From Candidatus Scalindua sp. (GTDB lineage Bacteria > Planctomycetota > Brocadiia > Brocadiales > Scalinduaceae), in NCBI GenBank assembly GCA_030748215.1, contig JASMMK010000010.1:1-64000 (forward strand): 64,000 nt of DNA, written 5' to 3'. Position 1 is the stretch's first letter, and every line of letters starts with the position of its first letter. A program made the translations under genes and the position numbers. The notes under the pieces are model-generated. The model did not search any database. It saw nothing but the letters and a program-made list of their open reading frames with translations, and was not told where the DNA came from. This document shows positions 1 through 64,000 of this stretch, piece after piece.

Positions 1-1
1 G

Positions 2-175
2 TCAGGAACAACGATGAAGGAGATCGAGAAGAAGGTTATACTGGAAACACTTCACACGACTAATGGTAGTAAGTCTAAGGCAGCAAAGATACTCGGCCTC
101 TCCACAAGGAAAATTGAATACAAAATCAAAGAGTGGTCAAATCAAGATGCGTCCAATGCATTGAAGGTAGAGTAA
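2..175 (+). CDS. C-terminal end of an NtrC-type sigma-54 activator (partial)
   Basis: The frame is open from the window edge to the stop and encodes 57 residues. The last 40 or so form a Fis-type helix-turn-helix: a helix ending in VILETLHTTNGSKSKAAK, then ILGLSTRKIEYKIKEW. This arrangement is the normal C-terminus of enhancer-binding activators of RNA polymerase sigma-54. The receiver or sensor domain and the AAA+ domain lie outside the window. Its position, about 700 bases upstream of the sigma-54 promoter near 893, makes it a candidate activator of that promoter. That link is inference. The family call from the HTH alone is fairly secure. Confidence 0.8.
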   Translation, partial: SGTTMKEIEKKVILETLHTTNGSKSKAAKILGLSTRKIEYKIKEWSNQDASNALKVE

Positions 176-244
176 GATAAAAAACAACGTGTCGGAGTAA
201 TCACCTGATTAAAGCCTGATTTAAACAGACACCAATCACGCAAT

Positions 245-358
245 CTACATTTTGAAAAAAATATAGATCTTTATTGCGATGAGCACTCCTATACCCACCC
301 CTATAATCCAGGCCCATGGAATTCGCCTGCCACCTGCTTCGTTCTCCTGATCGTCCAT
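245..358 (-). CDS. Small single-pass membrane protein, 37 aa
   Basis: From the ATG at 358 this is a charged N-terminus (MDDQENEAGGRR) followed by one hydrophobic helix and a short tail ending FFKM. A GGAG sequence sits 7 bases upstream of this ATG, which is why it was preferred to an upstream start giving 65 residues. The gene follows the 74-residue membrane protein at 376-600 by 17 bases in the same direction, so the two probably form a unit. No family is recognised. A short hydrophobic frame could be spurious, but the ribosome site and neighbour favour a real gene. Confidence 0.5.
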   Translation of the reverse strand: MDDQENEAGGRRIPWAWIIGVGIGVLIAIKIYIFFKM

Positions 359-375
359 AATTAACTCCAGTTTTA

Positions 376-600
376 TCACTTTGAAATATAACGAATACCT
401 TTTACGACAAGCCAGGCAAAACCGGCGGTTGTCGAGAGCCACCCAATGACAGACATGACCGGTCGTGAACTGCCAAGATCATGCTCATAAGCGAGTACCA
501 AAAGTCCCGAGAAAAAGAAAAACAAGGGAAGAATATACTGCTTCCCGGATTGCTTTGCTTTAACCGTCTGTTCACAATTATCACATTTACCAAAAGCCAT
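376..600 (-). CDS. Small membrane protein with one CxxC, 74 aa
   Basis: The N-terminus MAFGKCDNCEQ carries one CxxC, as in half of a zinc ribbon. It is followed by a lysine-rich stretch and two hydrophobic helices (about residues 22-38 and 50-68). A GTG six codons upstream (618) is an alternative start; neither start has a strong ribosome site. It lies directly before the 37-residue membrane protein on the same strand. A single CxxC next to two membrane helices could bind metal as a dimer, but this is only a guess. No known family is recognised. Confidence 0.5.
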   Translation of the reverse strand: MAFGKCDNCEQTVKAKQSGKQYILPLFFFFSGLLVLAYEHDLGSSRPVMSVIGWLSTTAGFAWLVVKGIRYISK

Positions 601-756
601 ATTATTGTTTAACGTCACCCATTTCTCTTATCACTATACTTCTTCATTCAAGACTACATTTATTGTATTAATTATTCAAACCTTTTATGTAATGCAGAAA
701 GGCAAAAAATCGTTCACTGCGAACTTGCCTGATAACAGGCAGGCAGACACAAACAG

Positions 757-772
757 ACGAAATATTTTCGTA
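757..772 (+). promoter_or_regulatory. Candidate sigma-54 enhancer (UAS) upstream of cytochrome c' gene
   Basis: ACGAAATATTTTCGTA is a near-palindrome that also reads as a CGAA-N7-CGTA direct repeat. Its centre is 140 bases before the GC of the sigma-54 promoter at 893-906. The closest relatives in the window are the sites at 46343, 46385, 50530 and 50562, at nearly the same distance from other sigma-54 promoters. It is interpreted as the binding site of an enhancer-binding protein. Confidence 0.55.
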
Positions 773-891
773 TTTACTAATATACTATTTGCTAATCATT
801 TTTTTACGAAATTACGTCTTGACGAGTAAGACATTGTTGGACCATTACTTATACATCTATTAAATATTTTTATCTGTTAATAGATCAATAA

Positions 892-907
892 CGGTACCAA
901 TATTGCG
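892..907 (+). promoter_or_regulatory. Sigma-54 promoter of the cytochrome c' gene
   Basis: The core GGTACCAATATTGC has GG (893-894) and GC (905-906) separated by exactly 10 bases, with TTGC in the -12 element, as in sigma-54 promoters. The same 14 bases occur on the minus strand at 46208-46221, before the acetolactate synthase-like gene. Transcription would start near 917, leaving a leader of about 150 bases before the gene at 1067. Confidence 0.7.
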
Positions 908-1066
908 CGTTATATAAGCGAAAGCTTGGCCTTTTAAAGTTGCATATTAGTATTGTTGGAAAGCAATGTTTCGTGCTAAACTAAATTTGCTATATCTGTG
1001 AATAAAGTTAATTTTTAAAGATACTGTATATTTTATTTTTGAAGAAAGAAAAAGGAGGAATGCATA

Positions 1067-1567
1067 ATGAAGAAAATTTATCAAGTGTGTATAGCTTTAT
1101 TTTGTGCGTTAGTTATTACTTCAGGGGTTCTAACCTTCAGCGGAGAAAGCAGTAAAGTCTATGCAGCTGCAGGAGGAGATACTATGCATGACTCTATGGC
1201 TACTAAATATGCGATGAAAGCTGTAGGCTCATCTATGTCTAAAATTCTGGACGGATTATTGACTGGTGATTTTGATGTAGTGATTAAAGAGTCTAATAAG
1301 ATATCCAGAATCAGTAAGTATATGGTTGATATGTATTTTCCGGATGACGAATGGGGACTGGTAGGCCGGAAATTTAAAATGTCTGACAAAGCAATGAAAG
1401 CGGAATATGAGAAATACGCAAAAGAGATGGCTGTAGCCACTAAAAACCTTGCAGATACTGCAAAAGATGGAGACAGCGTAGAAACATATGAAGTTTTTGA
1501 TTCATTGTTAAGAAACTTATGCTTTGAATGTCATAAAGCGTCCCGTACAGACTGGCCTGCTAAATAG
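1067..1567 (+). CDS. Cytochrome c'-like (class II) monoheme c-type cytochrome
   Basis: The 166-residue protein has a Sec signal peptide (about residues 1-34), a mostly helical body and a single heme motif CFECH at residues 152-156, near the C-terminus. A C-terminal CXXCH on a four-helix protein is typical of class II cytochromes (c' and c-556), which bind or sense NO and small gases or carry electrons in the periplasm. The ATG is preceded by AAAGGAGG 9 bases away. A paralogue lies at 50932 and a relic at 8497. The gene is monocistronic, between a sigma-54 promoter and a hairpin terminator. Whether it is a true cytochrome c' (five-coordinate heme) cannot be decided from the sequence. Confidence 0.85.
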   Translation: MKKIYQVCIALFCALVITSGVLTFSGESSKVYAAAGGDTMHDSMATKYAMKAVGSSMSKILDGLLTGDFDVVIKESNKISRISKYMVDMYFPDDEWGLVGRKFKMSDKAMKAEYEKYAKEMAVATKNLADTAKDGDSVETYEVFDSLLRNLCFECHKASRTDWPAK

Positions 1568-1590
1568 AGGGTAAGTTACTTCGCCTTTTA

Positions 1591-1629
1591 TAGCGCATCT
1601 ACATTCTTGTAGATGCGCTATATTTTTTT
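1591..1629 (+). terminator. Rho-independent terminator after cytochrome c'
   Basis: A perfect 13-base inverted repeat TAGCGCATCTACA / TGTAGATGCGCTA (1591-1603 and 1608-1620) with a 4-base loop is followed by TATTTTTTT. It begins 24 bases after the stop codon at 1567. Confidence 0.92.
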
Positions 1630-1640
1630 CACTTACCGCC

Positions 1641-1676
1641 TTAACTCGAAACATCTTAACTCGTAACACGCAACTC
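1641..1676. repeat. Heptamer-type dispersed repeat (TTAACTCG/CGTAACACG units)
   Basis: Units of about 7 bases, such as TAACTCG, GTAACAC and GCAACTC, follow one another. The same units recur near 11251, 14703, 19692, 21671, 22392, 26781, 34230 and 34847, always between genes. Confidence 0.6.
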
Positions 1677-1679
1677 TTT

Positions 1680-2696
1680 TCACCTCTTACCTGCCTTGTA
1701 TTTTTGAATCTGTTTGGAAGTTATGCCTTCCGGCAGGCGTGTGCGCATACCAATGATGGCCGGTGCAAGCTGCTTTACCGTTATGCTTTCCACTCCCCTC
1801 AGATCAGCTCCACGCAAATCCACACCACGCAGATCTGCACCTGACAAGTTTGCTCCTGACAAGTTCGCCGACGACAATTTTGCCTTCTGCAAGTCTGCTC
1901 CCGTCAGGTTCGCATCCTGCAGGCTTGCACTTGTCAAATCTGCCCCTTGTAGATTTACATGCTTCAGGTTTGCTCCCTGCAGGCTCGCATTCTTCAAGTT
2001 AGCCTTTTGCAAAACTGCATCCAGCAGGTTTGCATCACGCAGGTTTGATGCTGATAAATTTGTATGTGACAGATTTGCCCCTGTCAGGTCAGCTTCCTGG
2101 AAAGATGACCACGGCATCTCCGCACCTTCAAAATCTCCCCATCGCAATATCATTCCCTTCGCTTCCGCACCCTCCAGCATCTTAACACCCAAAGCACTCT
2201 TCAGACTGTCCTTATTGTATTTGGGTATATCCCTGAACGTTAGACCATCCGGGAATTTTGTCTCTTTATCGTAGACGGTCGTAATAATCTGCCTGATGGC
2301 GAGATTTTCAGCACCGGTCAGATTTGCTCCACGCAAGTCCACGTCTGCAATGTTTGCACCGGAAAGATCTGCCCCTTGCAAATCGGCCCCTCGCAGGTTT
2401 GCCTTTCTCAGGTTTATCCCCTTCAGATTCGCTCCCTGCAGGTTCGCCTGCGCCAGGTCAGCCTCCTGCAGATAGAGCCATCGCAAATCGAACCCTGACA
2501 GGTTTGCCCCTCTTAGCGATTTAACACCCAGTCTTCTCTTAAGCTGCTCTGCATCATACCCGAACTCACCTTCCTGCAGCTTTACTGCCCCTCCCTTAAC
2601 AAGCAAGAGAGTCTCACCCGCATCAGAGACAAGCGACCCGAAAAGAGTGCACAAGCCGATCCCAAAACCAACGACAAAAAAACTATATTTTTTCAT
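1680..2696 (-). CDS. Exported pentapeptide-repeat protein
   Basis: The 338-residue protein has a signal peptide (about residues 1-27) and two blocks of A(D/N)LXX pentapeptide repeats (about 59-130 and 180-300). These predict a right-handed square beta-helix. The two blocks are separated by, and end in, similar non-repeat segments containing (T)[14 protein letters not shown] and [15 protein letters not shown], so the protein is an internal duplication. Such proteins are often secreted or periplasmic and act by protein binding; the target is unknown. The start MKKYSFF was chosen because it begins the signal peptide. The next gene on this strand is far upstream, so it is probably transcribed alone. 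The antisense strand is open by virtue of the repeat codons only. Confidence 0.88.
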
Positions 2697-2901
2697 TTCA
2701 GGTACCCACTATACAGTTAAATAGCGAAGCAACACTGCTCTACTATAAAACACATCACATTTAATTTTCTAATAGAACCTGTAACTATACCACCAATTAC
2801 CTCAGTAATAAAGTCTGAAAACAGAAGCGTTCCACTCTCTAATCTACTTATTTTATCCCTTCATCTCTTCCTATACGTTTTACATACTATTAAGGTTTTA
2901 A

Positions 2902-3069
2902 TTATCCAACTTTAGGCAATTTGATAATTATCTTATCGCCATCGTGCTCCATCTCTGCCTTGGTACTGTCAACACCATAGGGAACAGGAAATGAACGGTG
3001 AAATGTTGAGCTTGAGAACTGTCTGGAACTTCCATTTTTACTTTTATCTCCTGTTTCTTTCTCAAATGA
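2902..3069 (-). pseudogene. Hsp20 C-terminal relic 1
   Basis: Translated, the frame reads ...FSSSTFHRSFPVPYGVDS, then TKAEMEHDGDKIIIKLPKVG and a stop. This is the C-terminal half of an alpha-crystallin domain (FxRxFxLPxxVD...KAxxxxGxLxIxLPK). The open frame begins after a TAA with no usable start codon, and the N-terminal 80-90 residues are missing. It lies downstream of three intact Hsp20 genes on the same strand, so it is most simply a decayed member of a tandem array. Confidence 0.75.
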
Positions 3070-3197
3070 TTATATCTGTTGCGATTTTTCTCTATGCCGG
3101 GTTATTAAATCCCGCCAGACCCTGGTAGGTATCCTTTCTCTTTTAAAGTTAGCCCGCTTCAAGACAATAATCTCTCTCGCTTAGAAAGCTGCTTAAT

Positions 3198-3236
3198 GGA
3201 GGCACTCGATACGCAAATCTTGTACTGAGTGCCTCC
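3198..3236. repeat. Inverted repeat between Hsp20 relics
   Basis: GGAGGCACTC (3198-3207) and GAGTGCCTCC (3227-3236) form a perfect 10-base stem with a 19-base loop. There is no T run on either side, so it is not a classical terminator. It may end or stabilise the hsp20 transcript. Confidence 0.55.
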
Positions 3237-3253
3237 CATGATAAGCATCAAAT

Positions 3254-3349
3254 TCATTCACTTTTTACTTCAATCTTCCGAACATTTTCCTGAGCTTTTT
3301 CACTCTTTGGTAATGTGACCTTCAATACTCCCTTCTTAAATACGTTACT
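3254..3349 (-). pseudogene. Hsp20 C-terminal relic 2
   Basis: The last 31 codons of an Hsp20 remain: FKKGVLKVTLPKSEKAQENV, then RKIEVKSE and a stop. The pattern GVLxVxLPK followed by a short basic tail is the usual end of the family. Nothing upstream of it in frame resembles the rest of the domain, and there is no start codon with a ribosome site. It sits 13 bases after the stop of the intact Hsp20 at 3363, as though a further tandem copy lost its 5' part. Confidence 0.75.
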
Positions 3350-3362
3350 ACAGTAGCTCGAT

Positions 3363-3773
3363 TCAGCTTATCTCAATCTTCTTAGGTCGCGACTCCTCAG
3401 CCTTTGGTAATGCCAAGGTCAAGACACCGTCAGTAAGATTCGCATCAATTTTTGCTGTATCAATAGTGTTTGATACGGTAAATCTTCGGGTATAATGACC
3501 TACATTGTACTCGGTATATACCGGATTAAGGCTCTCATAGGGCGAATTGTCTATTTTGGCATCGACTTCCAGGATATTATTTTCCAAGGTGATATTTACA
3601 TTGTCCTTTTTTACGCCGGGAACATCCATAGTTACAACCAGACTGTTTTCTGTTTCAGCAATATCAGTTTTAGGAATATAACATTTCCCCGGAATAGTTC
3701 TCTCTCCGGCATATTCGGTTTTTTCCGGCTTCCTGTTTTTAGCTTTCGTTACCTCTTTCGTTTCCTTGCTCAT
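3363..3773 (-). CDS. Hsp20/alpha-crystallin small heat-shock protein (third of array)
   Basis: The 136-residue protein has a charged N-terminal arm (about 1-35), an alpha-crystallin domain (about 36-125: DIAETENSLVVTMDVPGV, the GVLTLALPK strand) and the tail KKIEIS. Small heat-shock proteins are ATP-independent holdases that keep unfolding proteins soluble in the cytoplasm. AAAGGAGG stands 7 bases before the ATG. It is 20 bases downstream of the Hsp20 at 3794. The N-terminal arm is short and lysine-rich compared with its neighbours, so the three copies have diverged and may form mixed oligomers. Confidence 0.9.
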   Translation of the reverse strand: MSKETKEVTKAKNRKPEKTEYAGERTIPGKCYIPKTDIAETENSLVVTMDVPGVKKDNVNITLENNILEVDAKIDNSPYESLNPVYTEYNVGHYTRRFTVSNTIDTAKIDANLTDGVLTLALPKAEESRPKKIEIS

Positions 3774-3793
3774 GATATCCTCCTTTCATCTAA

Positions 3794-4213
3794 TTATTGG
3801 ATTGTAATCTGTTTTGGTTTATCTGCCTCCGCACGTGACAGAGCAACAACCAGAAGACCGTCTTTATATTCAGCTTTCACCTTATCAGACTGAACGTTAT
3901 ATGGTAGCTTCAACGTCCTGTCAAATTTAGAAGAGTTACGTTCAACACGGTGGTAGCTGACATTTTCGCCATGCTTAATAGTACGTTCTCCTGCGAGTCT
4001 AATTGTGTCTCCTTTTACTTCTATGTTCAGATCCTCTTTTCTTACTCCGGGTAATTCCGCAACAAGAACTAAATCGCCATTGTTTTCAAAGATATTTACC
4101 GGTGGATACACACCTCGACTGGTCGTTGCGCTATCAAAGAAACCTGTATTAAACGTGCGATCCATGGCATCCTGTAATCCTAGTAAAGTTTCAAGTGCTC
4201 CTGGTAGTAACAT
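3794..4213 (-). CDS. Hsp20/alpha-crystallin small heat-shock protein (second of array)
   Basis: The 139-residue protein has the hydrophobic N-terminal arm MLLPGALETLLGLQDAMDR, then the alpha-crystallin domain (about 35-130) with ELPGVRKEDLNIEVKGD and the GLLVVALSR strand, and ends PKQITIQ. In the last strand the usual LPK is LSR. AAAGGAGGT stands 6 bases upstream of the ATG. It lies between two other Hsp20 genes in one apparent transcript from the sigma-54 promoter near 4881. Molecular chaperone of the holdase type; client proteins unknown. Confidence 0.92.
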   Translation of the reverse strand: MLLPGALETLLGLQDAMDRTFNTGFFDSATTSRGVYPPVNIFENNGDLVLVAELPGVRKEDLNIEVKGDTIRLAGERTIKHGENVSYHRVERNSSKFDRTLKLPYNVQSDKVKAEYKDGLLVVALSRAEADKPKQITIQ

Positions 4214-4316
4214 TTCAGACCTCCTTTCAAAACTAAGGTATATTGCTCTACAATTTATTTTTCAGCTCGACAGTGTTGAGAAGCAGGTTTCGCCCGCATC
4301 TCAACACTGTACATAT

Positions 4317-4763
4317 TCAGGCAGTTTTTACAGTTATCTTCTTCGTCTTTGCCTCTTCCATCTTTGGCAGAGTAATTTCCAACACACCATGATGATTCTT
4401 TGCCACTATCTCATCTGTTTTAACATGTGCGGGAAGTGCGATCGTTCGGGTAAAACTTCCATAAGATCTTTCAACACGATGATAGGATTTACCCTTGTCT
4501 TCCTTGTCTTCCTTCTCTTCCTTTTTTTCTCCCTTTATTGACAGCTTGTCATCTACGATTGAAATATCCATCTCCTTTGGATCTACTCCTGGAATCTCAG
4601 CCTTTACGACAATCTCGTTGTCTGTTTCAGCAATATCAACATCAGGGTTCCATCCCTTTCCAAAAGATTTAGTATCCCAAAAACCCTCCAACATCCTGTT
4701 CATATCGTCATGCAGCGTCGTAAATAAAGGCTCTCTCTCCCATCTTCTTAATTCCTTTTTCAT
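4317..4763 (-). CDS. Hsp20/alpha-crystallin small heat-shock protein (first of array)
   Basis: The 148-residue protein has an N-terminal arm with LRRWEREPLFTTLHDDMNRM and an alpha-crystallin domain (about 38-140: DIAETDNEIVVKAEIPGV, the GVLEITLPK strand) with an acidic-lysine insert EKKEEKEDKEDKGK near residue 80. It ends KKITVKTA. This is the promoter-proximal gene: a near-perfect sigma-54 promoter lies about 105 bases upstream, with a candidate activator site behind it. AGGGAGGT stands 7 bases before the ATG. It acts as a holdase on denatured proteins. Confidence 0.93.
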   Translation of the reverse strand: MKKELRRWEREPLFTTLHDDMNRMLEGFWDTKSFGKGWNPDVDIAETDNEIVVKAEIPGVDPKEMDISIVDDKLSIKGEKKEEKEDKEDKGKSYHRVERSYGSFTRTIALPAHVKTDEIVAKNHHGVLEITLPKMEEAKTKKITVKTA

Positions 4764-4867
4764 TTTGTTTACCTCCCTTCAGGATTTAAATAATTGTAAT
4801 AAATAATTCGTACAGTAATACTTTTCAGTAATTTGAGAGTTTTTCTCTCTCTTCAGTTATTGATATC

Positions 4868-4881
4868 GCAACGAGTGTGCC
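4868..4881 (-). promoter_or_regulatory. Near-perfect sigma-54 promoter for the hsp20 genes
   Basis: On the minus strand the sequence is TGGCACACTCGTTGC, matching the consensus TGGCAC-N5-TTGC at every defined base. GG and GC are separated by 10 bases. The predicted start is near 4856, about 93 bases before the first hsp20 start codon. Confidence 0.82.
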
Positions 4882-4954
4882 AGAACTCTTAAACCATTGC
4901 AATATAAGCACTTAAGATTATATGATAATAAAAAAACAGCTTTTTATCTGCCAT

Positions 4955-4974
4955 ATGGGAATATTGATACCCTT
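4955..4974 (-). promoter_or_regulatory. Candidate activator site 1 (ATGGG-N10-CCCTT dyad)
   Basis: The dyad ATGGGAATATTGATACCCTT is centred about 108 bases upstream of the predicted hsp20 transcription start, a normal distance for a sigma-54 enhancer. It matches the dyad at 5095-5114 in half-sites and spacer length. Single half-sites CCCAT (4993-4997) and ATGGG (5020-5024) lie between them. Confidence 0.5.
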
Positions 4975-5094
4975 TTGTAGTTGCTTCAGATACCCATTTT
5001 TGTTAGATTGTAACGATCAATGGGAAGCAGTTAGTGGAATTTTCTTGTTTCTGTATATATTTAGATAACTTATAGAGAAAATCTAATAATACAA

Positions 5095-5114
5095 ATGGGC
5101 AATAACATTCCCAT
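5095..5114 (+). promoter_or_regulatory. Candidate activator site 2 (ATGGG-N10-CCCAT dyad)
   Basis: ATGGGCAATAACATTCCCAT has perfect half-sites with a 10-base spacer and ends 24 bases before the start of the sigma-54 activator gene at 5138. That placement suggests the activator binds here and controls its own expression while also acting on the hsp20 promoter. Confidence 0.5.
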
Positions 5115-5137
5115 AAGCACAAGCTTACAAATTAATT

Positions 5138-6679
5138 ATGACAAAGAAAAAAAACCAAACCCAACAATTGCTTACGTCCAATGAAGAAAAAAAGGCAGAA
5201 CTTCAGCCAACTTTATTAACGAGCCACGGAACAATTGATAAGTCAATTATAGATAACTTAGATTCTGATGTAGTTCTTTTAGATAAGAACTTTAATATCG
5301 TACACATGAATAAAACCGCCGAACACTCTTATGGCAAAAACCTTGATGATGTAAAGGGCACAAACTATCTGGCATTGCATATGAGATCAATAGAACAGGG
5401 CATGGCAGAAAACCTGAACAAGGTCTTAAAAACCGGGAAGGAATTAAATATTAGAGAGCTGAAGCTTACCTCGCCTGAAAATGTTACCCATTTTTTTGAC
5501 CAGAGCTGTACCCCTATTATTGACGATGAAGGGACAATACAGGGTGTTCTTTCAATCAGTAAAGACGTTACTAAGAGGGTAAATAAAGAGATCCAGTATG
5601 AAGAATCCGAAAAGATGCTGGAGAAACTTACCCGGGAATTGGGTATAAAGGAAGACAAAATCAGGAGACTGCAAACTTCATTAGGAGAGAGGTACCATTT
5701 TCATAACTTAATCGGTAAAAACTACCTGATGCAGAACGTTTACAATCTTATAGACAGGGTTTCTCAAACAGATTCTACCATTCTCATCACAGGAGAGACA
5801 GGAACCGGCAAGGAACTGGTAGCAAGGGCTATCCATTATAACAGCCTCAGAAAGGACCAGAACATGGTGGCTGTAAACTGCGCCGCTTTGCCTGAAACAC
5901 TTTTAGAAAGCGAACTATTTGGGCATGTTAAGGGCTCTTTTACCGGAGCGATTCGTGATAAAAAAGGAAAGTTTGAGCTTGCAGACAAAGGAACAATATT
6001 CCTGGATGAAATCGGTGAATTATCAACCCTCACCCAAGTTAAGCTCTTACGGGTACTACAGGAAAGACAGATAGAAAGGGTAGGAGGCGAGAAGAGTATA
6101 AGGGTTGATATTCGTATTATTGCGGCAACAAACCAGGATCTCCTGGAACTGATAGAAAAAGGAAAGTTCAGGAAAGACCTCTTTTACCGGCTCAACATAA
6201 TCTCTATAAGACTTCCATCTCTTAAAGAACGTGCTGATGATATCCCCTTGCTAGTCGACCACTTCATTGAGAAATTCAACAATCGCTTCAAAAAAAATAT
6301 TTCTGGTGTTTCATTCGGTGTTTTAAGGAAACTTATGTCATATTCATGGCCGGGAAATATAAGAGAGCTGGAAGGAGCCATTGAGAAAGCTGTCCTATTG
6401 GAAGAATCTGACACTATTGAATATATAGAACTACTGAATACTTATTCAGATGAAGCACCGCTTCTGCCATTACCGTTAAACGCAGAACATGATATCTCCT
6501 CTTACGATAACATGCAGGAATATTTAGACAGCATTGAAAAGGAATACTTTGTTGAGGCGTTTAAGAAACATAAAGGCAAAATAAGCGACATAGCTGAATC
6601 CACAGGGCTGAATCGGCGCACGATCTTAAACAAGATGAAGAAATTCTCTATAAAGAAAAACACGTTCAAACAGCGTTAA
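5138..6679 (+). CDS. PAS-domain sigma-54-dependent transcriptional activator
   Basis: The 513-residue protein carries a PAS sensor domain (about 38-150, VVLLDKNFNIVHMNKTA), a coiled linker (about 155-185), an AAA+ sigma-54 interaction domain (about 188-415; Walker A GETGTGKE at 219-226, the sigma-contacting loop as GSFTGA at 266-271, Walker B FLDEIGE) and a Fis-type HTH at about 465-507. It remodels the closed sigma-54 RNA polymerase complex using ATP. No receiver domain is present, so the PAS domain, not a phosphorelay, probably senses the signal. The gene is divergent from the hsp20 array, which has a sigma-54 promoter, making it the likely activator of hsp20. The PAS ligand (heme, flavin, none) cannot be read from the sequence. 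Confidence 0.92.
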   Translation: MTKKKNQTQQLLTSNEEKKAELQPTLLTSHGTIDKSIIDNLDSDVVLLDKNFNIVHMNKTAEHSYGKNLDDVKGTNYLALHMRSIEQGMAENLNKVLKTGKELNIRELKLTSPENVTHFFDQSCTPIIDDEGTIQGVLSISKDVTKRVNKEIQYEESEKMLEKLTRELGIKEDKIRRLQTSLGERYHFHNLIGKNYLMQNVYNLIDRVSQTDSTILITGETGTGKELVARAIHYNSLRKDQNMVAVNCAALPETLLESELFGHVKGSFTGAIRDKKGKFELADKGTIFLDEIGELSTLTQVKLLRVLQERQIERVGGEKSIRVDIRIIAATNQDLLELIEKGKFRKDLFYRLNIISIRLPSLKERADDIPLLVDHFIEKFNNRFKKNISGVSFGVLRKLMSYSWPGNIRELEGAIEKAVLLEESDTIEYIELLNTYSDEAPLLPLPLNAEHDISSYDNMQEYLDSIEKEYFVEAFKKHKGKISDIAESTGLNRRTILNKMKKFSIKKNTFKQR

Positions 6680-6771
6680 ACTATTGATTTTAAATTAGTA
6701 TGGACAACCCGCCCCGTTCACAATAACAAAGGCAGGCGCCCATTATGATCCGCAAATACCTAAAACGCTCT

Positions 6772-7119
6772 TCAATATCTCTTTTTTTTCGGAGCGAAGA
6801 ATCTTATATATTTTACCATCGCCTTAATCTCTTCCGGACTCAGTTTATGCCCCTGTTTTGGCATTTTCTTCTTTCCGTTAGTGATAGTAGTGATCATCTG
6901 TTTGTCTGTCGTAGCATCTTGCCACTCGCCATCACTGAAATTCGGGACCCCCAATCCCTTCCCCCTCTTTGTACCCTTACCATCTTTCCCGTGACATTTT
7001 CTACACTGATTATTATATATCTTTTTATAATCTATTTTACCGGCAAATGTATCTGATACATTAAATTGAACTACAGAAAAGAACAGCAAAACTACCAGGC
7101 CATAAAGAACTTTGTTCAT
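6772..7119 (-). CDS. Small class I cytochrome c (c553-like)
   Basis: The 115-residue precursor has a signal peptide (about 1-26), a heme motif CRKCH at residues 39-43 followed by GKDGKGT, and a likely methionine axial ligand in KKMPKQGHKLSPEE. It ends in a basic tail KKKRY. Such proteins are soluble periplasmic electron carriers of about 80-90 residues. It follows another small cytochrome c at 7152 by 32 bases in the same direction, so the pair is probably co-transcribed. The two share GxGLGxxxFSD around residue 58, which points to duplication. Confidence 0.87.
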   Translation of the reverse strand: MNKVLYGLVVLLFFSVVQFNVSDTFAGKIDYKKIYNNQCRKCHGKDGKGTKRGKGLGVPNFSDGEWQDATTDKQMITTITNGKKKMPKQGHKLSPEEIKAMVKYIRFFAPKKKRY

Positions 7120-7151
7120 TTATTTATTCCTCCATTAATTGTAGCTGTCAT

Positions 7152-7484
7152 TTATTTTCCAAATGCCCTTACGATGGGAACCAAAGCATGAATCTCTTCT
7201 TCAGAAAGTTTATCCTTAAAAGGAAACATCTTATCAGACCCATTTGTAATCTGTTCCACTATCTGTTCATCCGTTATACCATCCTGAACCGCTTTGTCGC
7301 TGAAGTCAGATGCGCCAAGCCCTGATCCTAAATCAGTCTTACCGGAACCATCTTCACCGTGACATATGACACAACGCTTTGTGTAAATGCCCTGTGCGTC
7401 AATATCATCGGCCATTATTTCCGGCAAAACCAGATATCCAAAAGCAGCTTGCAAAAAAGCTATAATCAATATTCTTTTAAACAT
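7152..7484 (-). CDS. Small class I cytochrome c
   Basis: From the ATG at 7484 the precursor is 110 residues with a signal peptide (MFKRILIIAFLQAAFGYLVL...) and one heme motif CVICH at residues 38-42, followed by GEDGSGKT. A methionine in DKMFPFKDKLSEEE can serve as the sixth ligand. GGAGGAG stands before this ATG, which is why the start 16 codons further upstream was rejected. The protein is a probable periplasmic electron carrier paired with the cytochrome at 6772. The upstream spacer carries a superoxide reductase relic. Confidence 0.87.
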   Translation of the reverse strand: MFKRILIIAFLQAAFGYLVLPEIMADDIDAQGIYTKRCVICHGEDGSGKTDLGSGLGASDFSDKAVQDGITDEQIVEQITNGSDKMFPFKDKLSEEEIHALVPIVRAFGK

Positions 7485-7513
7485 TATTTCTCCTCCAAAA
7501 AGTTGTAAAAAAA

Positions 7514-7573
7514 TTAACCGTATAAACTGCAACGACTAATCGCTCTTAATGTAGAATCGAGTCCATAGTGAAA
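7514..7573 (-). pseudogene. Superoxide reductase C-terminal relic
   Basis: The translation FHYGLDSTLRAISRCSLYG followed by a stop matches residues 96-113 of the intact superoxide reductase at 8035 (HHGLDSTLRAISRCNLHG) at 15 or so of 18 positions. The DNA is also nearly identical to 8082-8118. It contains the cysteine iron ligand but not the last histidine (LYG in place of LHG). No upstream part of the gene remains, so it is a fragment of a former SOR copy. Confidence 0.8.
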
Positions 7574-7598
7574 CATCACGTAACTAAAAATATCACTT

Positions 7599-7949
7599 TT
7601 ATTTTTTCTTTTTTGCTACTGTAGTTTTCTTGCCGACAGTTTTTGTCTTTGACTTTACACCTGCTTTAGGTTTTACTTTCGCTTTTACCTGAGAAATTGT
7701 TTTTGGTGCACATACGCTACTCTTACTCACTGCAACTCTGCCACAATTTCCACAATAGTATTTGAACTTAAGAACTTTAGTGGCACAGACATGTCTTGTA
7801 TCTGTTTCAACTGCTCCGCAATAATCACAAACAAGTGTTTTTTCCTGTGGAACAGGAGTACATAAGTGACCTTTCTTTGAAGTGACCCTTCCACATGTTT
7901 TACAGGTATACACTTTTTTTGCAGCTAGTTTTGTCTTCTTTGTAGCCAT
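7599..7949 (-). CDS. Triple zinc-ribbon protein with lysine-rich tail
   Basis: The 116-residue protein has three repeats of C-x2-C-x10-C (starting near residues 16, 41 and 65), each preceded by an aromatic residue (YTCKTCG, LVCDYCG, YYCGNCG). Both ends are strongly basic: MATKKTKLAAKKV and a tail of alternating K, V, T and A ending VAKKKK. No signal peptide is seen, so it is cytoplasmic. The repeats suggest one metal site each, with the third cysteine and possibly a histidine (GHLC, RHVC) completing the site. The tail could bind nucleic acid. No named family is recognised. AAGGAGCC lies 6 bases upstream of the ATG. Confidence 0.75.
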   Translation of the reverse strand: MATKKTKLAAKKVYTCKTCGRVTSKKGHLCTPVPQEKTLVCDYCGAVETDTRHVCATKVLKFKYYCGNCGRVAVSKSSVCAPKTISQVKAKVKPKAGVKSKTKTVGKKTTVAKKKK

Positions 7950-8034
7950 ATTTGGCTCCTTCCATTTTAGATTTAAATGTTCATTTAAATCAAGGTTAAG
8001 ATAAGTAGTGTCACGTCATACTACAGCAACCTAA

Positions 8035-8409
8035 TTATTCCGTCTTTACCTGAATCTTCCCTTCCCATAGACCGTGTAAATTGCAACGACTGATCGCCCT
8101 TAATGTAGAATCGAGCCCATGATGACCCAGTTTCAGAGGAATTGTCACCTCTGGCTTTGTCATTACCGGTGCAAAATCAAATCTGCCCAGATATACATTG
8201 CCTACATAAAATTCAATCCATTGTATAAAATGTTCATTTTCATTCGGATGTTCAATTTCTCCCACCGTAATCTTTACATCGTAAAACTCACCGGCTTTTA
8301 AAACAGGAGGCACCGTAATAACGGGCACATGTTTTTTCGCCACCGGTGAATCTGACTCTACATCTTCAGGCTTATTTAACTTACAAAACAGCGCTTTTTC
8401 ATTCGACAT
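8035..8409 (-). CDS. Superoxide reductase (neelaredoxin type)
   Basis: The 124-residue protein is a single SOR domain without the N-terminal desulforedoxin domain. It reduces superoxide to hydrogen peroxide at a non-heme iron in the cytoplasm. Predicted iron ligands are H27 (KKHVPVI), H54, H60 (EHPNENEH), C109 and H112 (CNLH). The glutamate normally two residues before the first histidine is lysine (K25), while the adjacent catalytic lysine is kept (K26). A close paralogue lies at 40976 and a relic at 7514. Electrons would come from a rubredoxin- or desulforedoxin-like donor such as those near 48.7-50.4 kb. Confidence 0.9.
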   Translation of the reverse strand: MSNEKALFCKLNKPEDVESDSPVAKKHVPVITVPPVLKAGEFYDVKITVGEIEHPNENEHFIQWIEFYVGNVYLGRFDFAPVMTKPEVTIPLKLGHHGLDSTLRAISRCNLHGLWEGKIQVKTE

Positions 8410-8496
8410 TCCTTATTCTCCAAAAAAGGTTATAACTCCTTGAACTTTAAAAGACAATCTCATCTTAGATAATGTATATGCGTTATCAAACACAAA

Positions 8497-8590
8497 CTAA
8501 CCTCCAGCCTGCTTCATCCACTCCGGCCAGTCTGGCCATGGATATCGAGAAACCGCATGGCAGGCAAAACATTTGATTGATTTTTCTCAT
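8497..8590 (-). pseudogene. Cytochrome c' relic: start and heme tail with the middle deleted
   Basis: AAAGGAG and an ATG at 8590 give MRKINQM, like the start MKKINQICIA of the cytochrome at 50932. Eighteen or so bases later, in another frame, the sequence encodes IKCFACHAVSRYPWPDW and then PEWMKQAGG and a stop, which is the heme-bearing end of the same family. About 400 bases of gene body are missing. The junction is consistent with recombination between short ATCAAAT-like sequences at both ends. Confidence 0.8.
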
Positions 8591-8682
8591 TCAGTACTCC
8601 TTTCTACAAAAATAGCTAAAATTTTATTATTACGTACAGAACTCCTTTCAGATTCTGTTTAATATGTAATTTTTGATAATTA

Positions 8683-10035
8683 TTAATGAAGCTTAAAACG
8701 TGCCATCTGCCTGTTATAGAGCAGATCAAAAGACCAGTCCCATATTGCACGCAACAGTTTTTCTGCAATCAGCAAATGTCTTAAATAAGTTAGCTTCCAG
8801 CTAAACCAGGCAGAGAAACCTTTCAATTCAAATTTACCAATTAAATTCGCTACACCTTTTCTTTCGCCAAGGGATACTGTAGAACCCAGAAATACATATT
8901 TGAAATGATGAAGCTTTTTCCCACTAAAGTGCTTTACAATATTTATGGCAACAGTCTTGGATTCTTGCACTGCAACCTGTGCCGTCTGCATTAGCGGGCT
9001 CTCTCCCACTTTCGGCATAAAACAGGCATTATCTCCTAAGGCAAAAATTTCAGGTTTGTCCCTTGCCTGTAAAAAGGAATTTACTTTTACCCGGCCATCT
9101 GAGTTCCTTTTCAGAGGCAAACTTGCTACTAAATTATTGGCTTTTACTCCTGCAGCCCATAGAACGTTGTGTGTAGGAATAAAAAACTTTCCATTAAGCT
9201 CAATAGCACAATCGGTTATTTTTGTAACTTTCGTTGAGGTCATGATCTCTATATTGTTTTCTTGAAGATGTTTCATGGCATATTTCACCAGGTATGGATC
9301 CATATTGGGCAATATCTGATCCATAGCTTCTATCAATATGATTCGGCAGTCGCGGTCAAATTCTACGAACTCAAACTCTTCTGATAAAACATTTTTACAT
9401 AGATCATGTAATTCCACTATGTATTCTGTCCCGGTAGCACCGGCACCTATAACAACAAAAGTTAAAAGTTCTTTTTTCAGTTGCAGATTATCTGTTTGAT
9501 TTGCCAGTTCAAAGCATTCAAGAATTCGTGCCTTAATTCCTTCTGAAGTTTTTATACTACTCAAGGTATATGAATACTTATCTGCACCGGTAACGCCAAA
9601 AAAGTTAGGATCGCTTCCCATTGCAAGTACCAGATAGTCGTATCTGAATTTCTCTCTTCTGTCTGAAATAAAATCTGGTTTATTAATGTATGTGTAGTGG
9701 TCATATTTTGGAGGGTTGTCGCGACCGGTACCGCTTGTACATATCTCTACAGCCCGGTTTTTCAAATCTATTTCCTCTACCTCGCCATGATGGAATTCTA
9801 CATCTTCTCCCTTAAACACCATACGCAATGGTTTTTTGATGTGATCTGAGTGGATAGAAGCGGTTGCTACTTCATGTAAAAGCGGAGTAAAAAAATGATA
9901 AGTGTTTCGATCTATTAGGGTAATTGTTACATTTAGGATTTTTTTAGTAAATTTCAGAAGATATTTAGCAGTGCATATACCGCCGAAGCCTGCACCTAAT
10001 ATCAGTATATCTATCTGTTTCTGTCGCCTTTTCAT
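8683..10035 (-). CDS. ndh: Type II NADH dehydrogenase
   Basis: The 450-residue protein has an N-terminal FAD-binding motif ILGAGFGG (about 12-19), a second Rossmann motif FVVIGAGATGTEYIVEL (about 190-206) for NAD(P)H, and the FAD-proximal motif EIFALGDNACF. NDH-2 enzymes transfer electrons from NADH to quinone at the membrane surface without pumping protons. The C-terminal 50 residues contain amphipathic segments (SAWFSWKLTYLRHLL) as expected for membrane attachment. The start MKRRQKQIDILILGAG has GAGAGGG nearby. It lies between a SOR/cytochrome region and unknown genes and could keep oxygen-respiring quinone reduced for the cbb3 oxidase. Confidence 0.9.
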   Translation of the reverse strand: MKRRQKQIDILILGAGFGGICTAKYLLKFTKKILNVTITLIDRNTYHFFTPLLHEVATASIHSDHIKKPLRMVFKGEDVEFHHGEVEEIDLKNRAVEICTSGTGRDNPPKYDHYTYINKPDFISDRREKFRYDYLVLAMGSDPNFFGVTGADKYSYTLSSIKTSEGIKARILECFELANQTDNLQLKKELLTFVVIGAGATGTEYIVELHDLCKNVLSEEFEFVEFDRDCRIILIEAMDQILPNMDPYLVKYAMKHLQENNIEIMTSTKVTKITDCAIELNGKFFIPTHNVLWAAGVKANNLVASLPLKRNSDGRVKVNSFLQARDKPEIFALGDNACFMPKVGESPLMQTAQVAVQESKTVAINIVKHFSGKKLHHFKYVFLGSTVSLGERKGVANLIGKFELKGFSAWFSWKLTYLRHLLIAEKLLRAIWDWSFDLLYNRQMARFKLH

Positions 10036-10153
10036 CTTAATACCCTCTCTTCTCTGAGTATTAATAGCTCGATTTCTAAAAAAGCATAATCAGTATTAAT
10101 AATTTTATCGTCCTATACATTGTTGAATCCCCCTCTCATGACGATACTTCCAT

Positions 10154-10170
10154 AGTGCAATAATTGCACT
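10154..10170. promoter_or_regulatory. 17-base perfect palindrome upstream of ndh
   Basis: AGTGCAATAATTGCACT is a perfect dyad around one central base, about 120 bases before the ndh start codon and downstream of the gene at 10255 (stop side). It has the size of a repressor operator. No factor can be named. Confidence 0.4.
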
Positions 10171-10254
10171 CTTCCTCTCTATAATGAAACAAATAAATCT
10201 GTTGAATGAGTTCCCACATATAGCTATTCTTATTAAATAATACAGTGCAAAATC

Positions 10255-10809
10255 TTATATCATGATACGTTCCTTATCGATAGAGCAGAGGACAAAGTAC
10301 CCAACAAACCATGTTTGCCTTCTCCACGGAAACTTATAATACGCTCTCCCTAAAATCTGTCCATCTTTAAACTTCCTTACCTCATCTACCAAACCGAAGG
10401 TCAACAGATGATATGGCCTGTAATCTAAGGCAATACAAGGCTTATCGTCAGCGTACGCATTTTTAGTATAAGTATCAAACTTGAAGAGCCGGGGAAAGTA
10501 CCTGCTTTTAAACAGATTTATGCCATGACCTTCTTTGCCTTCATTAAAAGAAGTAATGAATTTTTTACCGGTCCACTGTCTCAATGGGCTTTTAAACGCG
10601 ATCTTAATCACACATTTTAACCACCAGGGATTTTCAGGATTCAGAGCAAGAATTCCCCCTGCAGTGTCACCTTCAAGTTCTTCAAATCCTGGTAAAGCTT
10701 CCGTATCAAATAACGTATCAGGATCATCGATTGAACATCTCTTTAACTGTTCAAAGATCGCTACTGCTTCTTTTTCAGAATATCGCATATCTTGATAACG
10801 TAAAATCAA
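10255..10809 (-). CDS. Unrecognised protein, about 180 aa
   Basis: The frame encodes up to 184 residues from a TTG at 10809. An ATG at 10788 (MRYSEKEAVAIF) gives 177 residues. Neither has a clear ribosome site. There is no signal peptide or membrane helix, but it is rich in aromatic residues (NPENPWWLKCVIKIAFK, YYKFPWRRQTWFVGYF). The segment PCIALDYRPYHLLTF followed by LVDEVRKFKDGQILGRAYYK resembles small lipid- or ligand-binding beta proteins, but the similarity is too weak to name a family. It is 105 bases downstream of the 91-residue protein at 10915, separated from it by a terminator. Confidence 0.65.
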   Translation of the reverse strand: MILRYQDMRYSEKEAVAIFEQLKRCSIDDPDTLFDTEALPGFEELEGDTAGGILALNPENPWWLKCVIKIAFKSPLRQWTGKKFITSFNEGKEGHGINLFKSRYFPRLFKFDTYTKNAYADDKPCIALDYRPYHLLTFGLVDEVRKFKDGQILGRAYYKFPWRRQTWFVGYFVLCSIDKERIMI

Positions 10810-10864
10810 ACGGAATTGTTTAAGATCCTTCTATTAAAAAAAACGAGGAGAGGTGTAAATAGAA

Positions 10865-10906
10865 AAAGGCTTATACACATGAAACAGTCCATATATATAA
10901 GCCTTT
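10865..10906 (-). terminator. Rho-independent terminator after the gene at 10915
   Basis: On the minus strand the perfect 11-base stem AAAGGCTTATA / TATAAGCCTTT (10896-10906 and 10865-10875, 20-base loop) begins 9 bases after the stop codon. Its 3' arm runs into TTTTTCTATT. Confidence 0.8.
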
Positions 10907-10914
10907 GAAACAGA

Positions 10915-11190
10915 TTAACCTTGAGGAATAACCTGACCTAACGGCACTCCTTTAATTCTCTTCAAGCAATCATTTAATGCGTCATCTAGAGAATCACCCA
11001 AACCGACGTAATCGGTATTACTACACTCTTTGCTGATCAGGCTGGGAACCGCAATGAAGGAACCTTTAGACGAACCGCCAATAGGTTCTCTGACATTGAC
11101 GAAGACTCTCTCATCATCTCTCTCCAGTTCATATTGATGCACACGTGATAATACATCATCCTGATCTAAGAATTCTTCTCTGTTTTCCAT
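10915..11190 (-). CDS. Unrecognised small acidic protein, 91 aa
   Basis: From the ATG at 11190 (MENREEFLDQDDVLSRV), preceded by AAAGGAG at 5 bases, the product is 91 residues. It has an acidic N-terminal third and ends LGQVIPQG. The middle (GGSSKGSFIAVPSL... then a DALNDCLKRIKG helix) resembles small proteins of the HicB-like or DUF type in which a beta sheet is followed by a helix containing DALxxCL. No partner toxin is adjacent, so this comparison is weak. It ends in its own terminator. Function unknown. Confidence 0.6.
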   Translation of the reverse strand: MENREEFLDQDDVLSRVHQYELERDDERVFVNVREPIGGSSKGSFIAVPSLISKECSNTDYVGLGDSLDDALNDCLKRIKGVPLGQVIPQG

Positions 11191-11469
11191 ATCATCTCCT
11201 TTATTCCTGTTTAGTAAAAGAGTAAATAAAAACAATATAAATAACGCGCCTTAACTCGCAACTCGTTTCCTTACTTTAGTCACTTTGAACTTTACAAAGT
11301 GTCATTATACTTGATACCGGGAACAACAGCGACTATTTATTTCTACCGTTACACTCAAAAAACAGTCCTGATGGGTTGGAAGTATTTGCCCCTGTACGCC
11401 TTAGAAAACCGGACTATTCCGGCACAAAATAGTCGTAATCCGTGGTTACTTAAAAGGGTGTTTTTAATC

Positions 11470-11497
11470 TTGACAGGTACCCCAAAAAATGTAGACT
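11470..11497 (+). promoter_or_regulatory. Possible sigma-70 promoter for the formate dehydrogenase gene
   Basis: TTGACA (11470-11475), a 16-base spacer and TAGACT (11492-11497) lie about 195 bases before the FDH start codon. The 500 bases between 11191 and 11693 hold no convincing gene. They include a heptamer-type repeat (11251-11268) and a small GACTATT/AATAGTC stem near 11415. No molybdenum-cofactor riboswitch was recognised. Confidence 0.4.
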
Positions 11498-11693
11498 TGC
11501 CGCTATTCAATGTAACACATTCTTCTATTTTTACCTGTTTCTGAAAAACTATCTGTTTAGTTAGACTAAGAGTGTTTTATCTAGAGGAGGGTTTTTAATA
11601 AAAATACCACTATCGCTTTAAACCTGTTTATCAATCCAGTTCGGAATAATATATACCCGCTCAAAATAGTTAATTTTACCCGGAGGAGAGAAT

Positions 11694-14600
11694 ATGGAGA
11701 TTACGCGCAGGAAATTTATAAAACTCGGTGGTCTTGGTGTCGCGGCCGTAGTCCTCGCCGATATAGGATGTACCCAGAGCCGGAGTGTACAGACCGAAAC
11801 ACCGCCACCATTGAAAGTGGAGAGCCATAAAGAAGCGCGTACCATCTGCTGTTTCTGTTCCGTAGGCTGCGGGATGATAACCTCTGTCAGCAACGGCAAG
11901 GTCACTAACCTCGAAGGTAATCCCGACCATCCAATCAGCCGCGGCGCACTGTGCAGTAAAGCAGCCGGCCTCTCATTCCTGCCAAACAGCCCTCAACGAA
12001 TTACCAAACCGATGTACAGAGCGCCTTTCTCCAACGAGTGGAAGGAAGTTGACTGGGACTTTGCATACTCAAGAATGGTAAAGAAGATAAAAACTGTCCG
12101 TGATGAAAACTGGATTGAGAATGAAAATATAGGGGGCACTGACTACAGGGCCAGCCGATGCGATGCACTTGCATTTTATGGAGGCGCCGCAAACACAAAT
12201 GAAGAGTGCTATCTTTACGGAAAAATGGCCCGGTTGTTAGGCGTTGTCCAACTTGAGCATCAGGCCCGTATCTGCCATTCGTCTACTGTTGCCGCCCTGG
12301 CACCATCTTTCGGAAGAGGCGCAATGACAAATCACTGGAACGACATTCAGCACGCAAAGGTAATTCTCATCCAGGGAAGTAACGCCGCAGAGAACCACCC
12401 GGTTTCCATGAAATGGGTGGATAAGGCGAAAGAAAATGGAGCCACAGTAATTCACGTTGACCCGAGATATACGAGAACCTCTTCCCAGGCCGACATCTTT
12501 GCACAGGTCAGGCCGGGTACCGATATCGCTGTTTTCGGGGCTATTATTAATAATGTCCTGAGCGAAGGGCTCTATGATGAGTTCTACCTGAAACACTTTT
12601 CCAACGCATCCTTTCGGATAAAAAAGGATTTCTCTTTCCACGAAGGTCTCTTCTCAGGATACGATTCAGATAAAAAAATATATGATAAAAGCTCGTGGGG
12701 ATATGCCGTCCTGGAAGATGGAAAACCGGCAAAAGCGTCAGACCTGAATGAACCTGATACTGTTTTCTCATATCTTAAGAAACACTACGCGCGGTACGAC
12801 TTCGAAACCTCTTCAAAGATAACAGGAATACCAGTAGCGAAACTAAAAAAGATAGCCGGTGTATTCGCGAATAATCATCCAGGTACAGTCATGTACGCTC
12901 TGGGACTTACCCAGCACACTACCGGTGTACAGAACATTCGATCACTTGTTGTCATGCAGCTCCTTCTCGGAAATATCGGTGTGTCAGGGGGTGGAATAAA
13001 CGCGTTGAGAGGCCACTCAAATGTCCAGGGCTCAACCGATATGTGTCTGCTCTTCCATATCCTGCCCGGTTATCTCGCTTCTCCAACGCACAAGCAGCCG
13101 ACTATCGATGACTGGAATAACAGCAATGGAAAGTTTAAGGAAAAATTTCTTGTAAACCTGCTCAAGGCCTGGTTCGGCGAAAATGCCACGAAGGAGAATG
13201 GTTATCTATATAAACATCTCCCTCTCAGGAACGGAATGCAGAACTATTCGGCCGTAAGACTCTTTGAGAATATGCTGGATGGTAAGATCAAATATTTCCA
13301 TGTCATGGGGCAGAACCCCATGGTTACCAATCCGAATATCAATGCTGTTCGTGAAGGGCTTTCAAAGCTGGACATGCTGGTCTGCCAGGAGCTGTTTGAA
13401 AGTGAAACATCCGCTTTCTGGAAATCTCCCGGAACAGACCCGTCTCAGATAGCCACGGAAGTGCTCCTCCTGCCGGCCGCATCTTTTGTAGAAAAAGAGG
13501 GTACTATTACAAACAGCGGCAGGTGGATCCAGTGGAGGCAGAAAGCTATCGATCCGATAGGTATGGCCAAGAATGATTGTGAAATTATTGATACTCTTTT
13601 CACTAAGTTGAGAGAAGAGTATAAACAGTCACCAAATCCGGCAAACCAGGACCCTATCCTCAAAGCAGACTGGAACTACAACCTCAGTTACATATACGAA
13701 GATGTACTGAAGGAGATCAACGGTTACGATCTGAAGACCGGCAGACCTGTTAAAGGTATCGGCAGTTTGAAAGATGACGGAACAACTTCTGCCGGAGAGT
13801 GGATCTATTCCGGCTGCTTCAGTGAAGGACATAACCTTACCAAGAGGCAGAACGACAAATACGATCCGGAGAAGATGGGACTATATCCAAAATGGGCATT
13901 CTCATGGCCGGGCAATGTAAGAGTGCTGTATAACAGGGCTTCGTGTGATCTGGAAGGAAAGCCGCGCGATCCGGATCGTGCCCTGGTATGGTGGGACAAG
14001 GAAGCAGGGAAATGGACCGGTGTTGACAAGCCTGACGTAAAGGGTATAACTTCCGAACCGTCCTCTGCGAAAGGCCGTGTCGCATTTAAGATGACAGCGG
14101 AAGGGAGCGGCAGGATATTTACCGCACCTTACCACTCCAAAAAGGATGATGCCGTCTGGGCAAAATCCGGAGCGAACCTTGATGGACCTATACCTGAATT
14201 CTATGAACCGGTTGAAAGTCCGGCAGAGAACATCCTGCACCCTAAAGTATCAACTAACCCGGTTGTAATCTATCCGAGATTGAAAAATTTGCAGCCTGTC
14301 GGATCATCAGCCGAGTATCCATATGTTCTGTGCACATCTGCCCTGACCGAGCACTGGGGCGGCGGCTGTATTACGCGGAACAATCCATGGATTAATGAGT
14401 TGATGCCGGAAGTATTTGCGGAGATCAGTGAAGAGCTGGCAGCAAAACTAAACGTCTATAACGGGGAGAGGATCAAGCTTCGAACCAGCAGAGACGAGAT
14501 CGATGTTATCGCCATGGCAACCAAGAGGATCCATCCTTTGAACGTCAACGGCAAGACAGTGGAAGTCATCTGGGTACCTCAGCATTGGGGATTTCAGACA

Positions 14601-14705
14601 CTCAGTCCTGCCTGGAGCGCGAACCTGCTGACGATTGACGTTGGAGATCCGAATACATGGATACAGGAGACAAAGGCGTGCCTGTGCGATGCAGAAAAGG
14701 CGTGA
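11694..14705 (+). CDS. fdhA: Formate dehydrogenase catalytic subunit, cysteine type, Tat-exported
   Basis: The 1003-residue protein has a Tat signal RRKFIKLGG, a [4Fe-4S] motif with cysteines 52/53, 55, 59 and one in GALCSKA, and a bis-MGD molybdopterin oxidoreductase fold of the FDH-N/FDH-O type (QLEHQAR, FGRGAMTNHWNDI, HPVSMKWVDKA). The Mo/W ligand is cysteine 194 (ARICHSSTVA), where many relatives have selenocysteine. It oxidises formate to CO2 in the periplasm, or the reverse. GGAGGAG lies 7 bases before the ATG. FdhE, a cysteine desulfurase and the beta subunit follow on the same strand; no cytochrome b subunit is present. Molybdenum versus tungsten cannot be decided here. Confidence 0.95.
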   Translation: MEITRRKFIKLGGLGVAAVVLADIGCTQSRSVQTETPPPLKVESHKEARTICCFCSVGCGMITSVSNGKVTNLEGNPDHPISRGALCSKAAGLSFLPNSPQRITKPMYRAPFSNEWKEVDWDFAYSRMVKKIKTVRDENWIENENIGGTDYRASRCDALAFYGGAANTNEECYLYGKMARLLGVVQLEHQARICHSSTVAALAPSFGRGAMTNHWNDIQHAKVILIQGSNAAENHPVSMKWVDKAKENGATVIHVDPRYTRTSSQADIFAQVRPGTDIAVFGAIINNVLSEGLYDEFYLKHFSNASFRIKKDFSFHEGLFSGYDSDKKIYDKSSWGYAVLEDGKPAKASDLNEPDTVFSYLKKHYARYDFETSSKITGIPVAKLKKIAGVFANNHPGTVMYALGLTQHTTGVQNIRSLVVMQLLLGNIGVSGGGINALRGHSNVQGSTDMCLLFHILPGYLASPTHKQPTIDDWNNSNGKFKEKFLVNLLKAWFGENATKENGYLYKHLPLRNGMQNYSAVRLFENMLDGKIKYFHVMGQNPMVTNPNINAVREGLSKLDMLVCQELFESETSAFWKSPGTDPSQIATEVLLLPAASFVEKEGTITNSGRWIQWRQKAIDPIGMAKNDCEIIDTLFTKLREEYKQSPNPANQDPILKADWNYNLSYIYEDVLKEINGYDLKTGRPVKGIGSLKDDGTTSAGEWIYSGCFSEGHNLTKRQNDKYDPEKMGLYPKWAFSWPGNVRVLYNRASCDLEGKPRDPDRALVWWDKEAGKWTGVDKPDVKGITSEPSSAKGRVAFKMTAEGSGRIFTAPYHSKKDDAVWAKSGANLDGPIPEFYEPVESPAENILHPKVSTNPVVIYPRLKNLQPVGSSAEYPYVLCTSALTEHWGGGCITRNNPWINELMPEVFAEISEELAAKLNVYNGERIKLRTSRDEIDVIAMATKRIHPLNVNGKTVEVIWVPQHWGFQTLSPAWSANLLTIDVGDPNTWIQETKACLCDAEKA

Positions 14706-14820
14706 GTTGCGAGCTTCGTGTTACGGGTTGCGAGTTACGAGTTAAGATGATTTTGAGTTTTGTAATTTATTAACTTCCCGCCTAATAAGCTGGCGGACAG
14801 GTAGGCACTTTAGATCACTT
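14703..14820. repeat. Composite dispersed repeat between fdhA and fdhE
   Basis: A heptamer-type block (14703-14745; units GTTGCGA, GTTACGG, GTTACGA) is followed by a block reading TTAACTTCCCGCC...GGCGG...GTAGGCACTTTAGATCACTT. Both modules recur between other genes (e.g. 28380-28440, 34847-34980). Their presence suggests fdhA and fdhE were not always contiguous. Confidence 0.65.
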
Positions 14821-14837
14821 AAACAGGAAGGCTTCAA

Positions 14838-15665
14838 ATGTTTTATTCCCGGGACGATATAGACAAACTTAAAAATGAAAACGTACATCTCTCTGCTTAC
14901 TATGATATGTACTTTGCATTGAGAGAACAGCAGGATAGCTACAAAGAGAGCATTGAGCTCCCCTCAATTAATGAAGCGGTAATCAGGCAACAGATCCTTG
15001 AAGGGAAACCACTGCTCGGAAATTGCGGAATCGACCTTACCGGTTTACCGATACTCTTTATGGATCTCTTTAACGTCTATGTACGGTTCACAAACATGAA
15101 GAGTGATGATGCCATAGCGGCAATTGAAGAGTTGAAACCTGACCTGGTGGGAGTGCTGGAAGAGTTTCTGTTTCAGAAAGGCATCACACAGATGCAGGCG
15201 CTTAGTGCTGATTCGATTCCTGCGGAGATACTGGTATTCCTGATCAAAAATACACTTACCCCTTTAGTGGAAAAATATTCGGAATGTATAAACTCGGCTG
15301 TCGATCTTGACGTCTGGGAGAGCGGGTGCTGTCCTATATGCGGCCATCTGCCGGCTCTGGCGGAACTGAAAAAAACTCCTTCTGGACGACAGAGGTTTCT
15401 ATTCTGCTCTTTGTGTCACACTCCGTGGCCATTCCAGAGACTCAAATGTCCCTACTGCGACAACGTAGAGGATAAAGAGACAGAGTACTTCAGCTTTCCC
15501 GATGAAGAGAACTTCCGTGTAGATGTTTGTAACTCCTGTAAAACATATATTAAAACCGTGATCAATAACAATTCGGATCTGTCTCCGGTACTGCTGGATT
15601 GGAGCTCCCAGAACGTTGACGATTCTGCAGCCCGGAAAGGATACAAAAGAGCAGCTTCAATGTAA
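14838..15665 (+). CDS. fdhE: FdhE-type formate dehydrogenase accessory protein
   Basis: The 275-residue protein has a helical N-terminal half and a C-terminal rubredoxin-like region with four CxxC pairs (CPICGHLP, CSLCHTPW, CPYCDN, CNSCK) from about residue 170. FdhE is needed for maturation of Tat-exported respiratory formate dehydrogenases; it binds iron and the catalytic subunit before export. AGGAAGG stands 8 bases before the ATG. It lies between the catalytic and beta subunit genes, and the next gene starts one base after its stop, so the two are translationally linked. Confidence 0.9.
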   Translation: MFYSRDDIDKLKNENVHLSAYYDMYFALREQQDSYKESIELPSINEAVIRQQILEGKPLLGNCGIDLTGLPILFMDLFNVYVRFTNMKSDDAIAAIEELKPDLVGVLEEFLFQKGITQMQALSADSIPAEILVFLIKNTLTPLVEKYSECINSAVDLDVWESGCCPICGHLPALAELKKTPSGRQRFLFCSLCHTPWPFQRLKCPYCDNVEDKETEYFSFPDEENFRVDVCNSCKTYIKTVINNNSDLSPVLLDWSSQNVDDSAARKGYKRAASM

Positions 15666-15666
15666 C

Positions 15667-16830
15667 ATGAAAGATGAGATAATTTACCTGGATAATGCTT
15701 CAACGTCGTTTCCTAAACCTGAAACAGTTTACAGTGAAACAGATACCTTTCTCAGAAATTGTGGCGTCAATATCGGCAGGGGAGAGAACCGGCTGGAGCA
15801 TGAAGCCGCTGAAAAGGTACTGGAATCAAGAAGAAGGATAGCCCGGTTTTTTGGTATCAAAGATTACAGAAGACTGGTCTTTACATATAATGCGACTCTG
15901 GCGCTGAACCTGGCACTGAAGGGAGGGCTGAAAGAATCTGACCATCTATTGGTCGGCCCTATGCAGCACAATTCAGTGATGCGTCCACTGCACGCTCTAA
16001 AGGAGAGAGTCACTACAAGTGAGCTCCGTCATAATGCAAAGGGGTTGCTGGACCTGAACTCTCTTGAAGAGCAGATAACGCCGCAGACAAAAATGGTGGT
16101 CATAAATCACGCCTCAAATGTAAATGGTGTGATCCAGCCGCTCAGTGCCATCGGCAGGATCTGCCGGGAGAAGGAGCTGTTGCTGTTAGTGGATGCCAGT
16201 CAGAGTGCGGGGAGCATTCCTATTGATATAGAGGAGTGCAATATCGATCTGCTTGCGTTTACCGGGCATAAAGGATTGCTGGGCCCGCTGGGTGTAGGGG
16301 GGCTCTTTGTCGGAGAGAGGATACTACTGGAGCCTATCATAGAGGGCGGCACAGGCTTCGCTTCTGAACAGGAACGGCAACCGAGAAATCTGCCGGAAGG
16401 CTTTGAAGCCGGTACGAGAAATACACCGGCAATTATAGGACTGGCGGAAGGAATAAGTTTTATAGAAGAGATTGGTCTCCCTGCTATATCCAGTCATAAG
16501 TCTGCCTTGATAGATAGATTGAAGGCCGGACTGGAAGAAGTAGAGGATGCAGAAATATATCACTCTGATTCAGGGTGCGGTGAGTCGTGCGGAGTACTCT
16601 CCTTTACCGTAGAAGGATGGAAAATAGAAGATATTGGTAAGGTACTGAACAGCCGGGACTTTGTTGTAAGAGGAGGGTTGCAATGCGCCCCCCATGCACA
16701 CCGCGCCCTGAACACGTTTCCTGAAGGCACTATCAGGGTGAGCCCAGGGTACTTCAGTACGGAACAGGATATAGATTCATTTTTGCAGTCTGTCAAAGAG
16801 ATTACAGTTTCTAAAATGTATCAAACATAA
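15667..16830 (+). CDS. Cysteine desulfurase-like PLP enzyme in the FDH locus
   Basis: The 387-residue class V aminotransferase-fold enzyme has IYLDNASTSFPKP at the start, the PLP lysine in TGHKGLLGP (about residue 201) and the catalytic cysteine in RGGLQCAPHAHR (about residue 340), the SufS/CsdA pattern. It removes sulfur from cysteine as a persulfide. The ATG at 15667 follows the fdhE stop directly; an upstream in-frame ATG at 15616 lies inside fdhE and was rejected. In E. coli IscS and FdhD sulfurate the molybdenum cofactor of formate dehydrogenase. A dedicated desulfurase here, with no FdhD in view, may serve that step (inference). Confidence 0.85.
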   Translation: MKDEIIYLDNASTSFPKPETVYSETDTFLRNCGVNIGRGENRLEHEAAEKVLESRRRIARFFGIKDYRRLVFTYNATLALNLALKGGLKESDHLLVGPMQHNSVMRPLHALKERVTTSELRHNAKGLLDLNSLEEQITPQTKMVVINHASNVNGVIQPLSAIGRICREKELLLLVDASQSAGSIPIDIEECNIDLLAFTGHKGLLGPLGVGGLFVGERILLEPIIEGGTGFASEQERQPRNLPEGFEAGTRNTPAIIGLAEGISFIEEIGLPAISSHKSALIDRLKAGLEEVEDAEIYHSDSGCGESCGVLSFTVEGWKIEDIGKVLNSRDFVVRGGLQCAPHAHRALNTFPEGTIRVSPGYFSTEQDIDSFLQSVKEITVSKMYQT

Positions 16831-16881
16831 TAATTTCTAAAAAAATAGAAATTTTTCTAATCTTTAAACGGAGAAATTAAA

Positions 16882-17562
16882 ATGTCAGAACCATATGCTG
16901 TGTTAGTGGACGTCTCAAAATGTACAGGATGTCGTGGCTGTCAGGTGGCCTGTAAACAGTGGAACGATCTTTCGGCAGGGCGTTCGACCCAGACAGGGAC
17001 ATACCAGAACCCCAAAGGGCTCAATCCAACTACATGGAATCTAGTTCTGTTTAACGAAGACTTTATTGAAAAAGATGGCGAAAAACAGGTCCGTTCATTC
17101 TTCCGCCTGCACAAATGCATGCACTGTACAGAACCGGTCTGCCTGGACGTATGTCCGTCGCAGGCGATATATAGAGATGGGGAGACCGGAGCGGTTGTTA
17201 TTGACCAGGAGAAATGTGACGGAGTAGGGGCCTGTGTTGAAGCGTGTCCGTGGGATATTCCACAACTGGATGTAATGAACAGGAAATCAACAAAATGCAA
17301 CTTCTGTATAGAACGAATCAGGGATAATAAGAAACCGGCGTGTGTCAATACCTGCGTCGGAAACGCACTGATATTCGGCAAGAGATCTGCGATCTATGCA
17401 ATGGCAGAAGAGAGGCTGGAAGCGCTGAAACCAAAATACCCGGATGCATCTGTATACGGTACCGATAAAGAAGCATTCTTTGGCGGACTGACAGACGTCT
17501 ACGTCCTTCCCGAAAAACCACACTACTACGGCTTGGAGATGCCCAGCATGGCTGGAGCGTAG
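16882..17562 (+). CDS. fdhB: Formate dehydrogenase iron-sulfur (beta) subunit
   Basis: The 226-residue ferredoxin-type subunit has cysteine groups at 14/17/20/24, 79/82/87/91, 112/118/122 and CNFC...CVNTC (139 onward), the four-cluster arrangement of FDH-N/DmsB-like beta subunits. In the third group the expected CxxCxxC reads CDGVGAC, so one cysteine ligand is valine 115. It lacks the C-terminal membrane helix of E. coli FdnH, so the enzyme is probably a soluble alpha-beta dimer exported on the Tat signal of the alpha subunit. It passes electrons from the catalytic subunit to a periplasmic carrier, probably a c-type cytochrome. Confidence 0.92.
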   Translation: MSEPYAVLVDVSKCTGCRGCQVACKQWNDLSAGRSTQTGTYQNPKGLNPTTWNLVLFNEDFIEKDGEKQVRSFFRLHKCMHCTEPVCLDVCPSQAIYRDGETGAVVIDQEKCDGVGACVEACPWDIPQLDVMNRKSTKCNFCIERIRDNKKPACVNTCVGNALIFGKRSAIYAMAEERLEALKPKYPDASVYGTDKEAFFGGLTDVYVLPEKPHYYGLEMPSMAGA

Positions 17563-17564
17563 GG

Positions 17565-17690
17565 GGAGAGATTTACGAATTACGATCTCAGATTTACGAT
17601 TTAGAATTTATTAACTTTAGGCACTTATGCCTAATGACCAATAGTCAATATACAATCATCAATCCCAATGGCTTTAGGCACTTATTCTTA
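17565..17690. repeat. Dispersed-repeat mosaic after fdhB
   Basis: The block contains the TTACGATTT-type, CTTTAGGCACTTAT-type (twice) and CAATATACAATCATCAATCC-type modules that recur in most gaps from here to 35 kb. No gene or terminator hairpin is seen in it. Confidence 0.6.
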
Positions 17691-17691
17691 A

Positions 17692-18465
17692 TCAAATACT
17701 GTGTTCCAGCAGGATTTTTTCGATTGCCTGGCGAATAGCGGTGTCTGTATCAGGTACAATTAAATTGTTTATCGTAATTGTCGGAAGGGTTCTAATGCCG
17801 CGTTCCATTGCATGCTGTTGGTCTTTAGCGATCTGTTTTTCAACATTGATACTACTAATATATTTATTAATCTGTTTCAGAATATGATCGTATTGGCCAA
17901 CAAGATTAAGGAGAGTACGCCAGTCCCACGGCCCGTTATGATTGATCAGGGCCTCCTGAACTATGCTGAATTTTCCCCTGAACCTCGCATACTCTGCAAC
18001 TATAATCGCGCGCTGAGCCTCCCTTGACAACCCCGGCGGACGTAGTACAACCCTTCTCTGATGAAGTTCATTAGAGACATCTTTGGCCAGTTTCCATACT
18101 TTAGATATATTTGGATTTGTGTAGTCAGCAAAGACGTCAATTATGATGGGGCTATTAAGACTCATCATAATTTCAATGATCTCCGCACCGGAGTTAATAT
18201 CATCCAGCACATAACTGATTTCGGCCTTACCGACACTGCATCCAAAACATGCAGGGAGAGTGGAACTGCCAGGCAGGTAATTGCCGCACTGGCATGGGCA
18301 TTTGCGATTGGAGAGAATTTCAGTGGCCAACTCGAGGCCTTCTTTCTGCCGGATTGTAGATCTCTCCTCAGCACCGCATTCCGGATAAATCGATTGCGGA
18401 ACCGGCAGCACTTCAGAAATGAAGATTGCGATTACCAAAATTATAAATACCTTTAAATTAGTCAT
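17692..18465 (-). CDS. Exported thioredoxin-fold (DsbA-like) protein lacking the active-site CXXC
   Basis: From the ATG at 18465 the protein is 257 residues with a signal peptide. A cysteine-rich N-terminal module NRKCPCQCGNYLPGSS...CFGC (about 50-75) is followed by a DsbA/thioredoxin-like domain (about 100-255) with the cis-proline region TLPTITINN. Where DsbA proteins have CPxC after the first strand, the sequence reads VFADYTNPNIS with no cysteine. The N-terminal CPCxCG module is the only cysteine-rich part and could be the redox or metal site. It may be a chaperone or scaffold in cytochrome or metal-protein maturation; the function is not established. Confidence 0.65.
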   Translation of the reverse strand: MTNLKVFIILVIAIFISEVLPVPQSIYPECGAEERSTIRQKEGLELATEILSNRKCPCQCGNYLPGSSTLPACFGCSVGKAEISYVLDDINSGAEIIEIMMSLNSPIIIDVFADYTNPNISKVWKLAKDVSNELHQRRVVLRPPGLSREAQRAIIVAEYARFRGKFSIVQEALINHNGPWDWRTLLNLVGQYDHILKQINKYISSINVEKQIAKDQQHAMERGIRTLPTITINNLIVPDTDTAIRQAIEKILLEHSI

Positions 18466-18519
18466 TTGTCTTCTTTCTGTTATTTTAATATTCAATCTTC
18501 AATAGTCAGTATTCAATCC

Positions 18520-19644
18520 TCACACCTTCAGATCAACCTTGTGTTTTATAATATGCATTATGCCTCTGTGAGAGACGATACCTGCCAGCATTCCATTATC
18601 AAGTACCGGAACCCTGCCTAAACCATTTTTTACCATCATGGACATTGCGTTGGTAGCATCATCACACGGATGTACGCAGAAGTCGATTGCCCTGGTATCA
18701 AGTATCTTGCTGACGTTAAGATCTCTCCACTCTTCCCTTGGGATCTTCTTTACGTCGTTGATTGATACCATTCCAATGAGCGTACCATCACTTACCACGG
18801 GATAACTGTTAAATCTATGTTTAAGGAAGTAATCGTCTACCAGCCTGTCCAGCGGTAGGGAATCATCAACTGTTATCAGGTCTCGTGTCATAAGCTCAGA
18901 GACTTTTATGCCTTTTAATATATCACCGGACAACATCTGTTGATAACCGGCATCTGCAGCCCCTTTAATGAATATGCCTATAAGGGCAAGCCACAGTCCG
19001 CCAATAAAATTTCCGGTGAAGATACTGAAAAAACCGAAAATTATGAGGAACACTCCCATGGACGAACCGATTTTGCTGGTTGTCTGTGTTGCCCTTTTTA
19101 TGTCACCTGTGTAGTTCCATATAACAGCGCGTAGTATCCTTCCTCCATCAAGTGGGAAGCCGGGTACAAGGTTAAATACCATTATTGCCGTATTTACAAA
19201 CACACAGTATTTAATGACTCCTATTACGGGAGCATACGGCACGAAGTTTGTAAAAAAATTACCGACGATAAGGAAAAAGAGTGCAAGCACGCCTGAACAG
19301 AGAGGGCCTGCAGCGGCCATTAATATCTCTGACCTGGCAGTAGGGGGTTCCTCTTCCATTTCTGCTATACCACCGAAAATAAACAGGGTAATCCCCCTTA
19401 TATGAACGTTGTATCTCCTTACAACCAGGGAGTGGCTCAGTTCGTGAAGTAAGACAGATACAAAGAGGAGCAGGGCTGACAATAACCCCATAACCAGATA
19501 TGTGAAATTATCAAGTTCAGGGTATTGGGATGGAAAATAACCTGATGCCAGCGTCCACGTAATAAACGCCAGGATTATAAACCAGCTCAAATCGAGCTTG
19601 ATCGGAATACCAAATACTCTTGCAATTTCTATTTTCTTTATCAT
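18520..19644 (-). CDS. Site-2 protease (M50) with CBS pair
   Basis: The 374-residue membrane protein has the zinc-binding HELSH at 67-71, the second metal motif NLVPGFPLDGGR (about 158-169), about six hydrophobic segments in residues 1-220 and two CBS domains (about 245-365). Family members cut transmembrane helices of regulators inside the membrane; the CBS pair may sense adenylates or ions. No anti-sigma factor substrate is adjacent. The start MIKKIEIARVFGIP was chosen because it leads directly into the conserved first membrane segment. Repeat-rich DNA borders it on both sides. Confidence 0.9.
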   Translation of the reverse strand: MIKKIEIARVFGIPIKLDLSWFIILAFITWTLASGYFPSQYPELDNFTYLVMGLLSALLLFVSVLLHELSHSLVVRRYNVHIRGITLFIFGGIAEMEEEPPTARSEILMAAAGPLCSGVLALFFLIVGNFFTNFVPYAPVIGVIKYCVFVNTAIMVFNLVPGFPLDGGRILRAVIWNYTGDIKRATQTTSKIGSSMGVFLIIFGFFSIFTGNFIGGLWLALIGIFIKGAADAGYQQMLSGDILKGIKVSELMTRDLITVDDSLPLDRLVDDYFLKHRFNSYPVVSDGTLIGMVSINDVKKIPREEWRDLNVSKILDTRAIDFCVHPCDDATNAMSMMVKNGLGRVPVLDNGMLAGIVSHRGIMHIIKHKVDLKV

Positions 19645-19775
19645 TTATATTAAATTATTCAATGTTCAATTATCAATTAATAATTGTCAATCTTAACTCG
19701 CAACCTGCAACTCGTTACTAAACTTTTGTTCTCTTTCTTTTCAATCTTCAATATACAATATTAAATATTCAATCC
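19645..19775. repeat. Dispersed-repeat mosaic
   Basis: Contains AATTATCAATTAATAATTG-type dyads, a heptamer-type block at 19692-19715 and the module TTCAATATACAATATTAAAT that is nearly identical at 24855, 25238, 25916 and 27541. Confidence 0.6.
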
Positions 19776-20754
19776 CTAAGTCTTATTCTCGCACCACTCC
19801 GGGCATTCGCCGGAGTTATCCTGCTTCCGATACTGGTTGCTTCTACACCACAAGATCAGGTTATAACGCTCACCGCTGGTAATATCGTTTGAGCCATGCA
19901 TGTGTTGACCTCTATGTAAAAGGGCACGCCCCAATTTGTGTTCAATTTCTACCTGCTCTTGTGTAGATGGGAATGATGAATATAATAATTGCTGACACCT
20001 ACGGCACAACAATCCGTTAAAATAGATTGTCCCATCGGTAAACTCTCTGCCAAGATTCACATTGAAGGTAACATCACTATCGTCGGAATGAAAACCGAGA
20101 GACTCATCTTTACCCATTTTATACTCCACAACAAATCCGTGGTGCTCGTCAAGTGAGTCTCCTCCGGTATCGTTGAATAGCAGTGTTGATAATGGTGAAA
20201 TGTATTCCGTCATAAGGCGGTTAAGAAAAGAGTCAAAACCGAAATCGTCAAGAACTGCTCCGTAGTTATTAATGAAATTCGTATAGACAAAAAAAACACA
20301 TGACCACATTCTATCGCACAAATATATATTATGCATCAATTAGGGCATGGCTCAAGCTGTAGTTGTGGCGTTGTGGCTGTGTGCGGTAATTGTACATATA
20401 AATTTAGTTCTTGACACGTATTATTAATTAGCGTATTACAGACATTCATACTGTTTGGCCTGTTTATAATAACCTGTTGTTTTTCGCACCAGGCCTCAAA
20501 CCACATAATCTCCTCTAACAGTTGATTACAAAAGTCCGGTTTCAGGATATCAAATGAATAGATGCCCGGATACTCCTCATGTAATATCTGCTGCAGTGCC
20601 TCCCGTGTATTAAGCCGTATTGCCTCAAAAACGGTGCAGCAAAGATATCGTCAGTTAAAGTATAGAGATGATTATGCAGGGGGATGTAGTTGAGCTGTAC
20701 AAAGCTGCGATACTCTTGCTGCATCTCACAAAACGTTTCATACTCTTTCGTCAT
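19776..20754 (-). pseudogene. Broken 2-oxoglutarate/Fe(II) oxygenase gene
   Basis: Three pieces on the minus strand make one protein: MTKEYETFCEMQQEYRSFV...FAAPF (20754 to about 20630), then FEAIRLNTREALQQILHEEY...NRPNSMN in another frame (to 20444), then NNYGAVLDDFGF to the stop at 19776. The first break is a one-base shift at an A5 run (20627-20631 on the plus strand). The second is about 176 extra bases (20268-20443) with a stop inside. The catalytic domain keeps the HxD (GFHSDDSDVT) and a distal HRGQHMHGS histidine. The 187-residue 3' frame could be made alone but lacks the N-terminal half. A homopolymer sequencing error could explain the first break but not the second. Confidence 0.75.
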
Positions 20755-20807
20755 TAGTCAATGTCCAATTATCAATTAATAATTACTAATTGATAATTCA
20801 TAATTGT

Positions 20808-21170
20808 TTACTCTTTCACCCACGCAACAGCACTTTCAAAATCCGGGATATCATAAATAGCGACCTGTCCATCCATAAAATTGAAGCTGATTTTTGTGGC
20901 CCACTGCACCCACTTTGGACCGCCGACAACGGCCATTTTTTCGAAATCGTTCCTATGCTGTATGCCAAACACAGCATCATCCCATGCGGCGCCGATCTCC
21001 CATCCCGAAAAATTTTCAGCTAACAACACTACAACCCTCACTTTTCGATACACTTCTATCAGTTAGTCCATCTTTGGAATAAAGACCTCTTCATAATCTT
21101 TGGCAGTGAGCTTTTCCGTTGCCTTAACGACAAGGACACTGCCTTCGGTTTCCGGCATAATTTCAATCAT
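20808..21170 (-). pseudogene. SpoIIAA-like (STAS-fold) gene with an in-frame stop
   Basis: The ATG at 21170, 8 bases after GGAGG, gives MIEIMPETEGSVLVVKATEK then LTAKDYEEVFIPKMD and TAA. The same frame continues LIEVYRKVRVVVLLAENFSG and WEIGAAWDD to the stop at 20808. Together they make a full-length protein of about 120 residues of the SpoIIAA-like family (lipid or nucleotide binding, function unclear). Only the TAA at 21063-21065 interrupts it, at a variable position where relatives have a normal residue. A single-base assembly error or a recent nonsense mutation are both possible. Confidence 0.75.
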
Positions 21171-21454
21171 GATTAATTACCTCCATATATAATTTCCGCC
21201 TCCTTGCCTCTAGTCTTTTTAACTTCCTCTATTAAAGCAAGGATAGATTTGTATTACAAAATCATTTTTATCAGTGTTAGCCCTTGTCCTCCCCGCCCGA
21301 ACGTACCGTTCGGTACGGGCGGGGACGCTTTTTGTCCAGGGATAGTCTGTGAAAGTCTGTGGCTAATAATTTCCCCCCATATGCCGATAATTAAATATAC
21401 AGAAACATATAGAAATTCTGAAGTGGTTAAAACGAGGGAAGTACTGAGGACACA
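21171..21454. repeat. Gap with GC-rich inverted repeat and repeat modules
   Basis: A strong inverted repeat with arms CCCCGCCCG (21291-21299) and CGGGCGGGG (21316-21324) stands in AT-rich DNA. It is followed by a GTGAAAGTCTGTGGCTAAT-type module. No convincing gene was found before 21455. Confidence 0.5.
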
Positions 21455-21661
21455 ATGGCTTATATACAGAGAGGAAATATATTCAGGCAGATAACCGGCA
21501 ATCTAATTGTCTACACAATATCTGTTTTTCTAGGCGCTATTGCACTGGTTTTTTTCTATAACACATGGAACAGTGCGGCGGGGCACCTGGTTATATTCAT
21601 GAGCCCATATCTTATATACATAGCAGTAAGCTATGGCCTGCGCCACAGGAAGAGACATTAG
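21455..21661 (+). CDS. Small two-helix membrane protein, 68 aa
   Basis: The product has a short polar N-terminus (MAYIQRGNIFRQ), two hydrophobic segments (about 16-34 and 43-60) and a basic end RHRKRH. GAGG lies 5-6 bases upstream of the ATG. It is the only plus-strand gene between fdhB and 28.5 kb and has no evident partner. It belongs to no family recognised here. The ribosome site and helix pattern argue for a real gene. Confidence 0.5.
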   Translation: MAYIQRGNIFRQITGNLIVYTISVFLGAIALVFFYNTWNSAAGHLVIFMSPYLIYIAVSYGLRHRKRH

Positions 21662-21670
21662 ACAGGAAAA

Positions 21671-21708
21671 TGCGTTGCGTGTTACGAGTTGCAGGTTGCG
21701 CGTTACGA
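21671..21708. repeat. Heptamer-type dispersed repeat
   Basis: GTTGCGT, GTTACGA, GTTGCAG and GTTGCGC follow each other in steps of 7. A stretch of about 27 bases of this block is identical at 22392-22429. Confidence 0.7.
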
Positions 21709-21815
21709 ATGAAGACTACTAATTACGATTTGCGGTGTATAATTTTTCTTCTTCTTTAGTTTTTACCATCAGTGCTTTATCTTTGTAAATCTGTGGCTAA
21801 TGTCTTTTGTGTCTT

Positions 21816-22361
21816 TTATTTCTTCTCTTTCAATACTATCGGATCAAACTCAACTGTTCGGTCGCTGTCGGCAATCCAGACATGCCTATCCTGAATAGTG
21901 CATTGCCATTCCATTGTTCGGTCTATTATTGAGGCCAAATCCTCCAGAGCATGCGCAGGCAGACTTATTACGGACAGGTTTTTAAGCAGGTTAAACTTGG
22001 AACTTTTATTTTGCCACCAGATGGCAGAGCTTCCCTCTTTATAGGTATAGATAATCACATGTTTTGAACGAGAGCACGCTTTACGCGCGCGTTTCACATC
22101 AGTTTCGCCAATTTCAATCCACGATTCAATAGCATCTGTTAAATCCTTCTGCCATATGGCAGGCTCATGCTTTGTATCAGTCCCTTTGGTGTATACGAGT
22201 CTTTCATGTGCATTCAGAGCAAACGCCAATATTTTAGCAATTATATATATTCCCGTCTCAGGTGGTTGATGAGCTATAGTAAGCTTGTGTTCCTGATAAT
22301 AGTTACGGTCCAGGTCAGAAATGTTCAAAGTGGCTTTTAATATATTTACTTTAATTCCCAT
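21816..22361 (-). CDS. yaeQ: YaeQ family protein
   Basis: The 181-residue protein matches YaeQ over its length: an N-terminal beta region (KATLNISDLDRNYYQEHKLT, AHQPPETG), the central LTDAIESWIEIGETDVKRAR and the C-terminal WQCTIQDRHVWIADSDRTVE. YaeQ has a PD-(D/E)XK nuclease-like fold without a settled biochemical role; the E. coli protein was once linked to haemolysin expression. The start MGIKVNILKATL fits the family N-terminus. Repeat mosaics border it on both sides, so it is probably transcribed alone. Confidence 0.9.
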   Translation of the reverse strand: MGIKVNILKATLNISDLDRNYYQEHKLTIAHQPPETGIYIIAKILAFALNAHERLVYTKGTDTKHEPAIWQKDLTDAIESWIEIGETDVKRARKACSRSKHVIIYTYKEGSSAIWWQNKSSKFNLLKNLSVISLPAHALEDLASIIDRTMEWQCTIQDRHVWIADSDRTVEFDPIVLKEKK

Positions 22362-22391
22362 AAATCATCTTTGTCTTCATGTGAGAAATGC

Positions 22392-22614
22392 AAGAGTTGC
22401 GTGTTACGAGTTGCAGGTTGCGAGTTAATCTTTTCAATCAACAATCGTCAATCTCTTCTCTTGCCTCTAACTTCTTGCTTCTAGTTTATCTTTTGCTTCT
22501 TTTTTTTACTATAATATGTCTTCCCTTTGCGCTCTTTGCGTCTTTGTGTAAGGAATCTCTTTTTTCTTCTTCTTTAGTTTTTATCATCAGTGCTTAATCT
22601 GTGAAAATCCGTGG
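22392..22614. repeat. Dispersed-repeat mosaic upstream of yaeQ
   Basis: A heptamer-type block (22392-22429) is followed by ATCTTTTCAATCAACAATC, a module with CTTTGCGCTCTTTGCGTCTT and one ending GTGAAAATCCGTGGTTAAA. The last two also occur at 24300-24358, 30391-30428 and 34738-34810. Confidence 0.65.
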
Positions 22615-23193
22615 TTAAATGTCTTTGAGAGCTTTTATCTCTTTATATCGAAAACAACCCACTATATGATCATTAACCATTCCCGTTGCCTGCATATGTG
22701 CATAACAGATAGTAGGACCCACAAACTTGAACCCTCTTTTTTTCAAATCCTTACTCATCGCGTCAGACTCTTTTGTTGTAGCAGGTAGTTCCCGGATAGA
22801 CTTAAACCGGTTGGTGATGGGCTTTCCATTTACAAACTGCCAGATATACGCGTCGAATGATCCAAACTCTTCCTGGACTTCAAGAAACCTTTTAGCGTTA
22901 TTTACTGCGGATGTTATTTTCAGCCTGTTCCGAATAATTCCCTTGTTCCCCATTAAAGCCTCTATCTTCTTGTCGCCATACAGGGACACCTTCACGGGAT
23001 CAAAATTGCTGAATGCCTTGCGGTAGTTCTCTCTTTTCTTTAAAACAGTCTCCCAGCTCAGCCCGGCCTGTGCACCCTCCAGGACGAGAAACTCAAATAG
23101 CGTTCTGTCATCATGTATGGGTACACCCCATTCTTTGTCATGATAATCAATATAAAGCTGACTGACAGTTCCCCACTCACAACGCCTCTTCAT
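22615..23193 (-). CDS. tag: DNA-3-methyladenine glycosylase I
   Basis: From the ATG at 23193 the protein is 192 residues: MKRRCEWGTVSQLYIDYHDKEWGVP, LEGAQAGLSWETVLKKR and NDHIVGCFR. The zinc site of Tag uses the N-terminal cysteine and histidine with the C-terminal HxxxC, all present (C5, H17, and HIVGC near the end). It removes 3-methyladenine from alkylated DNA as the first step of base excision repair. An ATG 8 codons upstream adds MKKKEASK, which is not a family feature. No repair partner is adjacent. Confidence 0.93.
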   Translation of the reverse strand: MKRRCEWGTVSQLYIDYHDKEWGVPIHDDRTLFEFLVLEGAQAGLSWETVLKKRENYRKAFSNFDPVKVSLYGDKKIEALMGNKGIIRNRLKITSAVNNAKRFLEVQEEFGSFDAYIWQFVNGKPITNRFKSIRELPATTKESDAMSKDLKKRGFKFVGPTICYAHMQATGMVNDHIVGCFRYKEIKALKDI

Positions 23194-23251
23194 TTTGCTT
23201 GCCTCTTTCTTTTTCATCCGTGCTATATCCGTGTAAATCCGTGGTCAAAAT

Positions 23252-23509
23252 TTAATGTTTTTCTTTTTTCAATTCCTTTAAAATCTTCCTGCACTTCACA
23301 ATCTCTATCAGAGAGCCCCAGATAAAAAGGCACGCTGTTCCGATGGCGATCCCAGCCACTCCATTCATTATCCTGAAAAACATTCCGGGTTTTGCGCAAA
23401 AATATCGAACAGATACAAATGAAACTACCATTGCTAAAATACAAAGCGCAATATATTTATACATAGCCCGGATACTCTTCCCGCAATACTCTTTATCATA
23501 CTTGGACAT
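23252..23509 (-). CDS. Small two-helix membrane protein, 85 aa
   Basis: The sequence has an N-terminal polar stretch (MSKYDKEYCGKSIR), two hydrophobic segments (about 17-37 and 43-68) separated by a short AKPGMFFR turn, and a lysine-rich cytoplasmic end KELKKEKH. It is probably an inner-membrane protein. No family was recognised and it has no operon partner closer than the tag gene 60 bases away. The spacers on either side consist of repeat modules (GTGCTATATCCGTGTAAATC-type). Confidence 0.5.
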   Translation of the reverse strand: MSKYDKEYCGKSIRAMYKYIALCILAMVVSFVSVRYFCAKPGMFFRIMNGVAGIAIGTACLFIWGSLIEIVKCRKILKELKKEKH

Positions 23510-23647
23510 GATTTTTCATCCGTGCTTAATCCGTGTGTATCCGTGGCTAGTGTCTTTTTTACAACTTTAGTCACTTTGATCTTTAGGCATTGATTTGACA
23601 TTTGAGCTTTGTCATTTGGATTTACTTTAGTTCACTTCTTCTCCACT

Positions 23648-24145
23648 TTAGTCACTTACTTTCGACTTCTCTTTATGACCCGACCACTTGGGCAGATCGT
23701 CATTAATGTCTATAATACTCATACCGTAGAAAATATGACACGTCGGTTTGAATTTCTCCGGAACTTTTGATGCATCTCCAAAATCGAAGAGGGATGGAAA
23801 CGCAAGCCACATATTGCGTCCTTCATCCGCTATGAGCGTTCCGCACCTGGAACAGCTGACTTTACAGGGGAGGGTCCTTTCATGTTGACCTGACTCACTG
23901 TTATAAAAGTGCAGGTGCTCTATCCCTTTTGTTACTCTAACGTCGTGTTTGTGAAAAATCGCTGCCCACTGCATGGGTGCGCCGTGTAATTTCTGGCATC
24001 CCAGGCAATGGCATATCTTTGCATCTACAGGATCAGCTGCTACTTCATATTCTACAGCATTGCAGAAACAACTTGCCCGATACTTTGCAGTAAAACCGGC
24101 ATCAGTAACTGATGCATACTCATCTCCAAATTCACTCTTCTCCAT
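23648..24145 (-). CDS. GFA/CENP-V family zinc protein
   Basis: From the ATG at 24145 the protein is about 165 residues. Zinc ligands of the GFA fold are visible: CFCNAVEY (about 27-29), CHCLGCQ (about 45-50) and CSRCG (about 97-100). The family is named for a glutathione-dependent formaldehyde-activating enzyme, but most members have no proven activity. The substrate is therefore left open. There is no clear ribosome site; the gene begins directly downstream of a repeat module, so the 5' end may have been changed by repeat insertion. Confidence 0.8.
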   Translation of the reverse strand: MEKSEFGDEYASVTDAGFTAKYRASCFCNAVEYEVAADPVDAKICHCLGCQKLHGAPMQWAAIFHKHDVRVTKGIEHLHFYNSESGQHERTLPCKVSCSRCGTLIADEGRNMWLAFPSLFDFGDASKVPEKFKPTCHIFYGMSIIDINDDLPKWSGHKEKSKVSD

Positions 24146-24157
24146 AACTTTAGGCAC

Positions 24158-24359
24158 TTATTTTCTTTTGCTTCTCATCTTTTCAATATTCCCTGCCCGC
24201 CAGACTGTTAGGCGGGAATCTTCAATATTAAATCGTCAATCACAATGGCTTTAGATCACTTCTCTTGCCTCTTTTTTTATCCGTGCTTTTCCGTGTCTTT
24301 CCGTGGTTAAGATTTAATGCTTTTCTCTGCGCTCTCAGCGTCTCCGCGGTGAGTCTCTT
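24158..24359. repeat. Dispersed-repeat mosaic
   Basis: Contains GCCCGCCAGACTGTTAGGCG (inverted-repeat module, arms GCCCGCC/GGCGGG with changes), CAATATTAAATCGTCAATC, TCCGTGTCTTTCCGTGG and GCGTCTCCGCGGTGAGTC. Each has relatives in other gaps, such as 27541-27615 and 30391-30428. Confidence 0.65.
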
Positions 24360-24698
24360 TCAATCTTCCGCTTGACGGTCATTATTCCAAAATTCATCTG
24401 CCATCGCATTAATCGTTATTTTGATAAGCTCTTCAACAGAATCAACCTCTTCTTTCAGGCTATCGCCATCCTCATGATATTTGATCAGCTCATCAAATAT
24501 ACCGTCTTTGTGTTTTTGTAAAACACTCTTATTCTTTTTTGTAAAATCATCTAACGCAGCCAGAATCTCACTCTTATACAGCTCTTCATCCTTTGAGCCC
24601 GAATTCTTTCCTGCATAGACAACCACGCAGTGTTGAAAAATACCGTTAATCATTCCTGTATAGCTGTCATACGTTCTGTTAAATTTAATAGTTATCAT
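24360..24698 (-). CDS. Unrecognised cytoplasmic protein, 112 aa
   Basis: A soluble protein with MITIKFNRTYDSYTGMINGI at the start, a lysine-rich helical middle (about 40-75) and an acidic helical C-terminus ending NNDRQAED. The ATG is preceded by GGAGGGG at 6 bases, which supports real translation. No motif, signal peptide or membrane segment is seen and no family is recognised. It follows another unknown small gene (24899-25162) in the same direction, with a repeat mosaic of 200 bases between them. Confidence 0.6.
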   Translation of the reverse strand: MITIKFNRTYDSYTGMINGIFQHCVVVYAGKNSGSKDEELYKSEILAALDDFTKKNKSVLQKHKDGIFDELIKYHEDGDSLKEEVDSVEELIKITINAMADEFWNNDRQAED

Positions 24699-24719
24699 AA
24701 TTCCCCTCCAATCCTGTTA

Positions 24720-24898
24720 ATTCGTGCCTGAATTAGTCATTAGTCAATGGTCATTAGTCATTCGGTCATTGTAATTTGAAATTTATTTGTTATTTGGATT
24801 TTATTATTTAGTGCTTATTTTTTTTTGCTTCTAGTCTTTTCTAACTTCCGTTTTATCAATCTTCAATATACAATATTAAATATTCAATCCCTGTGGCT
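24720..24898. repeat. Dispersed-repeat mosaic
   Basis: Repeats of GTCATTAGTCA, then CAATCTTCAATATACAATA continuing to ATTCAATCC and TGGCTTTAGTCACT. The last block is almost the same as at 27541-27615. Confidence 0.6.
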
Positions 24899-25162
24899 TT
24901 AGTCACTCTCCAGTTCACCAATCACACTATCCACCGTACCTCTCATGAGATCAATATTCTCAGCTTTGTCGTCAGTCGACGCACGAGCCATTGCCTTGGC
25001 TGCAGCGTTCATGAACGCTGTATAATGTTCATCGTTATCCATTAACAGGGGGGCAACCCGGCTGACCCAATGTGCCAGCGCTGCCTGATATTCATAAATT
25101 TCCTCTTTAGCTCCAACAATCTGAACCTTTTTCAACGCTTCCAGTAACTCTTCACTATTCAT
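24899..25162 (-). CDS. Unrecognised small helical protein, 87 aa
   Basis: The protein is predicted to be mostly alpha-helical (MNSEELLEALKKVQIVGAKE, YEYQAALAHWVSRVAPLLMD), acidic, and without cysteine, signal peptide or membrane segment. It ends GELESD. No family is recognised. Alanine-rich central helices (FMNAAAKAMARAS) suggest a small helical bundle. No clear SD sequence is seen before the ATG. The gene stands alone between repeat mosaics. Confidence 0.55.
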   Translation of the reverse strand: MNSEELLEALKKVQIVGAKEEIYEYQAALAHWVSRVAPLLMDNDEHYTAFMNAAAKAMARASTDDKAENIDLMRGTVDSVIGELESD

Positions 25163-25265
25163 CTTCTAAATCCTATCTTTTTCTTTTTCCTTCAACATTC
25201 AATATTCCTTGTTCGATATTCTCTTTTTCTCAGTCTTTCAATCTTCAATATACAATATTAAATCA

Positions 25266-25805
25266 TCAATCTATTTGCTCCTCCCACAACCCTCTCCTCA
25301 TCTCCTGTGCATACTCAAACGCCTCTAAAAACCTATCCTCATATTTAACATTAGGCGGTACACTCTTAACATTAGCATATCCGGCCCTGACAATCTCCTC
25401 ATTTAACATCTTACCATTAGAGAGATAGACATAACACAACAGTCTTCCGTACCTGTCCATCTCCTTTTCGTCGAACTCTATCTTTATAAAGACTCCGCGT
25501 TTAATCAGGCTATTTACATACGCTTTCGCCTTTGCGCCCATTTCGACAATCGCCTCTATATCATGATCGCTCATGTTTGCGTCCTTCAATGCCTTCCTGT
25601 CTATTCGACTCTCAGGTGCGTCTATGCCAATAAGCCTTACCCTTTTCTCAACTCCTCCATAGATAATCTGTATCACATCTCCATCTATTGTCCTTGTAAC
25701 CATAGTTTTCTGTCGCGCGTAAATTGGCGAGGACACCAGGACAAGAACAAATACCAATACTAAAGCCTTTATCTCTTTTCTAATATCTTTTTTTTTCTTC
25801 AACAT
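25266..25805 (-). CDS. Exported thermonuclease-like (SNase) protein
   Basis: The 179-residue protein has a signal peptide (about 12-30, IKALVLVFVLVLVSSPIYA) and an SNase domain (about 35-178). Catalytic residues of staphylococcal nuclease are visible: TIDGDVIQI, VRLIGIDAPE (arginine and aspartate), the glutamate in DEKEMDRYGRLLCYVY and the following arginine. A segment with many charged residues (DRKALKDANMSDHDIE) replaces the usual short loop. It hydrolyses DNA or RNA outside the cytoplasm. Tandem repeat-module DNA surrounds it. Confidence 0.88.
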   Translation of the reverse strand: MLKKKKDIRKEIKALVLVFVLVLVSSPIYARQKTMVTRTIDGDVIQIIYGGVEKRVRLIGIDAPESRIDRKALKDANMSDHDIEAIVEMGAKAKAYVNSLIKRGVFIKIEFDEKEMDRYGRLLCYVYLSNGKMLNEEIVRAGYANVKSVPPNVKYEDRFLEAFEYAQEMRRGLWEEQID

Positions 25806-25942
25806 TCAATATTCCTTGTTCAATATTCGATATTCTCTTTTCCTTCTTCTCTAGTTTTTAACATCTGTGCTTTATCCGTGTAAATCCGTGGTTAAAAATT
25901 AATGTTTCTTCTTTTCAATCTTCAATCTACAATATTAAATAT

Positions 25943-26659
25943 TCAATCCTTAAAGATCTCAATCAGCTCCACGGTAAAGATTAAGGTCTGATTAGGTCCT
26001 ATGGCTGCCGGGCCTTTAGGGCCATAAGCCAGGCCTGAAGGAATATAAAAAATATATTTACTACCAACATTCATAAGTTTCAAGCCTTCAGTCCACCCCT
26101 TGATGACTTGATCTAATCCAAACTCTGCCGGCTCATTACGTTTGTAAGAACTGTCGAACTCTTTACCGTCAATCAAGGTGGCACTATAATGGACTTTAAC
26201 CTTATCAGTCGCCTCAGGCTTAGCACCCTCTCCCATGGTTACAACCTTGTACTGCAAACCGGAGGCGGTTTCCTTAACGCCGGGCTTCTTTTTGTTGGCG
26301 CCAAGAAAAGCCAGGCCCTTTCTGGTGTTTTCATTGCCATTAGCCATCATTTCTGCTTGAGCTTTTTCCTTTTTCTTCTTCTGTTGAGACGCCATAAAAA
26401 TGTTAATCTCAGCCTCTGACACCGCAAGTTCGCCCCCATTTAACATATCCTCCAACCCACTGGCAAACAGCTCAACATCCACTTCCATCTCATTCTCTTT
26501 ACTATAAGTACCAATTTGAGTACCAAGGATATAGCTAAACATCTGAGACTCCGACCACTTGGCTCCGGCACCTGCAGGCTCAGCATCATCTTGTGCAGTA
26601 GCAATACCTGAAATAACAGATAGCATTAAAACAGGAAACAACATGATTCTTAATTTCAT
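25943..26659 (-). CDS. Exported FKBP-type peptidyl-prolyl isomerase (FkpA/Mip-like)
   Basis: From the ATG at 26659 the protein is 238 residues: signal peptide (1-22), an N-terminal dimerisation region (about 33-110, lysine- and alanine-rich helices) and an FKBP domain (about 125-236: VKVHYSATLIDGKEFDSSY, FGLDQVIKGWTEGLKLM, IPSGLAYG, LIFTVELIEI). It catalyses proline isomerisation and acts as a periplasmic folding chaperone. The N-terminal ATG 16 codons upstream was rejected because it precedes the signal peptide. A close paralogue is at 60058. Confidence 0.92.
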   Translation of the reverse strand: MKLRIMLFPVLMLSVISGIATAQDDAEPAGAGAKWSESQMFSYILGTQIGTYSKENEMEVDVELFASGLEDMLNGGELAVSEAEINIFMASQQKKKKEKAQAEMMANGNENTRKGLAFLGANKKKPGVKETASGLQYKVVTMGEGAKPEATDKVKVHYSATLIDGKEFDSSYKRNEPAEFGLDQVIKGWTEGLKLMNVGSKYIFYIPSGLAYGPKGPAAIGPNQTLIFTVELIEIFKD

Positions 26660-26780
26660 AAAAAAACTCCTAAAATCCGTAATATTAAATATAAAGCCCA
26701 TAATCAAAACAGACTCATTTTATCATGGAGTTCATCTTTATGATAAGAGAAATATAATGGGACGCGGATTTTAGGGATTT

Positions 26781-26812
26781 AAGAGTTGCGGGTTTCGTGT
26801 TGCGGATTACAG
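26781..26812. repeat. Heptamer-type dispersed repeat, degenerate
   Basis: AGTTGCGGGTTTCGTGTTGCGG, a looser relative of the heptamer blocks at 21671 and 22392, lies just downstream of the ORF6N gene. Confidence 0.5.
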
Positions 26813-26813
26813 A

Positions 26814-27311
26814 TTACTTCTCTTTTTTTGCTTTAAAACCTATCTTGGTTTTTTTCTCTACTGGTGTATTTAACATTTCTTTTATAGTTTTAAAGATGAG
26901 TTGGAAATGTTGGTCGTGCTTGTCGTGTCGTTTCTCCATATCTTCAACTTTCTTCTGCAATTCCTTGTGAGTTAAAATCATTTCTCTGAGCTTAGTAAAC
27001 GTTTTCATAATTTCGATGTTAACCTGTATTGCACACTTGCTACGCAGAACACTTGAAAGCATAGCTACACCCTGTTCAGTAAAAGCATATGGTGTTCCCC
27101 TGCGGAGACCACCCCAACTTGAAATCACAATTTGTGATTTCAAGTCTGCAAACTCTTTTTCAGAAAGCTGAAACATAAAGTCTTCAGGGAAGCGTTCAAG
27201 ATTACGTTTTACAGCCTGTACCAACACGCGTGGCTCAACTTCATAAAGTACAGCTAAATCGGTACTTAACATCACTTTTTGCTGACGAATCAAATAGATG
27301 TGTTTTTTCAT
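26814..27311 (-). CDS. ORF6N-domain protein
   Basis: From the ATG at 27311 the protein is 165 residues: an ORF6N/KilA-N-like domain ([50 protein letters not shown]) followed by a coiled coil (about 105-140) and a basic tail. Such proteins occur in phages and as isolated chromosomal genes; the domain is thought to bind DNA. The upstream extension to 27392 reads through a repeat module and was rejected. No phage genes are near. It may be a relic of mobile DNA or a captured regulator. Confidence 0.85.
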
Positions 27312-27630
27312 ATAAGCGGATTTAACCACGAAAGGCATGAAAATCACGAATAAAAAGGGGAAATTTAGCCACGGATTTTCACAGATTAACACGGATAAAG
27401 AAAAGATACATCTTAGGAAAGCAGGAAAGTGAAAACAATTAAGAATTAGTAATTATTAATTCCTCATTGATAATTGGACATTGACTACTGTCTAATCAAT
27501 GCTTAAAGATCAAAAAAGCAAATGACAGTTGTCCATTGGCCAATCTTCAATATACAATATTAAATATTCCCTGTCCGCCAGTTTGTTAGGCGGGAATCCC
27601 TATGGCTTTAGGCACTTATCTGCCCAAGCG
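27312..27630. repeat. Dispersed-repeat mosaic upstream of the ORF6N gene
   Basis: The gap contains GCCACGGATTTTCACAGATT-type DNA (27363 onward), AATTATTAATTCCTCATTGATAATT dyads, CAATCTTCAATATACAATA (27541 onward), an inverted-repeat module GTCCGCCAGTTTGTTAGGCGG (with changes) and TATGGCTTTAGGCACTTAT. No gene was seen. Confidence 0.65.
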
Positions 27631-28098
27631 CTAACTATCAATTGAGATGTTTGCTACACACGGTTTTACCAGCCTTTTGAAATCGTCATAGTGCAGAGTG
27701 ATCAGCTCAGTGTAGGAACCTGCGTTAAAGACGATCTCATTCTGATCGGTCAGTTTCTCATCCACTATGACCTGCATGTCATAAAGATTTCCGAATGGTG
27801 GGATAGCACCAATATGACACCCCGGAAACAGGTCTGCGAATTCATTTTCGATGGCAAGTTCAGCTTTACCAGCTCCGGCAGCTTCTTTTAGGAGAGCAAA
27901 ATCTACCCTGTCGGAAGCAGACAAAACTGCCATAGCCATCTTATCATCTATTTTAACCATCACAGTTTTAGCTATTTTCCTCCCAGGTACGTGCGCAGAA
28001 GCGGCAACTTCCTGCGCCGTGTAAGCATGCGAATGAAAAGACGATATATACTTAATATTATTAGCATCAAGAAACTCTTTTAATCTGACGACAGGCAT
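27631..28098 (-). CDS. YbaK/EbsC-type aminoacyl-tRNA editing domain protein
   Basis: The 155-residue stand-alone YbaK domain has FHSHAYTAQEVAASAHVPGR near the start, KTVMVKIDDKMAMAVL with the conserved lysine, and IPPFGNLYDMQVIVDE near residue 100. Family members hydrolyse mischarged aminoacyl-tRNAs such as Cys-tRNA-Pro or Ala-tRNA-Pro. The exact substrate cannot be told from sequence. GAGGAGG lies 5 bases before the ATG. It is separated by a 440-base repeat-rich gap from the divergent oxidoreductase operon. Confidence 0.88.
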   Translation of the reverse strand: MPVVRLKEFLDANNIKYISSFHSHAYTAQEVAASAHVPGRKIAKTVMVKIDDKMAMAVLSASDRVDFALLKEAAGAGKAELAIENEFADLFPGCHIGAIPPFGNLYDMQVIVDEKLTDQNEIVFNAGSYTELITLHYDDFKRLVKPCVANISIDS

Positions 28099-28542
28099 GA
28101 CAACCTCCTCTCTTCCCTTGACTACATATATAATAAGTAAAGTGATTTGTAACCGCTTTATCGCTTTAAATATTATAAAAAAGAGCGGGGGGGCTTTGCA
28201 AGGTAAATACGCAGGACTCCCCGGACAAAAGGCGCCGAGGACAAGAAGCCTGCTTTATTAGTTCGGAGTGGAAAAGTTCGGTGTTCGGAGAGAAAGGAAA
28301 AATATTGGGATTTACGAATTACGATTTCAGATTTAGGAATTGAGGAATGACTAATGACAAAAACAAGCCCTTAACTTTAGTCACTTTAAACTTTAGATCA
28401 CTTCCCGCCCGGCCAGCCGTTCGGACGGGTAGGCACTCATGTCTAATCACCAGCATGTGAAAAAATTTGTATTATTTATATAAAAGGTGTATATTGAACC
28501 TGTTATGAGTCTGTAAAATTTCTAACTCAGTGGAACAGTGAA
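28099..28542. repeat. Divergent gap with repeat modules and likely promoter region
   Basis: Modules include GGACAAAAGGCGCCGAGGAC, the AACTTTAGTCACTTTAAAC type and the inverted-repeat module CCCGCCCGGCCAGCCGTTCG (28401 onward). The last 60 bases before 28543 are AT-rich (TATTATTTATATAAAAGG) and probably hold the promoter of the oxidoreductase operon. No sigma-54 pattern was seen. Confidence 0.5.
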
Positions 28543-30219
28543 ATGGAAACTGAAAAAGATGAGATTTTTGTCTCAACAGATAAATTAGACAGGAAGTGGA
28601 TTGATGTAAACATTCCCTGCAGCGCTGCCTGCCCCGCCATGACCGATATTCCGGGTTACATCCAGGCTATTGCAGCCGGTGATTACGAAACAGCATACCG
28701 CATCAATAGAGAGGAGAATATATTGCCCGGTGTGTTGGGCCGTGTCTGCGACCGCCCCTGCGAACCTGTCTGCCGACATGGAAGAGATGGACTTGGAGAG
28801 CCCGTGTCAATATGTTTCCTCAAGCGCGCTGCGACTGATTATGGGATGGAACCTGTAAATAAGGAAATCAAACCTAACGGTAAGAAGGTCTGCGTAATCG
28901 GAGCCGGTCCGGCCGGATTAACCGCTGCCAATGACCTGGCCTTAAAAGGATACCAGGTAACTATACTGGAACAGTTCGACCAGCCCGGTGGAATGCTGCG
29001 TTACGGCATTCCTCAATTCCGACTGCCAAATGATGTGGTTGCCGAAGATGTAAAATCGATTACAGATCTGGGTGTAACTATCAAGACCAATTTCCGTGTT
29101 GAGGACGCTAGAAAGATTGAAGAGCTGAGAAAAGATTATGACGCGGTTATACTTGCAGGGGGATGCGCAAATCCCAAACAGACCACTCTACCCGGTATTG
29201 ACAGCAAGGGGGTATACTGGGGCCTCGATTTTATGATAGCTGCAAACAGGGAAGAGCTGGATAGACCGCTTGAGGATGTCATCGTCATCGGCGGCGGGTT
29301 TACCGCGGTGGATTGTACACGAATGTCTTACCGGATGGGTGCAAAGACCATTACGCTGGCTTACCGACGTATGAAAAAGGATATGTATGTCGGTGTACAT
29401 GAACTTGAAGTGATGGAGTCAGAAGGCATTGATACAATCTCTTTAGTGTCTGCAGTATCTGTCTTATCCAATGATGAAGGGGTAGTAACAGGTGTAGAAT
29501 CCATTCACAACTCTATTAACGAGGACCGTTCAATCACACCAATAGAAGTGTCTGAATTTATCATGGAAGCGGATACTGTTATATTTGCCGTTGGACAGGA
29601 AGCGGATGAACAAGTTGCAGAAACCGAAAGTGTTGAACAGAAGACTGTTTTTTCCATTGCAGGTGATTTCAGGAACGGCTCTTCTACGGTGATCGAAGCC
29701 GTAGCGGATGGACGTAAGGTCGCAAGTGAAGTCCATATGAAGCTATCCGGCACAAAAGGAGCTAAAGAGGCCATCCATATCAGCGAGGTAAAGGATACCG
29801 GAAGAAAACGGGATTATGATTTTATCCCTGCCCAACCCATGGACACAACTCCCATGCGTGACAGGCAGATTAAAAACAGGGAAGTAGAGACCGGATATTC
29901 AAAAGAGAAAGCAATTACTGAAGCGAAACGGTGTTATCTCTGCCATTACAATTACCAGATAGATATCAGCCGCTGCATCTACTGCCTGGCATGCATCGAT
30001 GTGATGCCGGTAGACTGTATCAAGATGGCAAAGGATATTGAGGTAACTGAAGAGGGTAATTTGAATTATATAGAGACTAAAAACTGGAGTGAAGTAGAGG
30101 CCATTACTATAGATAACGACAAATGCATCCGATGCGGTAACTGCGTCCGCGCATGCCCGGTGGACTGCATCTCCATCTCCAAATATAAGCTTGAAACGGA
30201 GGAGGGGGAAAAGGATTGA
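28543..30219 (+). CDS. GltD-like FAD/NAD(P) oxidoreductase fused to a 2[4Fe-4S] ferredoxin
   Basis: The 558-residue protein has an N-terminal cysteine cluster (NIPCSAACPA, GRVCDRPCEPVCRHG), an FAD motif GAGPAGLTAANDLALKGY (about 117), an NAD(P) motif VIGGGFTAVDCTR (about 248) and a C-terminal bacterial ferredoxin domain with CYLCHYN..., CIYCLACIDVMPVDCI and CIRCGNCVRACPVDCI. It resembles NADPH-dependent glutamate synthase beta chains that exchange electrons between NAD(P)H and ferredoxin. It heads a cluster with another flavoprotein and the KorAB subunits, suggesting it links NAD(P)H to the ferredoxin used by the 2-oxoacid enzyme (inference). GGAAC lies 9 bases before the ATG. Confidence 0.88.
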   Translation: METEKDEIFVSTDKLDRKWIDVNIPCSAACPAMTDIPGYIQAIAAGDYETAYRINREENILPGVLGRVCDRPCEPVCRHGRDGLGEPVSICFLKRAATDYGMEPVNKEIKPNGKKVCVIGAGPAGLTAANDLALKGYQVTILEQFDQPGGMLRYGIPQFRLPNDVVAEDVKSITDLGVTIKTNFRVEDARKIEELRKDYDAVILAGGCANPKQTTLPGIDSKGVYWGLDFMIAANREELDRPLEDVIVIGGGFTAVDCTRMSYRMGAKTITLAYRRMKKDMYVGVHELEVMESEGIDTISLVSAVSVLSNDEGVVTGVESIHNSINEDRSITPIEVSEFIMEADTVIFAVGQEADEQVAETESVEQKTVFSIAGDFRNGSSTVIEAVADGRKVASEVHMKLSGTKGAKEAIHISEVKDTGRKRDYDFIPAQPMDTTPMRDRQIKNREVETGYSKEKAITEAKRCYLCHYNYQIDISRCIYCLACIDVMPVDCIKMAKDIEVTEEGNLNYIETKNWSEVEAITIDNDKCIRCGNCVRACPVDCISISKYKLETEEGEKD

Positions 30220-30461
30220 CTATTTAATATTGTAGATTGAAGATTGAAAGACTAACTCTCGCAAAGGCGTAGAGGACACAAAGAAAATAATTTAGCCACA
30301 GATTTTCACTGATAATCCCCGGACACAAAACGCCGAGGACATAACACGGATAAAGAATTAAGGGATTAAGAGAATAGTAATAATTTTTAAACTTTGCGCT
30401 CTTCGCGCCTCTGCGGTGAGTGTCTTTTTTGCAACTTGAGTAGAACGAAAGTTAGAAACGT
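30220..30461. repeat. Dispersed-repeat mosaic inside the oxidoreductase cluster
   Basis: Modules TTTAATATTGTAGATTGAAG, TCGCAAAGGCGTAGAGGAC, GCCACAGATTTTCACTGATA, CGGACACAAAACGCCGAGG and CGCGCCTCTGCGGTGAGTG lie in a row. All have relatives at 22500, 24300, 28223 and 34738. Confidence 0.65.
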
Positions 30462-31463
30462 ATGAAACATGTTATTATTGGTGCAGGAGTAGCAGGGATA
30501 ACCGCTGCAAGAACCATTAAGGAGCTGAACAGCAATGCGGAAGTGGTGGTTATCGGGGATGAACTGTTTCTGCCATACAAGCGCTATCTGCTGACAGAGT
30601 TTCTGTGCGACTCAATACAGAGAGATGATCTGCTATTCTTCTCTATAAAAAAGCTGAACGAATTGGGAGTTAAACTTCGTAAGGGTGAGTATGTAAAATC
30701 TATTGAGCCTTCGGAAAAAGTGATAAAGCTCCACCATAATGAAGTTGTGCATTACGATAAACTTCTCATCGCTACAGGCGGCAGACCCGGCCTGGGGCTC
30801 GTGCTTCGCCCGTTCAAGAAACATATCCACTTCTATTATTCCCTGTATGACACCCTGATATTAAAAGAGAAACTACCTGAAGTCCATAAATGCATTGTTT
30901 TCGGAGATGGTGTGAGCTGCCTGGATTTGATCTGTGTGCTGCACAACCTTGGAAAGAGGGTTACTTATATCACCAGAGGGGAGCGGGCAACCTTTGGCCT
31001 GGAAGAAGATGATTTTGAGGGTGACTTGCACGAATTTCTGGAAGAGAAAGGGATAGAGATCATAACAGAGGAGCAGATTGTATCGGTAGAAGAGTCAGAT
31101 CAAGGCTACAAGGTCGAAACAATACAGCAAAAAACGTTAACGACTGATATTGTTTTTGCCTGGGATTTTTATAAACCGAATATCTCATTTATAGAAGGTT
31201 CGGCAATCGAAAAAAAGCTGGGCATCTTAGTTAATACACGCCTGGAAACATCTGAGAAGGATATCTACTCAGCCGGAGATTGTGTAGAGATTTATCATCC
31301 AAGCATTAAAGGTTACTGGATTAATTTTGGACTGCCTAACGCGCTGGAGCAGGGAAGAGTTGCCGGTAGTAATATGTCCGGACAAAACGAGGAGTATAAA
31401 ACACAGGAAGCCATTGTTTTCAATCTTATGGGAACATCGTTGAAAGCAAGGTGGTGGAGATGA
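30462..31463 (+). CDS. FAD-dependent pyridine nucleotide oxidoreductase (NirB/rubredoxin-reductase-like)
   Basis: The 333-residue protein has the FAD motif MKHVIIGAGVAGITAARTIK at the start, a GG doublet CIVFGDGVSCLDLICVL (about 145) in place of the usual GGGxxG of the NAD site, and the FAD end motif DIYSAGDCVEIYH (about 265). It is shorter than most relatives (about 400), lacking the C-terminal dimer domain. The NAD site glycines are changed (FGDGVSCLD), so it may use another donor. It overlaps the next gene by 13 bases, so it is probably translated together with the 2-oxoacid:ferredoxin oxidoreductase. Confidence 0.8.
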   Translation: MKHVIIGAGVAGITAARTIKELNSNAEVVVIGDELFLPYKRYLLTEFLCDSIQRDDLLFFSIKKLNELGVKLRKGEYVKSIEPSEKVIKLHHNEVVHYDKLLIATGGRPGLGLVLRPFKKHIHFYYSLYDTLILKEKLPEVHKCIVFGDGVSCLDLICVLHNLGKRVTYITRGERATFGLEEDDFEGDLHEFLEEKGIEIITEEQIVSVEESDQGYKVETIQQKTLTTDIVFAWDFYKPNISFIEGSAIEKKLGILVNTRLETSEKDIYSAGDCVEIYHPSIKGYWINFGLPNALEQGRVAGSNMSGQNEEYKTQEAIVFNLMGTSLKARWWR

Positions 31464-33217
31464 AATATTCCGAAATTACAATTCGCTTTTGCGGCATAGC
31501 GGGAGACGGTATAGTGGCTTCAGGAAAGATTTTTGCAGGTGCCTGCGCCAACATAGGCCTGCATGTAATGGTAAATAATATCTACAGTGCCGAGATCAGA
31601 GGTATGGGCAAATCTTCCGCCACAATCAGGTTTTCGACATCAAAGCTGTATAGTATGGGTGATGGTCTGGACCTGCTTGTGGGTATGGAAGCTAAAGAGT
31701 CTATTATTGACCTGCGTGATGTTAAGGAGGAAGGCAATGTTTTCTACGATACCAGCACTATCGGTGATGTAGAGGAAGAGGACAGCCTGGTCTCTCACAT
31801 AACACCGGAAATGCAGGGACACGGTCTGCCTATTCAGAAACTGGCAAACGAAGCGACAGGTACAAATCAGGGTAAAAACCTGGTTACTATTGGAGCGATC
31901 TGTTACTTTTATTCATTACCTCCTGAGATGTTTGTAGATCAGATAAGAAGCGTCTTTGCGCACAAAGGAGAGCATGTTATAGATGTCAATATCAAGGCCT
32001 TCAACCTGGGCTATGAGTATTTTAAAGAACACTACCCTCTCAATAACCAGTTTGAATTTGACAAAACATCAGAACCCATGGCACTGACAAGCGGCAATGA
32101 CGCTATTGCCAAAGGGGCGTTGGATTGCGGTTTGAAATTTTATGCGGGATATCCTATCACACCGGCAACAAAGATCATGGAGATTGCAGCAAAGGAGTTG
32201 CCGAAGCTGGGAGGGTGGACCCTCCAGATGGAGGATGAAATTGCGGCCATCGGTGCAGTGTTGGGGGCATGGTTTGCTGGGAAGCGTGCAATGACCGCTA
32301 CTTCCGGGCCCGGCCTTTCACTGATGTGCGAAATGATTAACCTGTCGGTAATGGCTGAAATCCCGACAGTCATTGTCAACGTTCAACGGGGCGGCCCTTC
32401 TACAGGCCTGCCTACTAAAGTAGAACAGGGAGACCTTAATATAGCGCTTTATGGCGGAGCCGGAGATTCCCCCAGAGTGGTAATGGCGCCCACCGACTCC
32501 GAAGAGTGTTACAGCGGTATTCAACTGGCCTTTGATATTGCAGAGAAGTACCAGACTCCGGTGATCTTTCTCAGCGATCTCTTCCTTGGACAGCGTATAG
32601 AAACCGTTACGATCAAGGAGAACATTGACAGGGACAGATGTACCAGGAAGAAGCCGACATCGGAACAGCTGGAAGATTTCCAGAGATATCAAATTACCGA
32701 CGATGGCGTTTCACCACTAATCGTTCCCGGAAAACCGGGGGCTGTTTTCTCTACTACCGGACTGGAACATTCAATCAAAGGAAATCCCAACTACGAAGAG
32801 GAGGTTCACAGCATGATGACTGCAAAACGGTTTCGTAAATTTGAATCAATTGTAGAAGATCTTCCTCATGCAGTCATCCTTGGGGATGAGACTGCTGACA
32901 TTGGAATTGCCGGTTGGGGTTCGACGATAGGTTCAATATTGGAAGGAATGGAGCTGGCAAGAGAACAGGGTGTTAAGACGAAGTTGATAAAATCAATTAT
33001 GATTCATCCGCAGCGAGAGAATTTATTCCGAAAGTTTTTTGCCTCGTGCAAGAAGATTATTGTACCGGAGATGAACTACCAGGGACAATATGCAGCTCTG
33101 TTAAAATCACGATACGGTATAAAACCGATAGAGATACACATACCCGCTGTCAATCCGGTAAGTCCTTTAAAAATTGCACAAAAAATTATGGAGGCCAACA
33201 GTGAGCTTTCTCAGTAA
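31451..33217 (+). CDS. korA: 2-oxoacid:ferredoxin oxidoreductase, fused gamma-alpha subunit
   Basis: The 588-residue protein has an N-terminal gamma domain (about 1-185: GIAGDGIVASGKIFAGACA) and an alpha domain (about 205-585: DAIAKGALDCGLKFYAGYPI, EDEIAAIGAVLGAWFAG). With the beta subunit that follows it forms an enzyme converting 2-oxoglutarate or another 2-oxoacid plus CoA to acyl-CoA and CO2 with reduction of ferredoxin, or the reverse. Gamma-alpha fusion is common in KorA and in indolepyruvate-like enzymes. The start overlaps the preceding gene, with GGTGG upstream. Nearby citrate synthase and aspartase suggest a TCA role. Confidence 0.92.
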   Translation: MVEMKYSEITIRFCGIAGDGIVASGKIFAGACANIGLHVMVNNIYSAEIRGMGKSSATIRFSTSKLYSMGDGLDLLVGMEAKESIIDLRDVKEEGNVFYDTSTIGDVEEEDSLVSHITPEMQGHGLPIQKLANEATGTNQGKNLVTIGAICYFYSLPPEMFVDQIRSVFAHKGEHVIDVNIKAFNLGYEYFKEHYPLNNQFEFDKTSEPMALTSGNDAIAKGALDCGLKFYAGYPITPATKIMEIAAKELPKLGGWTLQMEDEIAAIGAVLGAWFAGKRAMTATSGPGLSLMCEMINLSVMAEIPTVIVNVQRGGPSTGLPTKVEQGDLNIALYGGAGDSPRVVMAPTDSEECYSGIQLAFDIAEKYQTPVIFLSDLFLGQRIETVTIKENIDRDRCTRKKPTSEQLEDFQRYQITDDGVSPLIVPGKPGAVFSTTGLEHSIKGNPNYEEEVHSMMTAKRFRKFESIVEDLPHAVILGDETADIGIAGWGSTIGSILEGMELAREQGVKTKLIKSIMIHPQRENLFRKFFASCKKIIVPEMNYQGQYAALLKSRYGIKPIEIHIPAVNPVSPLKIAQKIMEANSELSQ

Positions 33218-34049
33218 ACAGTCAGTTATAGATGGATTAAATAAAGCAAAGGCGTCCAAAACAAAAGAGTGGAGAGACAACCTTCCCACCTGGTGCCCCG
33301 GATGCGGCCACTTTACCGGGCTTCACGGTCTTTATGAAGCCGCTGAAAAACTGAAAATCCCGCCTAAGGATTTTGTAGTAGTTTCCGGAATTGGCTGCTC
33401 GGGAAGATTTCCATTTTTCATTAAAGGTTTTGGATTGCACGGATTGCACGGCAGGGCGATACCGATTGCTACCGGAATTAAAGTCGCCAGCCCGGAGTTA
33501 ACAGTTGTGGTAGTTGGTGGAGATGGAGACGGCGTAGGGATAGGCGGAGGACACTTCCCTCATGCCGCAAGGAGTAATTTCAATCTTACATACATATTAC
33601 TGGATAACAGTATTTACGGCCTGACCAAAGGGCAGGTGTCTCCCACTTCACCAATGGGCATGAAGAGCGGCACCTCTCCGTACGGGAATATTGCACGCCC
33701 GTTGAATCCAACAACGCTCGCACTGGCATACGGAGCCACTTTTGTAGCAAGGACCTTTTCCAGGGAACGGGATATGGTGTCTGAACTGATTACCCGGGCC
33801 ATCCAGCACAAAGGCTTTTCATTTGTCCACGACCTGTCACCCTGCGTAGTATTTAATAAAGATGTTACGTATAACAGTTTGAATGATGTAACGGTAAAGC
33901 TTCCTGATGAACATGATACCCTGAACCGTTCAAACGCTATGTCACTGGCAGAGAGCACAGAGCCGGTTTACCAGGGACTTTTCTTCAAGGAAGAGATCCC
34001 ATCGTTTGACGACCATGTAAAACAGGTCAAAGACGGACTAGAGGATTGA
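33201..34049 (+). CDS. korB: 2-oxoacid:ferredoxin oxidoreductase beta subunit
   Basis: From the GTG at 33201, 8 bases after GGAGG, the protein is 282 residues. It carries the thiamine diphosphate/iron-sulfur motif WCPGCGHFTGLHGLYE, GIGCSGRFPFFIKGFGLHG and the Mg/ThDP motif GGDGDGVGIGG...N(x)DNSIYGLTKGQ. It overlaps korA by 17 bases. The upstream ATG in the same frame falls within korA and was rejected. Together with KorA it catalyses oxidative decarboxylation or reductive carboxylation of a 2-oxoacid in the cytoplasm; KorB rather than PorB is suggested by length and gene order. Confidence 0.92.
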   Translation: MSFLSKQSVIDGLNKAKASKTKEWRDNLPTWCPGCGHFTGLHGLYEAAEKLKIPPKDFVVVSGIGCSGRFPFFIKGFGLHGLHGRAIPIATGIKVASPELTVVVVGGDGDGVGIGGGHFPHAARSNFNLTYILLDNSIYGLTKGQVSPTSPMGMKSGTSPYGNIARPLNPTTLALAYGATFVARTFSRERDMVSELITRAIQHKGFSFVHDLSPCVVFNKDVTYNSLNDVTVKLPDEHDTLNRSNAMSLAESTEPVYQGLFFKEEIPSFDDHVKQVKDGLED

Positions 34050-34272
34050 AGATTAAAAAGAAAAAAGCAATGGCAGCTTAAATCCAAATGTCAAAGCTCA
34101 AAATCCCAATGAAATCCAAAATCAAAAGTACAAAAGAATGACTAATGACAAATGATTGATTTCACCACGGAAAGGCACGGAGAATCACTGAAGTTAGAAG
34201 CAAGAGAAGAGATTGTTAATTGGTAATTTGTAACCCGTAACCCGCAACCCGTAACTCGTTTCTTCGCTTTAA
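34050..34272. repeat. Dispersed-repeat mosaic with heptamer block
   Basis: AAATCCAAATGTCAAAGCTC, ACAAATGATTGATTTCACC, CACGGAAAGGCACGGAGAATC and a heptamer block at 34230-34260 (GTAACCCGTAACCCGCAACC, exact 7-base periodicity). No gene seen. Confidence 0.6.
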
Positions 34273-34593
34273 TCACTTATGTTCCTCAAGCAGATCTTTA
34301 ATCCACGTTATAGCAGCTGTTGCATGGGGTAGACCAACCGTCGTAATGGCAAGTATACCTACGTGCATAATCTCCTCTTTCGGTACGTTTGCATGAAGAG
34401 CGTTTCTTACCGCAGAATGCACTGCACCCTCAGAACCGGTGCCAATTGCGATACCAAGCTTTGTAAGCTTCCTGGCCCTTTCATCTAAAGGCCCTGCATC
34501 ATGGCATTTTGTACCAAGATTTTCAAATGCGTTACATACATCAGGGTACTCTCTTGCTATCTCCTTAAACGGTGCCGGTAATGTATAAGACAT
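34273..34593 (-). CDS. Carboxymuconolactone decarboxylase/AhpD-fold protein without the CxxC
   Basis: The 106-residue protein shows the CMD/AhpD fold: LTKLGIAIGTGSEGAVHSAV, RNALHANVPKEEIMHVGIL and the closing helix. In AhpD-type peroxidases the motif is ExxCxxCH; here it is GSEGAVHS, with the glutamate and histidine but no cysteine. It is therefore unlikely to act as a thiol peroxidase, though a CMD-type or chaperone role remains open. AGGAGGT lies 8 bases before the ATG. It faces korB across a repeat-rich gap. Confidence 0.85.
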   Translation of the reverse strand: MSYTLPAPFKEIAREYPDVCNAFENLGTKCHDAGPLDERARKLTKLGIAIGTGSEGAVHSAVRNALHANVPKEEIMHVGILAITTVGLPHATAAITWIKDLLEEHK

Positions 34594-34992
34594 TTTTCAA
34601 CCTCCTGTAAAAGTTCTAATCTATCTCACAGAGACTATCTTAAAAGTAATATTTCCCATTTGAACTGAAGTAAATTCTAAAGCAATAACCCGTCAAAGTA
34701 CACCATATTATCGGAAACCCTAAAGGAAGAGAACAGATTCACCGCGAAGGCGCGAAGGACGCAGAGGAAAAAACAAAATTATTTTGACACGGATCTTCAC
34801 GGATAAAACAAGGAAGAAAAACAGAAAAAAGGAAAGATAGATGTATCGAGTTACGGGTTGCAGGTTGCGGGTTGCGAATGACTAATGATTATTGACCAAT
34901 GACCACCTTAACTTTAGTCACTTCCCGCCCGGCCACGCCGTTCGGACGGGTAGCTCACTTCACACTTTAGGCACTATTAACTGACCTAACAG
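34594..34992. repeat. Gap with dispersed-repeat mosaic
   Basis: Modules: TTCACCGCGAAGGCGCGAAG (34738), TTGACACGGATCTTCACGG (34783), a heptamer block (34847-34877), GAATGACTAATGATTATTG and the inverted-repeat module CCCGCCCGGCCACGCCGTTC (34924 onward) ending GGCACTATTAACTG. No gene or RNA was seen. Confidence 0.6.
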
Positions 34993-35388
34993 CTATTCTT
35001 TGGTACTCCAATCGTTAACTATTATGTCAACGCGCAGGCATTGTGCCCAGCCGGGTGATTCGTCAGCGCATTTATCAATACGCCTGATCCTGATCTTTAC
35101 AAAATCGTTACCGGTTTCAACAACTTGTATTGCAAACTGATCGGGCCAGTCGTAATCAGCATTTTCATCCTGTCTTGCCTGGCATATTACGGTACCCGGC
35201 TTAGGTGTGTTGAACTCCCATCCGGTACATTTGATCGTTAAGTCACCGCCTTTTTCGTTCAGGACGTTGATGTAACCACAAACCCAGTTATCCCCTGATC
35301 TGTTTATCTCATTAACTTCTTGAGTTATCTCTTCAGTTGATCCACTATTCCCAAGAATTCCCGAACTATCTACATCTGATGACCCCAT
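34993..35388 (-). CDS. Unrecognised cytoplasmic beta-rich protein, 131 aa
   Basis: The protein has a low-complexity serine/glycine N-terminus (MGSSDVDSSGILGNSGS) and then a beta-rich domain (about 35-128): VCGYINVLNEKGGDLTIKC, QFAIQVVETGNDFVKIRIRR and GWAQCLRVDIIV. The strand pattern is reminiscent of a small lectin-like sandwich, but this is a weak impression. There is no signal peptide. No good SD is visible before the ATG. It lies downstream of citrate synthase's stop in the opposite sense of reading along the same strand, with 113 bases between. Function unknown. Confidence 0.55.
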   Translation of the reverse strand: MGSSDVDSSGILGNSGSTEEITQEVNEINRSGDNWVCGYINVLNEKGGDLTIKCTGWEFNTPKPGTVICQARQDENADYDWPDQFAIQVVETGNDFVKIRIRRIDKCADESPGWAQCLRVDIIVNDWSTKE

Positions 35389-35501
35389 TCTCTTTTCTCC
35401 TCTTATCTATGTCTTTCAATTAACAGGAACAGTACTCTTTTAAAGTTAAAAGTGATACTTCCTGTTAAAGAATATTTTAAATGCGTTCCCTAAACCCTAA
35501 G

Positions 35502-36806
35502 TCATTGTAATGGCTCTCTGAAAGGTCTTTGATCTACAGGTACGTAGCTCAGCTTAGCAGGACCGGTGTAGATTTGTCTGGGACGTGCAATCTGCAACTT
35601 GTTATTTGCAGTAGCTTCTCTCCAATGAGCAATCCAACCGGGCAAACGACCAATGGCAAAAAATACCGGGTACATATTTGTCGGTACACCTATAGCGCGA
35701 AAGATAATTCCACTGTAGAAATCAATATTCGGATAGAGCTTACGTTCTATAAAATAAGGATCGCTCAATGCAATCTCCTCTAACTCGCGTGCAATATCCA
35801 GCAAAGGGTCTTTATGTTTTAATACTTCAAATACCTTTATGGACAATTCTTTAAGGATCTGGGCACGTGGATCGAAATTTTTGTAAACTCGATGACCGAA
35901 ACCCATCAGGCGAAAGCCACTCTCTTTGTCCTTCGCCATCTCAATGCATTTTTTCACACCCAGATTACCCGAATGGATCTTTTCCAACATCTCAATCACG
36001 GCCTGATTAGCACCACCATGCAGAGGCCCCCAAAGTGCTGCAATTCCTGCAGAGATAGAAGCAAAAAGATTTGCGCCTGAAGAAGCTACCATACGTACGG
36101 TGGATGTACTGCAATTCTGTTCGTGATCGGCATGTAGTATCAAAATTATATCTATAGCCCGTTTTATTTCCGGATGCACTTCATAATGTTCGTGTGGCAG
36201 AGAGAACATCATGTGCAGCAAGTTCTCCGCATAGCTGTACCTGGCCTTAGGATAGATAAACGGCTCACCACGGGACATCTTGTATGAAAAAGCCGCAATG
36301 GTACGTATTTTACTTATCAGGATTGCCGCGGCCATATCAATCTCCCTGGGATTGTGAGGCTTTGTAAGCACAGGATGATAACAGCTCAACGCATTAACCA
36401 TCGCCGATAACATCGCCATTGGATGAGCATCGAATGGAAATCCTTGAAAATGGTGCTTCAAACCTTCATGGAGAAGAGCGTTATCGGTTAACTTATTGGT
36501 AAATCTTTCTCCCATCTCCTTTGTAGCAAGGCTACCCCATATTAACAGATCCGCAACTTCGATAAAGTTACTGTTCAGAGCCAACTCTTCTATGGGTATA
36601 CCCCGATGACGAAGAATACCTTTCTCCCCATCGATGAAGGTAATACTGCTTTTACATGAACCGGTATTGCCGTAGCCCGGATCAAGGGTGATATAACCCG
36701 TTTCTGAACGTAACTTTGATATGTCAATCCCTTTTTCGTTTTCCGTGCCTACGACCACTGGAAGTTCAATGTCTATTTGATCATCTTTTAGTGATATAGT
36801 TTCCAT
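35502..36806 (-). CDS. gltA: Citrate synthase (Si type)
   Basis: The 434-residue protein has the catalytic histidines and aspartate of the family: HADHEQNCSTSTVR (about 225), GPLHGGANQAVIEML (about 264, first histidine), GFGHRVYKNFDPRA (about 305) and YPNIDFYSGI (aspartate about 362). It condenses acetyl-CoA with oxaloacetate to citrate. Its length and N-terminus (IDISKLRSETGYITLDPGY) fit the hexameric Gram-negative form, usually NADH-inhibited. It stands next to the 2-oxoacid:ferredoxin oxidoreductase region and near aspartase, so it probably supplies the oxidative branch to 2-oxoglutarate. Confidence 0.96.
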   Translation of the reverse strand: METISLKDDQIDIELPVVVGTENEKGIDISKLRSETGYITLDPGYGNTGSCKSSITFIDGEKGILRHRGIPIEELALNSNFIEVADLLIWGSLATKEMGERFTNKLTDNALLHEGLKHHFQGFPFDAHPMAMLSAMVNALSCYHPVLTKPHNPREIDMAAAILISKIRTIAAFSYKMSRGEPFIYPKARYSYAENLLHMMFSLPHEHYEVHPEIKRAIDIILILHADHEQNCSTSTVRMVASSGANLFASISAGIAALWGPLHGGANQAVIEMLEKIHSGNLGVKKCIEMAKDKESGFRLMGFGHRVYKNFDPRAQILKELSIKVFEVLKHKDPLLDIARELEEIALSDPYFIERKLYPNIDFYSGIIFRAIGVPTNMYPVFFAIGRLPGWIAHWREATANNKLQIARPRQIYTGPAKLSYVPVDQRPFREPLQ

Positions 36807-37294
36807 ATTATTATACCTTCCTTATTTCATCCGAACCTGTATCTACCAAGTTGAACATGCAACAAACCGGACATATGCTCTTCGGCTTTCAATCACTCCG
36901 GCAGATATCTACCACTTAGTACACAGATAATCGATTCAGATAGTAAAAATTTCTATTCTAACTGAAATCGCTACTCTTCACAGAAAAGAGAAGGATAGAG
37001 ATCAACAAAAACAGAGTTTTTATTTATGTTAGATAGTTTTTACGAATACTATTAACTGTTAATAAAAGAGAAAAACTTAAAGGCAACATGATATTAATAT
37101 TTCGCCTTAGTAACAACTCTTTTTTTTCACACTTACTCTAAATTACCGGTTTGCAAAGTGAAGTTTCTTTTGAGTACTTTTGCAGAACCTATGAATTAGT
37201 CAGTATTTACGTTATCTATTAACAGTGTATAAATATAAATTTGCGAAATTATAATGACTAACTAAAAAGTTGAAAGGTTTACAAACACAACTCT
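36807..37294. other. Intergenic region without a recognised gene
   Basis: About 490 AT-rich bases lie between the citrate synthase start and the START gene's stop. It probably holds the citrate synthase promoter. Neither a sigma-54 pattern nor a repeat module nor a clear terminator was found, which contrasts with the gaps on the left of citrate synthase. Confidence 0.5.
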
Positions 37295-37969
37295 CTAATG
37301 TGCAATAGTTGAACTCCGTGCTAACGTAGATGTCCGGTTTGAGCGCTTGTCAACTTGAGCTTCCAGATTTTTTAGAAACTGGAAAGGGATTGTGCGGTAT
37401 CCCCAATTTACCAACCAGGCGGGTATCCAACCGCCAGGATCAACGTGGGCACAGAGCTCAACACGAGTACAATTCTGGCTGATCTGCTCAAATATCCAGC
37501 AGCTTTTCATATGTGGAATGTGGACCCTGTCTGCAGAAACAGGAAGCGTGTCCGACAGCTCCACACGCTCAATATCTACTCGAACAGTTGGTATACCAGG
37601 CTCAGCTGTTATAGACACCCTGGCGGAATAGTCCCTGTCAGCTGTTGGCCAGACACCTGCATATACTGCATAAATAACAAATTCCTGATCATTAACTTTC
37701 TCAACATTTCGCGCCTCCAGACAACGAGGCGCCCAATCCGAATGTTCGTTAGTGTCGAGAATTGCAGACACATACTCTGACATCATACCTCTAAGGTTTC
37801 CCACGGCTTTGAACTCGAAAAACTTAGATCCTTCAGCAACACGTTTGCAAATATTAATTCCATCAGACTCATAAATATGCTGCCACTCTTCCTCTTCAGC
37901 CGTCAATGGACTGTAAGTCGGTAAAGTAACCAGCAAAAATACCAGTAATGACAGAATAGAATATTTCAT
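37295..37969 (-). CDS. Exported START-domain lipid-binding protein
   Basis: The 224-residue protein has a signal peptide (about 1-24) and a START domain (about 28-205: EWQHIYESDGINICKRVAEG, VYAGVWPTADRDYSARVSIT, HIPHMKSCWIFEQISQNCTR, DPGGWIPAWLVNWGYRTIPF). START domains bind a lipid or sterol-like ligand in a deep cavity. Bacterial exported ones are of unknown role and might carry membrane lipids or hopanoids in the periplasm. It is the last gene of the eleven-gene minus-strand run from 46085 and follows a 64-residue protein by 65 bases. Confidence 0.85.
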   Translation of the reverse strand: MKYSILSLLVFLLVTLPTYSPLTAEEEEWQHIYESDGINICKRVAEGSKFFEFKAVGNLRGMMSEYVSAILDTNEHSDWAPRCLEARNVEKVNDQEFVIYAVYAGVWPTADRDYSARVSITAEPGIPTVRVDIERVELSDTLPVSADRVHIPHMKSCWIFEQISQNCTRVELCAHVDPGGWIPAWLVNWGYRTIPFQFLKNLEAQVDKRSNRTSTLARSSTIAH

Positions 37970-38034
37970 ATTAATCAGAAAACAATTTAATGACAGGGGA
38001 GCAGACTATCTCCACATTTTTGTAGATGACTCTG

Positions 38035-38229
38035 CTATTCGTATGCAACTACGCGTATTAACCCCATTGTACCACCATCAACGTTTGCTGTTGACGAATC
38101 ACTCACAGAGACTACTTTTTTGATTTTGCTCTTCTTTATAAAATCATTCACCGCTTTATCAAGCGCGTCCAGTTCCTCTTTAACATGAAAGATTCTGAGT
38201 TGCGTACTGAATGTTTTTACTTTTACCAT
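38035..38229 (-). CDS. Unrecognised small protein, 64 aa
   Basis: The sequence MVKVKTFSTQLRIFHVKEEL then DALDKAVNDFIKKSKIKKVV and a beta strand GLIRVVAYE suggests a beta-alpha-beta mini-domain. It is similar in layout to small proteins of the Cse60 type that bind at the end of a helix, but the similarity is in pattern only. AAAGGAG lies 8-9 bases upstream. It is embedded between the tetraheme cytochrome and the START protein in the long minus-strand run. Confidence 0.6.
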   Translation of the reverse strand: MVKVKTFSTQLRIFHVKEELDALDKAVNDFIKKSKIKKVVSVSDSSTANVDGGTMGLIRVVAYE

Positions 38230-38286
38230 TTTCTTTCTCCTTTAAAAAAACAGGTTAATAAAGCTAATCAAATACAAATAAATATT

Positions 38287-38871
38287 TTACATACCCTTTA
38301 GCCCTTTTTGGGCATTCAGGACCTCCCACCCACGATAGTTTAATTCAAATTTCTTCTTTTTATCGTGGCAATCCAGGCACTTCTTATTGCCTTTTTTTGA
38401 CCATCTCTGCAATATCATAGCTGTCTTTGCAGTCTTTCCTGCATGAGTAAATTTATCTTTTCCCGCATGGCAGAAATTGCATTCTACATCCATCATTTCC
38501 GCCAGTTTAATCATCTTAACTGCTATTTCTGATTTCTTAGTAAATTTCTTTTTCCCGGAATGGCAGAAGCTACACTTTACACCGAGCGACACTGCCGCTT
38601 TCATCATAAACTTCGCTTTATTTCCTTTTTTCGTAAATTCAGAGACTTCATCATTGTGACAGAAAGAACATTTTCTACCTAGTGCAGGTGCTACCTCCTC
38701 ACTACATTGTTGATGTTTCTCTTCTTTGCTTCCAACCAGGAACGTTTCCTTTAGCTCGTCAGGTTCGGGCAAATCTAACTCTTCCGCTCTTGACAATCCT
38801 GACAAGAAGACAATTAAAAAGACGATACTCATGACATTCAAAGATTTCACGATTTTTATCATTTGCAACAA
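38287..38871 (-). CDS. Tetraheme c-type cytochrome
   Basis: The 194-residue protein has a signal peptide (about 1-29) and four heme motifs: CSFCH at 68-72, CSFCH at 100-104, CNFCH at 131-135 and CLDCH at 165-169. The first three are spaced by about 31 residues in repeats of the form K-M--A---GV-C-FCH-GK-KFT, so it arose by internal duplication. It is likely a periplasmic electron carrier. The repeat type resembles photosynthetic-reaction-centre and small c7-like tetraheme domains, without certainty. It lies 21 bases upstream of the iron-sulfur flavoprotein's stop in the same run. Confidence 0.87.
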   Translation of the reverse strand: MLQMIKIVKSLNVMSIVFLIVFLSGLSRAEELDLPEPDELKETFLVGSKEEKHQQCSEEVAPALGRKCSFCHNDEVSEFTKKGNKAKFMMKAAVSLGVKCSFCHSGKKKFTKKSEIAVKMIKLAEMMDVECNFCHAGKDKFTHAGKTAKTAMILQRWSKKGNKKCLDCHDKKKKFELNYRGWEVLNAQKGLKGM

Positions 38872-38892
38872 TCCTTTTTTAAATTCAAAAAG

Positions 38893-39486
38893 TTAATTTT
38901 TCTCGAACCCTATAGACGAACCTGCTTCAAATGCCATCTTCAGCGCGTCAGGATGCTTAAGAATATCACCCTTGTTTTCTATATCTTTAAAAAGCAACTC
39001 GCCTGAGTATTTTATATCCAGTGAACCGAAGATAGCCTTTACAGTATAAATGGCACCTTCAAATACTTTACTGTAGTCTTTTCTCCCTGCAGTGGAGATA
39101 AAATATCCCGGACGCTTTCCTCTGTCAGGACTTATCAAAGCCTCCTTAAGCACATATTTTCGAGACCACAAGGTCTGGCAGCGGTCGATAAGCGATTTCA
39201 ATTGGGCACTGACTCCTCCAAAGTAAATTGGAGAGGCAAAGACTATGCAATCCGCCTGCAAAAGTTTTTCATGCATCAATTGCATATCATCAATAATAAT
39301 ACATTTACCGTTCTTTTGACAAGAACCGCAAGACGTGCATGGAGATATTTTTAATTCGCTTAGTATAATTAACTCGGTTTTGTGACCACCAGACTCAGCG
39401 CCTCTCATAAACTCCCTGATGAGAAGTTCACTGTTTCCGTTTCTCCTGGGACTACCGGATATTCCCAATACCTGAGCTGGTTTCAT
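38893..39486 (-). CDS. Iron-sulfur flavoprotein (NADPH-dependent FMN reductase-like)
   Basis: The 197-residue protein has a flavodoxin-like fold (LGISGSPRRNGNSELLIREF with the FMN phosphate loop), an iron-sulfur motif SPCTSCGSCQKNGKC (about 48-62) and the FMN/NADPH loop FASPIYFGGVSAQLKSLIDR. Archaeal Isf proteins with the same layout exchange electrons between ferredoxin and other acceptors and may reduce oxygen or peroxide. It is located between aspartase and the tetraheme cytochrome in the long run. The start is MKPAQVLGISGS. Confidence 0.87.
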   Translation of the reverse strand: MKPAQVLGISGSPRRNGNSELLIREFMRGAESGGHKTELIILSELKISPCTSCGSCQKNGKCIIIDDMQLMHEKLLQADCIVFASPIYFGGVSAQLKSLIDRCQTLWSRKYVLKEALISPDRGKRPGYFISTAGRKDYSKVFEGAIYTVKAIFGSLDIKYSGELLFKDIENKGDILKHPDALKMAFEAGSSIGFEKN

Positions 39487-39501
39487 GAATAAGCTTTAAT
39501 A

Positions 39502-40914
39502 TTATTTTGAAATAAAACCTGGTTTAGTCATAGATATAGGTGAAAGCAATTCATCAAGTTTCTCTTCGGACATTAATTTTTTTTCCAAAATGATTTCCTT
39601 TATAGACTTGCCGGTCGATAGCGACTCCTTTGCTGCCTCTGCCGCCTTTGAGTATCCTATATACGGATTTAAAGCTGTTACTATCGCCATGCTACCGGTG
39701 GCATATTGATAGCACCTCTCTTCGTTTACCATGATGCCTCTTACGCATTTATCTGTGAACACCTTCAAAGCGTTTGTCAGGATTGAAACTGAGTCCAGCA
39801 GCTTGTACTGCATTACAGGCATCATTACATTAAGTTCAAATTGCCCTGCCTGAGATGCCATAGTAATAGTAAGGTCATTTCCTATTATAGAGAAACAGAC
39901 CATGTTCAGCATCTCTGCCATTACCGGGTTAACCTTACCGGGCATGATCGAAGAACCCGGCTGTACGGCAGGCAGTGTTATCTCAGCGAGGCCGGTCTTT
40001 GGCCCAGAACTCAACAAGCGCAGATCGTTTGCAATCCTGATCAACTCTGTTGCTAATACTTTCACAGCACCCGAAACTTCTGTAACGGGAGCATTGCTTT
40101 GCATCGCCTCGAAACAGTTGGAAGCGGCTCTTACATCCAGACCTGTGATTTTTTCCAATTCGCTGATGATTTTTTGAGCATAGTCAGGGTGCGTATTTAG
40201 TCCCGTCCCTACCGCAGTGCCACCGATGCCCAACTCCTTTAACGCGTCACTCGCACTTCTTGTTTTTTCCAGCGCCTTTGAAACAGCTGATGCATAGCCG
40301 GAAAACTCCTGGCTGAACTTTATGGGAGCCGCATCCTGAAGATGAGTTCTGCCGGATTTTATGACACTATCAAACTCTTCAGCCTTTTCATTAAGCGCAT
40401 CCGCCAGCCCGCTTACTACAGGGAACAGTTCCTTTAATAAGGATAACGCCGCTATTCTCATTGTCGTAGGAAAGACATCGTTTGTAGATTGTCCAAAGTT
40501 GACATGGTCATTCGGATGGATGATGGAATAGTCTCCCTTATCTCCGCCCAGCGATTCAATTGCAATGTTGGCGATCACCTCATTCACATTCATATTGTAT
40601 GATGTGCCGGCACCAGCCTGATAAACATCAACAACAAATTGATCCTGAAACTCTCCTGCTATTATCCTGTCAGCAGCTTTAATAATCGCTTTACTCTTTT
40701 CATCTCCCAGACACCCGAGCTCACTGTTTACCTTTGTGGCAGCCCGCTTAACATAAACCATGGACCTGGTAAAAACCGGATGAGGCCTTATGCCGCTGAT
40801 TGGAAAGTTCTCCAGTGCTCTGACTGTCTGAACACCATAATATGCTCCCATCGGCACATCAACCTTGCCTAATGAGTCTTTTTCAATACGACACTGTTTT
40901 TTTTCAATATTCAT
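39502..40914 (-). CDS. aspA: Aspartate ammonia-lyase
   Basis: From the ATG at 40914 the protein is 470 residues: IEKDSLGKVDVPMGAYYGVQ at the start, GAGTSYNMNVNEVIANIA (about 100-117) and the superfamily signature GSSIMPGKVNPVMAEMLN (about 320). AspA converts aspartate to fumarate plus ammonia; class II fumarases share the fold. The Asp-type layout (VDVPMGAYYGVQTVRALENF) favours aspartase. GCGAGG lies 9 bases upstream of this ATG; an earlier ATG at 40968 was rejected. It shares the run with SOR and cytochrome genes and could supply fumarate or release ammonium. Confidence 0.85.
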   Translation of the reverse strand: MNIEKKQCRIEKDSLGKVDVPMGAYYGVQTVRALENFPISGIRPHPVFTRSMVYVKRAATKVNSELGCLGDEKSKAIIKAADRIIAGEFQDQFVVDVYQAGAGTSYNMNVNEVIANIAIESLGGDKGDYSIIHPNDHVNFGQSTNDVFPTTMRIAALSLLKELFPVVSGLADALNEKAEEFDSVIKSGRTHLQDAAPIKFSQEFSGYASAVSKALEKTRSASDALKELGIGGTAVGTGLNTHPDYAQKIISELEKITGLDVRAASNCFEAMQSNAPVTEVSGAVKVLATELIRIANDLRLLSSGPKTGLAEITLPAVQPGSSIMPGKVNPVMAEMLNMVCFSIIGNDLTITMASQAGQFELNVMMPVMQYKLLDSVSILTNALKVFTDKCVRGIMVNEERCYQYATGSMAIVTALNPYIGYSKAAEAAKESLSTGKSIKEIILEKKLMSEEKLDELLSPISMTKPGFISK

Positions 40915-40975
40915 TGAAATATACCTCGCAAGAAAAAAAGGTGGATTAAGGCAGGAAGCCGAATCCACATATTCA

Positions 40976-41350
40976 CTATTCAGTCGATACCTGAGCAGTG
41001 CCTTCCCAAAGTCCGTGCATATTGCATCGGCTTACGGCCCTCAGTGTAGAGTTGAGCCCACTATGACTCAGCTTCAAAGGAATTGTCACCTCCGGCCTTG
41101 TCATTACCGGTGCAAAATCAAATCTGCCCAGATATACGCTTCCTATGTAAAACTCAACCCACTGTATAAAATGCTCATTTTCATTCGGATGTTCTATCTC
41201 TCCGACAGTAATCTTTACATCGTAAAACTCACCAACCTTAAAAACAGATGGTGCAGTAATAACCGGTACATGCTTTTTGGCCACCGGAGAATCCGGCTCT
41301 ACATCTTCTGGTTTGTTAACTTTACAGAATAGCGCTTTATCATTTGACAT
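40976..41350 (-). CDS. Superoxide reductase (neelaredoxin type), second copy
   Basis: The 124-residue protein is about 85% identical to the SOR at 8035, by eye. Iron ligands are H27, H54, H60, C109 and H112 in the same contexts (KKHVPVI, EHPNENEH, CNMHG). As in the first copy, lysine replaces the glutamate two residues before H27. The DNA is also alike, but with many third-position changes. It lies 61 bases upstream of aspartase and 54 bases after the Tll0287-like cytochrome, inside the long run that may be driven by the sigma-54 promoter near 46221. Confidence 0.9.
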   Translation of the reverse strand: MSNDKALFCKVNKPEDVEPDSPVAKKHVPVITAPSVFKVGEFYDVKITVGEIEHPNENEHFIQWVEFYIGSVYLGRFDFAPVMTRPEVTIPLKLSHSGLNSTLRAVSRCNMHGLWEGTAQVSTE

Positions 41351-41404
41351 TTTATTGCTCCTAAAAAATTCATATTAATTAATAATTACAACACCTCTAA
41401 CTTA

Positions 41405-41983
41405 CTACTCTTCCATAGGGATGTTGTATGCAATCCCGCCCAGTAAATCTCCAACCCGGCTGGTTGGATGACAACTTATGCATCCTTTCATAACTGCATG
41501 CACACTGGTAACTGCTCTAAGGTGAGCCTTACCATTAATCGTCTCAACCTTCTCAAAATATGTTATTCCTGATATCATTGCGTTAATCGCGTCTCTCTCA
41601 AATGCATCAACCGGATTATTTTCCGGATTGAACGGAGTGCCGGTTGCATCCAGTAACTTCACTTTCTGCCAGCCCTTTTCATTCATTACTTTAAATACTC
41701 TTTTAGATAAGGTAGCAGCAGGCAGCACACTAGGGTCATCAACGTACTCTTCAGTAATAAGAACTATGTAGGTCTTGTAAAGATCATCAAGCATCCGCAC
41801 CGTCTTTCTTGCATGATCTAATTCCATGCTCATTACTGACTTGTACAACTCCTCCATTACCTGCAAAGGTTTTCTAGGCACATCCATATAGTAGTCTGTT
41901 ATCTCATCTGCAGTTGCTTTAGGGCCTGTGAAGAAGGCCATTACTATTAACACCAAAACTAACGTTACAGATTTTTTTGCCAT
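41405..41983 (-). CDS. Monoheme c-type cytochrome with Tll0287-like (DUF3365) domain
   Basis: The 192-residue protein has a signal peptide (about 1-26), a helical region with LYKSVMSMELDHARKTVRM, and a C-terminal heme motif CISCH at residues 168-172. The Tll0287/DUF3365 domain is a PAS-like heme-c sensor or electron-transfer module. GTPFNPENNPVDAFERDAI and ITYFEKVETINGKAHLRAVT belong to it. As a periplasmic heme protein it may sense redox or gas, or carry electrons. It follows the 216-residue HO-fold gene after a 169-base gap that holds an aldehyde dehydrogenase relic. Confidence 0.85.
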   Translation of the reverse strand: MAKKSVTLVLVLIVMAFFTGPKATADEITDYYMDVPRKPLQVMEELYKSVMSMELDHARKTVRMLDDLYKTYIVLITEEYVDDPSVLPAATLSKRVFKVMNEKGWQKVKLLDATGTPFNPENNPVDAFERDAINAMISGITYFEKVETINGKAHLRAVTSVHAVMKGCISCHPTSRVGDLLGGIAYNIPMEE

Positions 41984-42035
41984 GATGTATATTCTCCTCT
42001 ATTACAAAATTAGAAAACCGTGATATTTCTGATGG

Positions 42036-42083
42036 TTACAGATATCTGTTTATAATAACCATCATTTTTGTTCTCCTTAAAGA
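42036..42083 (-). pseudogene. Relic of aldehyde dehydrogenase C-terminus
   Basis: The translation RRTKMMVIINRYL plus stop matches the end of the aldehyde dehydrogenase at 43026 (RTKMMVIKNKHL). Sixteen bases (TAATAACCATCATTTT on the plus strand) are identical. Only the last dozen codons remain. It may mark where a duplicated or inverted copy was lost. Confidence 0.55.
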
Positions 42084-42152
42084 TTATTAACTAGATAAAA
42101 CCCTAATCAAAATCAAATCTTTTTTCCTGTGCCCTGTCATACATCTCTTCTA

Positions 42153-42803
42153 TCATATCGAAGAAGAGATCATAACATATCTTGCTGTCTCAGCTTCTTC
42201 AGCCGTCAACGTCTGACTCTCAAACACTTCCGAATCACAGCCATGCAAACTCCCGGGCTCGTACCCCAGATGGATATCGCCAAAATAATTACTCTCGATT
42301 GCCCCCACTGTACAATTATGTGAAACAAGAAAGAAGGTATTACCCAACTCTTCTATAACACGGATAAGACAGTACCGTACCAATGGGTTTGATGCCATCT
42401 CAGCAAGATTTGCAATTCCATAGGCAACCAACCTGCTTTTCCTTATATTATCATTCCACAGAAATTCCAAGCAGTCGGCAAAGGTAAAGTCCTTGAGTTT
42501 GCCCTGTAAATTACGCATATCCTCATTAATCAGAGAATTGTGCTCTGCATCAGTTGCGGCATGGGCGTTAATCTGCTCTTCGAATTCATCAGAAGGTTTT
42601 TTGTAAGGAAGCACATAGTTGTTGATGTCAGAAAATGGATTGGCAAAGTATGCAAAGCAAGGCAGCCAGTTAAGCCTTTTGGAAGCGGGAATACTTTCAT
42701 CCTCCATATACTTAATAAGACGACTCTGTTTAAAATCTTCCCTCATTTGAAAAACGGGAAAAACAACATCTTTCACAAGTACTTTTTTCTCTGTCATTTT
42801 CAA
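42153..42803 (-). CDS. Heme-oxygenase-fold (TenA/HDO-like) protein, 216 aa
   Basis: The protein is soluble and helical. A family pattern is visible: IPASKRLNWLPCFAYFANPF then DINNYVLPYKKPSDEFEEQI, then H80-x-A-T-D-x-x-H (HAATDAEHN) on one helix, and FG-x2-H...E...H (YFGDIHLGYEPGSLHG) near residue 180. Similar proteins with the heme-oxygenase fold bind two iron ions or a cofactor and act on fatty acids or amino acids. Metal binding is inferred from the histidines and acidic residues. It is preceded by a 62-residue unknown gene and the ALDH gene. Substrate unknown. Confidence 0.65.
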   Translation of the reverse strand: MKMTEKKVLVKDVVFPVFQMREDFKQSRLIKYMEDESIPASKRLNWLPCFAYFANPFSDINNYVLPYKKPSDEFEEQINAHAATDAEHNSLINEDMRNLQGKLKDFTFADCLEFLWNDNIRKSRLVAYGIANLAEMASNPLVRYCLIRVIEELGNTFFLVSHNCTVGAIESNYFGDIHLGYEPGSLHGCDSEVFESQTLTAEEAETARYVMISSSI

Positions 42804-42823
42804 CTACCTCCATTATTACCGGC

Positions 42824-43012
42824 CTACTGATCCTGTATATAAAAACTGGCACCATCATCTTTCGATGGGATATAAGAACCGATCGGACATAATACTTTAC
42901 TGTCTGTATCGCAACGAATAATTAACTTCCACAGTGCGTCAAGACCCTCTTTCTCTTGTTCTGATTCCGGTACCATTTTAATTCTTGTTTCACTTTCAGT
43001 TAATATTTTCAT
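42824..43012 (-). CDS. Unrecognised small protein, 62 aa
   Basis: A soluble protein with MKILTESETRIKMVPESEQE at the start, a helix LDALWKLIIRCDTDSKVLC, and DDGASFYIQDQ at the end. GAGGAGA lies 5-7 bases before the ATG, and it is tightly packed between the ALDH gene (13 bases) and the HO-fold gene (20 bases). Co-translation with those genes is likely. No known family is recognised; it might be a partner or specificity protein for the HO-fold enzyme. Confidence 0.65.
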   Translation of the reverse strand: MKILTESETRIKMVPESEQEKEGLDALWKLIIRCDTDSKVLCPIGSYIPSKDDGASFYIQDQ

Positions 43013-43025
43013 CTCATTCTCCTCT

Positions 43026-44417
43026 CTATAAATGCTTGTTTTTAATAACCATCATTTTCGTTCGTGTCATCTCTTCCATAGAGTATGGAATACCTCCCAT
43101 ACCGATGCCTGATTCATCCCGGCCACCAAAAGGCATCCAATCAACTCTAAATGCGGTATGATCATTGACCATGACTGCTGTCGCATTTAACTTTTTAACA
43201 ATCTCCATGCCGGCATTTAGATTGTCAGTAAATACTGAGGCCTGAAAAGAATAAGGCAGAGCATTCGCCTGTTTGATTGCCGTATTCCGGTCTGTATAAC
43301 TAAAGACACAAACCACCGGTCCAAACACTTCCTGGATTGAAACTTTACTATCTTCCGGTGGATTTAAAAGTACGGTCGGAGCATAATGGAAATCCGATAG
43401 CCGCTGGCCACCACATAGTAAAACGGCTCCTTTTTCCACCGCTTCATTGACCCATTGTTCAACCCGGTCAACTTCTCCGGGCGTAATGAGAGGGCCAACC
43501 TCTGTTTTCTCATCCAGGGGATCTCCAACAATAAGCTCTTTAGCCATTGCCGCCAACCTTTGAGCCACGTCATCACAGATCTCCTCATGAACAAAGACGC
43601 GTTGCACAGAAACACACACCTGACCTGCATGATAGAATCCACCTTTAAGCAGACCCGGTAACATCTCGTCTATATCCGCATCGGGTTCCACTATGACAGG
43701 AGCGACTCCACCATGCTCCAGGGCACAGCGTGTACCCGGTGACAGTTTTGAACGTAAAGACCAGCCAACTTTGGCAGAGCCTATAAAAGAGAAGTAATTA
43801 ATTCGTGAATCCATAACCAGCTTTTGAGTAAGTTCCACATCCCCGATAAAAGCTGTACACCAACCCTCTGGCAGACCGGCCTCTTTTAAGATGTCCATGA
43901 AAGCGAAACAGGAGAGAGGGGTGACTTTCGCAGGTTTAATAATTACAGGTGAACCCACGGCAATTGCCGGAACTGTCTGGTGAACAGTTAAATTCAGAGG
44001 ATGGTTAAAAGCACTCACTGAAGCGACTAAACCAATGGGCTCTCTCATAGTATAAGCCAGTCGTTGAGAAGAGGAGCGTGTGTGTCCCATAGGAATCTGC
44101 TCCCCTTTTATATGGCCAATATTATCTATTGCCAGTTTGACTCCGTTAACAGCCCTTAAGACTTCTATCTTAGAATCCTGATAGGGCTTGCCACCTTCCT
44201 CGGCGGCAATTTTAGTCAACTTATCAATCTGCCCGGTCATAATCTGAGCAACTCTTTCTAAAATTTCTATCCGTTCATAAGCCGGCAGCCACTGTTCAGT
44301 ATTTAGAAATAACCGGTGAGCTTTACTTAAAATATTTTCCAGAGTTTGAGTATCCATCAGAGGAACTTCTTGAATTAAGCTCTGGTCATGAGGTCTATTT
44401 ACTTTGATAACTGTCAT
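43026..44417 (-). CDS. NAD(P)-dependent aldehyde dehydrogenase
   Basis: The 463-residue protein has the family motifs VSAFNHPLNLTVHQTVPAIA, the nucleotide-binding IGSAKVGW (about 212), the general base EHGG (about 237) and the catalytic cysteine in HAGQVCVSVQRVFV (about 272). It oxidises an aldehyde to an acid, or to acyl-CoA in the CoA-dependent branch. It resembles phosphonoacetaldehyde/lactaldehyde-type dehydrogenases. It lies 24 bases downstream of the acetolactate synthase-like gene, a pairing that suggests a common small-molecule pathway. A C-terminal relic sits at 42036. Confidence 0.9.
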   Translation of the reverse strand: MTVIKVNRPHDQSLIQEVPLMDTQTLENILSKAHRLFLNTEQWLPAYERIEILERVAQIMTGQIDKLTKIAAEEGGKPYQDSKIEVLRAVNGVKLAIDNIGHIKGEQIPMGHTRSSSQRLAYTMREPIGLVASVSAFNHPLNLTVHQTVPAIAVGSPVIIKPAKVTPLSCFAFMDILKEAGLPEGWCTAFIGDVELTQKLVMDSRINYFSFIGSAKVGWSLRSKLSPGTRCALEHGGVAPVIVEPDADIDEMLPGLLKGGFYHAGQVCVSVQRVFVHEEICDDVAQRLAAMAKELIVGDPLDEKTEVGPLITPGEVDRVEQWVNEAVEKGAVLLCGGQRLSDFHYAPTVLLNPPEDSKVSIQEVFGPVVCVFSYTDRNTAIKQANALPYSFQASVFTDNLNAGMEIVKKLNATAVMVNDHTAFRVDWMPFGGRDESGIGMGGIPYSMEEMTRTKMMVIKNKHL

Positions 44418-44441
44418 TTTAATAATCCTTTTTGTTCCTGA

Positions 44442-46085
44442 TTATAAAATACAGGTTTTTTCTTTAAGCAATACATTCAATATACCGTGGTTTAAAGAGT
44501 AGTCAACGGCTAAATCAATCACGTGAATGCCACGAGTATTCAACACTTTTTCCAGTATTTCATCAAAGTTTTGTACACTATCTGGGCGATAGCCATTCGC
44601 GCCATAACTTTCAGCGTACTTGACAAAATCGGGATTACTGTAATCTAAGCCAAAATTGTCAAAACCCATACCTGCCTGTTTCCATTTGATCATGCCATAA
44701 GCGTTATCATTCAGAATAATTACCGTCAGGTCTAAGTCCAGTCTGACGGCAGTTTCCATCTCTTGAGAGTTCATCAGAAAACCACCATCTCCACAAACCG
44801 CAATCACCTTTTTGTCAGGTTCAATAATTTTAGCAGCTATAGCCGACGCCAATCCCGCACCCATAGTTGCCAGAGCGTTGTCAAGAAGAAGAGTATTTGG
44901 ATGATAACATTTATAGCTTCGGGCAAACCAGATTTTATAAACACCATTGTCTAAGCTGACAATACCATCATCAGGAATCTGTTTTCTGACGATAGGCACA
45001 ACTGCTTGAGGGAGTATTGGAAAACGATTATCCTCAACATATTTTGCCAAGTGCTCCTTCACGTACTCTTTAATCCGCATAAAATACGAAAAGTCCCAGT
45101 TGACGCTCTCTTCTACAACATGACGGGCAAGATGTTCTACGGAAGTAGCGATATCGCCGACTATAATGAGTTGCGGGTAATAGACATCGTCTACATGGGC
45201 CGGAAAAAAGTTAATATGAATGACTTTTTGTCTATCAACCATAAAAAAGGGCGGCTTTTCTATCACATCATGACCAATATTGATGATCAAATCTGCCCGA
45301 CTAATTGCGCAGTGTAAAAAATCATTATCTGACAATGCTGCTGTTCCCAAACATTGAGGATGCCGTGCATCAACAACCCCTTTACCCATCTGAGTAGTAA
45401 AATAAGGGATCTGGGTTTTTTCAATCAATCTTTCAAGAGCCCGACTTGTGCGTTTACGGTTAGCACCCGCACCTATCAGGATTAAAGGCATTTTGGACTC
45501 TTTGATCATCCGGGCGGCTTTTGAGATATCCTGATCATCCGCGTCAGGTCTCCTATAGCCAACTACTTCAAATATGCGCTCCTCACACTCTTCAGCTGCA
45601 ATATCTTCTGGTAGTTCCAGATGTACCGCTCCAGGCCGCTCTTCCTGGGCTATCCTGAAGGCTTCTCTCGTCATAGACGGAATACTGTTACCATTAACAA
45701 TTTGCTTACTATATTTGGTAATGGGGCGCATCATATCAACAGTATCAATAATCTGGAAGCGCCCTTGTTTGCTTTTCTTTATCGGCTTTTGCCCAGTGAT
45801 CATGAGCATGGGCATAGCGCCTAAGTTAGCATAAGCAGCCGGGGTCACTAAGTTAGTTGCACCGGGACCTAAAGTGGCAAGACAAACTCCCGGTTTGCCT
45901 GTTAAACGGCCAACGGTGGCTGCCATAAAACCGGCACCTTGCTCATGACGGGTTATAATTAACTTTATTTTAGAATCTTTAAGGGAGTTTAATAAATCCA
46001 GGTTTTCTTCACCCGGTATCCCAAATACATATTCGACACCCTCATTTTCAAGGGCCTTAACAAACAGATCAGAAGCTTTCATCAA
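44442..46085 (-). CDS. Acetolactate synthase-like ThDP enzyme (catabolic AlsS type)
   Basis: The 547-residue protein has the ThDP glutamate (RHEQGAGFMAATVGRLTGKP), a central FAD/structural domain, and the ThDP-Mg motif GDGGFLMNSQEMETAVRLDL...NDNAYGMIKWKQ. It most resembles catabolic acetolactate synthases without a regulatory subunit; no ilvN is adjacent. It would condense two pyruvate to acetolactate with CO2 release. A related ThDP activity on another 2-oxoacid is possible. It is the first gene after the sigma-54 promoter near 46221, with a 112-base leader. Confidence 0.85.
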   Translation of the reverse strand: MMKASDLFVKALENEGVEYVFGIPGEENLDLLNSLKDSKIKLIITRHEQGAGFMAATVGRLTGKPGVCLATLGPGATNLVTPAAYANLGAMPMLMITGQKPIKKSKQGRFQIIDTVDMMRPITKYSKQIVNGNSIPSMTREAFRIAQEERPGAVHLELPEDIAAEECEERIFEVVGYRRPDADDQDISKAARMIKESKMPLILIGAGANRKRTSRALERLIEKTQIPYFTTQMGKGVVDARHPQCLGTAALSDNDFLHCAISRADLIINIGHDVIEKPPFFMVDRQKVIHINFFPAHVDDVYYPQLIIVGDIATSVEHLARHVVEESVNWDFSYFMRIKEYVKEHLAKYVEDNRFPILPQAVVPIVRKQIPDDGIVSLDNGVYKIWFARSYKCYHPNTLLLDNALATMGAGLASAIAAKIIEPDKKVIAVCGDGGFLMNSQEMETAVRLDLDLTVIILNDNAYGMIKWKQAGMGFDNFGLDYSNPDFVKYAESYGANGYRPDSVQNFDEILEKVLNTRGIHVIDLAVDYSLNHGILNVLLKEKTCIL

Positions 46086-46207
46086 TTACATCCTTCCATT
46101 ATTGACATCACATCAAGATCAATCAGCTTAGTAACAAATCAAACAATTAATCCTTTTCCTTCCCAGTAGACATAATTCATGAATTGTCCTGAGTGTAGTT
46201 ATCATTC

Positions 46208-46221
46208 GCAATATTGGTACC
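46208..46221 (-). promoter_or_regulatory. Sigma-54 promoter for the acetolactate synthase run
   Basis: On the minus strand GGTACCAATATTGC has GG and GC separated by 10 bases, and is identical to the promoter at 893-906. The predicted start is near 46197. It is divergent from the promoter at 46519, and both share the sites at 46343-46399. Confidence 0.72.
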
Positions 46222-46342
46222 TTTACATAACTTGTTCACCGATAAAAAACCTGAATGATGCATAAGCAGTGCGTTAATAATGCGTTACAAAGCAAGGCGT
46301 TATCTTACAAAAAAACAGTAAACAATCAACATTCAAAAAATG

Positions 46343-46399
46343 CGCAGATATTTCGCACCGCATTTGGCTATACCCACTGTCATTCGCACAATTTTCGCC
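46343..46399. promoter_or_regulatory. Pair of candidate sigma-54 enhancer sites shared by divergent promoters
   Basis: CGCAGATATTTCGCA (46343-46357) and CGCACAATTTTCGCC (46385-46399) are both CGCA-N7-CGCM direct repeats, 42 bases apart (four helical turns). The left site is centred 141 bases from the minus-strand GC at 46209, the right one 139 bases from the plus-strand GC at 46531. Confidence 0.6.
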
Positions 46400-46518
46400 T
46401 GTTCATACCGGGACGGATCTAAGGCTGGCTGCAGAATGTCCTTTTTTTATGTTATAAGGCTCTTTTATATCAATATTTACGCGATATAGAAAATTTATAT
46501 TTGCGCAAAAAACCCTTT

Positions 46519-46532
46519 GGTATAGGTATTGC
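46519..46532 (+). promoter_or_regulatory. Sigma-54 promoter for the SOR/desulforedoxin cluster
   Basis: GGTATAGGTATTGC: GG (46519-46520), 10 bases, GC (46531-46532), with TTGC in the -12 element. The predicted start is near 46543, 88 bases before the Tat-exported SOR-like gene. Confidence 0.65.
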
Positions 46533-46630
46533 TTTTCAGTATAGAGTATACTGTTCTGTAATACTATTCAGGCAGCTAATACCTCTTACTAACAATTTCA
46601 TTAACAAGTACTAATTAAAGGAAAAACATA

Positions 46631-47062
46631 ATGCCAAACAGAAGAACGTTCTTAAAATCATCATTAGCAGTTGCAGCAGGCCTTGCCGTTGGCCACATAT
46701 CCCCCGTTTCTGCCGGTCAGTCTTGTTCGTCTCTTAAAGGCATTATTTATACAAAGCAAAACCCGGGCAAATGGTCTGGGAAAACTAAGGGACATCTGCC
46801 AAATGTAAAAGTAGAAGGAAACAGGGTAACAGTCACGACCACTCATGGCATGAGCGATGAGCACTATATTGTGAGACATACAATAGTTTCTAAATGTGGC
46901 GAGGTACTGGGAGAGAAGACTTTTCGTCCATCTGATTCAGAGGCAAAGTCAGTATTTGAACTGCCGGACACCAGTTCTAAATATGCGTGGGATACCACAA
47001 CACTTTTTGCCACCAGCTTCTGTAACAAGCACGATCTCTGGGTTGCTGCATTCGAAGCGTAA
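46631..47062 (+). CDS. Tat-exported superoxide reductase-like protein
   Basis: The 143-residue protein has a Tat signal (RRTFLKSSLAVAAGLAVG) and a desulfoferrodoxin/SOR-like domain. Iron ligand positions are kept: H55 (KGHLP), H72 and H78 (THGMSDEHYI), C121 and H124 (CNKH). The usual N-terminal EKH(V/I)P is KGHLP, so the glutamate and catalytic lysine differ. It would fold with iron before export and reduce superoxide in the periplasm (or in the anammoxosome, if the host is an anammox bacterium). It heads the cluster behind the sigma-54 promoter at 46519. Confidence 0.8.
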   Translation: MPNRRTFLKSSLAVAAGLAVGHISPVSAGQSCSSLKGIIYTKQNPGKWSGKTKGHLPNVKVEGNRVTVTTTHGMSDEHYIVRHTIVSKCGEVLGEKTFRPSDSEAKSVFELPDTSSKYAWDTTTLFATSFCNKHDLWVAAFEA

Positions 47063-47107
47063 CAATCTGTAATAGCCCCGCCCCGCAAAAGATAAAGGCG
47101 TAAAATA

Positions 47108-47139
47108 GCCACCGGGACATTCCAGAGAAGCCCGGTGGC
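47108..47139. repeat. GC-rich inverted repeat after the Tat-SOR gene
   Basis: GCCACCGGG (47108-47116) and CCCGGTGGC (47131-47139) pair perfectly with a 14-base loop, 46 bases after the stop codon. No T run follows, so it could be a transcript-end or processing hairpin rather than a classical terminator. Confidence 0.6.
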
Positions 47140-47326
47140 GCTACGCTCGTACCGATCCAGGCATAATTCATATGAGTTGAAATGACATATTCACAGATGC
47201 TAATTGATTTTCATTGTTACGACAATTTGCCCCACCAAAAGGTTGACTAGAATGCTGTTATAAGGTAGACTAACCGAAGCATAGGTCGCATTTATTTCAT
47301 AAACAAATTTTTCGAAAGTTTTAAGG

Positions 47327-48700
47327 ATGGCAGAGCACGTAATCATTGGTAACGGAGTTGCCGGCATAAAGGCGGCAGAAACGATCAGGAAACATGACCC
47401 CGATGGTAAAATAACAGTGATAGGCGATGAAAACCATGCGTTCTATTACAGGCCTCAGCTTCCGGAGTTTGTTGCCGGGAAGATTGAAGAAGCGAGGTTG
47501 TGGGGAAAAAAGAGCGATTTTTATGAGAAAAACAACATTATTTCTATCCTTGGCAAAACAGTAACCGGCATCAAACCTGACGCTAATGAGGTTATTTTAA
47601 AGGACGATGCCGCTATCAGTTATGATTCATTACTAATCGCCACAGGAGGCGCCATAAAAAGGAGAAACTATCCTGGAAGCGATTTGAATGGAGGAATAGT
47701 TCAATTAAAAACAATTGATGATGCCAGGAGCATAAAGGAAAAAGTCAAATCTGCAAAGAGTGCTGTAGTAGTCGGTGAAGATTTTTTGACACTGTCGCTA
47801 ACAGAAGCCTTGCATAGCAGCGGAGTGGAAGTAACTTATCTGTTGCGCGGGGATAGACTCTGGCCTGAAATCATGGACAAAGACGCCTCCGACATACTTA
47901 TGCTCAGATTGAAGGAAAAGGGCATTACGATAAAACAGGAAACTGATATTAAAGAAGTTCATATTAAAGACAGGTTGGTTCATGGGATAATCACGACAAA
48001 TGATGAACTTATTGACTGTCAGATTCTTGGAATTGTTGACAAATTACAGCCCAGCATTGGCTTCTTAAATGAGAGTGGCGTCAATACCGACAACGGCATT
48101 TTGGTAAACAACAAAATGCTTACTAATTTTGACAATATTTATGCCGCCGGCGATGTTGCTCAATTGCCTGCCGATCTGGACTCTGAAATTCCAGAGATTA
48201 ATGTCAGATGGCTGAAGGCGTGGAAGCAGGGGCAGGTGGCAGGTTCAAATATGGCAGGCAATGACGCGGAATATGATGATATCGCAAGCATCAGCGCAAC
48301 TCAAATATGTGGAATTGATATAGTATCAATAGGAGTCTCAAATCCATTAAACGGAGACTATAAGATACAGAGAGGTGATTATCCTCATCCTGAAACTGAT
48401 GTTTATAAAAAACTTGTCTTAAAAGACGACAGAGTAGTCGGTGCCCTCTTTGTTGGCAATGCGCAGGAGGCCAGGGAGATTACGAAGGTTATAAAAGATG
48501 GAACAAGCTATTCAGAAATTGATAAAAAACTTTTGAAACAGATGTTTGATCTGGGTTCTCGTTTCAGCACGTTTCGTGGTTTTTTATGTCCTGTTTGTAA
48601 ACTTGAACTTCCCATACCGCCTGACGCGAAGGCCGGGGATAAAATCACATGTCCGGCCTGTGGTATTGAACTTAAAGTAACCGAGGGCATGTTAAAATAG
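47327..48700 (+). CDS. Rubredoxin-reductase-like flavoprotein with C-terminal zinc/iron ribbon
   Basis: The 457-residue protein has an FAD motif VIIGNGVAGIKAAETI at the start, a central NAD(P) region, the FAD end motif NIYAAGDVAQLP (about 280) and a C-terminal extension with two CxxC pairs (CPVCKLELPIPP...CPACGIEL, about 425-450). It is a relative of NirB/rubredoxin:NAD oxidoreductases. The central nucleotide motif is VVVGEDFLTLSLTEAL, departing from GxGxxG. The ribbon resembles a rubredoxin-type metal site, so the protein may combine reductase and electron carrier. It likely supplies electrons to the desulforedoxins and rubrerythrins that follow. Confidence 0.82.
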   Translation: MAEHVIIGNGVAGIKAAETIRKHDPDGKITVIGDENHAFYYRPQLPEFVAGKIEEARLWGKKSDFYEKNNIISILGKTVTGIKPDANEVILKDDAAISYDSLLIATGGAIKRRNYPGSDLNGGIVQLKTIDDARSIKEKVKSAKSAVVVGEDFLTLSLTEALHSSGVEVTYLLRGDRLWPEIMDKDASDILMLRLKEKGITIKQETDIKEVHIKDRLVHGIITTNDELIDCQILGIVDKLQPSIGFLNESGVNTDNGILVNNKMLTNFDNIYAAGDVAQLPADLDSEIPEINVRWLKAWKQGQVAGSNMAGNDAEYDDIASISATQICGIDIVSIGVSNPLNGDYKIQRGDYPHPETDVYKKLVLKDDRVVGALFVGNAQEAREITKVIKDGTSYSEIDKKLLKQMFDLGSRFSTFRGFLCPVCKLELPIPPDAKAGDKITCPACGIELKVTEGMLK

Positions 48701-48706
48701 CAAATA

Positions 48707-48982
48707 ATGGGACAAAAAGGACAAATATATTTTTGTGAGATTTGCAGGCAAAAGGTTGAGGTAACGGTAGACGCCTTCGGAGTGCTTGTCTGCTGTGGGC
48801 AGGAGATGAAGCTTGTTGAGGGCATGATGGAGACCTGGACTTCAGTTCATCCCAAGCCGGTTGGAGGCACAACTTATATCTGCAAAAAGTGCGGTCAGCA
48901 GATATCTGTAGTGGAAGAGACATCTGGTATACTGGAATGCTGTGGCGAAAGAATGGAACGTAAGGATACGAGTGACGGTTAG
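48707..48982 (+). CDS. Double desulforedoxin-like protein
   Basis: The 91-residue protein has two desulforedoxin modules of the form CxxC...CC: CEICRQ...LVCCGQEM (about 10-33) and CKKCGQ...LECCGERM (about 58-82). Desulforedoxin domains bind one Fe(Cys)4 each and serve as the electron-transfer head of desulfoferrodoxin. A duplicated stand-alone form would hold two iron centres. It starts 6 bases after the previous stop, so it is probably co-translated with the flavoprotein and may transfer electrons from it to the SORs. Confidence 0.85.
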   Translation: MGQKGQIYFCEICRQKVEVTVDAFGVLVCCGQEMKLVEGMMETWTSVHPKPVGGTTYICKKCGQQISVVEETSGILECCGERMERKDTSDG

Positions 48983-49050
48983 ATAATATCTATATTGAAA
49001 CTTTTCGTAGCCGCATTTATTGGGTTACGTAACTTATGTGAGATTATATT

Positions 49051-49284
49051 ATGAACAGTTGGAAATGTGATAGCTGTGGCGCTCAATATGACGCAAACGA
49101 ACCGCCGGAAATATGCCCCTCATGTGGCAAGTCATGTGAGTTTAGAGAAATCACTAATTATGTTCCCTTGACGGAAAGAACGGGAAGAGATTGTAAATGC
49201 AGGGTATGCGGAACAGAAATTAAAATTACTGCTGATTGTGGCGGTATCCTCAAGTGTTGCGATCAGCCTATGGCGGTAGAATAA
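49051..49284 (+). CDS. Rubredoxin-like plus desulforedoxin-like fusion
   Basis: The 77-residue protein has an N-terminal rubrerythrin-type rubredoxin module (WKCDSCGAQYDANEPPEICP then SCGKSCEF, about 4-31) and a C-terminal desulforedoxin module (CRVCGTEI...LKCCDQPM, about 50-74). Two different one-iron sites in so small a protein suggest an electron carrier bridging the rubrerythrin and SOR systems. It precedes two rubrerythrin-like genes by a few bases. The ATG has no strong SD but the next genes follow closely, so the unit is probably translated. Confidence 0.85.
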   Translation: MNSWKCDSCGAQYDANEPPEICPSCGKSCEFREITNYVPLTERTGRDCKCRVCGTEIKITADCGGILKCCDQPMAVE

Positions 49285-49291
49285 ACAAGGT

Positions 49292-49753
49292 ATGCAAAAC
49301 GAAAACATAGAGTCGATTTTGAAAAAAGCTGCTGCCAAAGAAGAGGGCACATATTTACTTTACAAAAATGCAGCGGACAAGATGACAGACTTACAAACAA
49401 AGAGCACCTTAAACACGTTTGCCGAAGAAGAACTAAAACACAAACAGGTGATTGAAAACTTCAATGCAGAAATGCTGGAAGAACTAAAGGTTGAAGCAGT
49501 AGAAACATCTCGACAGGGAATAACGGAATTTCTTACTGATACCGATGAAGGCCTTGGTGAGCAACCGGATTTTAAAGACGTACTCGTTTATGCAGCAAAA
49601 AGAGAAAAAAAAGCATATGAATTTTATAGTAACATGTCTGAACATGTAGAAGATGCAGATTTAAAAAAATTGTTTGTCTGGCTGGCACAAGAAGAGACAA
49701 AACATAAAGAAGACATTGAGACCCTGTTCTGGGATGTAATGTATCGTGAATAA
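49292..49753 (+). CDS. Rubrerythrin-like ferritin-fold diiron protein
   Basis: The 153-residue protein shows the ferritin-like pattern twice: AAAKEEGTYLLYKNAADKMT with FAEEELKHKQVIENF, and KREKKAYEFYSNMSEHVEDA with LAQEETKHKEDIETLF. The glutamates and ExxH pairs fit a diiron site that reduces hydrogen peroxide. It has no C-terminal rubredoxin domain, so it needs a separate donor such as the protein at 49051, whose gene ends 8 bases upstream. The paralogue at 49774 follows by 20 bases. Confidence 0.88.
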   Translation: MQNENIESILKKAAAKEEGTYLLYKNAADKMTDLQTKSTLNTFAEEELKHKQVIENFNAEMLEELKVEAVETSRQGITEFLTDTDEGLGEQPDFKDVLVYAAKREKKAYEFYSNMSEHVEDADLKKLFVWLAQEETKHKEDIETLFWDVMYRE

Positions 49754-49773
49754 CCTTATAAGGAGAATAAGAA

Positions 49774-50232
49774 ATGGCGCACAAGCAGCTAAGTGAAATT
49801 ATGGATATGGCAATTCAATTCGAAACTGACGCAAGTGAATTTTACTCAACGGCCGCGGATATTGCAAAAGACCCTTCCGCTAAAACATTACTCAAAGAGT
49901 TTGCAGCTATTGAGTTAAAGCATAAGCAGAAATTGGAAAGCTTCAATTTAGACGAAATTGCAGATGAACATCATACCATTCCAAAAACACACGATCTTCA
50001 TGTAAGTGATTATCTAGTGGATAAAGAGGTTACTCCGGATTCTACCTCTCAAGACATAATGGTGCATGCAATGAAGAGAGAACAAAAGGCGTATGAGTTT
50101 TATGCAAGGATGTTAAAGGTTGTTACCAGTGATGATGTCAGGAGTCTCTTTGAGGAACTGGCTGAAGAAGAACTGGAACACAAAGAAAAAATTGAAATAG
50201 AATATGATGATGTAGTATGTAAAGAAAATTGA
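49774..50232 (+). CDS. Rubrerythrin-like ferritin-fold diiron protein, second copy
   Basis: The 152-residue protein shares the layout of the preceding one: MAIQFETDASEFYSTAADIA, FAAIELKHKQKLESF, KREQKAYEFYARMLKVVTSD and LAEEELEHKEKIEIEY, with the same ExxH motifs. It is a probable peroxide-reducing diiron protein in the cytoplasm. AAGGAGAAT lies before the ATG. Two adjacent copies with only about 40% similarity by eye indicate an old duplication. A stand-alone desulforedoxin gene follows after 23 bases. Confidence 0.88.
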   Translation: MAHKQLSEIMDMAIQFETDASEFYSTAADIAKDPSAKTLLKEFAAIELKHKQKLESFNLDEIADEHHTIPKTHDLHVSDYLVDKEVTPDSTSQDIMVHAMKREQKAYEFYARMLKVVTSDDVRSLFEELAEEELEHKEKIEIEYDDVVCKEN

Positions 50233-50255
50233 TATAGTCCAGGGGGGGCAATGTA

Positions 50256-50381
50256 ATGTCTTCACATAAAACCGAATTATACTATTGTGAAATATGTGGA
50301 GCCGAGATTGTAGTTAAAAAAGGCGGGGACGGAACCCTGAACTGTTGCCGCCAGAAGATGAGGTGTAAAAAAGACGGGTAA
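50256..50381 (+). CDS. Stand-alone desulforedoxin, 41 aa
   Basis: The short frame encodes MSSHKTELYYCEICGAEIVV and KKGGDGTLNCCRQKMRCKKDG, one desulforedoxin module with CEIC and NCC. AGGGGGGG lies 5 bases upstream of the ATG, supporting translation. It closely resembles desulforedoxin of sulfate reducers, a small homodimeric Fe(Cys)4 protein that donates electrons to superoxide reductase. It ends the cluster. Confidence 0.85.
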   Translation: MSSHKTELYYCEICGAEIVVKKGGDGTLNCCRQKMRCKKDG

Positions 50382-50529
50382 GAGCATAAATATTAAGAAC
50401 CATATTAATCCCTGTTCCTTATTCAATAATCCATAGGAGAGATTCTGTTCAAAGAAAAAATTAATCACTTTGACCTGATTCCCATACTAAATTAACACCT
50501 CCTATTTATCAACCACACCTCTATTGCCA

Positions 50530-50576
50530 CGAAAACATATCGCCATACACCACTTACGCTCCGCAATATTTTCGCA
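50530..50576 (+). promoter_or_regulatory. Pair of candidate sigma-54 enhancer sites upstream of the cbb3 operon
   Basis: CGAAAACATATCGCC (50530-50544) and CGCAATATTTTCGCA (50562-50576) have the CGNM-N7-CGNM form, 32 bases apart (three helical turns). The right-hand one is centred 138 bases before the GC of the promoter at 50695. Confidence 0.6.
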
Positions 50577-50693
50577 TGCACATGTAAATAAATCAACAAA
50601 CAGTTTCATTATTTTTGATACCAACACCCTCAACATATTACCACTTAACCGCTTAAAGCTTTTAAGGTTCTGCTGCCTGCGAAAATTAATTTT

Positions 50694-50709
50694 TGGCATT
50701 AATATTGCG
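50694..50709 (+). promoter_or_regulatory. Sigma-54 promoter for cytochrome c' and the cbb3 operon
   Basis: TTGGCATTAATATTGCGC has TGGCA, a 10-base gap between GG (50695-50696) and GC (50707-50708), and TTGC. Transcription would start near 50719, with a leader of about 213 bases. Confidence 0.72.
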
Positions 50710-50779
50710 CTATTTAACTGTGTTTTGTAGTATATACTTTATTAATGGAAAAGGGACAGAATATTAGACGGGTTTAAAA

Positions 50780-50893
50780 ATGGCAGCAGCAGAACGCAGT
50801 CCAGACGAATTGGCCCACACACTGTAGTTCCCGCCAGATGAGAAACCGGAAGTTTTTCCATCAAAAAAACAGATGATCACAACCCCTTTTTAA
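50780..50893 (+). other. Leader mini-ORF split by an in-frame amber codon
   Basis: In the leader of the cytochrome c' gene an ATG gives MAAAERSPDELAHTL, TAG (50825-50827), and the same frame continues FPPDEKPEVFPSKKQMITTPF to a TAA. The sequence is proline-rich and not obviously repetitive. It may be a decayed small gene or a regulatory leader peptide. There is no strong ribosome site. Confidence 0.3.
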
Positions 50894-50931
50894 GGGAAAG
50901 TTAATAGCGAACAGAAAGGAAAACACGCCAA

Positions 50932-51447
50932 GTGAAGAAAATTAATCAAATCTGTATTGCAGTTTTTATTATGACAATAATAGCTCTCGGGCTAACGATC
51001 CATGGCTGGCAGTGTAGTGAGGCCTTTGGGAACAGCGGAGAAAAACCTTTTATACAAAAAAATACACCCACCAGCTCCCTGATGCGAATAATCAATACAC
51101 ATACGGCCAGGATGCTGGAAGCAATAATGGTCGGTGATTTCAATACAGTTATTAAGAAATCCAATGACATCTCAAAAGTGGGCAACGCCATAATGAGAAT
51201 GTTTTTTTCGGAGGGGAAAAAGGTTGATCAGTGGTTTACAGAGGTCGGAAAAGACCCGGATGACCCTGAAGCGGTTAAGTTGATGAAAGGGGATTTTGAA
51301 AAATATTCTAATGTAGTTATTGAGGCATCCGGCAATATTGCTGAAGTTGCCAAAAGCGGGAATATTGCGGAAACCTATGAAAGCATTGAGGCAATGCTGA
51401 AGAGTGCATGCTTTGCGTGTCATACAGTTTCGCGTGCAAAAAAATAG
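50932..51447 (+). CDS. Cytochrome c'-like (class II) monoheme cytochrome, second copy
   Basis: The 171-residue precursor has a signal peptide (about 1-31), a helical body and the heme motif CFACH at 160-164 close to the C-terminus, as in the protein at 1067; the two share MKKIxQxCIA, LMxIxxxxxARMLEAIMVGDFNTVIKKS-like segments and SR after the heme. The start is a GTG with AAAGGA upstream. Its gene ends 18 bases before ccoI, so it appears to be the first gene of the cbb3 oxidase transcript. Cytochromes c' can bind NO, which would protect the oxidase. Confidence 0.87.
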   Translation: MKKINQICIAVFIMTIIALGLTIHGWQCSEAFGNSGEKPFIQKNTPTSSLMRIINTHTARMLEAIMVGDFNTVIKKSNDISKVGNAIMRMFFSEGKKVDQWFTEVGKDPDDPEAVKLMKGDFEKYSNVVIEASGNIAEVAKSGNIAETYESIEAMLKSACFACHTVSRAKK

Positions 51448-51464
51448 ACAGAGAGCAAAGACAT

Positions 51465-53936
51465 ATGGACAATTCTGCCGTAATTACCAAAGCCGAAAAC
51501 AAGCAAGTTGATGACAGTGCTGTGGACTTGAAAGATACGCATTCAAACTGTACGCATTGCGGCACCGCCATTACCGATGGAGACAAAGCGGTTTTCAGCA
51601 GCAATGGAGATACATTTTGTTGCTGGGGATGTGAAACTGTCTTTAAAATTCTGAAAAAAGGGAATTTCTCTTTAATTAACAGACCATCAGCAAGTCTGCC
51701 GGAATATGATTTTCTGGATACCGACTCTTTTTTACAAGACTATTCAGTCGGTGTCGATAACAAAAAAAGCATGAGATTTTTCATTGAAGGTATTCAGTGT
51801 ACTACCTGCCTCTGGATCATCGATCAAATCCCTGATTGGATCCCTCAAGTTGAGAATGCTAATTTAAATATGAGCCAGAATACGCTGCTCGTCACTCTGA
51901 AAGAGCCGGGATACTTTGGAAAGGCAGCGTCTGTTCTCTCTGCTCTGGGCTACAAGGCCTACCCTGTTAAGAGCCTTGATGAAGCAAAGCATTTCCAAAA
52001 AAAGGAAAATCACCAACAGTTAAAGAGATTGGGAGTTGCCGCTGCCTGTTCGGGGAATATCATGTTGTTCTCTTTTTCTATTTACTCTGGACTGAAAGGG
52101 CAGATGGCCGGCATGTTTGGATATCTGAACCTTGCCTTTTTTCTACCGATACTTTTCTACTGCGCACAGCCATTTTATACAAACCTCTGGCGGTCGCTGA
52201 GGGCCGGACGCCCGAGTATAGACTTGCCGATTGTCGCTGCAGTGATAATCGGCTTTGTTCTAAGCCTGTTAAATTTAATCCGGGGCAATGAGGATTTCTA
52301 CTTTGATTCGCTCTCTATCTTAATCCTTCTGCTGTTAGCAAGCAGGTATTTTTTGAGCAGGACCCAACAGACATTTATTAATAGCTCTTACATGCAAACC
52401 TTTATCGAATCGCAAGTCTGTCAACGCTGGAATAGTGAAAGCAATGAGTATGACAAAATTCCTGCAAGACATTTAAACGTGGACGACAAAGTACTCATCA
52501 AAGAGGGCGAACGTGTCCCCGCAGACGGAACCGTCTTAAACGAATGGGTAAATATAAACCCATCTATCCTTACAGGAGAGAGCCTTCCACAAAAACTCTT
52601 TAAGGGCTCTGCCGTCTATGCCGGAACTCAGGTTGTTGCAGGTTATGCAGAGATCCTGGTAAAACAGACTACCGGGAACAGCCGAATCGGACAGATACTC
52701 AAAAAGGTTGAAGAGCAGATTTATAATAAAACCCCGTTGATATCATTGACTGACAAGGCCGCACAATATTTCAGTATATTCATCCTTGTCGCAGGAGCAC
52801 TGTTTTTCTCTTTTTACATTAACGTGGATCCTATTGAAGCGGTTAAACGCACACTCGCCTTAATCATTCTGGCCTGTCCATGCGCGTTAGCGTTCGCAAC
52901 CCCGTTAACTCAAAGTTTATCATTAAGGAAGGCCGCAAAGAAAGGCTATCTAATTAAAAATGCAGAATCACTTGAAAAATTGAACTATGTAAAAAATATT
53001 TTTTTCGACAAAACCGGAACTCTCACTCAAGGCCAATTTGAGTTCTTAACATGGAAATCTCCTCATGTTGAAGAACCGGGTAATTTTTCTCCTGATCAGG
53101 AAACCCTTGATGCTATATATTCAATCGAGGTCTATTCTCAGCATCCAATCGCCAGAACTTTAGTAAAATACCTTGAAGGAAGAGGTGTAAAAAAATTAGC
53201 CGTCCACTCTTTAACTGAAATCCCCGGATCCGGAATATCCGGGGCGATAGATAATGATAATTACAAAATAGTATCAGAACTACCTGATGAAAATATCAGT
53301 GACGATTCTGACATTATATCCAGTCTCATCTCTATATATAAAAACGAAAAACTTATTGCATCTGCATGCCTGGGAGACAGGCTTCATAGTGACGCAAAAC
53401 AGACAATTGCCCAATTAGACTCTATAGGCATAAAAGCCCACATATTATCCGGAGACAAAAGCGTGCCTGTCTCAAGCGCCGCCAAAAAGCTTCGTATAGC
53501 AGATGGACAGTTCTCTTCGAATCTTATGCCTGAGAAAAAGAGTGAGATAATTAATAATTTCCCTGACTCATTAATGGTTGGAGATGGTGCAAACGATTCG
53601 CTTGCAATGTCTTCAGATAATGTTAGTATCGCAGTGCAGGGGAGTGTGGAGTCTTGTTTAGTTGCAGCCGATATTTATGTCACCAGAGAAGGTGTTTCAC
53701 CGGTGAGAGATCTGATCTTATTAAGTCAAAACACCTTTGGTGTTATAAAAAGAAATCTTGTTTTTTCATTTGTCTACAATTTTGCCGGTGGTCTTGCAGC
53801 GCTTTTAGGCTACATCTCACCGTTAACGGCAGCGATATTGATGCCCGTTAGCTCGTTAGTTGTATTGTCTTCCTCTGCCATGGGGACAAAATTTTTGAGA
53901 AGGTTCAACAAAATAAATTTTTCGTTTAACAATTAA
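51465..53936 (+). CDS. ccoI: Copper-exporting P-type ATPase for cbb3 assembly
   Basis: From the ATG at 51465 the protein is 823 residues. It has the CcoI-type N-terminus with CTHCG...FCCWGCETVF (about 28-60), an HMA-like domain with CTTCLW (about 115), eight membrane helices, the CPCA metal motif (LACPCALAFATPL), DKTGTLTQG (phosphorylated aspartate about 510) and GDGANDSLAM. CcoI exports copper across the membrane for insertion into cytochrome cbb3 oxidase. An upstream in-frame start inside the cytochrome gene was rejected. ccoS follows after 67 bases. Confidence 0.93.
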   Translation: MDNSAVITKAENKQVDDSAVDLKDTHSNCTHCGTAITDGDKAVFSSNGDTFCCWGCETVFKILKKGNFSLINRPSASLPEYDFLDTDSFLQDYSVGVDNKKSMRFFIEGIQCTTCLWIIDQIPDWIPQVENANLNMSQNTLLVTLKEPGYFGKAASVLSALGYKAYPVKSLDEAKHFQKKENHQQLKRLGVAAACSGNIMLFSFSIYSGLKGQMAGMFGYLNLAFFLPILFYCAQPFYTNLWRSLRAGRPSIDLPIVAAVIIGFVLSLLNLIRGNEDFYFDSLSILILLLLASRYFLSRTQQTFINSSYMQTFIESQVCQRWNSESNEYDKIPARHLNVDDKVLIKEGERVPADGTVLNEWVNINPSILTGESLPQKLFKGSAVYAGTQVVAGYAEILVKQTTGNSRIGQILKKVEEQIYNKTPLISLTDKAAQYFSIFILVAGALFFSFYINVDPIEAVKRTLALIILACPCALAFATPLTQSLSLRKAAKKGYLIKNAESLEKLNYVKNIFFDKTGTLTQGQFEFLTWKSPHVEEPGNFSPDQETLDAIYSIEVYSQHPIARTLVKYLEGRGVKKLAVHSLTEIPGSGISGAIDNDNYKIVSELPDENISDDSDIISSLISIYKNEKLIASACLGDRLHSDAKQTIAQLDSIGIKAHILSGDKSVPVSSAAKKLRIADGQFSSNLMPEKKSEIINNFPDSLMVGDGANDSLAMSSDNVSIAVQGSVESCLVAADIYVTREGVSPVRDLILLSQNTFGVIKRNLVFSFVYNFAGGLAALLGYISPLTAAILMPVSSLVVLSSSAMGTKFLRRFNKINFSFNN

Positions 53937-54003
53937 ACCAAATTTGATAAAATAGCTAATCAATAATCATTACAGTTTAGATTTTTATAAACAGGTTACT
54001 CTT

Positions 54004-54171
54004 ATGACAATTCTTTATATTATTATTCCTATTGCAATTATTCTGGCCTCGTCTTTCGTTATTTTTTTCTTATGGGCTGTCAAAGAGGAGCAATTTGATG
54101 ACCTCGAGACGCCAGCACATAAGATGCTGATTGATGATTGGAATGACAAACCGGAGAAAGTAAAGATTTGA
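54004..54171 (+). CDS. ccoS: cbb3 oxidase assembly protein CcoS, 55 aa
   Basis: The short product MTILYIIIPIAIILASSFVI followed by FFLWAVKEEQFDDLETPAHK is typical of CcoS: one membrane helix, then GQFDDLETPA-type motif (here EEQFDDLETPAH). It is needed for heme or copper incorporation in cbb3 oxidases. It lies between ccoI and ccoNO, its usual place. The start follows AACAGGTTACTCTT with a weak AGG. Confidence 0.9.
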   Translation: MTILYIIIPIAIILASSFVIFFLWAVKEEQFDDLETPAHKMLIDDWNDKPEKVKI

Positions 54172-54205
54172 AATCAACTCAAGAATATGAGAAAGGAAAA
54201 GGGAA

Positions 54206-56335
54206 ATGAGCTCTTCGAATGACACCAATTCCGGAGTGGTACAGGTTAAATATAATGACCAGATAGTCAGAATGTTTACCCTTGCAACCATATTCTGGGT
54301 AACGATAGCTATGTTGGTTGGAATTATCGTCGCTTTACAGTTAGCGATTCCGCAACTTAACTTTACATCCTGGTTAACGTTTGGCCGTTTAAGACCACTA
54401 CATACTAATGCCGCGATCTATGCGTTTGCCGGCAATGCTATCTTTGCAGGTATTTATCACTCTACCCAAAGGCTCATAAAGACAAGACTGTTTTCAGATG
54501 GATTAAGCAAACTTCATTTCTGGGGATGGCAATTTATAATTATCTTGGCCGCAATCACTTTACCTCTTGGCATTTCGCAGGGCAAGGAGTTTGCGGAATT
54601 GGAATGGCCTATAGATATTGCGGTTGTACTGATCTGGGTTGTCTTTGCCATCAATTTCTTTGGAACTCTATTAAAACGTAATGAAAAACATCTGTACGTA
54701 GCAATCTGGTTCTACATAGCAACTATTGTCACTGTTGCACTCCTCTATATTGTAAATGCTATCAGCATACCGATCAGTTACACTAAAAGCTACATAGTCT
54801 TTGCGGGTATCCAAGATGCCCTTGTTCAATGGTGGTTTGGACACAATGCAGTCGCCTTTTTCTTAACCACTCCTTTCCTGGGTTTGATGTACTACTATTT
54901 GCCGAAGGCGGCTAACAGACCCATCTATAGCTATCGACTTTCAGTAGTGCATTTCTGGTCTCTCATTTTTCTTTACATCTGGGCGGGACCTCATCACCTT
55001 TTAAACACAGCCTTACCTGAATGGCTTCAAACATTAGGCACAGTGTTCAGTGTAATGCTATGGGCTCCAAGCTGGGGAGGAGCCGTTAACGGGATACTGA
55101 CACTTCGTGGTGCATGGCATTTATTGCGAACAAATCCTGTCATAAAATTTCTGGTTGCTGCCATAACCTTTTACGCAATGGCTACGTTTGAGGGACCGCT
55201 TCTATCTGTAAAGGCTGTAAATTCTCTTGGACATTATACCGATTGGATCGTTGGACATGTACATCTGGGAGCCCTGGGTTGGAATGGCTTTCTCTCTTTT
55301 GGAATGATTTATTTTATCGTTCCAAAACTATGGAGAACTGAATTATACAGCAAGAAACTGGCAAATATCCATTTCTGGATAGGCATCCTTGGAATACTCT
55401 TTTACTACGTTTCCATGCTGGCAGCCGGAATCACTCAGGGTTTAATGTGGAGAGCTGTAGACGCAAATGGAAGCCTCGTTTATCCGGACTTTGTAGAAAC
55501 TGTCATCCGTATTCTGCCTCTATTTCTCTTCCGTGCGTTAGGAGGCGTATTGTTCCTGGGAGGTTTTGTTCTCCTGCTCTTTAACATTTACAAAACTATC
55601 AAGCAGGCGCCAAAAGAGCTGCAAGAAGAAACCGTTCAAATTAAGAGATCATCTCCAGCACCTATTCATCCGGAACGGGGACATAGAAAGCTGGAAGGGA
55701 TGGCTGCTGCCTTTACCATATTGGCGCTTATTGCAATTTTAGTCGGTTCCATAATAGAAATTGTGCCAACCCTCTCTGTCAATAAATATGTTAATGCAGA
55801 GAAGAAAGTTGAACCGTTTACACCATTAGAACTGGCAGGAAGAGACATATACGTCAAAGAAGGTTGCTTTACGTGCCACTCCCAGATGATCCGAACAATA
55901 CCGTCGGATGTCTTAAGATATGGAGCAGCATCTACAATTGAAGAGTCCATGTACGACAGACCGTTTCAGTGGGGTTCAAAACGTACCGGTCCCGATCTGG
56001 CACGGCTTGGTAAAAAATATCCGGACCTCTGGCACTACATGCATATGGAAGACCCGAGGGCAGTTATAAAAGAATCAATTATGCCGGCTTATCCGTGGCT
56101 GATTACATCAACAATCGATTTTGACAGTTTGGAAAAGAAGGTAGCCGTTACTAATAAACTGGGCGTTCCTTATTCCGACGAAGACCTGTCTGACACGAGT
56201 GAACGGGCAAAAGAACAGGCAAAAAAAATTGCGGATCTGCTGACAAAACAGGGCGTAAAAGAAGATGTTTCAGACAAAAAAATTACGGCTTTGATTGCGT
56301 ATCTCCAGGCCCTCGGGCAAAAAGGAGGAGAGTAA
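54206..56335 (+). CDS. ccoNO: cbb3-type cytochrome c oxidase, fused subunits I and II (CcoNO)
   Basis: The 709-residue protein joins a 12-helix CcoN (about 1-480; histidines in HTNAAIYAFAGNAIFAGIYH, WWFGHNAVAFFLTTPF, WAGPHHLLNTA and HVHLGALGWNGF) to CcoO (about 500-709) with its own membrane helix and the heme motif CFTCH at 554-558, followed by SQMIRTIP. It reduces oxygen to water at a heme b3-CuB centre with high affinity. Normally N and O are separate proteins; here no stop lies between them, and the linker (about 475-500) is lysine/proline-rich. AAAGGAAAAGGG precedes the ATG. Confidence 0.94.
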   Translation: MSSSNDTNSGVVQVKYNDQIVRMFTLATIFWVTIAMLVGIIVALQLAIPQLNFTSWLTFGRLRPLHTNAAIYAFAGNAIFAGIYHSTQRLIKTRLFSDGLSKLHFWGWQFIIILAAITLPLGISQGKEFAELEWPIDIAVVLIWVVFAINFFGTLLKRNEKHLYVAIWFYIATIVTVALLYIVNAISIPISYTKSYIVFAGIQDALVQWWFGHNAVAFFLTTPFLGLMYYYLPKAANRPIYSYRLSVVHFWSLIFLYIWAGPHHLLNTALPEWLQTLGTVFSVMLWAPSWGGAVNGILTLRGAWHLLRTNPVIKFLVAAITFYAMATFEGPLLSVKAVNSLGHYTDWIVGHVHLGALGWNGFLSFGMIYFIVPKLWRTELYSKKLANIHFWIGILGILFYYVSMLAAGITQGLMWRAVDANGSLVYPDFVETVIRILPLFLFRALGGVLFLGGFVLLLFNIYKTIKQAPKELQEETVQIKRSSPAPIHPERGHRKLEGMAAAFTILALIAILVGSIIEIVPTLSVNKYVNAEKKVEPFTPLELAGRDIYVKEGCFTCHSQMIRTIPSDVLRYGAASTIEESMYDRPFQWGSKRTGPDLARLGKKYPDLWHYMHMEDPRAVIKESIMPAYPWLITSTIDFDSLEKKVAVTNKLGVPYSDEDLSDTSERAKEQAKKIADLLTKQGVKEDVSDKKITALIAYLQALGQKGGE

Positions 56336-56336
56336 T

Positions 56337-56507
56337 ATGAAACAGCTGGCATTATCACAATTTAATGATGTATATTTAATTGTAATCGGATTTTTTCTAT
56401 TCTTCTCCGTCTTTATAGGCGCTGTATTCTGGGCTTACAGAAAAGGTTCAAAAAAACACTATGACTATTTATCTAAACTACCACTACGTGAGGAGAATCT
56501 AACATGA
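56337..56507 (+). CDS. ccoQ: cbb3 oxidase small subunit CcoQ, 56 aa
   Basis: The product begins MKQLALSQFNDVYLIVIGFF with one membrane helix and ends LPLREENLT. Its start lies one base after the ccoNO stop and it overlaps ccoP by 4 bases, so it is translationally coupled on both sides. GGAGGAG precedes the ATG. CcoQ stabilises the CcoNOP complex. Sequence conservation of CcoQ is low, so the call rests partly on position. Confidence 0.82.
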   Translation: MKQLALSQFNDVYLIVIGFFLFFSVFIGAVFWAYRKGSKKHYDYLSKLPLREENLT

Positions 56508-57094
56508 GTGAAGATAAAACACCACGGTATGAAGACAAAATAATAGAGGGCTATGAGTATGACGGTATTACCGAATATGACAATCCCTGTCCTGGTTGGT
56601 TAATGTATATTTTCTATTTTACAGCCCTTCTGGCTATTTTTTTTGTTGGCTATCACTTCGGGAGTCACAGCAAGGATGAATTACTGGAAGCCTATACGAT
56701 AAAATTAAAAGAGGCTCAAACAGAGACAGAAGCATCGGAATCGACACAACAGCCGAAAATCAGTGAAAGTGAGCTTTTAGCACTTTTGCAGGATCCCGCT
56801 GCCCTGGCAGAGGGAGGAGAAATTTTTGGCGAACTATGTGCCCTCTGCCACGGAGAATCCGGGGAAGGAATGATTGGGCCGAATCTCATTGACAATTACT
56901 GGCTGCATGGTAAAGGAAAGATCAGTGACATCGCGGTGTCTATCAGATCCGGAATTCCTGACAATGGCATGGCTGCATGGGCAGACAGAATTCCTGAGCA
57001 GCAAATTCTACATACGGCAGCTTATATAAAGTCAATACAAGGGACCGTAGTAGAGGATGCAAAAGAACCTGACGGCGAACTTGTAGAAGAATAA
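56504..57094 (+). CDS. ccoP: cbb3 oxidase subunit III, single-heme CcoP
   Basis: The 196-residue protein has the CcoP N-terminus YDGITEYDNPCPGWLMYIFY (about 23-42) with one membrane helix, then a cytochrome c domain with only one heme motif CALCH at 112-116 followed by GESGEGMIGPNLIDNYWLHG. Classical CcoP carries two hemes; here the protein is shorter and has one, the form reported for some other phyla. It takes electrons from a periplasmic cytochrome to CcoO. It overlaps ccoQ by 4 bases. Confidence 0.92.
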   Translation: MSEDKTPRYEDKIIEGYEYDGITEYDNPCPGWLMYIFYFTALLAIFFVGYHFGSHSKDELLEAYTIKLKEAQTETEASESTQQPKISESELLALLQDPAALAEGGEIFGELCALCHGESGEGMIGPNLIDNYWLHGKGKISDIAVSIRSGIPDNGMAAWADRIPEQQILHTAAYIKSIQGTVVEDAKEPDGELVEE

Positions 57095-57095
57095 G

Positions 57096-58493
57096 ATGGC
57101 GGAGAGTGCTCAAAAACTGCCGGAAGACGGCTTTCGCATAAACCAATTCCCAATGGCAGCACACGGGTTCTTTAGAAAACAGAGGGACCTTTCTCAATGG
57201 GTGTTAATCGCTATATTCATAATTCTTCCCTGGATTAAAATAAATGGTCTGCCTGCTATTCTCATTAATTTACCGGACCGCAGATTTACATTTTTTGGTC
57301 TGAACTTCTGGAGTCACGACGCACCGCTGCTTTTCTTTGTTATAGCAAGTTTCTCGCTGGGGCTGTTGTTTGCCACATCGGTTTGGGGGCGAGTATGGTG
57401 CGGCTGGGCATGTCCTCAGACAATTCCTATTGATGGAATCTTCCGAAGGATTGAAACCCTTGTGGAAGGAAACCATATTGCCAGAAAGAAACTTCATGAA
57501 AAGCCTTTTGACAGTGAAAAAATTGTAAAGGCAGCCGTCAAATGGTTTCTGTTTTTCACCGTTAGCTTAATCCTGTCACACACCTTTTTTGCTTACTTTA
57601 CCGGTCCCGGCAAACTGGTGTCCATGGCCCTGAGCCCACCCTCTGATTCACTGACGACATTTTTAATAGTAAACACAACGACACTCATTATCCTCCTTAA
57701 CTTCGGATGGTTTAAAGAGCGTCTCTGCACTGTCATATGTCCATACGGCAGGCTTCAATCCGTGTTAATGGATGAAGATTCTCTTGTTGTTGCTTATGAT
57801 GAGAAGAGAGGTGAACCTCGAAAAGGCAGCAAGGCCAAATCTAAAAAAATGGGTGATTGTATAGACTGCCTCAAATGTGTTGCCGTCTGCCCCACAGGAA
57901 TTGATATTCGCCAGGGCATCCAGATGGAATGTATCGCATGTACCTCCTGCATCGATGCGTGTAACGAGATAATGCGAATAACAAAAAAACCGAAAGGGCT
58001 CATTCGATACGAATCTGAAAATGGACTTAAGGGTAAGAAAACGGTCTTCTGGAAGATGAAGACAAATATCTACCTTGGGCTGACCCTTCTCTCGGTTATC
58101 GGATTGTTTCTATTTGTCTTTAACAGATCGGGCCTGGACATCACTGTGTTAAGGGCACATGAAACCCCTTATCAGGTACTGAAGACTTCGAAAGAGAGAG
58201 TTTTAATAGCAAACCACTTTACGCTTAACCTTAAAAACCAGAGCGCGGCAAAGATGGAAATTGATGTCATACGAACAGGTAAAATTGAGAACACAAAGAT
58301 TGAAATTATAGCGTCAACACTTCCGGTGGTAATTTCACTCGGTGGGGCAGAGAAAAATCATATTTTTATAAAATTCCCAAAATCAATTTTAGAAAAAAAG
58401 AGCCACCACAAATTTCAATTACAGATTACGGCAAAATCAAAAGATATAATACAGAAATATATAAAGGAAATCAGTCTTGTTGGACCTATCTAA
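57096..58493 (+). CDS. ccoG: cbb3 oxidase-associated iron-sulfur protein CcoG
   Basis: The 465-residue membrane protein has about five helices, the motif WCGWACPQTIPIDGIFRRIE, and two [4Fe-4S] motifs (CIDCLKCVAVCPTGID, CIACTSCIDACNEIM, about 255-295). The C-terminal periplasmic domain is beta-rich. CcoG (RdxA/FixG) reduces Cu(II) to Cu(I) for cbb3 assembly. It starts one base after the ccoP stop, without a spacer, so translation is coupled. The last codons overlap an upstream TTG of the next gene. Confidence 0.92.
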   Translation: MAESAQKLPEDGFRINQFPMAAHGFFRKQRDLSQWVLIAIFIILPWIKINGLPAILINLPDRRFTFFGLNFWSHDAPLLFFVIASFSLGLLFATSVWGRVWCGWACPQTIPIDGIFRRIETLVEGNHIARKKLHEKPFDSEKIVKAAVKWFLFFTVSLILSHTFFAYFTGPGKLVSMALSPPSDSLTTFLIVNTTTLIILLNFGWFKERLCTVICPYGRLQSVLMDEDSLVVAYDEKRGEPRKGSKAKSKKMGDCIDCLKCVAVCPTGIDIRQGIQMECIACTSCIDACNEIMRITKKPKGLIRYESENGLKGKKTVFWKMKTNIYLGLTLLSVIGLFLFVFNRSGLDITVLRAHETPYQVLKTSKERVLIANHFTLNLKNQSAAKMEIDVIRTGKIENTKIEIIASTLPVVISLGGAEKNHIFIKFPKSILEKKSHHKFQLQITAKSKDIIQKYIKEISLVGPI

Positions 58494-58518
58494 TAACATA
58501 ATAAACAGGATAAGTGAT

Positions 58519-59187
58519 ATGCTGCCAGTTTTGGTACCGTTTGCAATCATTGCAGCAAGCATTATCGGCAGCATACACTGTGTCGGAATGTGCGGTGCCC
58601 TGGCCATGACAGCAGGCGCGCAAAGCAGGAAAGGTCTCGTCAATTACCACCTTGGACGCCTGCTTGGCTATTTCAGTGTAGGAGCTCTGGCCGGATTCCT
58701 GGGATCTGAATTTATTAATTCTGAGATGAAATATATCTCCCTGGTCTCCACTGTTTTTTTAAGTGTCAGCTTCCTGGTAATAGGTTTCAGTATAATGAGA
58801 AAAGGGCAGCTGCATATAAGACAACCTGCTTTCCTGAAACTGCTTTACCAGAACAGGGTTGGCAGGATACTAGAGAATAAAACCTCTCATTCGGTTTCAA
58901 GTTTTTTGATAGGTCTGCTAAGCCCTTTATTACCGTGCGGATGGTTATACGGCTTCATCTTAATAGCAGTCGCGACAAACAACCCTCTCTGGGGAGGCAT
59001 ACTGCTTACATCATTCTGGATAGGTACCCTTCCTGCTCTTTCCGGTATTTCACTATTAGCAAAAAAACCCATAAAATACTTTAATGGTAAAGCATCAATA
59101 TATATTGGTATTTTTCTGATATTTATAGGGATCTCAAGTTTAGTACTAAAGCTATCAAACTTTGCAGCAAATCATTGCTGCAATTAA
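58519..59187 (+). CDS. SafE/TauE-like membrane protein of the cbb3 operon
   Basis: From the ATG at 58519 (AGGA 9 bases upstream) the product is 222 residues; a TTG at 58477 would overlap ccoG. It has six membrane helices with GSIHCVGMCGALAM (about 15-28) and LLSPLLPCGWLYGFILIAVA (about 142), the paired CGMC/PCG motifs of the family related to DsbD and UreH/SafE proteins. Members in cbb3 operons are linked to copper or thiol supply for oxidase assembly. It takes the place commonly held by ccoH/ccoS-like genes. Confidence 0.82.
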   Translation: MLPVLVPFAIIAASIIGSIHCVGMCGALAMTAGAQSRKGLVNYHLGRLLGYFSVGALAGFLGSEFINSEMKYISLVSTVFLSVSFLVIGFSIMRKGQLHIRQPAFLKLLYQNRVGRILENKTSHSVSSFLIGLLSPLLPCGWLYGFILIAVATNNPLWGGILLTSFWIGTLPALSGISLLAKKPIKYFNGKASIYIGIFLIFIGISSLVLKLSNFAANHCCN

Positions 59188-59278
59188 AATCTGAACATAC
59201 TATGAAAAGTCAGATGATAAATATGGTTCAAAAAAACAGTTGCCTAATTCCCTTGTGATATTATAATCCTCACTTCAT

Positions 59279-59857
59279 ATGAAAAAACATTTACTATATA
59301 TCATCGTTATATCATTTGTTCTTCTCTCTGCCCGGATTATACAATCAGCAGAAGAGAATCTACAAAAAACGGTCCTGCGTTCGTCTTACAGAAACTTGTC
59401 TGTTTCTGATGTGCAGTCGATGCCAAATATTTATATACGAAAGTTTGATGAGTGGGGGTTTTATGGGCATAGCACAATCATTCACAACTACGAGAGAAAA
59501 TCGATAAAGGGAGGCGATGTTGTAATAGACCACGCCACAGGGCTGATGTGGCTCCAGTCCGGTTCTAAAGAGTATATGCAGTGGATTGCAGCAAATGGAT
59601 GGGTAAAAAAGTTGAACACCCTGAAGTATGCAGGGTATAACGACTGGAGACTACCGACTATAGAGGAAGCGGCGTCACTGCTCGAACCGGGTAAAACGAA
59701 TGCCCTTCACATAGACCCCATTTTTGACAAGGAACAGTGGGGGATCTGGTCTGGTGATAAACGTGGTGGCAGCGTCTGGAGCGTTTACTTCAGCCTTGGC
59801 AACGTACGCTGGCGTTACAAAAACCGGTATGTTCGTCCGGTTCGCTCACTCAATTGA
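59279..59857 (+). CDS. Exported DUF1566-domain protein
   Basis: The 192-residue protein has a signal peptide (about 1-23) and a DUF1566/Lcl-like domain (about 80-190: VVIDHATGLMWLQSG, YAGYNDWRLPTIEEAASLLE, WSVYFSLGNVRWRYKNRYVR, PVRSLN). The NDWRLPT and VRPVR motifs are typical of this fold, which is related to C-type lectin/FGE-like domains and occurs in exported proteins of unknown role. It lies 91 bases after the SafE-like gene, so it could belong to the same transcript or be separate. Confidence 0.85.
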   Translation: MKKHLLYIIVISFVLLSARIIQSAEENLQKTVLRSSYRNLSVSDVQSMPNIYIRKFDEWGFYGHSTIIHNYERKSIKGGDVVIDHATGLMWLQSGSKEYMQWIAANGWVKKLNTLKYAGYNDWRLPTIEEAASLLEPGKTNALHIDPIFDKEQWGIWSGDKRGGSVWSVYFSLGNVRWRYKNRYVRPVRSLN

Positions 59858-60057
59858 TTGCCGGTAGACAATTTACAAGAGTTAATCTTCCCACCACAGG
59901 ACGCATACACAACTGTTTTTCTTATTGCTTTTCGTTACTAACCTTTCTATCATTTTAGTGCACTTAACAGATTGCTACACCGTAAGTCATGCTTTTATGT
60001 AAGTGTACTTGATAATAGGCTTTATATTTAAAACTTACGGATTCGAGGGGCTTATTT

Positions 60058-60777
60058 ATGAAACTAAGAATTATGTTATTTTCTGTTTTTTTAATGCTGT
60101 TTGCTTGTTCAGGTATTACTACCGCGCAGGATGATACTAAGCCGGTTAGTGCTGCTGCAGAGTGGTCAGAGTCTCAAAAGCTTAGCTATATCCTTGGTAC
60201 TCAAATTGGTAATTTCGCTAAACAGAGTGAATTTGAAGTGAATCTAGAATTGTTTGCCAAAGGGCTGGATGATACCGCGAAGGGGAACGAGCCTGCGATG
60301 TCACAGACTGAGATTAGTATTTTTATGGCTGCTCTTCAAAAGAAGGCACAGGAAAAAGCACAAGCTGCAATGGAAGTTGCAGGTGCTGAAAACGCCAAGG
60401 TTGGCCAGGCTTTTCTTGATGCCAATAAGGAGAAGGATGGCGTTAAGGTAACAGAGTCAGGCTTACAGTACAAAGTGATAACAGAGGGAGACGGAGCAAA
60501 ACCAAAAGCGACTGATAAAGTCAAAGTACATTACAGTGGCACGTTAATTGGAGGCAAAGAGTTTGATAGCTCATACAAACGTGATCAGCCGTCAGAGTTT
60601 ATGTTAAATCAAGTCATCAAAGGATGGACTGAAGGCGTACAACTCATGAATGTTGGCAGTAAATATGAATTCTATATTCCTTCAGGACTGGCCTATGGTA
60701 CAAATGGCCCGCCAAGCATAGGCCCTGACCAGACTTTGATCTTTACGGTAGAGCTGCTTGATATTACAACACCATAA
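60058..60777 (+). CDS. Exported FKBP-type peptidyl-prolyl isomerase, second copy
   Basis: The 239-residue protein is closely similar to the one at 25943: signal peptide (1-22), helical N-terminal dimerisation region (about 33-110) and FKBP domain (about 130-238: KVHYSGTLIGGKEFDSSYKR, IKGWTEGVQLM, IPSGLAYGTNGPP). The two share QDD, EWSESQxxSYILGTQIG and other blocks. It is a periplasmic folding helper. GAGGGG lies 8 bases before the ATG. A long stable hairpin follows 55 bases after the stop. Confidence 0.93.
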   Translation: MKLRIMLFSVFLMLFACSGITTAQDDTKPVSAAAEWSESQKLSYILGTQIGNFAKQSEFEVNLELFAKGLDDTAKGNEPAMSQTEISIFMAALQKKAQEKAQAAMEVAGAENAKVGQAFLDANKEKDGVKVTESGLQYKVITEGDGAKPKATDKVKVHYSGTLIGGKEFDSSYKRDQPSEFMLNQVIKGWTEGVQLMNVGSKYEFYIPSGLAYGTNGPPSIGPDQTLIFTVELLDITTP

Positions 60778-60831
60778 CCACAAAAGAGGTTAATTCTTTT
60801 AGGTTGTGACCACTACAAATGTTTGCAAACA

Positions 60832-60869
60832 ATAAGACGGACAGGTCGTTTAGACCCTGTCCGTCTTAT
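60832..60869 (+). terminator. Long hairpin after the FKBP gene
   Basis: Perfect 14-base arms ATAAGACGGACAGG (60832-60845) and CCTGTCCGTCTTAT (60856-60869) with a 10-base loop. No U-tract follows, but the size and place suggest a transcription end. A second hairpin (60885-60917, GGTATCC/GGAATACC) lies directly downstream. Confidence 0.6.
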
Positions 60870-60886
60870 GTGGCTCCTCGGGTAGG
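60870..60886 (-). repeat. Partial copy of the tRNA-Asn 3' end
   Basis: GTGGCTCCTCGGGTAGG is identical to 61335-61351, which is the 3' end of tRNA-Asn including the encoded CCA. The two copies lie in the same orientation, 465 bases apart, and enclose the GIY-YIG gene. That arrangement resembles attL/attR of an integrated element. Confidence 0.6.
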
Positions 60887-60954
60887 TATCCTTCGCTCCT
60901 TTGAGCTTCGGAATACCTTTTGGATCTGCACCTTTTCTTACTGCCTATAGCTAA

Positions 60955-61239
60955 TTAGATTTTTTTTCTATCTTTGGCAATTTTTTTCGCTAAAGCTACA
61001 GAAATCAGCCTTTTATATGCAAACGCTTTTCCTGAACCAGACTTCAAATATTCTTCAAAATTTTTCGACTGTTTCTCGGTTTCAAAAGCGCCATACCACA
61101 CTAACTTCCATGGTAAATGTGGCTTAGTACTTTTAACCTTTCCTTTATTATGGAATTCTACCCTGTCTTTTAAATCCTTTGTGGAACCATAATAAAAGAT
61201 GTGAGACTTTAAACTCAATAGAATATAACAATAATGCAT
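60955..61239 (-). CDS. Small GIY-YIG nuclease-domain protein
   Basis: The 94-residue protein has a complete GIY-YIG domain: YCYILLSLKSHIFYYGSTKD (strand and motif as YILL...YYGST), RVEFHNKGKVKSTKPHLPWK (arginine and histidine), and the glutamate in ETEKQSKNFEEYLKSGSGKA. Stand-alone proteins of this kind (UPF0213/YhbQ type) are probable DNA endonucleases without proven role. It lies between two copies of the 3' end of tRNA-Asn. The start MHYCYIL has no strong SD. Confidence 0.87.
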   Translation of the reverse strand: MHYCYILLSLKSHIFYYGSTKDLKDRVEFHNKGKVKSTKPHLPWKLVWYGAFETEKQSKNFEEYLKSGSGKAFAYKRLISVALAKKIAKDRKKI

Positions 61240-61293
61240 ACTATCTAATTTATTAGCTTAAGCCGGTAGGTGATACCGTTATTCAGAAATGCC

Positions 61294-61325
61294 AGCTACA
61301 GAATGGCAGTAGCCACTCTGTAGCT
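61294..61325. repeat. Hairpin downstream of tRNA-Asn
   Basis: AGCTACAGA (61294-61302) pairs with TCTGTAGCT (61317-61325), with TGGC/GCCA continuing inside. It begins 10 bases past the CCA end of the tRNA on the minus strand, so it could be a processing or termination signal or part of the GIY-YIG element. Confidence 0.5.
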
Positions 61326-61335
61326 TTAGCGAAAG

Positions 61336-61410
61336 TGGCTCCTCGGGTAGGATTCGAACCTACAACCTAATGATTAACAGTCACCCACTCTACCATTGAG
61401 CTACCGAGGA
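61336..61410 (-). tRNA. tRNA-Asn (GTT)
   Basis: On the minus strand the sequence folds into a full cloverleaf: acceptor TCCTCGG / CCGAGGA, D-arm GCTCAATGGTAGAGT, anticodon loop CTGTTAATC with GTT, T-arm GTAGGTTCGAATCCTAC, and an encoded CCA end. The discriminator base is G. Length 75 with CCA. Confidence 0.95.
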
Positions 61411-61473
61411 ATTTGCTTACAAATAAATGTCTATTATCTACCTAAGGAATATTACAATATTGTAACATCAAAT

Positions 61474-62298
61474 TCAACAACTACTGTTACCGTTACAATA
61501 ATCCAGGATTTTTGAAATCTCCGGTTTTAGTCTATCGCGTGCAGCAATTATATCAATAAATCCATGCTTCAGCATGGATTCTGCCGATTGGAATCCCTTG
61601 GGAAGTGTTTTTCTAATAGTTTCTTTAATGACTCTTGGACCCGCAAATCCCACAAGTGCACCGGGTTCTGCCATTATAATGTCTGCCTGCGAGGCAAAAC
61701 TCGCCATGACCCCGCCTAACGTCGGATCGGTAAGCACCGAGATAAACAGTAACCCGGCATCCTGAAGCCTGGCTATGGCAGCACATGTTTTTGCCATCTG
61801 CATGAGAGAAAATGCACCTTCGTGCATTCTTGCACCTCCTCCTGAACCGGAGACTATAACAAGCGGCAATTTCAACTCAAGTGCCATTTCTGCTGCTCTA
61901 GTAATCTTCTCCCCCACTACGGATCCCATACTCCCCATTATAAAACTTGAATCCGTAACGCCAAAAACAACTTCCTTTCCATCAATTAAACCCTTTCCAA
62001 CCGTCGCCGCTTCATTTAAATTCGTTTTTTTCTGTTCATTAATAATCCGATCTTTATATTTTATACGATCCTCAAATTTCAATGGATCAGCAGGCACCAT
62101 ATCATTCCAGCACTCCTCAAAACTATCTTTATCGAGTGTGATGTCTATACGCTCATTGGTAGATACCCTGAAGTGATAATCACATTCCGGACAAACATTA
62201 TGTTTCTCCTCCACCTTTTTTTTATAAACTACGGTTTTGCACCCATCGCACCTCTGCCATAGCCCATCGGGTATATTCTTCTTTTTCTTAAAGAACAA
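61474..62298 (-). CDS. accD: Acetyl-CoA carboxylase carboxyltransferase beta subunit
   Basis: The 274-residue protein has an N-terminal zinc ribbon (CDGCKTVVYKKKVEEKHNVC then PECDYHF, about 18-43) and a crotonase-fold carboxyltransferase domain with VVSGSGGGARMHEGAFSLMQ, TDPTLGGVMASFASQADIIM and GFAGPRVIKETI. With AccA it transfers CO2 from biotin to acetyl-CoA, forming malonyl-CoA for fatty acid synthesis. accA is not in the window. It lies upstream of the tRNA in the same direction. Confidence 0.95.
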   Translation of the reverse strand: MFFKKKKNIPDGLWQRCDGCKTVVYKKKVEEKHNVCPECDYHFRVSTNERIDITLDKDSFEECWNDMVPADPLKFEDRIKYKDRIINEQKKTNLNEAATVGKGLIDGKEVVFGVTDSSFIMGSMGSVVGEKITRAAEMALELKLPLVIVSGSGGGARMHEGAFSLMQMAKTCAAIARLQDAGLLFISVLTDPTLGGVMASFASQADIIMAEPGALVGFAGPRVIKETIRKTLPKGFQSAESMLKHGFIDIIAARDRLKPEISKILDYCNGNSSC

Positions 62299-62413
62299 TT
62301 ATTATTCTCCCACAATATTTCAATTTATACTTTTGATGTACCATTGTTTCACAAAATAATTCCAGATATCTGCCTGCCCCTTCAACCTCTGGCATTTCCT
62401 ATTAAGAACAGCC

Positions 62414-63094
62414 TCAGTTTTTCATAGACAGATAGGAATTTTCCTGCGCTACTTTACGTAGCGCTTCTATTGCTTCCTTATAGTCGGCCTTTGCAAATAT
62501 AGACGTTGCCGCAGCAAAAACATTTGCACCGGCAGATGAAGCGTCAGAAATAGTCTCAGGTTTTATACCACCATCCACTTCGATATCAAGATTTTCAGGA
62601 GCTATTTCTCTCAATTTTCTTATTTTTTCACATACATATTTCTTGAAAGCCTGGCCTGAAAATCCGGGATAGACCGTCATCACAAGAAGCATATCTATAG
62701 ATTCAAGCAACTTCTCAACTGTCCGTTCGTGCGTATCAGGATTAATGGCAACCCCCGCTTTTAGTCCTCGGTCTTTGATTAAATTGATAACACTCAACGG
62801 GTCATCTGTTGCCTCGATGTGAAAAGTCAGGATATCGTCCTTTTCTGTCTTCTGCGTAAATGACTCTACATACTTATCCGGATTTTCAATCATGAGATGA
62901 ATGTCCAGAGGCACTTTAGCAATCCTCTTTAATCCTTCAACGATAAATGGACCCATCGTAATATTTGGAACAAAATGGCCATCCATAACATCGACATGAA
63001 TTAAGTCAACACCAGCCTGCTCTACCTTCTCAATTTCACACCCCAACTGAGTTGAATCAGCAGAAAGTATTGAAGCGGATATTTTTGTTTGCAT
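62414..63094 (-). CDS. rpe: Ribulose-phosphate 3-epimerase
   Basis: The 226-residue TIM-barrel protein has SASILSADSTQLGCEIEKVE, the metal histidines in HVDVMDGHFVPNITMGP and DIHLMIENP, MTVYPGFSGQAF and EVDGGIKPET. It interconverts ribulose 5-phosphate and xylulose 5-phosphate. It lies 5 bases downstream of pgk, an unusual pairing that links the pentose phosphate pathway with glycolysis in one transcript. The gap to accD is 115 bases. Confidence 0.95.
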   Translation of the reverse strand: MQTKISASILSADSTQLGCEIEKVEQAGVDLIHVDVMDGHFVPNITMGPFIVEGLKRIAKVPLDIHLMIENPDKYVESFTQKTEKDDILTFHIEATDDPLSVINLIKDRGLKAGVAINPDTHERTVEKLLESIDMLLVMTVYPGFSGQAFKKYVCEKIRKLREIAPENLDIEVDGGIKPETISDASSAGANVFAAATSIFAKADYKEAIEALRKVAQENSYLSMKN

Positions 63095-63099
63095 ATAAA

Positions 63100-64000
63100 T
63101 TAGTTCCTTTCACCCGCTAATTCATGACTCGGACTATCAGTCAATGCTGCTATTCCAGGCAATTCTTTACCCTCTAATAATTCCAGAAATGCGCCGCCAC
63201 CTGTAGATATAAATGAAACCTTGTACGATTCTCCCATCCTGTGAAAAGCGAGATCCGTGTCTCCTCCTCCTACAATAGTAAGCGCATAAGCAGTTACAAC
63301 AGATTCTACCATAGAGTATGTACCCCTGCTGAAGGCATCTATTTCAAATGCCCCCATAGGGCCATTCCAGATTATGGTCTTCGCATTTTGCATCGCTTCA
63401 GAAAAAAGCTTTGTACTCGCAGGCCCGATATCGAGAGCAAACCAGTTCTCCGGAACTTCCTGGAAGGTGACCAGCTTAGTCTCCGCATCACCGTCAAACT
63501 TATCTGCCGCCACAAAGTCCACTGGCAGATATATTTTGACACCTCTCTCTTTGGCAAGTTTATTTATATTCAAAACCTTTATCGTCACGTTTTCGTCTAC
63601 CGATGCCTTGCCAATTCCATATCCGTGGACCGCGAGGAATGGGAATGCCATTGCACCGCCAATTATTAGTTTATCAACCTTTTTTACCAGGTTTTCTATT
63701 ATCTTTATTTTATCTAATACCTTCGCGCCTCCAACAATAGCGACCACCGGCCTCGACGGAACGTTAACTGCTTTTTCAAAATAATCAATCTCCCTCTTCA
63801 GAAGAAATCCTGCTGCTGACTGTGACACTTCCTCATTCATACCTACCATTGAAGCGTGTGGCCTGTGGCAATTTCCAAACGCATCCTGTACCATCACATC
63901 ACATAAGCTTGCCAGCTCCTTGGCAAACTCAGGATCGTTATCCCGTTCACCTTTATGATATCTCAGATTTTCAAGAAGCAAGACATCCTCAGGCTGCATA
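63100..64000 (-). CDS. pgk: Phosphoglycerate kinase (N-terminus outside the window)
   Basis: About 300 codons of the C-terminal three-quarters are present: VLLLENLRYHKGERDNDPEF, DAFGNCHRPHASMVGM, VAIVGGAKVLDKIKIIENLV, IIWNGPMGAFEI and the ATP-site GGGDTDLAFHRMG ending STGGGAFLELLEGKELPG. The protein transfers phosphate between 1,3-bisphosphoglycerate and ADP. The frame is open to the window edge and the true start is further on. It is followed directly by rpe. Confidence 0.96.
   Translation of the reverse strand, partial: MQPEDVLLLENLRYHKGERDNDPEFAKELASLCDVMVQDAFGNCHRPHASMVGMNEEVSQSAAGFLLKREIDYFEKAVNVPSRPVVAIVGGAKVLDKIKIIENLVKKVDKLIIGGAMAFPFLAVHGYGIGKASVDENVTIKVLNINKLAKERGVKIYLPVDFVAADKFDGDAETKLVTFQEVPENWFALDIGPASTKLFSEAMQNAKTIIWNGPMGAFEIDAFSRGTYSMVESVVTAYALTIVGGGDTDLAFHRMGESYKVSFISTGGGAFLELLEGKELPGIAALTDSPSHELAGERN

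Follow-up and report, generated by a model that had tools for sequence, protein, structure and literature searches.

A shared upstream palindrome points to a sigma-54 regulon for oxygen and nitrogen-oxide defence in Scalindua-type anammox bacteria

One DNA signal, an imperfect palindrome standing at a near-constant distance upstream of sigma-54 promoters, appears to turn on many genes for defence against oxygen and nitric oxide in Scalindua-type bacteria. We put at about 75% the probability that these promoters make up one sigma-54 regulon for defence against oxygen, reactive oxygen species and nitrogen oxides, under the control of a histidine kinase and an NtrC-type regulator. The analysis started from the first 64,000 nucleotides of a Candidatus Scalindua sp. 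contig (JASMMK010000010.1), hereafter the window, and was extended to 13 genomes of the same genus.

Results

Promoters and enhancer sites in the window

A first-pass annotation of the window had described four GG-N10-GC promoters, each preceded by a 15-mer, and all four pairs were found where it had placed them, the distance from 15-mer centre to the -12 G being 140, 141, 139 and 138 bases (promoters 893, 46221, 46519 and 50695), as claimed. The second copies that it reported are likewise present, 32 bases further up at promoter 50695 and 42 bases at the divergent pair 46221/46519.

758..770, no strand: enhancer palindrome CGAAATATTTTCG of promoter 893, centred 141 bases before its -12 G; orthologous site in G007 and G009, at 140
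893..906, + strand: sigma-54 promoter GGTACCAATATTGC, GG-N10-GC
46208..46221, - strand: sigma-54 promoter GGTACCAATATTGC, conserved in G008 and G009
46343..46355, no strand: enhancer palindrome, 140 from promoter 46221 and 182 from promoter 46519
46385..46397, no strand: enhancer palindrome, 140 from promoter 46519 and 182 from promoter 46221
46519..46532, + strand: sigma-54 promoter GGTATAGGTATTGC, orthologues in G004, G008 and G009
50530..50542, no strand: weaker second site of promoter 50695, 171 bases before its -12 G; G007 (L129) carries a site at the same place
50562..50574, no strand: enhancer palindrome CGCAATATTTTCG of promoter 50695, centred 139 bases before its -12 G; G007 has the orthologous site at 139, G004 at 138
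50695..50708, + strand: sigma-54 promoter GGCATTAATATTGC, GG-N10-GC

While the recurrence of the site was borne out, its main reading as a direct repeat, CGNM-N7-CGNM, was dropped in favour of an imperfect inverted repeat, CGNA-N5-TNCG, because sites in relatives serve promoters either way round and their variable positions fall to either side of the centre. Measured from the centre of the symmetric 13-mer (CG-N9-CG), the distances to the -12 G become 141, 140, 140 and 139 in the same promoter order. The divergent pair has the same two sites in common, so the window offers three independent regions, not four. All four promoters resemble TGGCAC-N5-TTGC, with GG and GC ten bases apart, and the genome has one rpoN gene (one PF04552 match, E 3.5e-58).

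Pairing of site and promoter across the genus

Among the 18 matches to GGNAN6TTGC in the window, only the four promoters of the first-pass annotation have the palindrome at 139-141. Shuffling the sequence upstream of the four promoters 2000 times, with dinucleotides preserved, placed a palindrome at 139-141 in one trial, as a single site, against four of four observed; the direct repeat fell at 138-141 in nine trials, one each and never more.

By itself the motif is not enriched, either across the 13 genomes (51 matches against 52 for a mirror control) or in the window's own genome (63 against 73); the signal is the pairing of motif and promoter at a fixed distance. Outward promoters lie at 137-145 or 181-186 for 26 of the 51 matches, which represent 49 distinct sites as two are read on both strands (G000:756/758 and G010:C81:88788/88790), and all other distances within 1000 bases hold only five outward and four inward promoters. 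Starting from the promoters (99 listed, 96 distinct contexts read, one with fewer than 200 bases upstream), the palindrome occurs at 136-146 and/or 178-188 in 24 of 96, with ten other palindromes elsewhere between 20 and 400. The 25 strict motif matches with no promoter at either distance and the 72 promoters with no site at the two distances both count against a one-regulon reading; these site-less promoters may answer to other activators.

In the own genome, where pairing drew on 50 of 63 palindromes and 100 of 224 promoters, 10 of the 13 outward pairs within 1000 bases on contigs C1-C19 stand at 139-141 or 181-183 among the matches listed, and on C20-C45 three regions besides C23, C30 and C40 gave only scattered distances, again among the matches listed. 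Promoter and site occur together in 11 of the 13 genomes; G003 and G010 have the regulator proposed below, and no site-promoter pair was found in them. One orthologous case lies about one turn off, at 128/170. Several orthologous regions are common to G000, G006, G007 and G009, so the cases are not all independent. The genus-wide comparison strongly supports the central claim of the first-pass annotation, a shared enhancer at a near-constant distance.

Promoter positions 3 and 5 are pyrimidines in 31 of 31 representatives and position 10 is A in 27, none of which the search demanded; these representatives are clusters by a strict k-mer rule that overstates their independence. In the same set, matches to an IHF-like consensus have no fixed place between enhancer and promoter, and a conserved bend site there was set aside. 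No upstream column exceeded 0.75 bits in a promoter-anchored alignment, a weak test because the enhancer itself, whose distance varies by a few bases, failed in it too.

Genes behind the promoters

1067..1567, + strand: cytochrome c'-like protein (Pfam PF01322)
40976..41350, - strand: superoxide reductase (desulfoferrodoxin) paralogue, a close BLAST relative of window 8035-8409 (PF01880)
43026..44417, - strand: aldehyde dehydrogenase (PF00171)
44442..46085, - strand: acetolactate-synthase-like enzyme (NCBIfam NF006187), behind promoter 46221
46631..47062, + strand: Tat-signal desulfoferrodoxin-like protein (PF01880, PF10518), behind promoter 46519
47327..48700, + strand: pyridine-nucleotide/rubredoxin-reductase-like protein (PF07992, PF18267)
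49292..50232, + strand: two rubrerythrin-family proteins (49292-49753 and 49774-50232; PF02915)
50932..51447, + strand: cytochrome c'-like protein (PF01322, a weak Pfam match below cut-off), 34% identical to the 1067-1567 product
51408..53936, + strand: heavy-metal P-type ATPase (TIGR01525, above cut-off)
54206..56335, + strand: cbb3-type oxidase with fused COX1 and FixO domains (PF00115, PF02433)

The superoxide reductase at 40976..41350 would belong to the 46221 operon, and its homologue has a site and promoter of its own in G001, G002, G005 and G012. The cbb3-type oxidase would likewise share an operon with the ATPase. At least 12 candidate promoters of the regulon were found in the own genome, and the genes behind them encode superoxide reductase, rubrerythrins, cytochromes c' and a haem-oxygenase-like protein, probably also the cbb3 oxidase; in relatives, peroxiredoxin and ferritin join the set. 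Aquaporin and an MlaA lipoprotein are a poor obvious fit to stress defence, which counts against that role.

The proposed activator and competing readings

2..175, + strand: C-terminal end (57 amino acids, Fis-type HTH) of the proposed activator, its gene broken by the contig start
5138..6679, + strand: PAS-AAA+-HTH enhancer-binding protein, disfavoured rival activator

To judge from sequence, the activator is most likely an NtrC-type two-component regulator whose DNA-binding end lies at window 2-175, where the product matches residues 405-453 of the G011 regulator at 86-88% identity. The assembly of the window's genome contains only this HTH end; whole or in part, the regulator occurs in 13 of 13 same-genus genomes. 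Ten of 12 relatives, the query genome counted, have a full-length orthologue (81-89%), and G000, G009 and G012 have partial copies. The G011 copy has receiver (PF00072), AAA+ (PF00158) and Fis-type HTH (PF02954) domains and no GAF match, and 14 near-complete aligned copies carry the loop as GAFTGA (11) or GSFTGA (3). A PAS-HisKA-HATPase kinase adjoins the regulator in G011 and, by similarity, in most copies, being reduced to a remnant beside the G008 copy L217. A single regulator for all four window promoters, as the first-pass annotation had suggested, is the simplest reading, and the regulon extends well beyond those four.

Another genus-wide two-component enhancer-binding protein (for example G000:C28, 46% identical) might serve the same site and regulon, which we regard as rather unlikely. 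Such rivals occur in most of the genomes too, so presence by itself singles out none; however, in six genomes the sigma-54 promoter before the proposed regulator's operon carries the site, and genes for cytochrome c' or rubrerythrin that have the site lie next to that operon. The kinase-regulator pair lacks a site in five species, G001, G002, G003, G005 and G010, and so do its additional copies in G004 and G008; this counts against the assignment, as does the presence of other conserved enhancer-binding proteins.

It is improbable that the activator is instead the 5138-6679 protein, despite its complete PAS, AAA+ and HTH domains and its position 4 kb from promoter 893. Among the matches listed, which may miss short pieces, near-full-length orthologues occur only in G008 and G011 (79-80%) and fragments in G009, the other nine same-genus genomes have nothing closer than a paralogue of about 50%, and site-promoter pairs without an orthologue occur in G001, G002, G004, G005, G006, G007 and G012. 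This patchy distribution, 4 of 13 genomes among the matches listed, led us to reject it. Besides, the 538 bases before its gene contain no site and no GG-N10-GC. The PAS-bearing protein scores 349.6 bits against the NorR profile (cut-off 476), and no relative of it was found in viral contigs.

The palindrome might also be read by a regulator of another class than the enhancer-binding proteins, one that represses or co-activates sigma-54 promoters, since near-constant spacing is commoner with polymerase-contacting regulators than with looping enhancers. We hold this to be very improbable: about 140 bases is beyond the reach of direct contact, and paired sites four turns apart fit two dimers. 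Sigma-54 promoters, moreover, require an enhancer-binding protein, according to the available part of PMC7057263. As for a chance coincidence of common short motifs, the palindrome by itself is indeed as frequent as its mirror control, but even one of the four sites arose in only 1 of 2000 shuffles, 140/182-type distances recur in 11 genomes, and the pairing counts in the 13 genomes and the own genome had already refuted this reading, whose probability is negligible.

Discussion

Under the kinase-regulator reading, the histidine kinase would sense a redox or NO-type signal through its cysteine-bearing PAS domain and, as the domains suggest, phosphorylate the NtrC-type response regulator (REC-AAA+-Fis HTH). 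Dimers of the latter would bind CGNA-N5-TNCG at about 140 bases before the -12 G, in many cases with a further site at about 182; as some four helical turns separate the two sites, both dimers would occupy the same face of the DNA. Same-face dimers could then nucleate the AAA+ ring, and a DNA loop would let the ring remodel sigma-54 polymerase. The regulator would also control its own operon.

NorR is a sigma-54 one-component regulator of NO detoxification with an N-terminal GAF domain. It resembles the present system in placing NO/O2-linked defence genes under sigma-54, whereas the regulator proposed here carries a receiver domain and needs a kinase. NtrB-NtrC shares with it a kinase, a REC-AAA+-Fis HTH regulator, paired palindromic upstream sites and -24/-12 promoters; here, in contrast, the regulon is one of stress defence with at least 12 candidate promoters, the sites keep near-constant distances of 140 and 182, and the kinase PAS domain has conserved cysteines. 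Clostridiales sigma-54 regulons, in the part of PMC6615313 available, also combine conserved upstream sites, often several per promoter, with -24/-12 promoters; most sites lie at 100-250 bp, and 65% of activators serve a single operon and the others between two and six, whereas here one distance repeats at many promoters. Desulfovibrio vulgaris is likewise an anaerobe with many enhancer-binding proteins, for which palindromic sites have been predicted, and the accessible text of PMC4641369 on its sigma-54 regulome nowhere mentions oxygen, rubrerythrin or nitric oxide.

The mechanism is already known. What looks new is the regulon, together with its site, its regulator and the constancy of the distance. 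A literature search, with most subscription journals outside its reach, found no description of the shared enhancer and, for sigma-54 control in anammox bacteria, no such regulon. The available part of a 2026 Scalindua study (PMC13253579) reports cbb3 oxidase genes induced with nitrite independently of oxygen, gives the mechanism as unresolved, suggests NO as the signal, and describes superoxide reductase as about 16-fold up after O2 (log2 about 4 at 24 h). The regulon described here covers genes for superoxide reductase and, probably, for a cbb3 oxidase; the kinase and regulator are a testable candidate for the nitrite/NO control of Scalindua cytochrome oxidase genes considered in that part of PMC13253579. 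We tentatively go further, to a possibility that we rate somewhat below even: a global O2/NO-defence regulon with enhancers at one helical address, whose regulator is the missing nitrite/NO-linked control of these oxidase genes and whose kinase PAS domain uses its cysteines, perhaps to hold an iron-sulphur centre. The geometry also offers a natural experiment on DNA looping, with one distance kept at many promoters in many species.

Sequence comparison is no more than suggestive of an extension of the regulon beyond the genus: haem-oxygenase-like genes in G013 and G019 follow a regulator of 53-54% identity and have a TTTCG half-site at 105-106 bases from a GG-N10-GC site.

A palindromic site at a near-constant distance from sigma-54 promoters

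The window, which forms the start of contig C10 in a draft genome of 2.44 Mb, holds four predicted sigma-54 promoters (GG-N10-GC) for which the first-pass annotation had proposed a common enhancer direct repeat, CGNM-N7-CGNM, at 138-141 bases. We found all four promoters, 15-mers and distances again as written; read as CG-N9-CG, however, the 15-mers form an imperfect palindrome, CGNA-N5-TNCG (the putative site), more than a direct repeat. Promoters 46221 and 46519 are divergent with two common sites 42 bases apart, so that the fixed distance, which does hold for all four promoters, represents only three independent regions; this is also the 42-base pair among the second copies claimed earlier, the 32-base one belonging to promoter 50695.

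Distance from palindrome centre to the -12 G in the window
893 (+), promoter: 141 bases
46221 (-), promoter: 140 bases
46519 (+), promoter: 140 bases
50695 (+), promoter: 139 bases; weaker second site 32 bases further upstream

GGNAN6TTGC matches 18 places in the window, of which these four alone carry a palindrome at 139-141. With shuffled upstream regions, a single trial in 2000 yielded such a palindrome, and it yielded just one.

Across 13 same-genus genomes (G000, which holds the window, and its relatives G001-G012), the pairing of site and promoter was assessed by two opposite tests, site-first and promoter-first, whose results agree. CGNANWWWTTTCGYM alone is not enriched in these genomes (51 matches versus 52 for the mirror control); 26 of the 51 have an outward GGNAN6TTGC promoter at 137-145 or 181-186. 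Within 1000 bases of these matches, outward promoters number 23 at 137-145, 14 at 181-186 and 5 elsewhere, and inward-pointing ones 4. TGGYAYN4ATTGCG has 99 matches versus 2 for its mirror, and in the promoter-first test, covering 96 distinct contexts, CGNAN5TNCG is centred at 136-146 in 23, at 178-188 in 14 and at either in 24, with 10 palindromes elsewhere between 20 and 400 bases. Beyond what the search demanded, all 31 representatives carry pyrimidines at promoter positions 3 and 5, and 27 of them carry A at position 10. Pairs occur in 11 of the 13 genomes, that of G001 by the promoter-first test only; in G003 and G010 none was found with either pattern, though the regulator proposed below is present (82-84%), and the site may have drifted in their branch.

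In the region orthologous to 46221/46519, G008 and G009 retain both promoters, and the palindromes hold their position while letters vary on both sides of the centre, one of the two being degenerate in G009. That the distance varies so little suggests a role for helical position, and the G004 orthologue of promoter 46519 (locus L326, contig C65, 575, +) hints likewise: compared with 139 and 181, its sites stand about one helical turn closer to the promoter, at 128 and 170, with the spacing still 42, and those of its divergent partner remain at 139 and 181. Other departures do not correspond to whole turns: G006 has a site at 145, G004 one at 118, and G012 one at 151 with another at 182.

Extent and gene content of the candidate regulon

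Among the 30 palindromes and 100 promoters listed for contigs C1-C19 of G000, outward pairs no more than 1000 bases apart number 13: 5 at 139-141, 5 at 181-183 and 3 elsewhere (79, 334 and 969). A further 5 pairs are inward. With the further stretches examined, the genome has at least 12 candidate promoters; the site lies near 140 in nine, and for C16:59950 and those on C19 and C23 the sole site observed was one near 182.

Candidate promoters in G000
C10 (window): four
C15: one; MlaA lipoprotein
C16: two; L-PSP family; aquaporin and TPP enzyme
C19: one; multicopper-oxidase-like
C23 and C30 (haem-oxygenase-like): one each
C40: two

With operon extents inferred from gene order and strand, the genes behind the candidate promoters of the window are those for two cytochrome c'-like proteins; for acetolactate synthase and aldehyde dehydrogenase, with one for superoxide reductase farther down that strand; for another desulfoferrodoxin-like protein; for a rubredoxin-reductase-like protein; for two rubrerythrin-family proteins; for a heavy-metal P-type ATPase; and for a fused cbb3-type oxidase. 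Candidate targets in the relatives are rubrerythrin, glutamate dehydrogenase and peroxiredoxin; ferritin; superoxide reductase with lyase and cytochrome; haem-oxygenase-like proteins; carbonic anhydrase; MlaA; and aquaporin. Two further observations concern these genes:

8035-8409 (-) and 40976-41350 (-), a pair of superoxide reductase genes closely related to each other
1680-2696 (-), large pentapeptide-repeat protein adjoining a cytochrome c' gene; neighbour also in G007 (86%)

Control of cytochromes c', superoxide reductase and cbb3 oxidase within one regulon would fit Scalindua physiology as described in one enrichment study: superoxide reductase had risen to a log2 of about 4 by 24 h of O2 exposure, and cytochrome oxidase genes followed substrate or nitrite, not O2, by a mechanism left unresolved there, with NO suggested (PMC13253579). 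Against a simple fit, responses differed among these genes in the same study (PMC13253579). The type of mechanism is ordinary sigma-54 activation, for which a review places activator sites ~100-150 bp upstream (PMC7057263). In Clostridiales, by contrast, most sites are scattered over 100-250 bp, and those activators that have several targets serve two to six operons (PMC6615313). The regulon, palindrome, regulator and constancy of distance look new; in a literature search with most subscription journals outside its scope, no publication describing a sigma-54 regulon of anammox bacteria turned up.

The candidate activator

Three features of the window bear on the activator:

5138-6679, enhancer-binding protein
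3363-4763 (-), HSP20-type protein (3363-3773, PF00011) and two related ORFs, adjoining 5138-6679
2-148, residues 405-453 of the proposed regulator

The protein at 5138-6679 occurs in 4 of the 13 genomes among the matches listed, one copy being broken, and its closest named loci are in Candidatus Scalindua (80%), Candidatus Kuenenia hertensis (74%), a Planctomycetota bin (72%) and two more Scalindua (71% and 70%); this comparison is the ground for calling the host of the window a Scalindua-like anammox bacterium. Because of its HSP20-type neighbour, it may serve another stress response.

Judged from sequence, a PAS-bearing histidine kinase paired with an NtrC-type response regulator (REC-AAA+-Fis HTH) appears to fit better, and it is the regulator that would bind the sites. 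This regulator is full-length in 10 of the 12 relatives (81-89% to the G011 query, its own genome counted); in G012 a contig end carries residues 1-129 (84%), and G009 has interrupted pieces (81-83%, a short one 63%), so that, with the part in G000, it is present whole or partially in 13/13. At locus L173 of G009 (C5, 1041-3560), kinase and regulator are apparently broken by stops or frameshifts, reflecting either sequencing error or decay. In G000, contig C40 breaks off within the kinase, of which it encodes the first 73 residues, and C10 starts within the regulator; the pair therefore probably spans this assembly gap.

A site-bearing sigma-54 promoter precedes the pair or its leading gene in G000, G004, G006, G008, G009 and G011, with sites at 142-144 and/or 183-187; one G008 copy comprises the regulator with a kinase remnant behind such a promoter. 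The opposite-side gene leads into a labelled rubrerythrin gene in G000, G008 and G011, and in G007, G009 and G000 the site-bearing cytochrome c' gene follows closely on the regulator gene or its end. The pair stands without a site in G001 (where the two preceding genes are succinate-dehydrogenase-like), G002, G003, G005 and G010, as do second copies in G004 and G008.

In other families of the order, a related pair (53-54%) lies upstream of two haem-oxygenase-like genes, homologues of a site-bearing Scalindua gene, at L226 (G019) and L227 (G013), both with a TTTCG half-site 105-106 bases from GG-N10-GC.

Proposed mechanism and sensing

Sites, promoters, spacing, conservation, and gene and domain content are direct observations; from them we infer that the phosphorylated regulator would bind the palindromes, that two dimers four turns apart could nucleate the AAA+ ring, and that a DNA loop would carry this ring to the sigma-54 polymerase. 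The kinase PAS domain has conserved cysteines (C-x4-IF-C-HSS-x-G-x-C-x2-ICPG, one missing in G001 and G003), cysteines absent from the first 200 residues of protein 5138-6679, and we would guess at a metal or redox centre in this domain.

At L216 (G000, C40, 2477-5020, +), the first gene behind a site-bearing promoter encodes an ammonium-transporter/histidine-kinase fusion, after which come a receiver-only protein and then rubrerythrin. For the similar sensor Ks-Amt5, the response regulator is described as yet to be identified (PMC12918730), and the receiver-only neighbour at L216 is a candidate response regulator for such a sensor.
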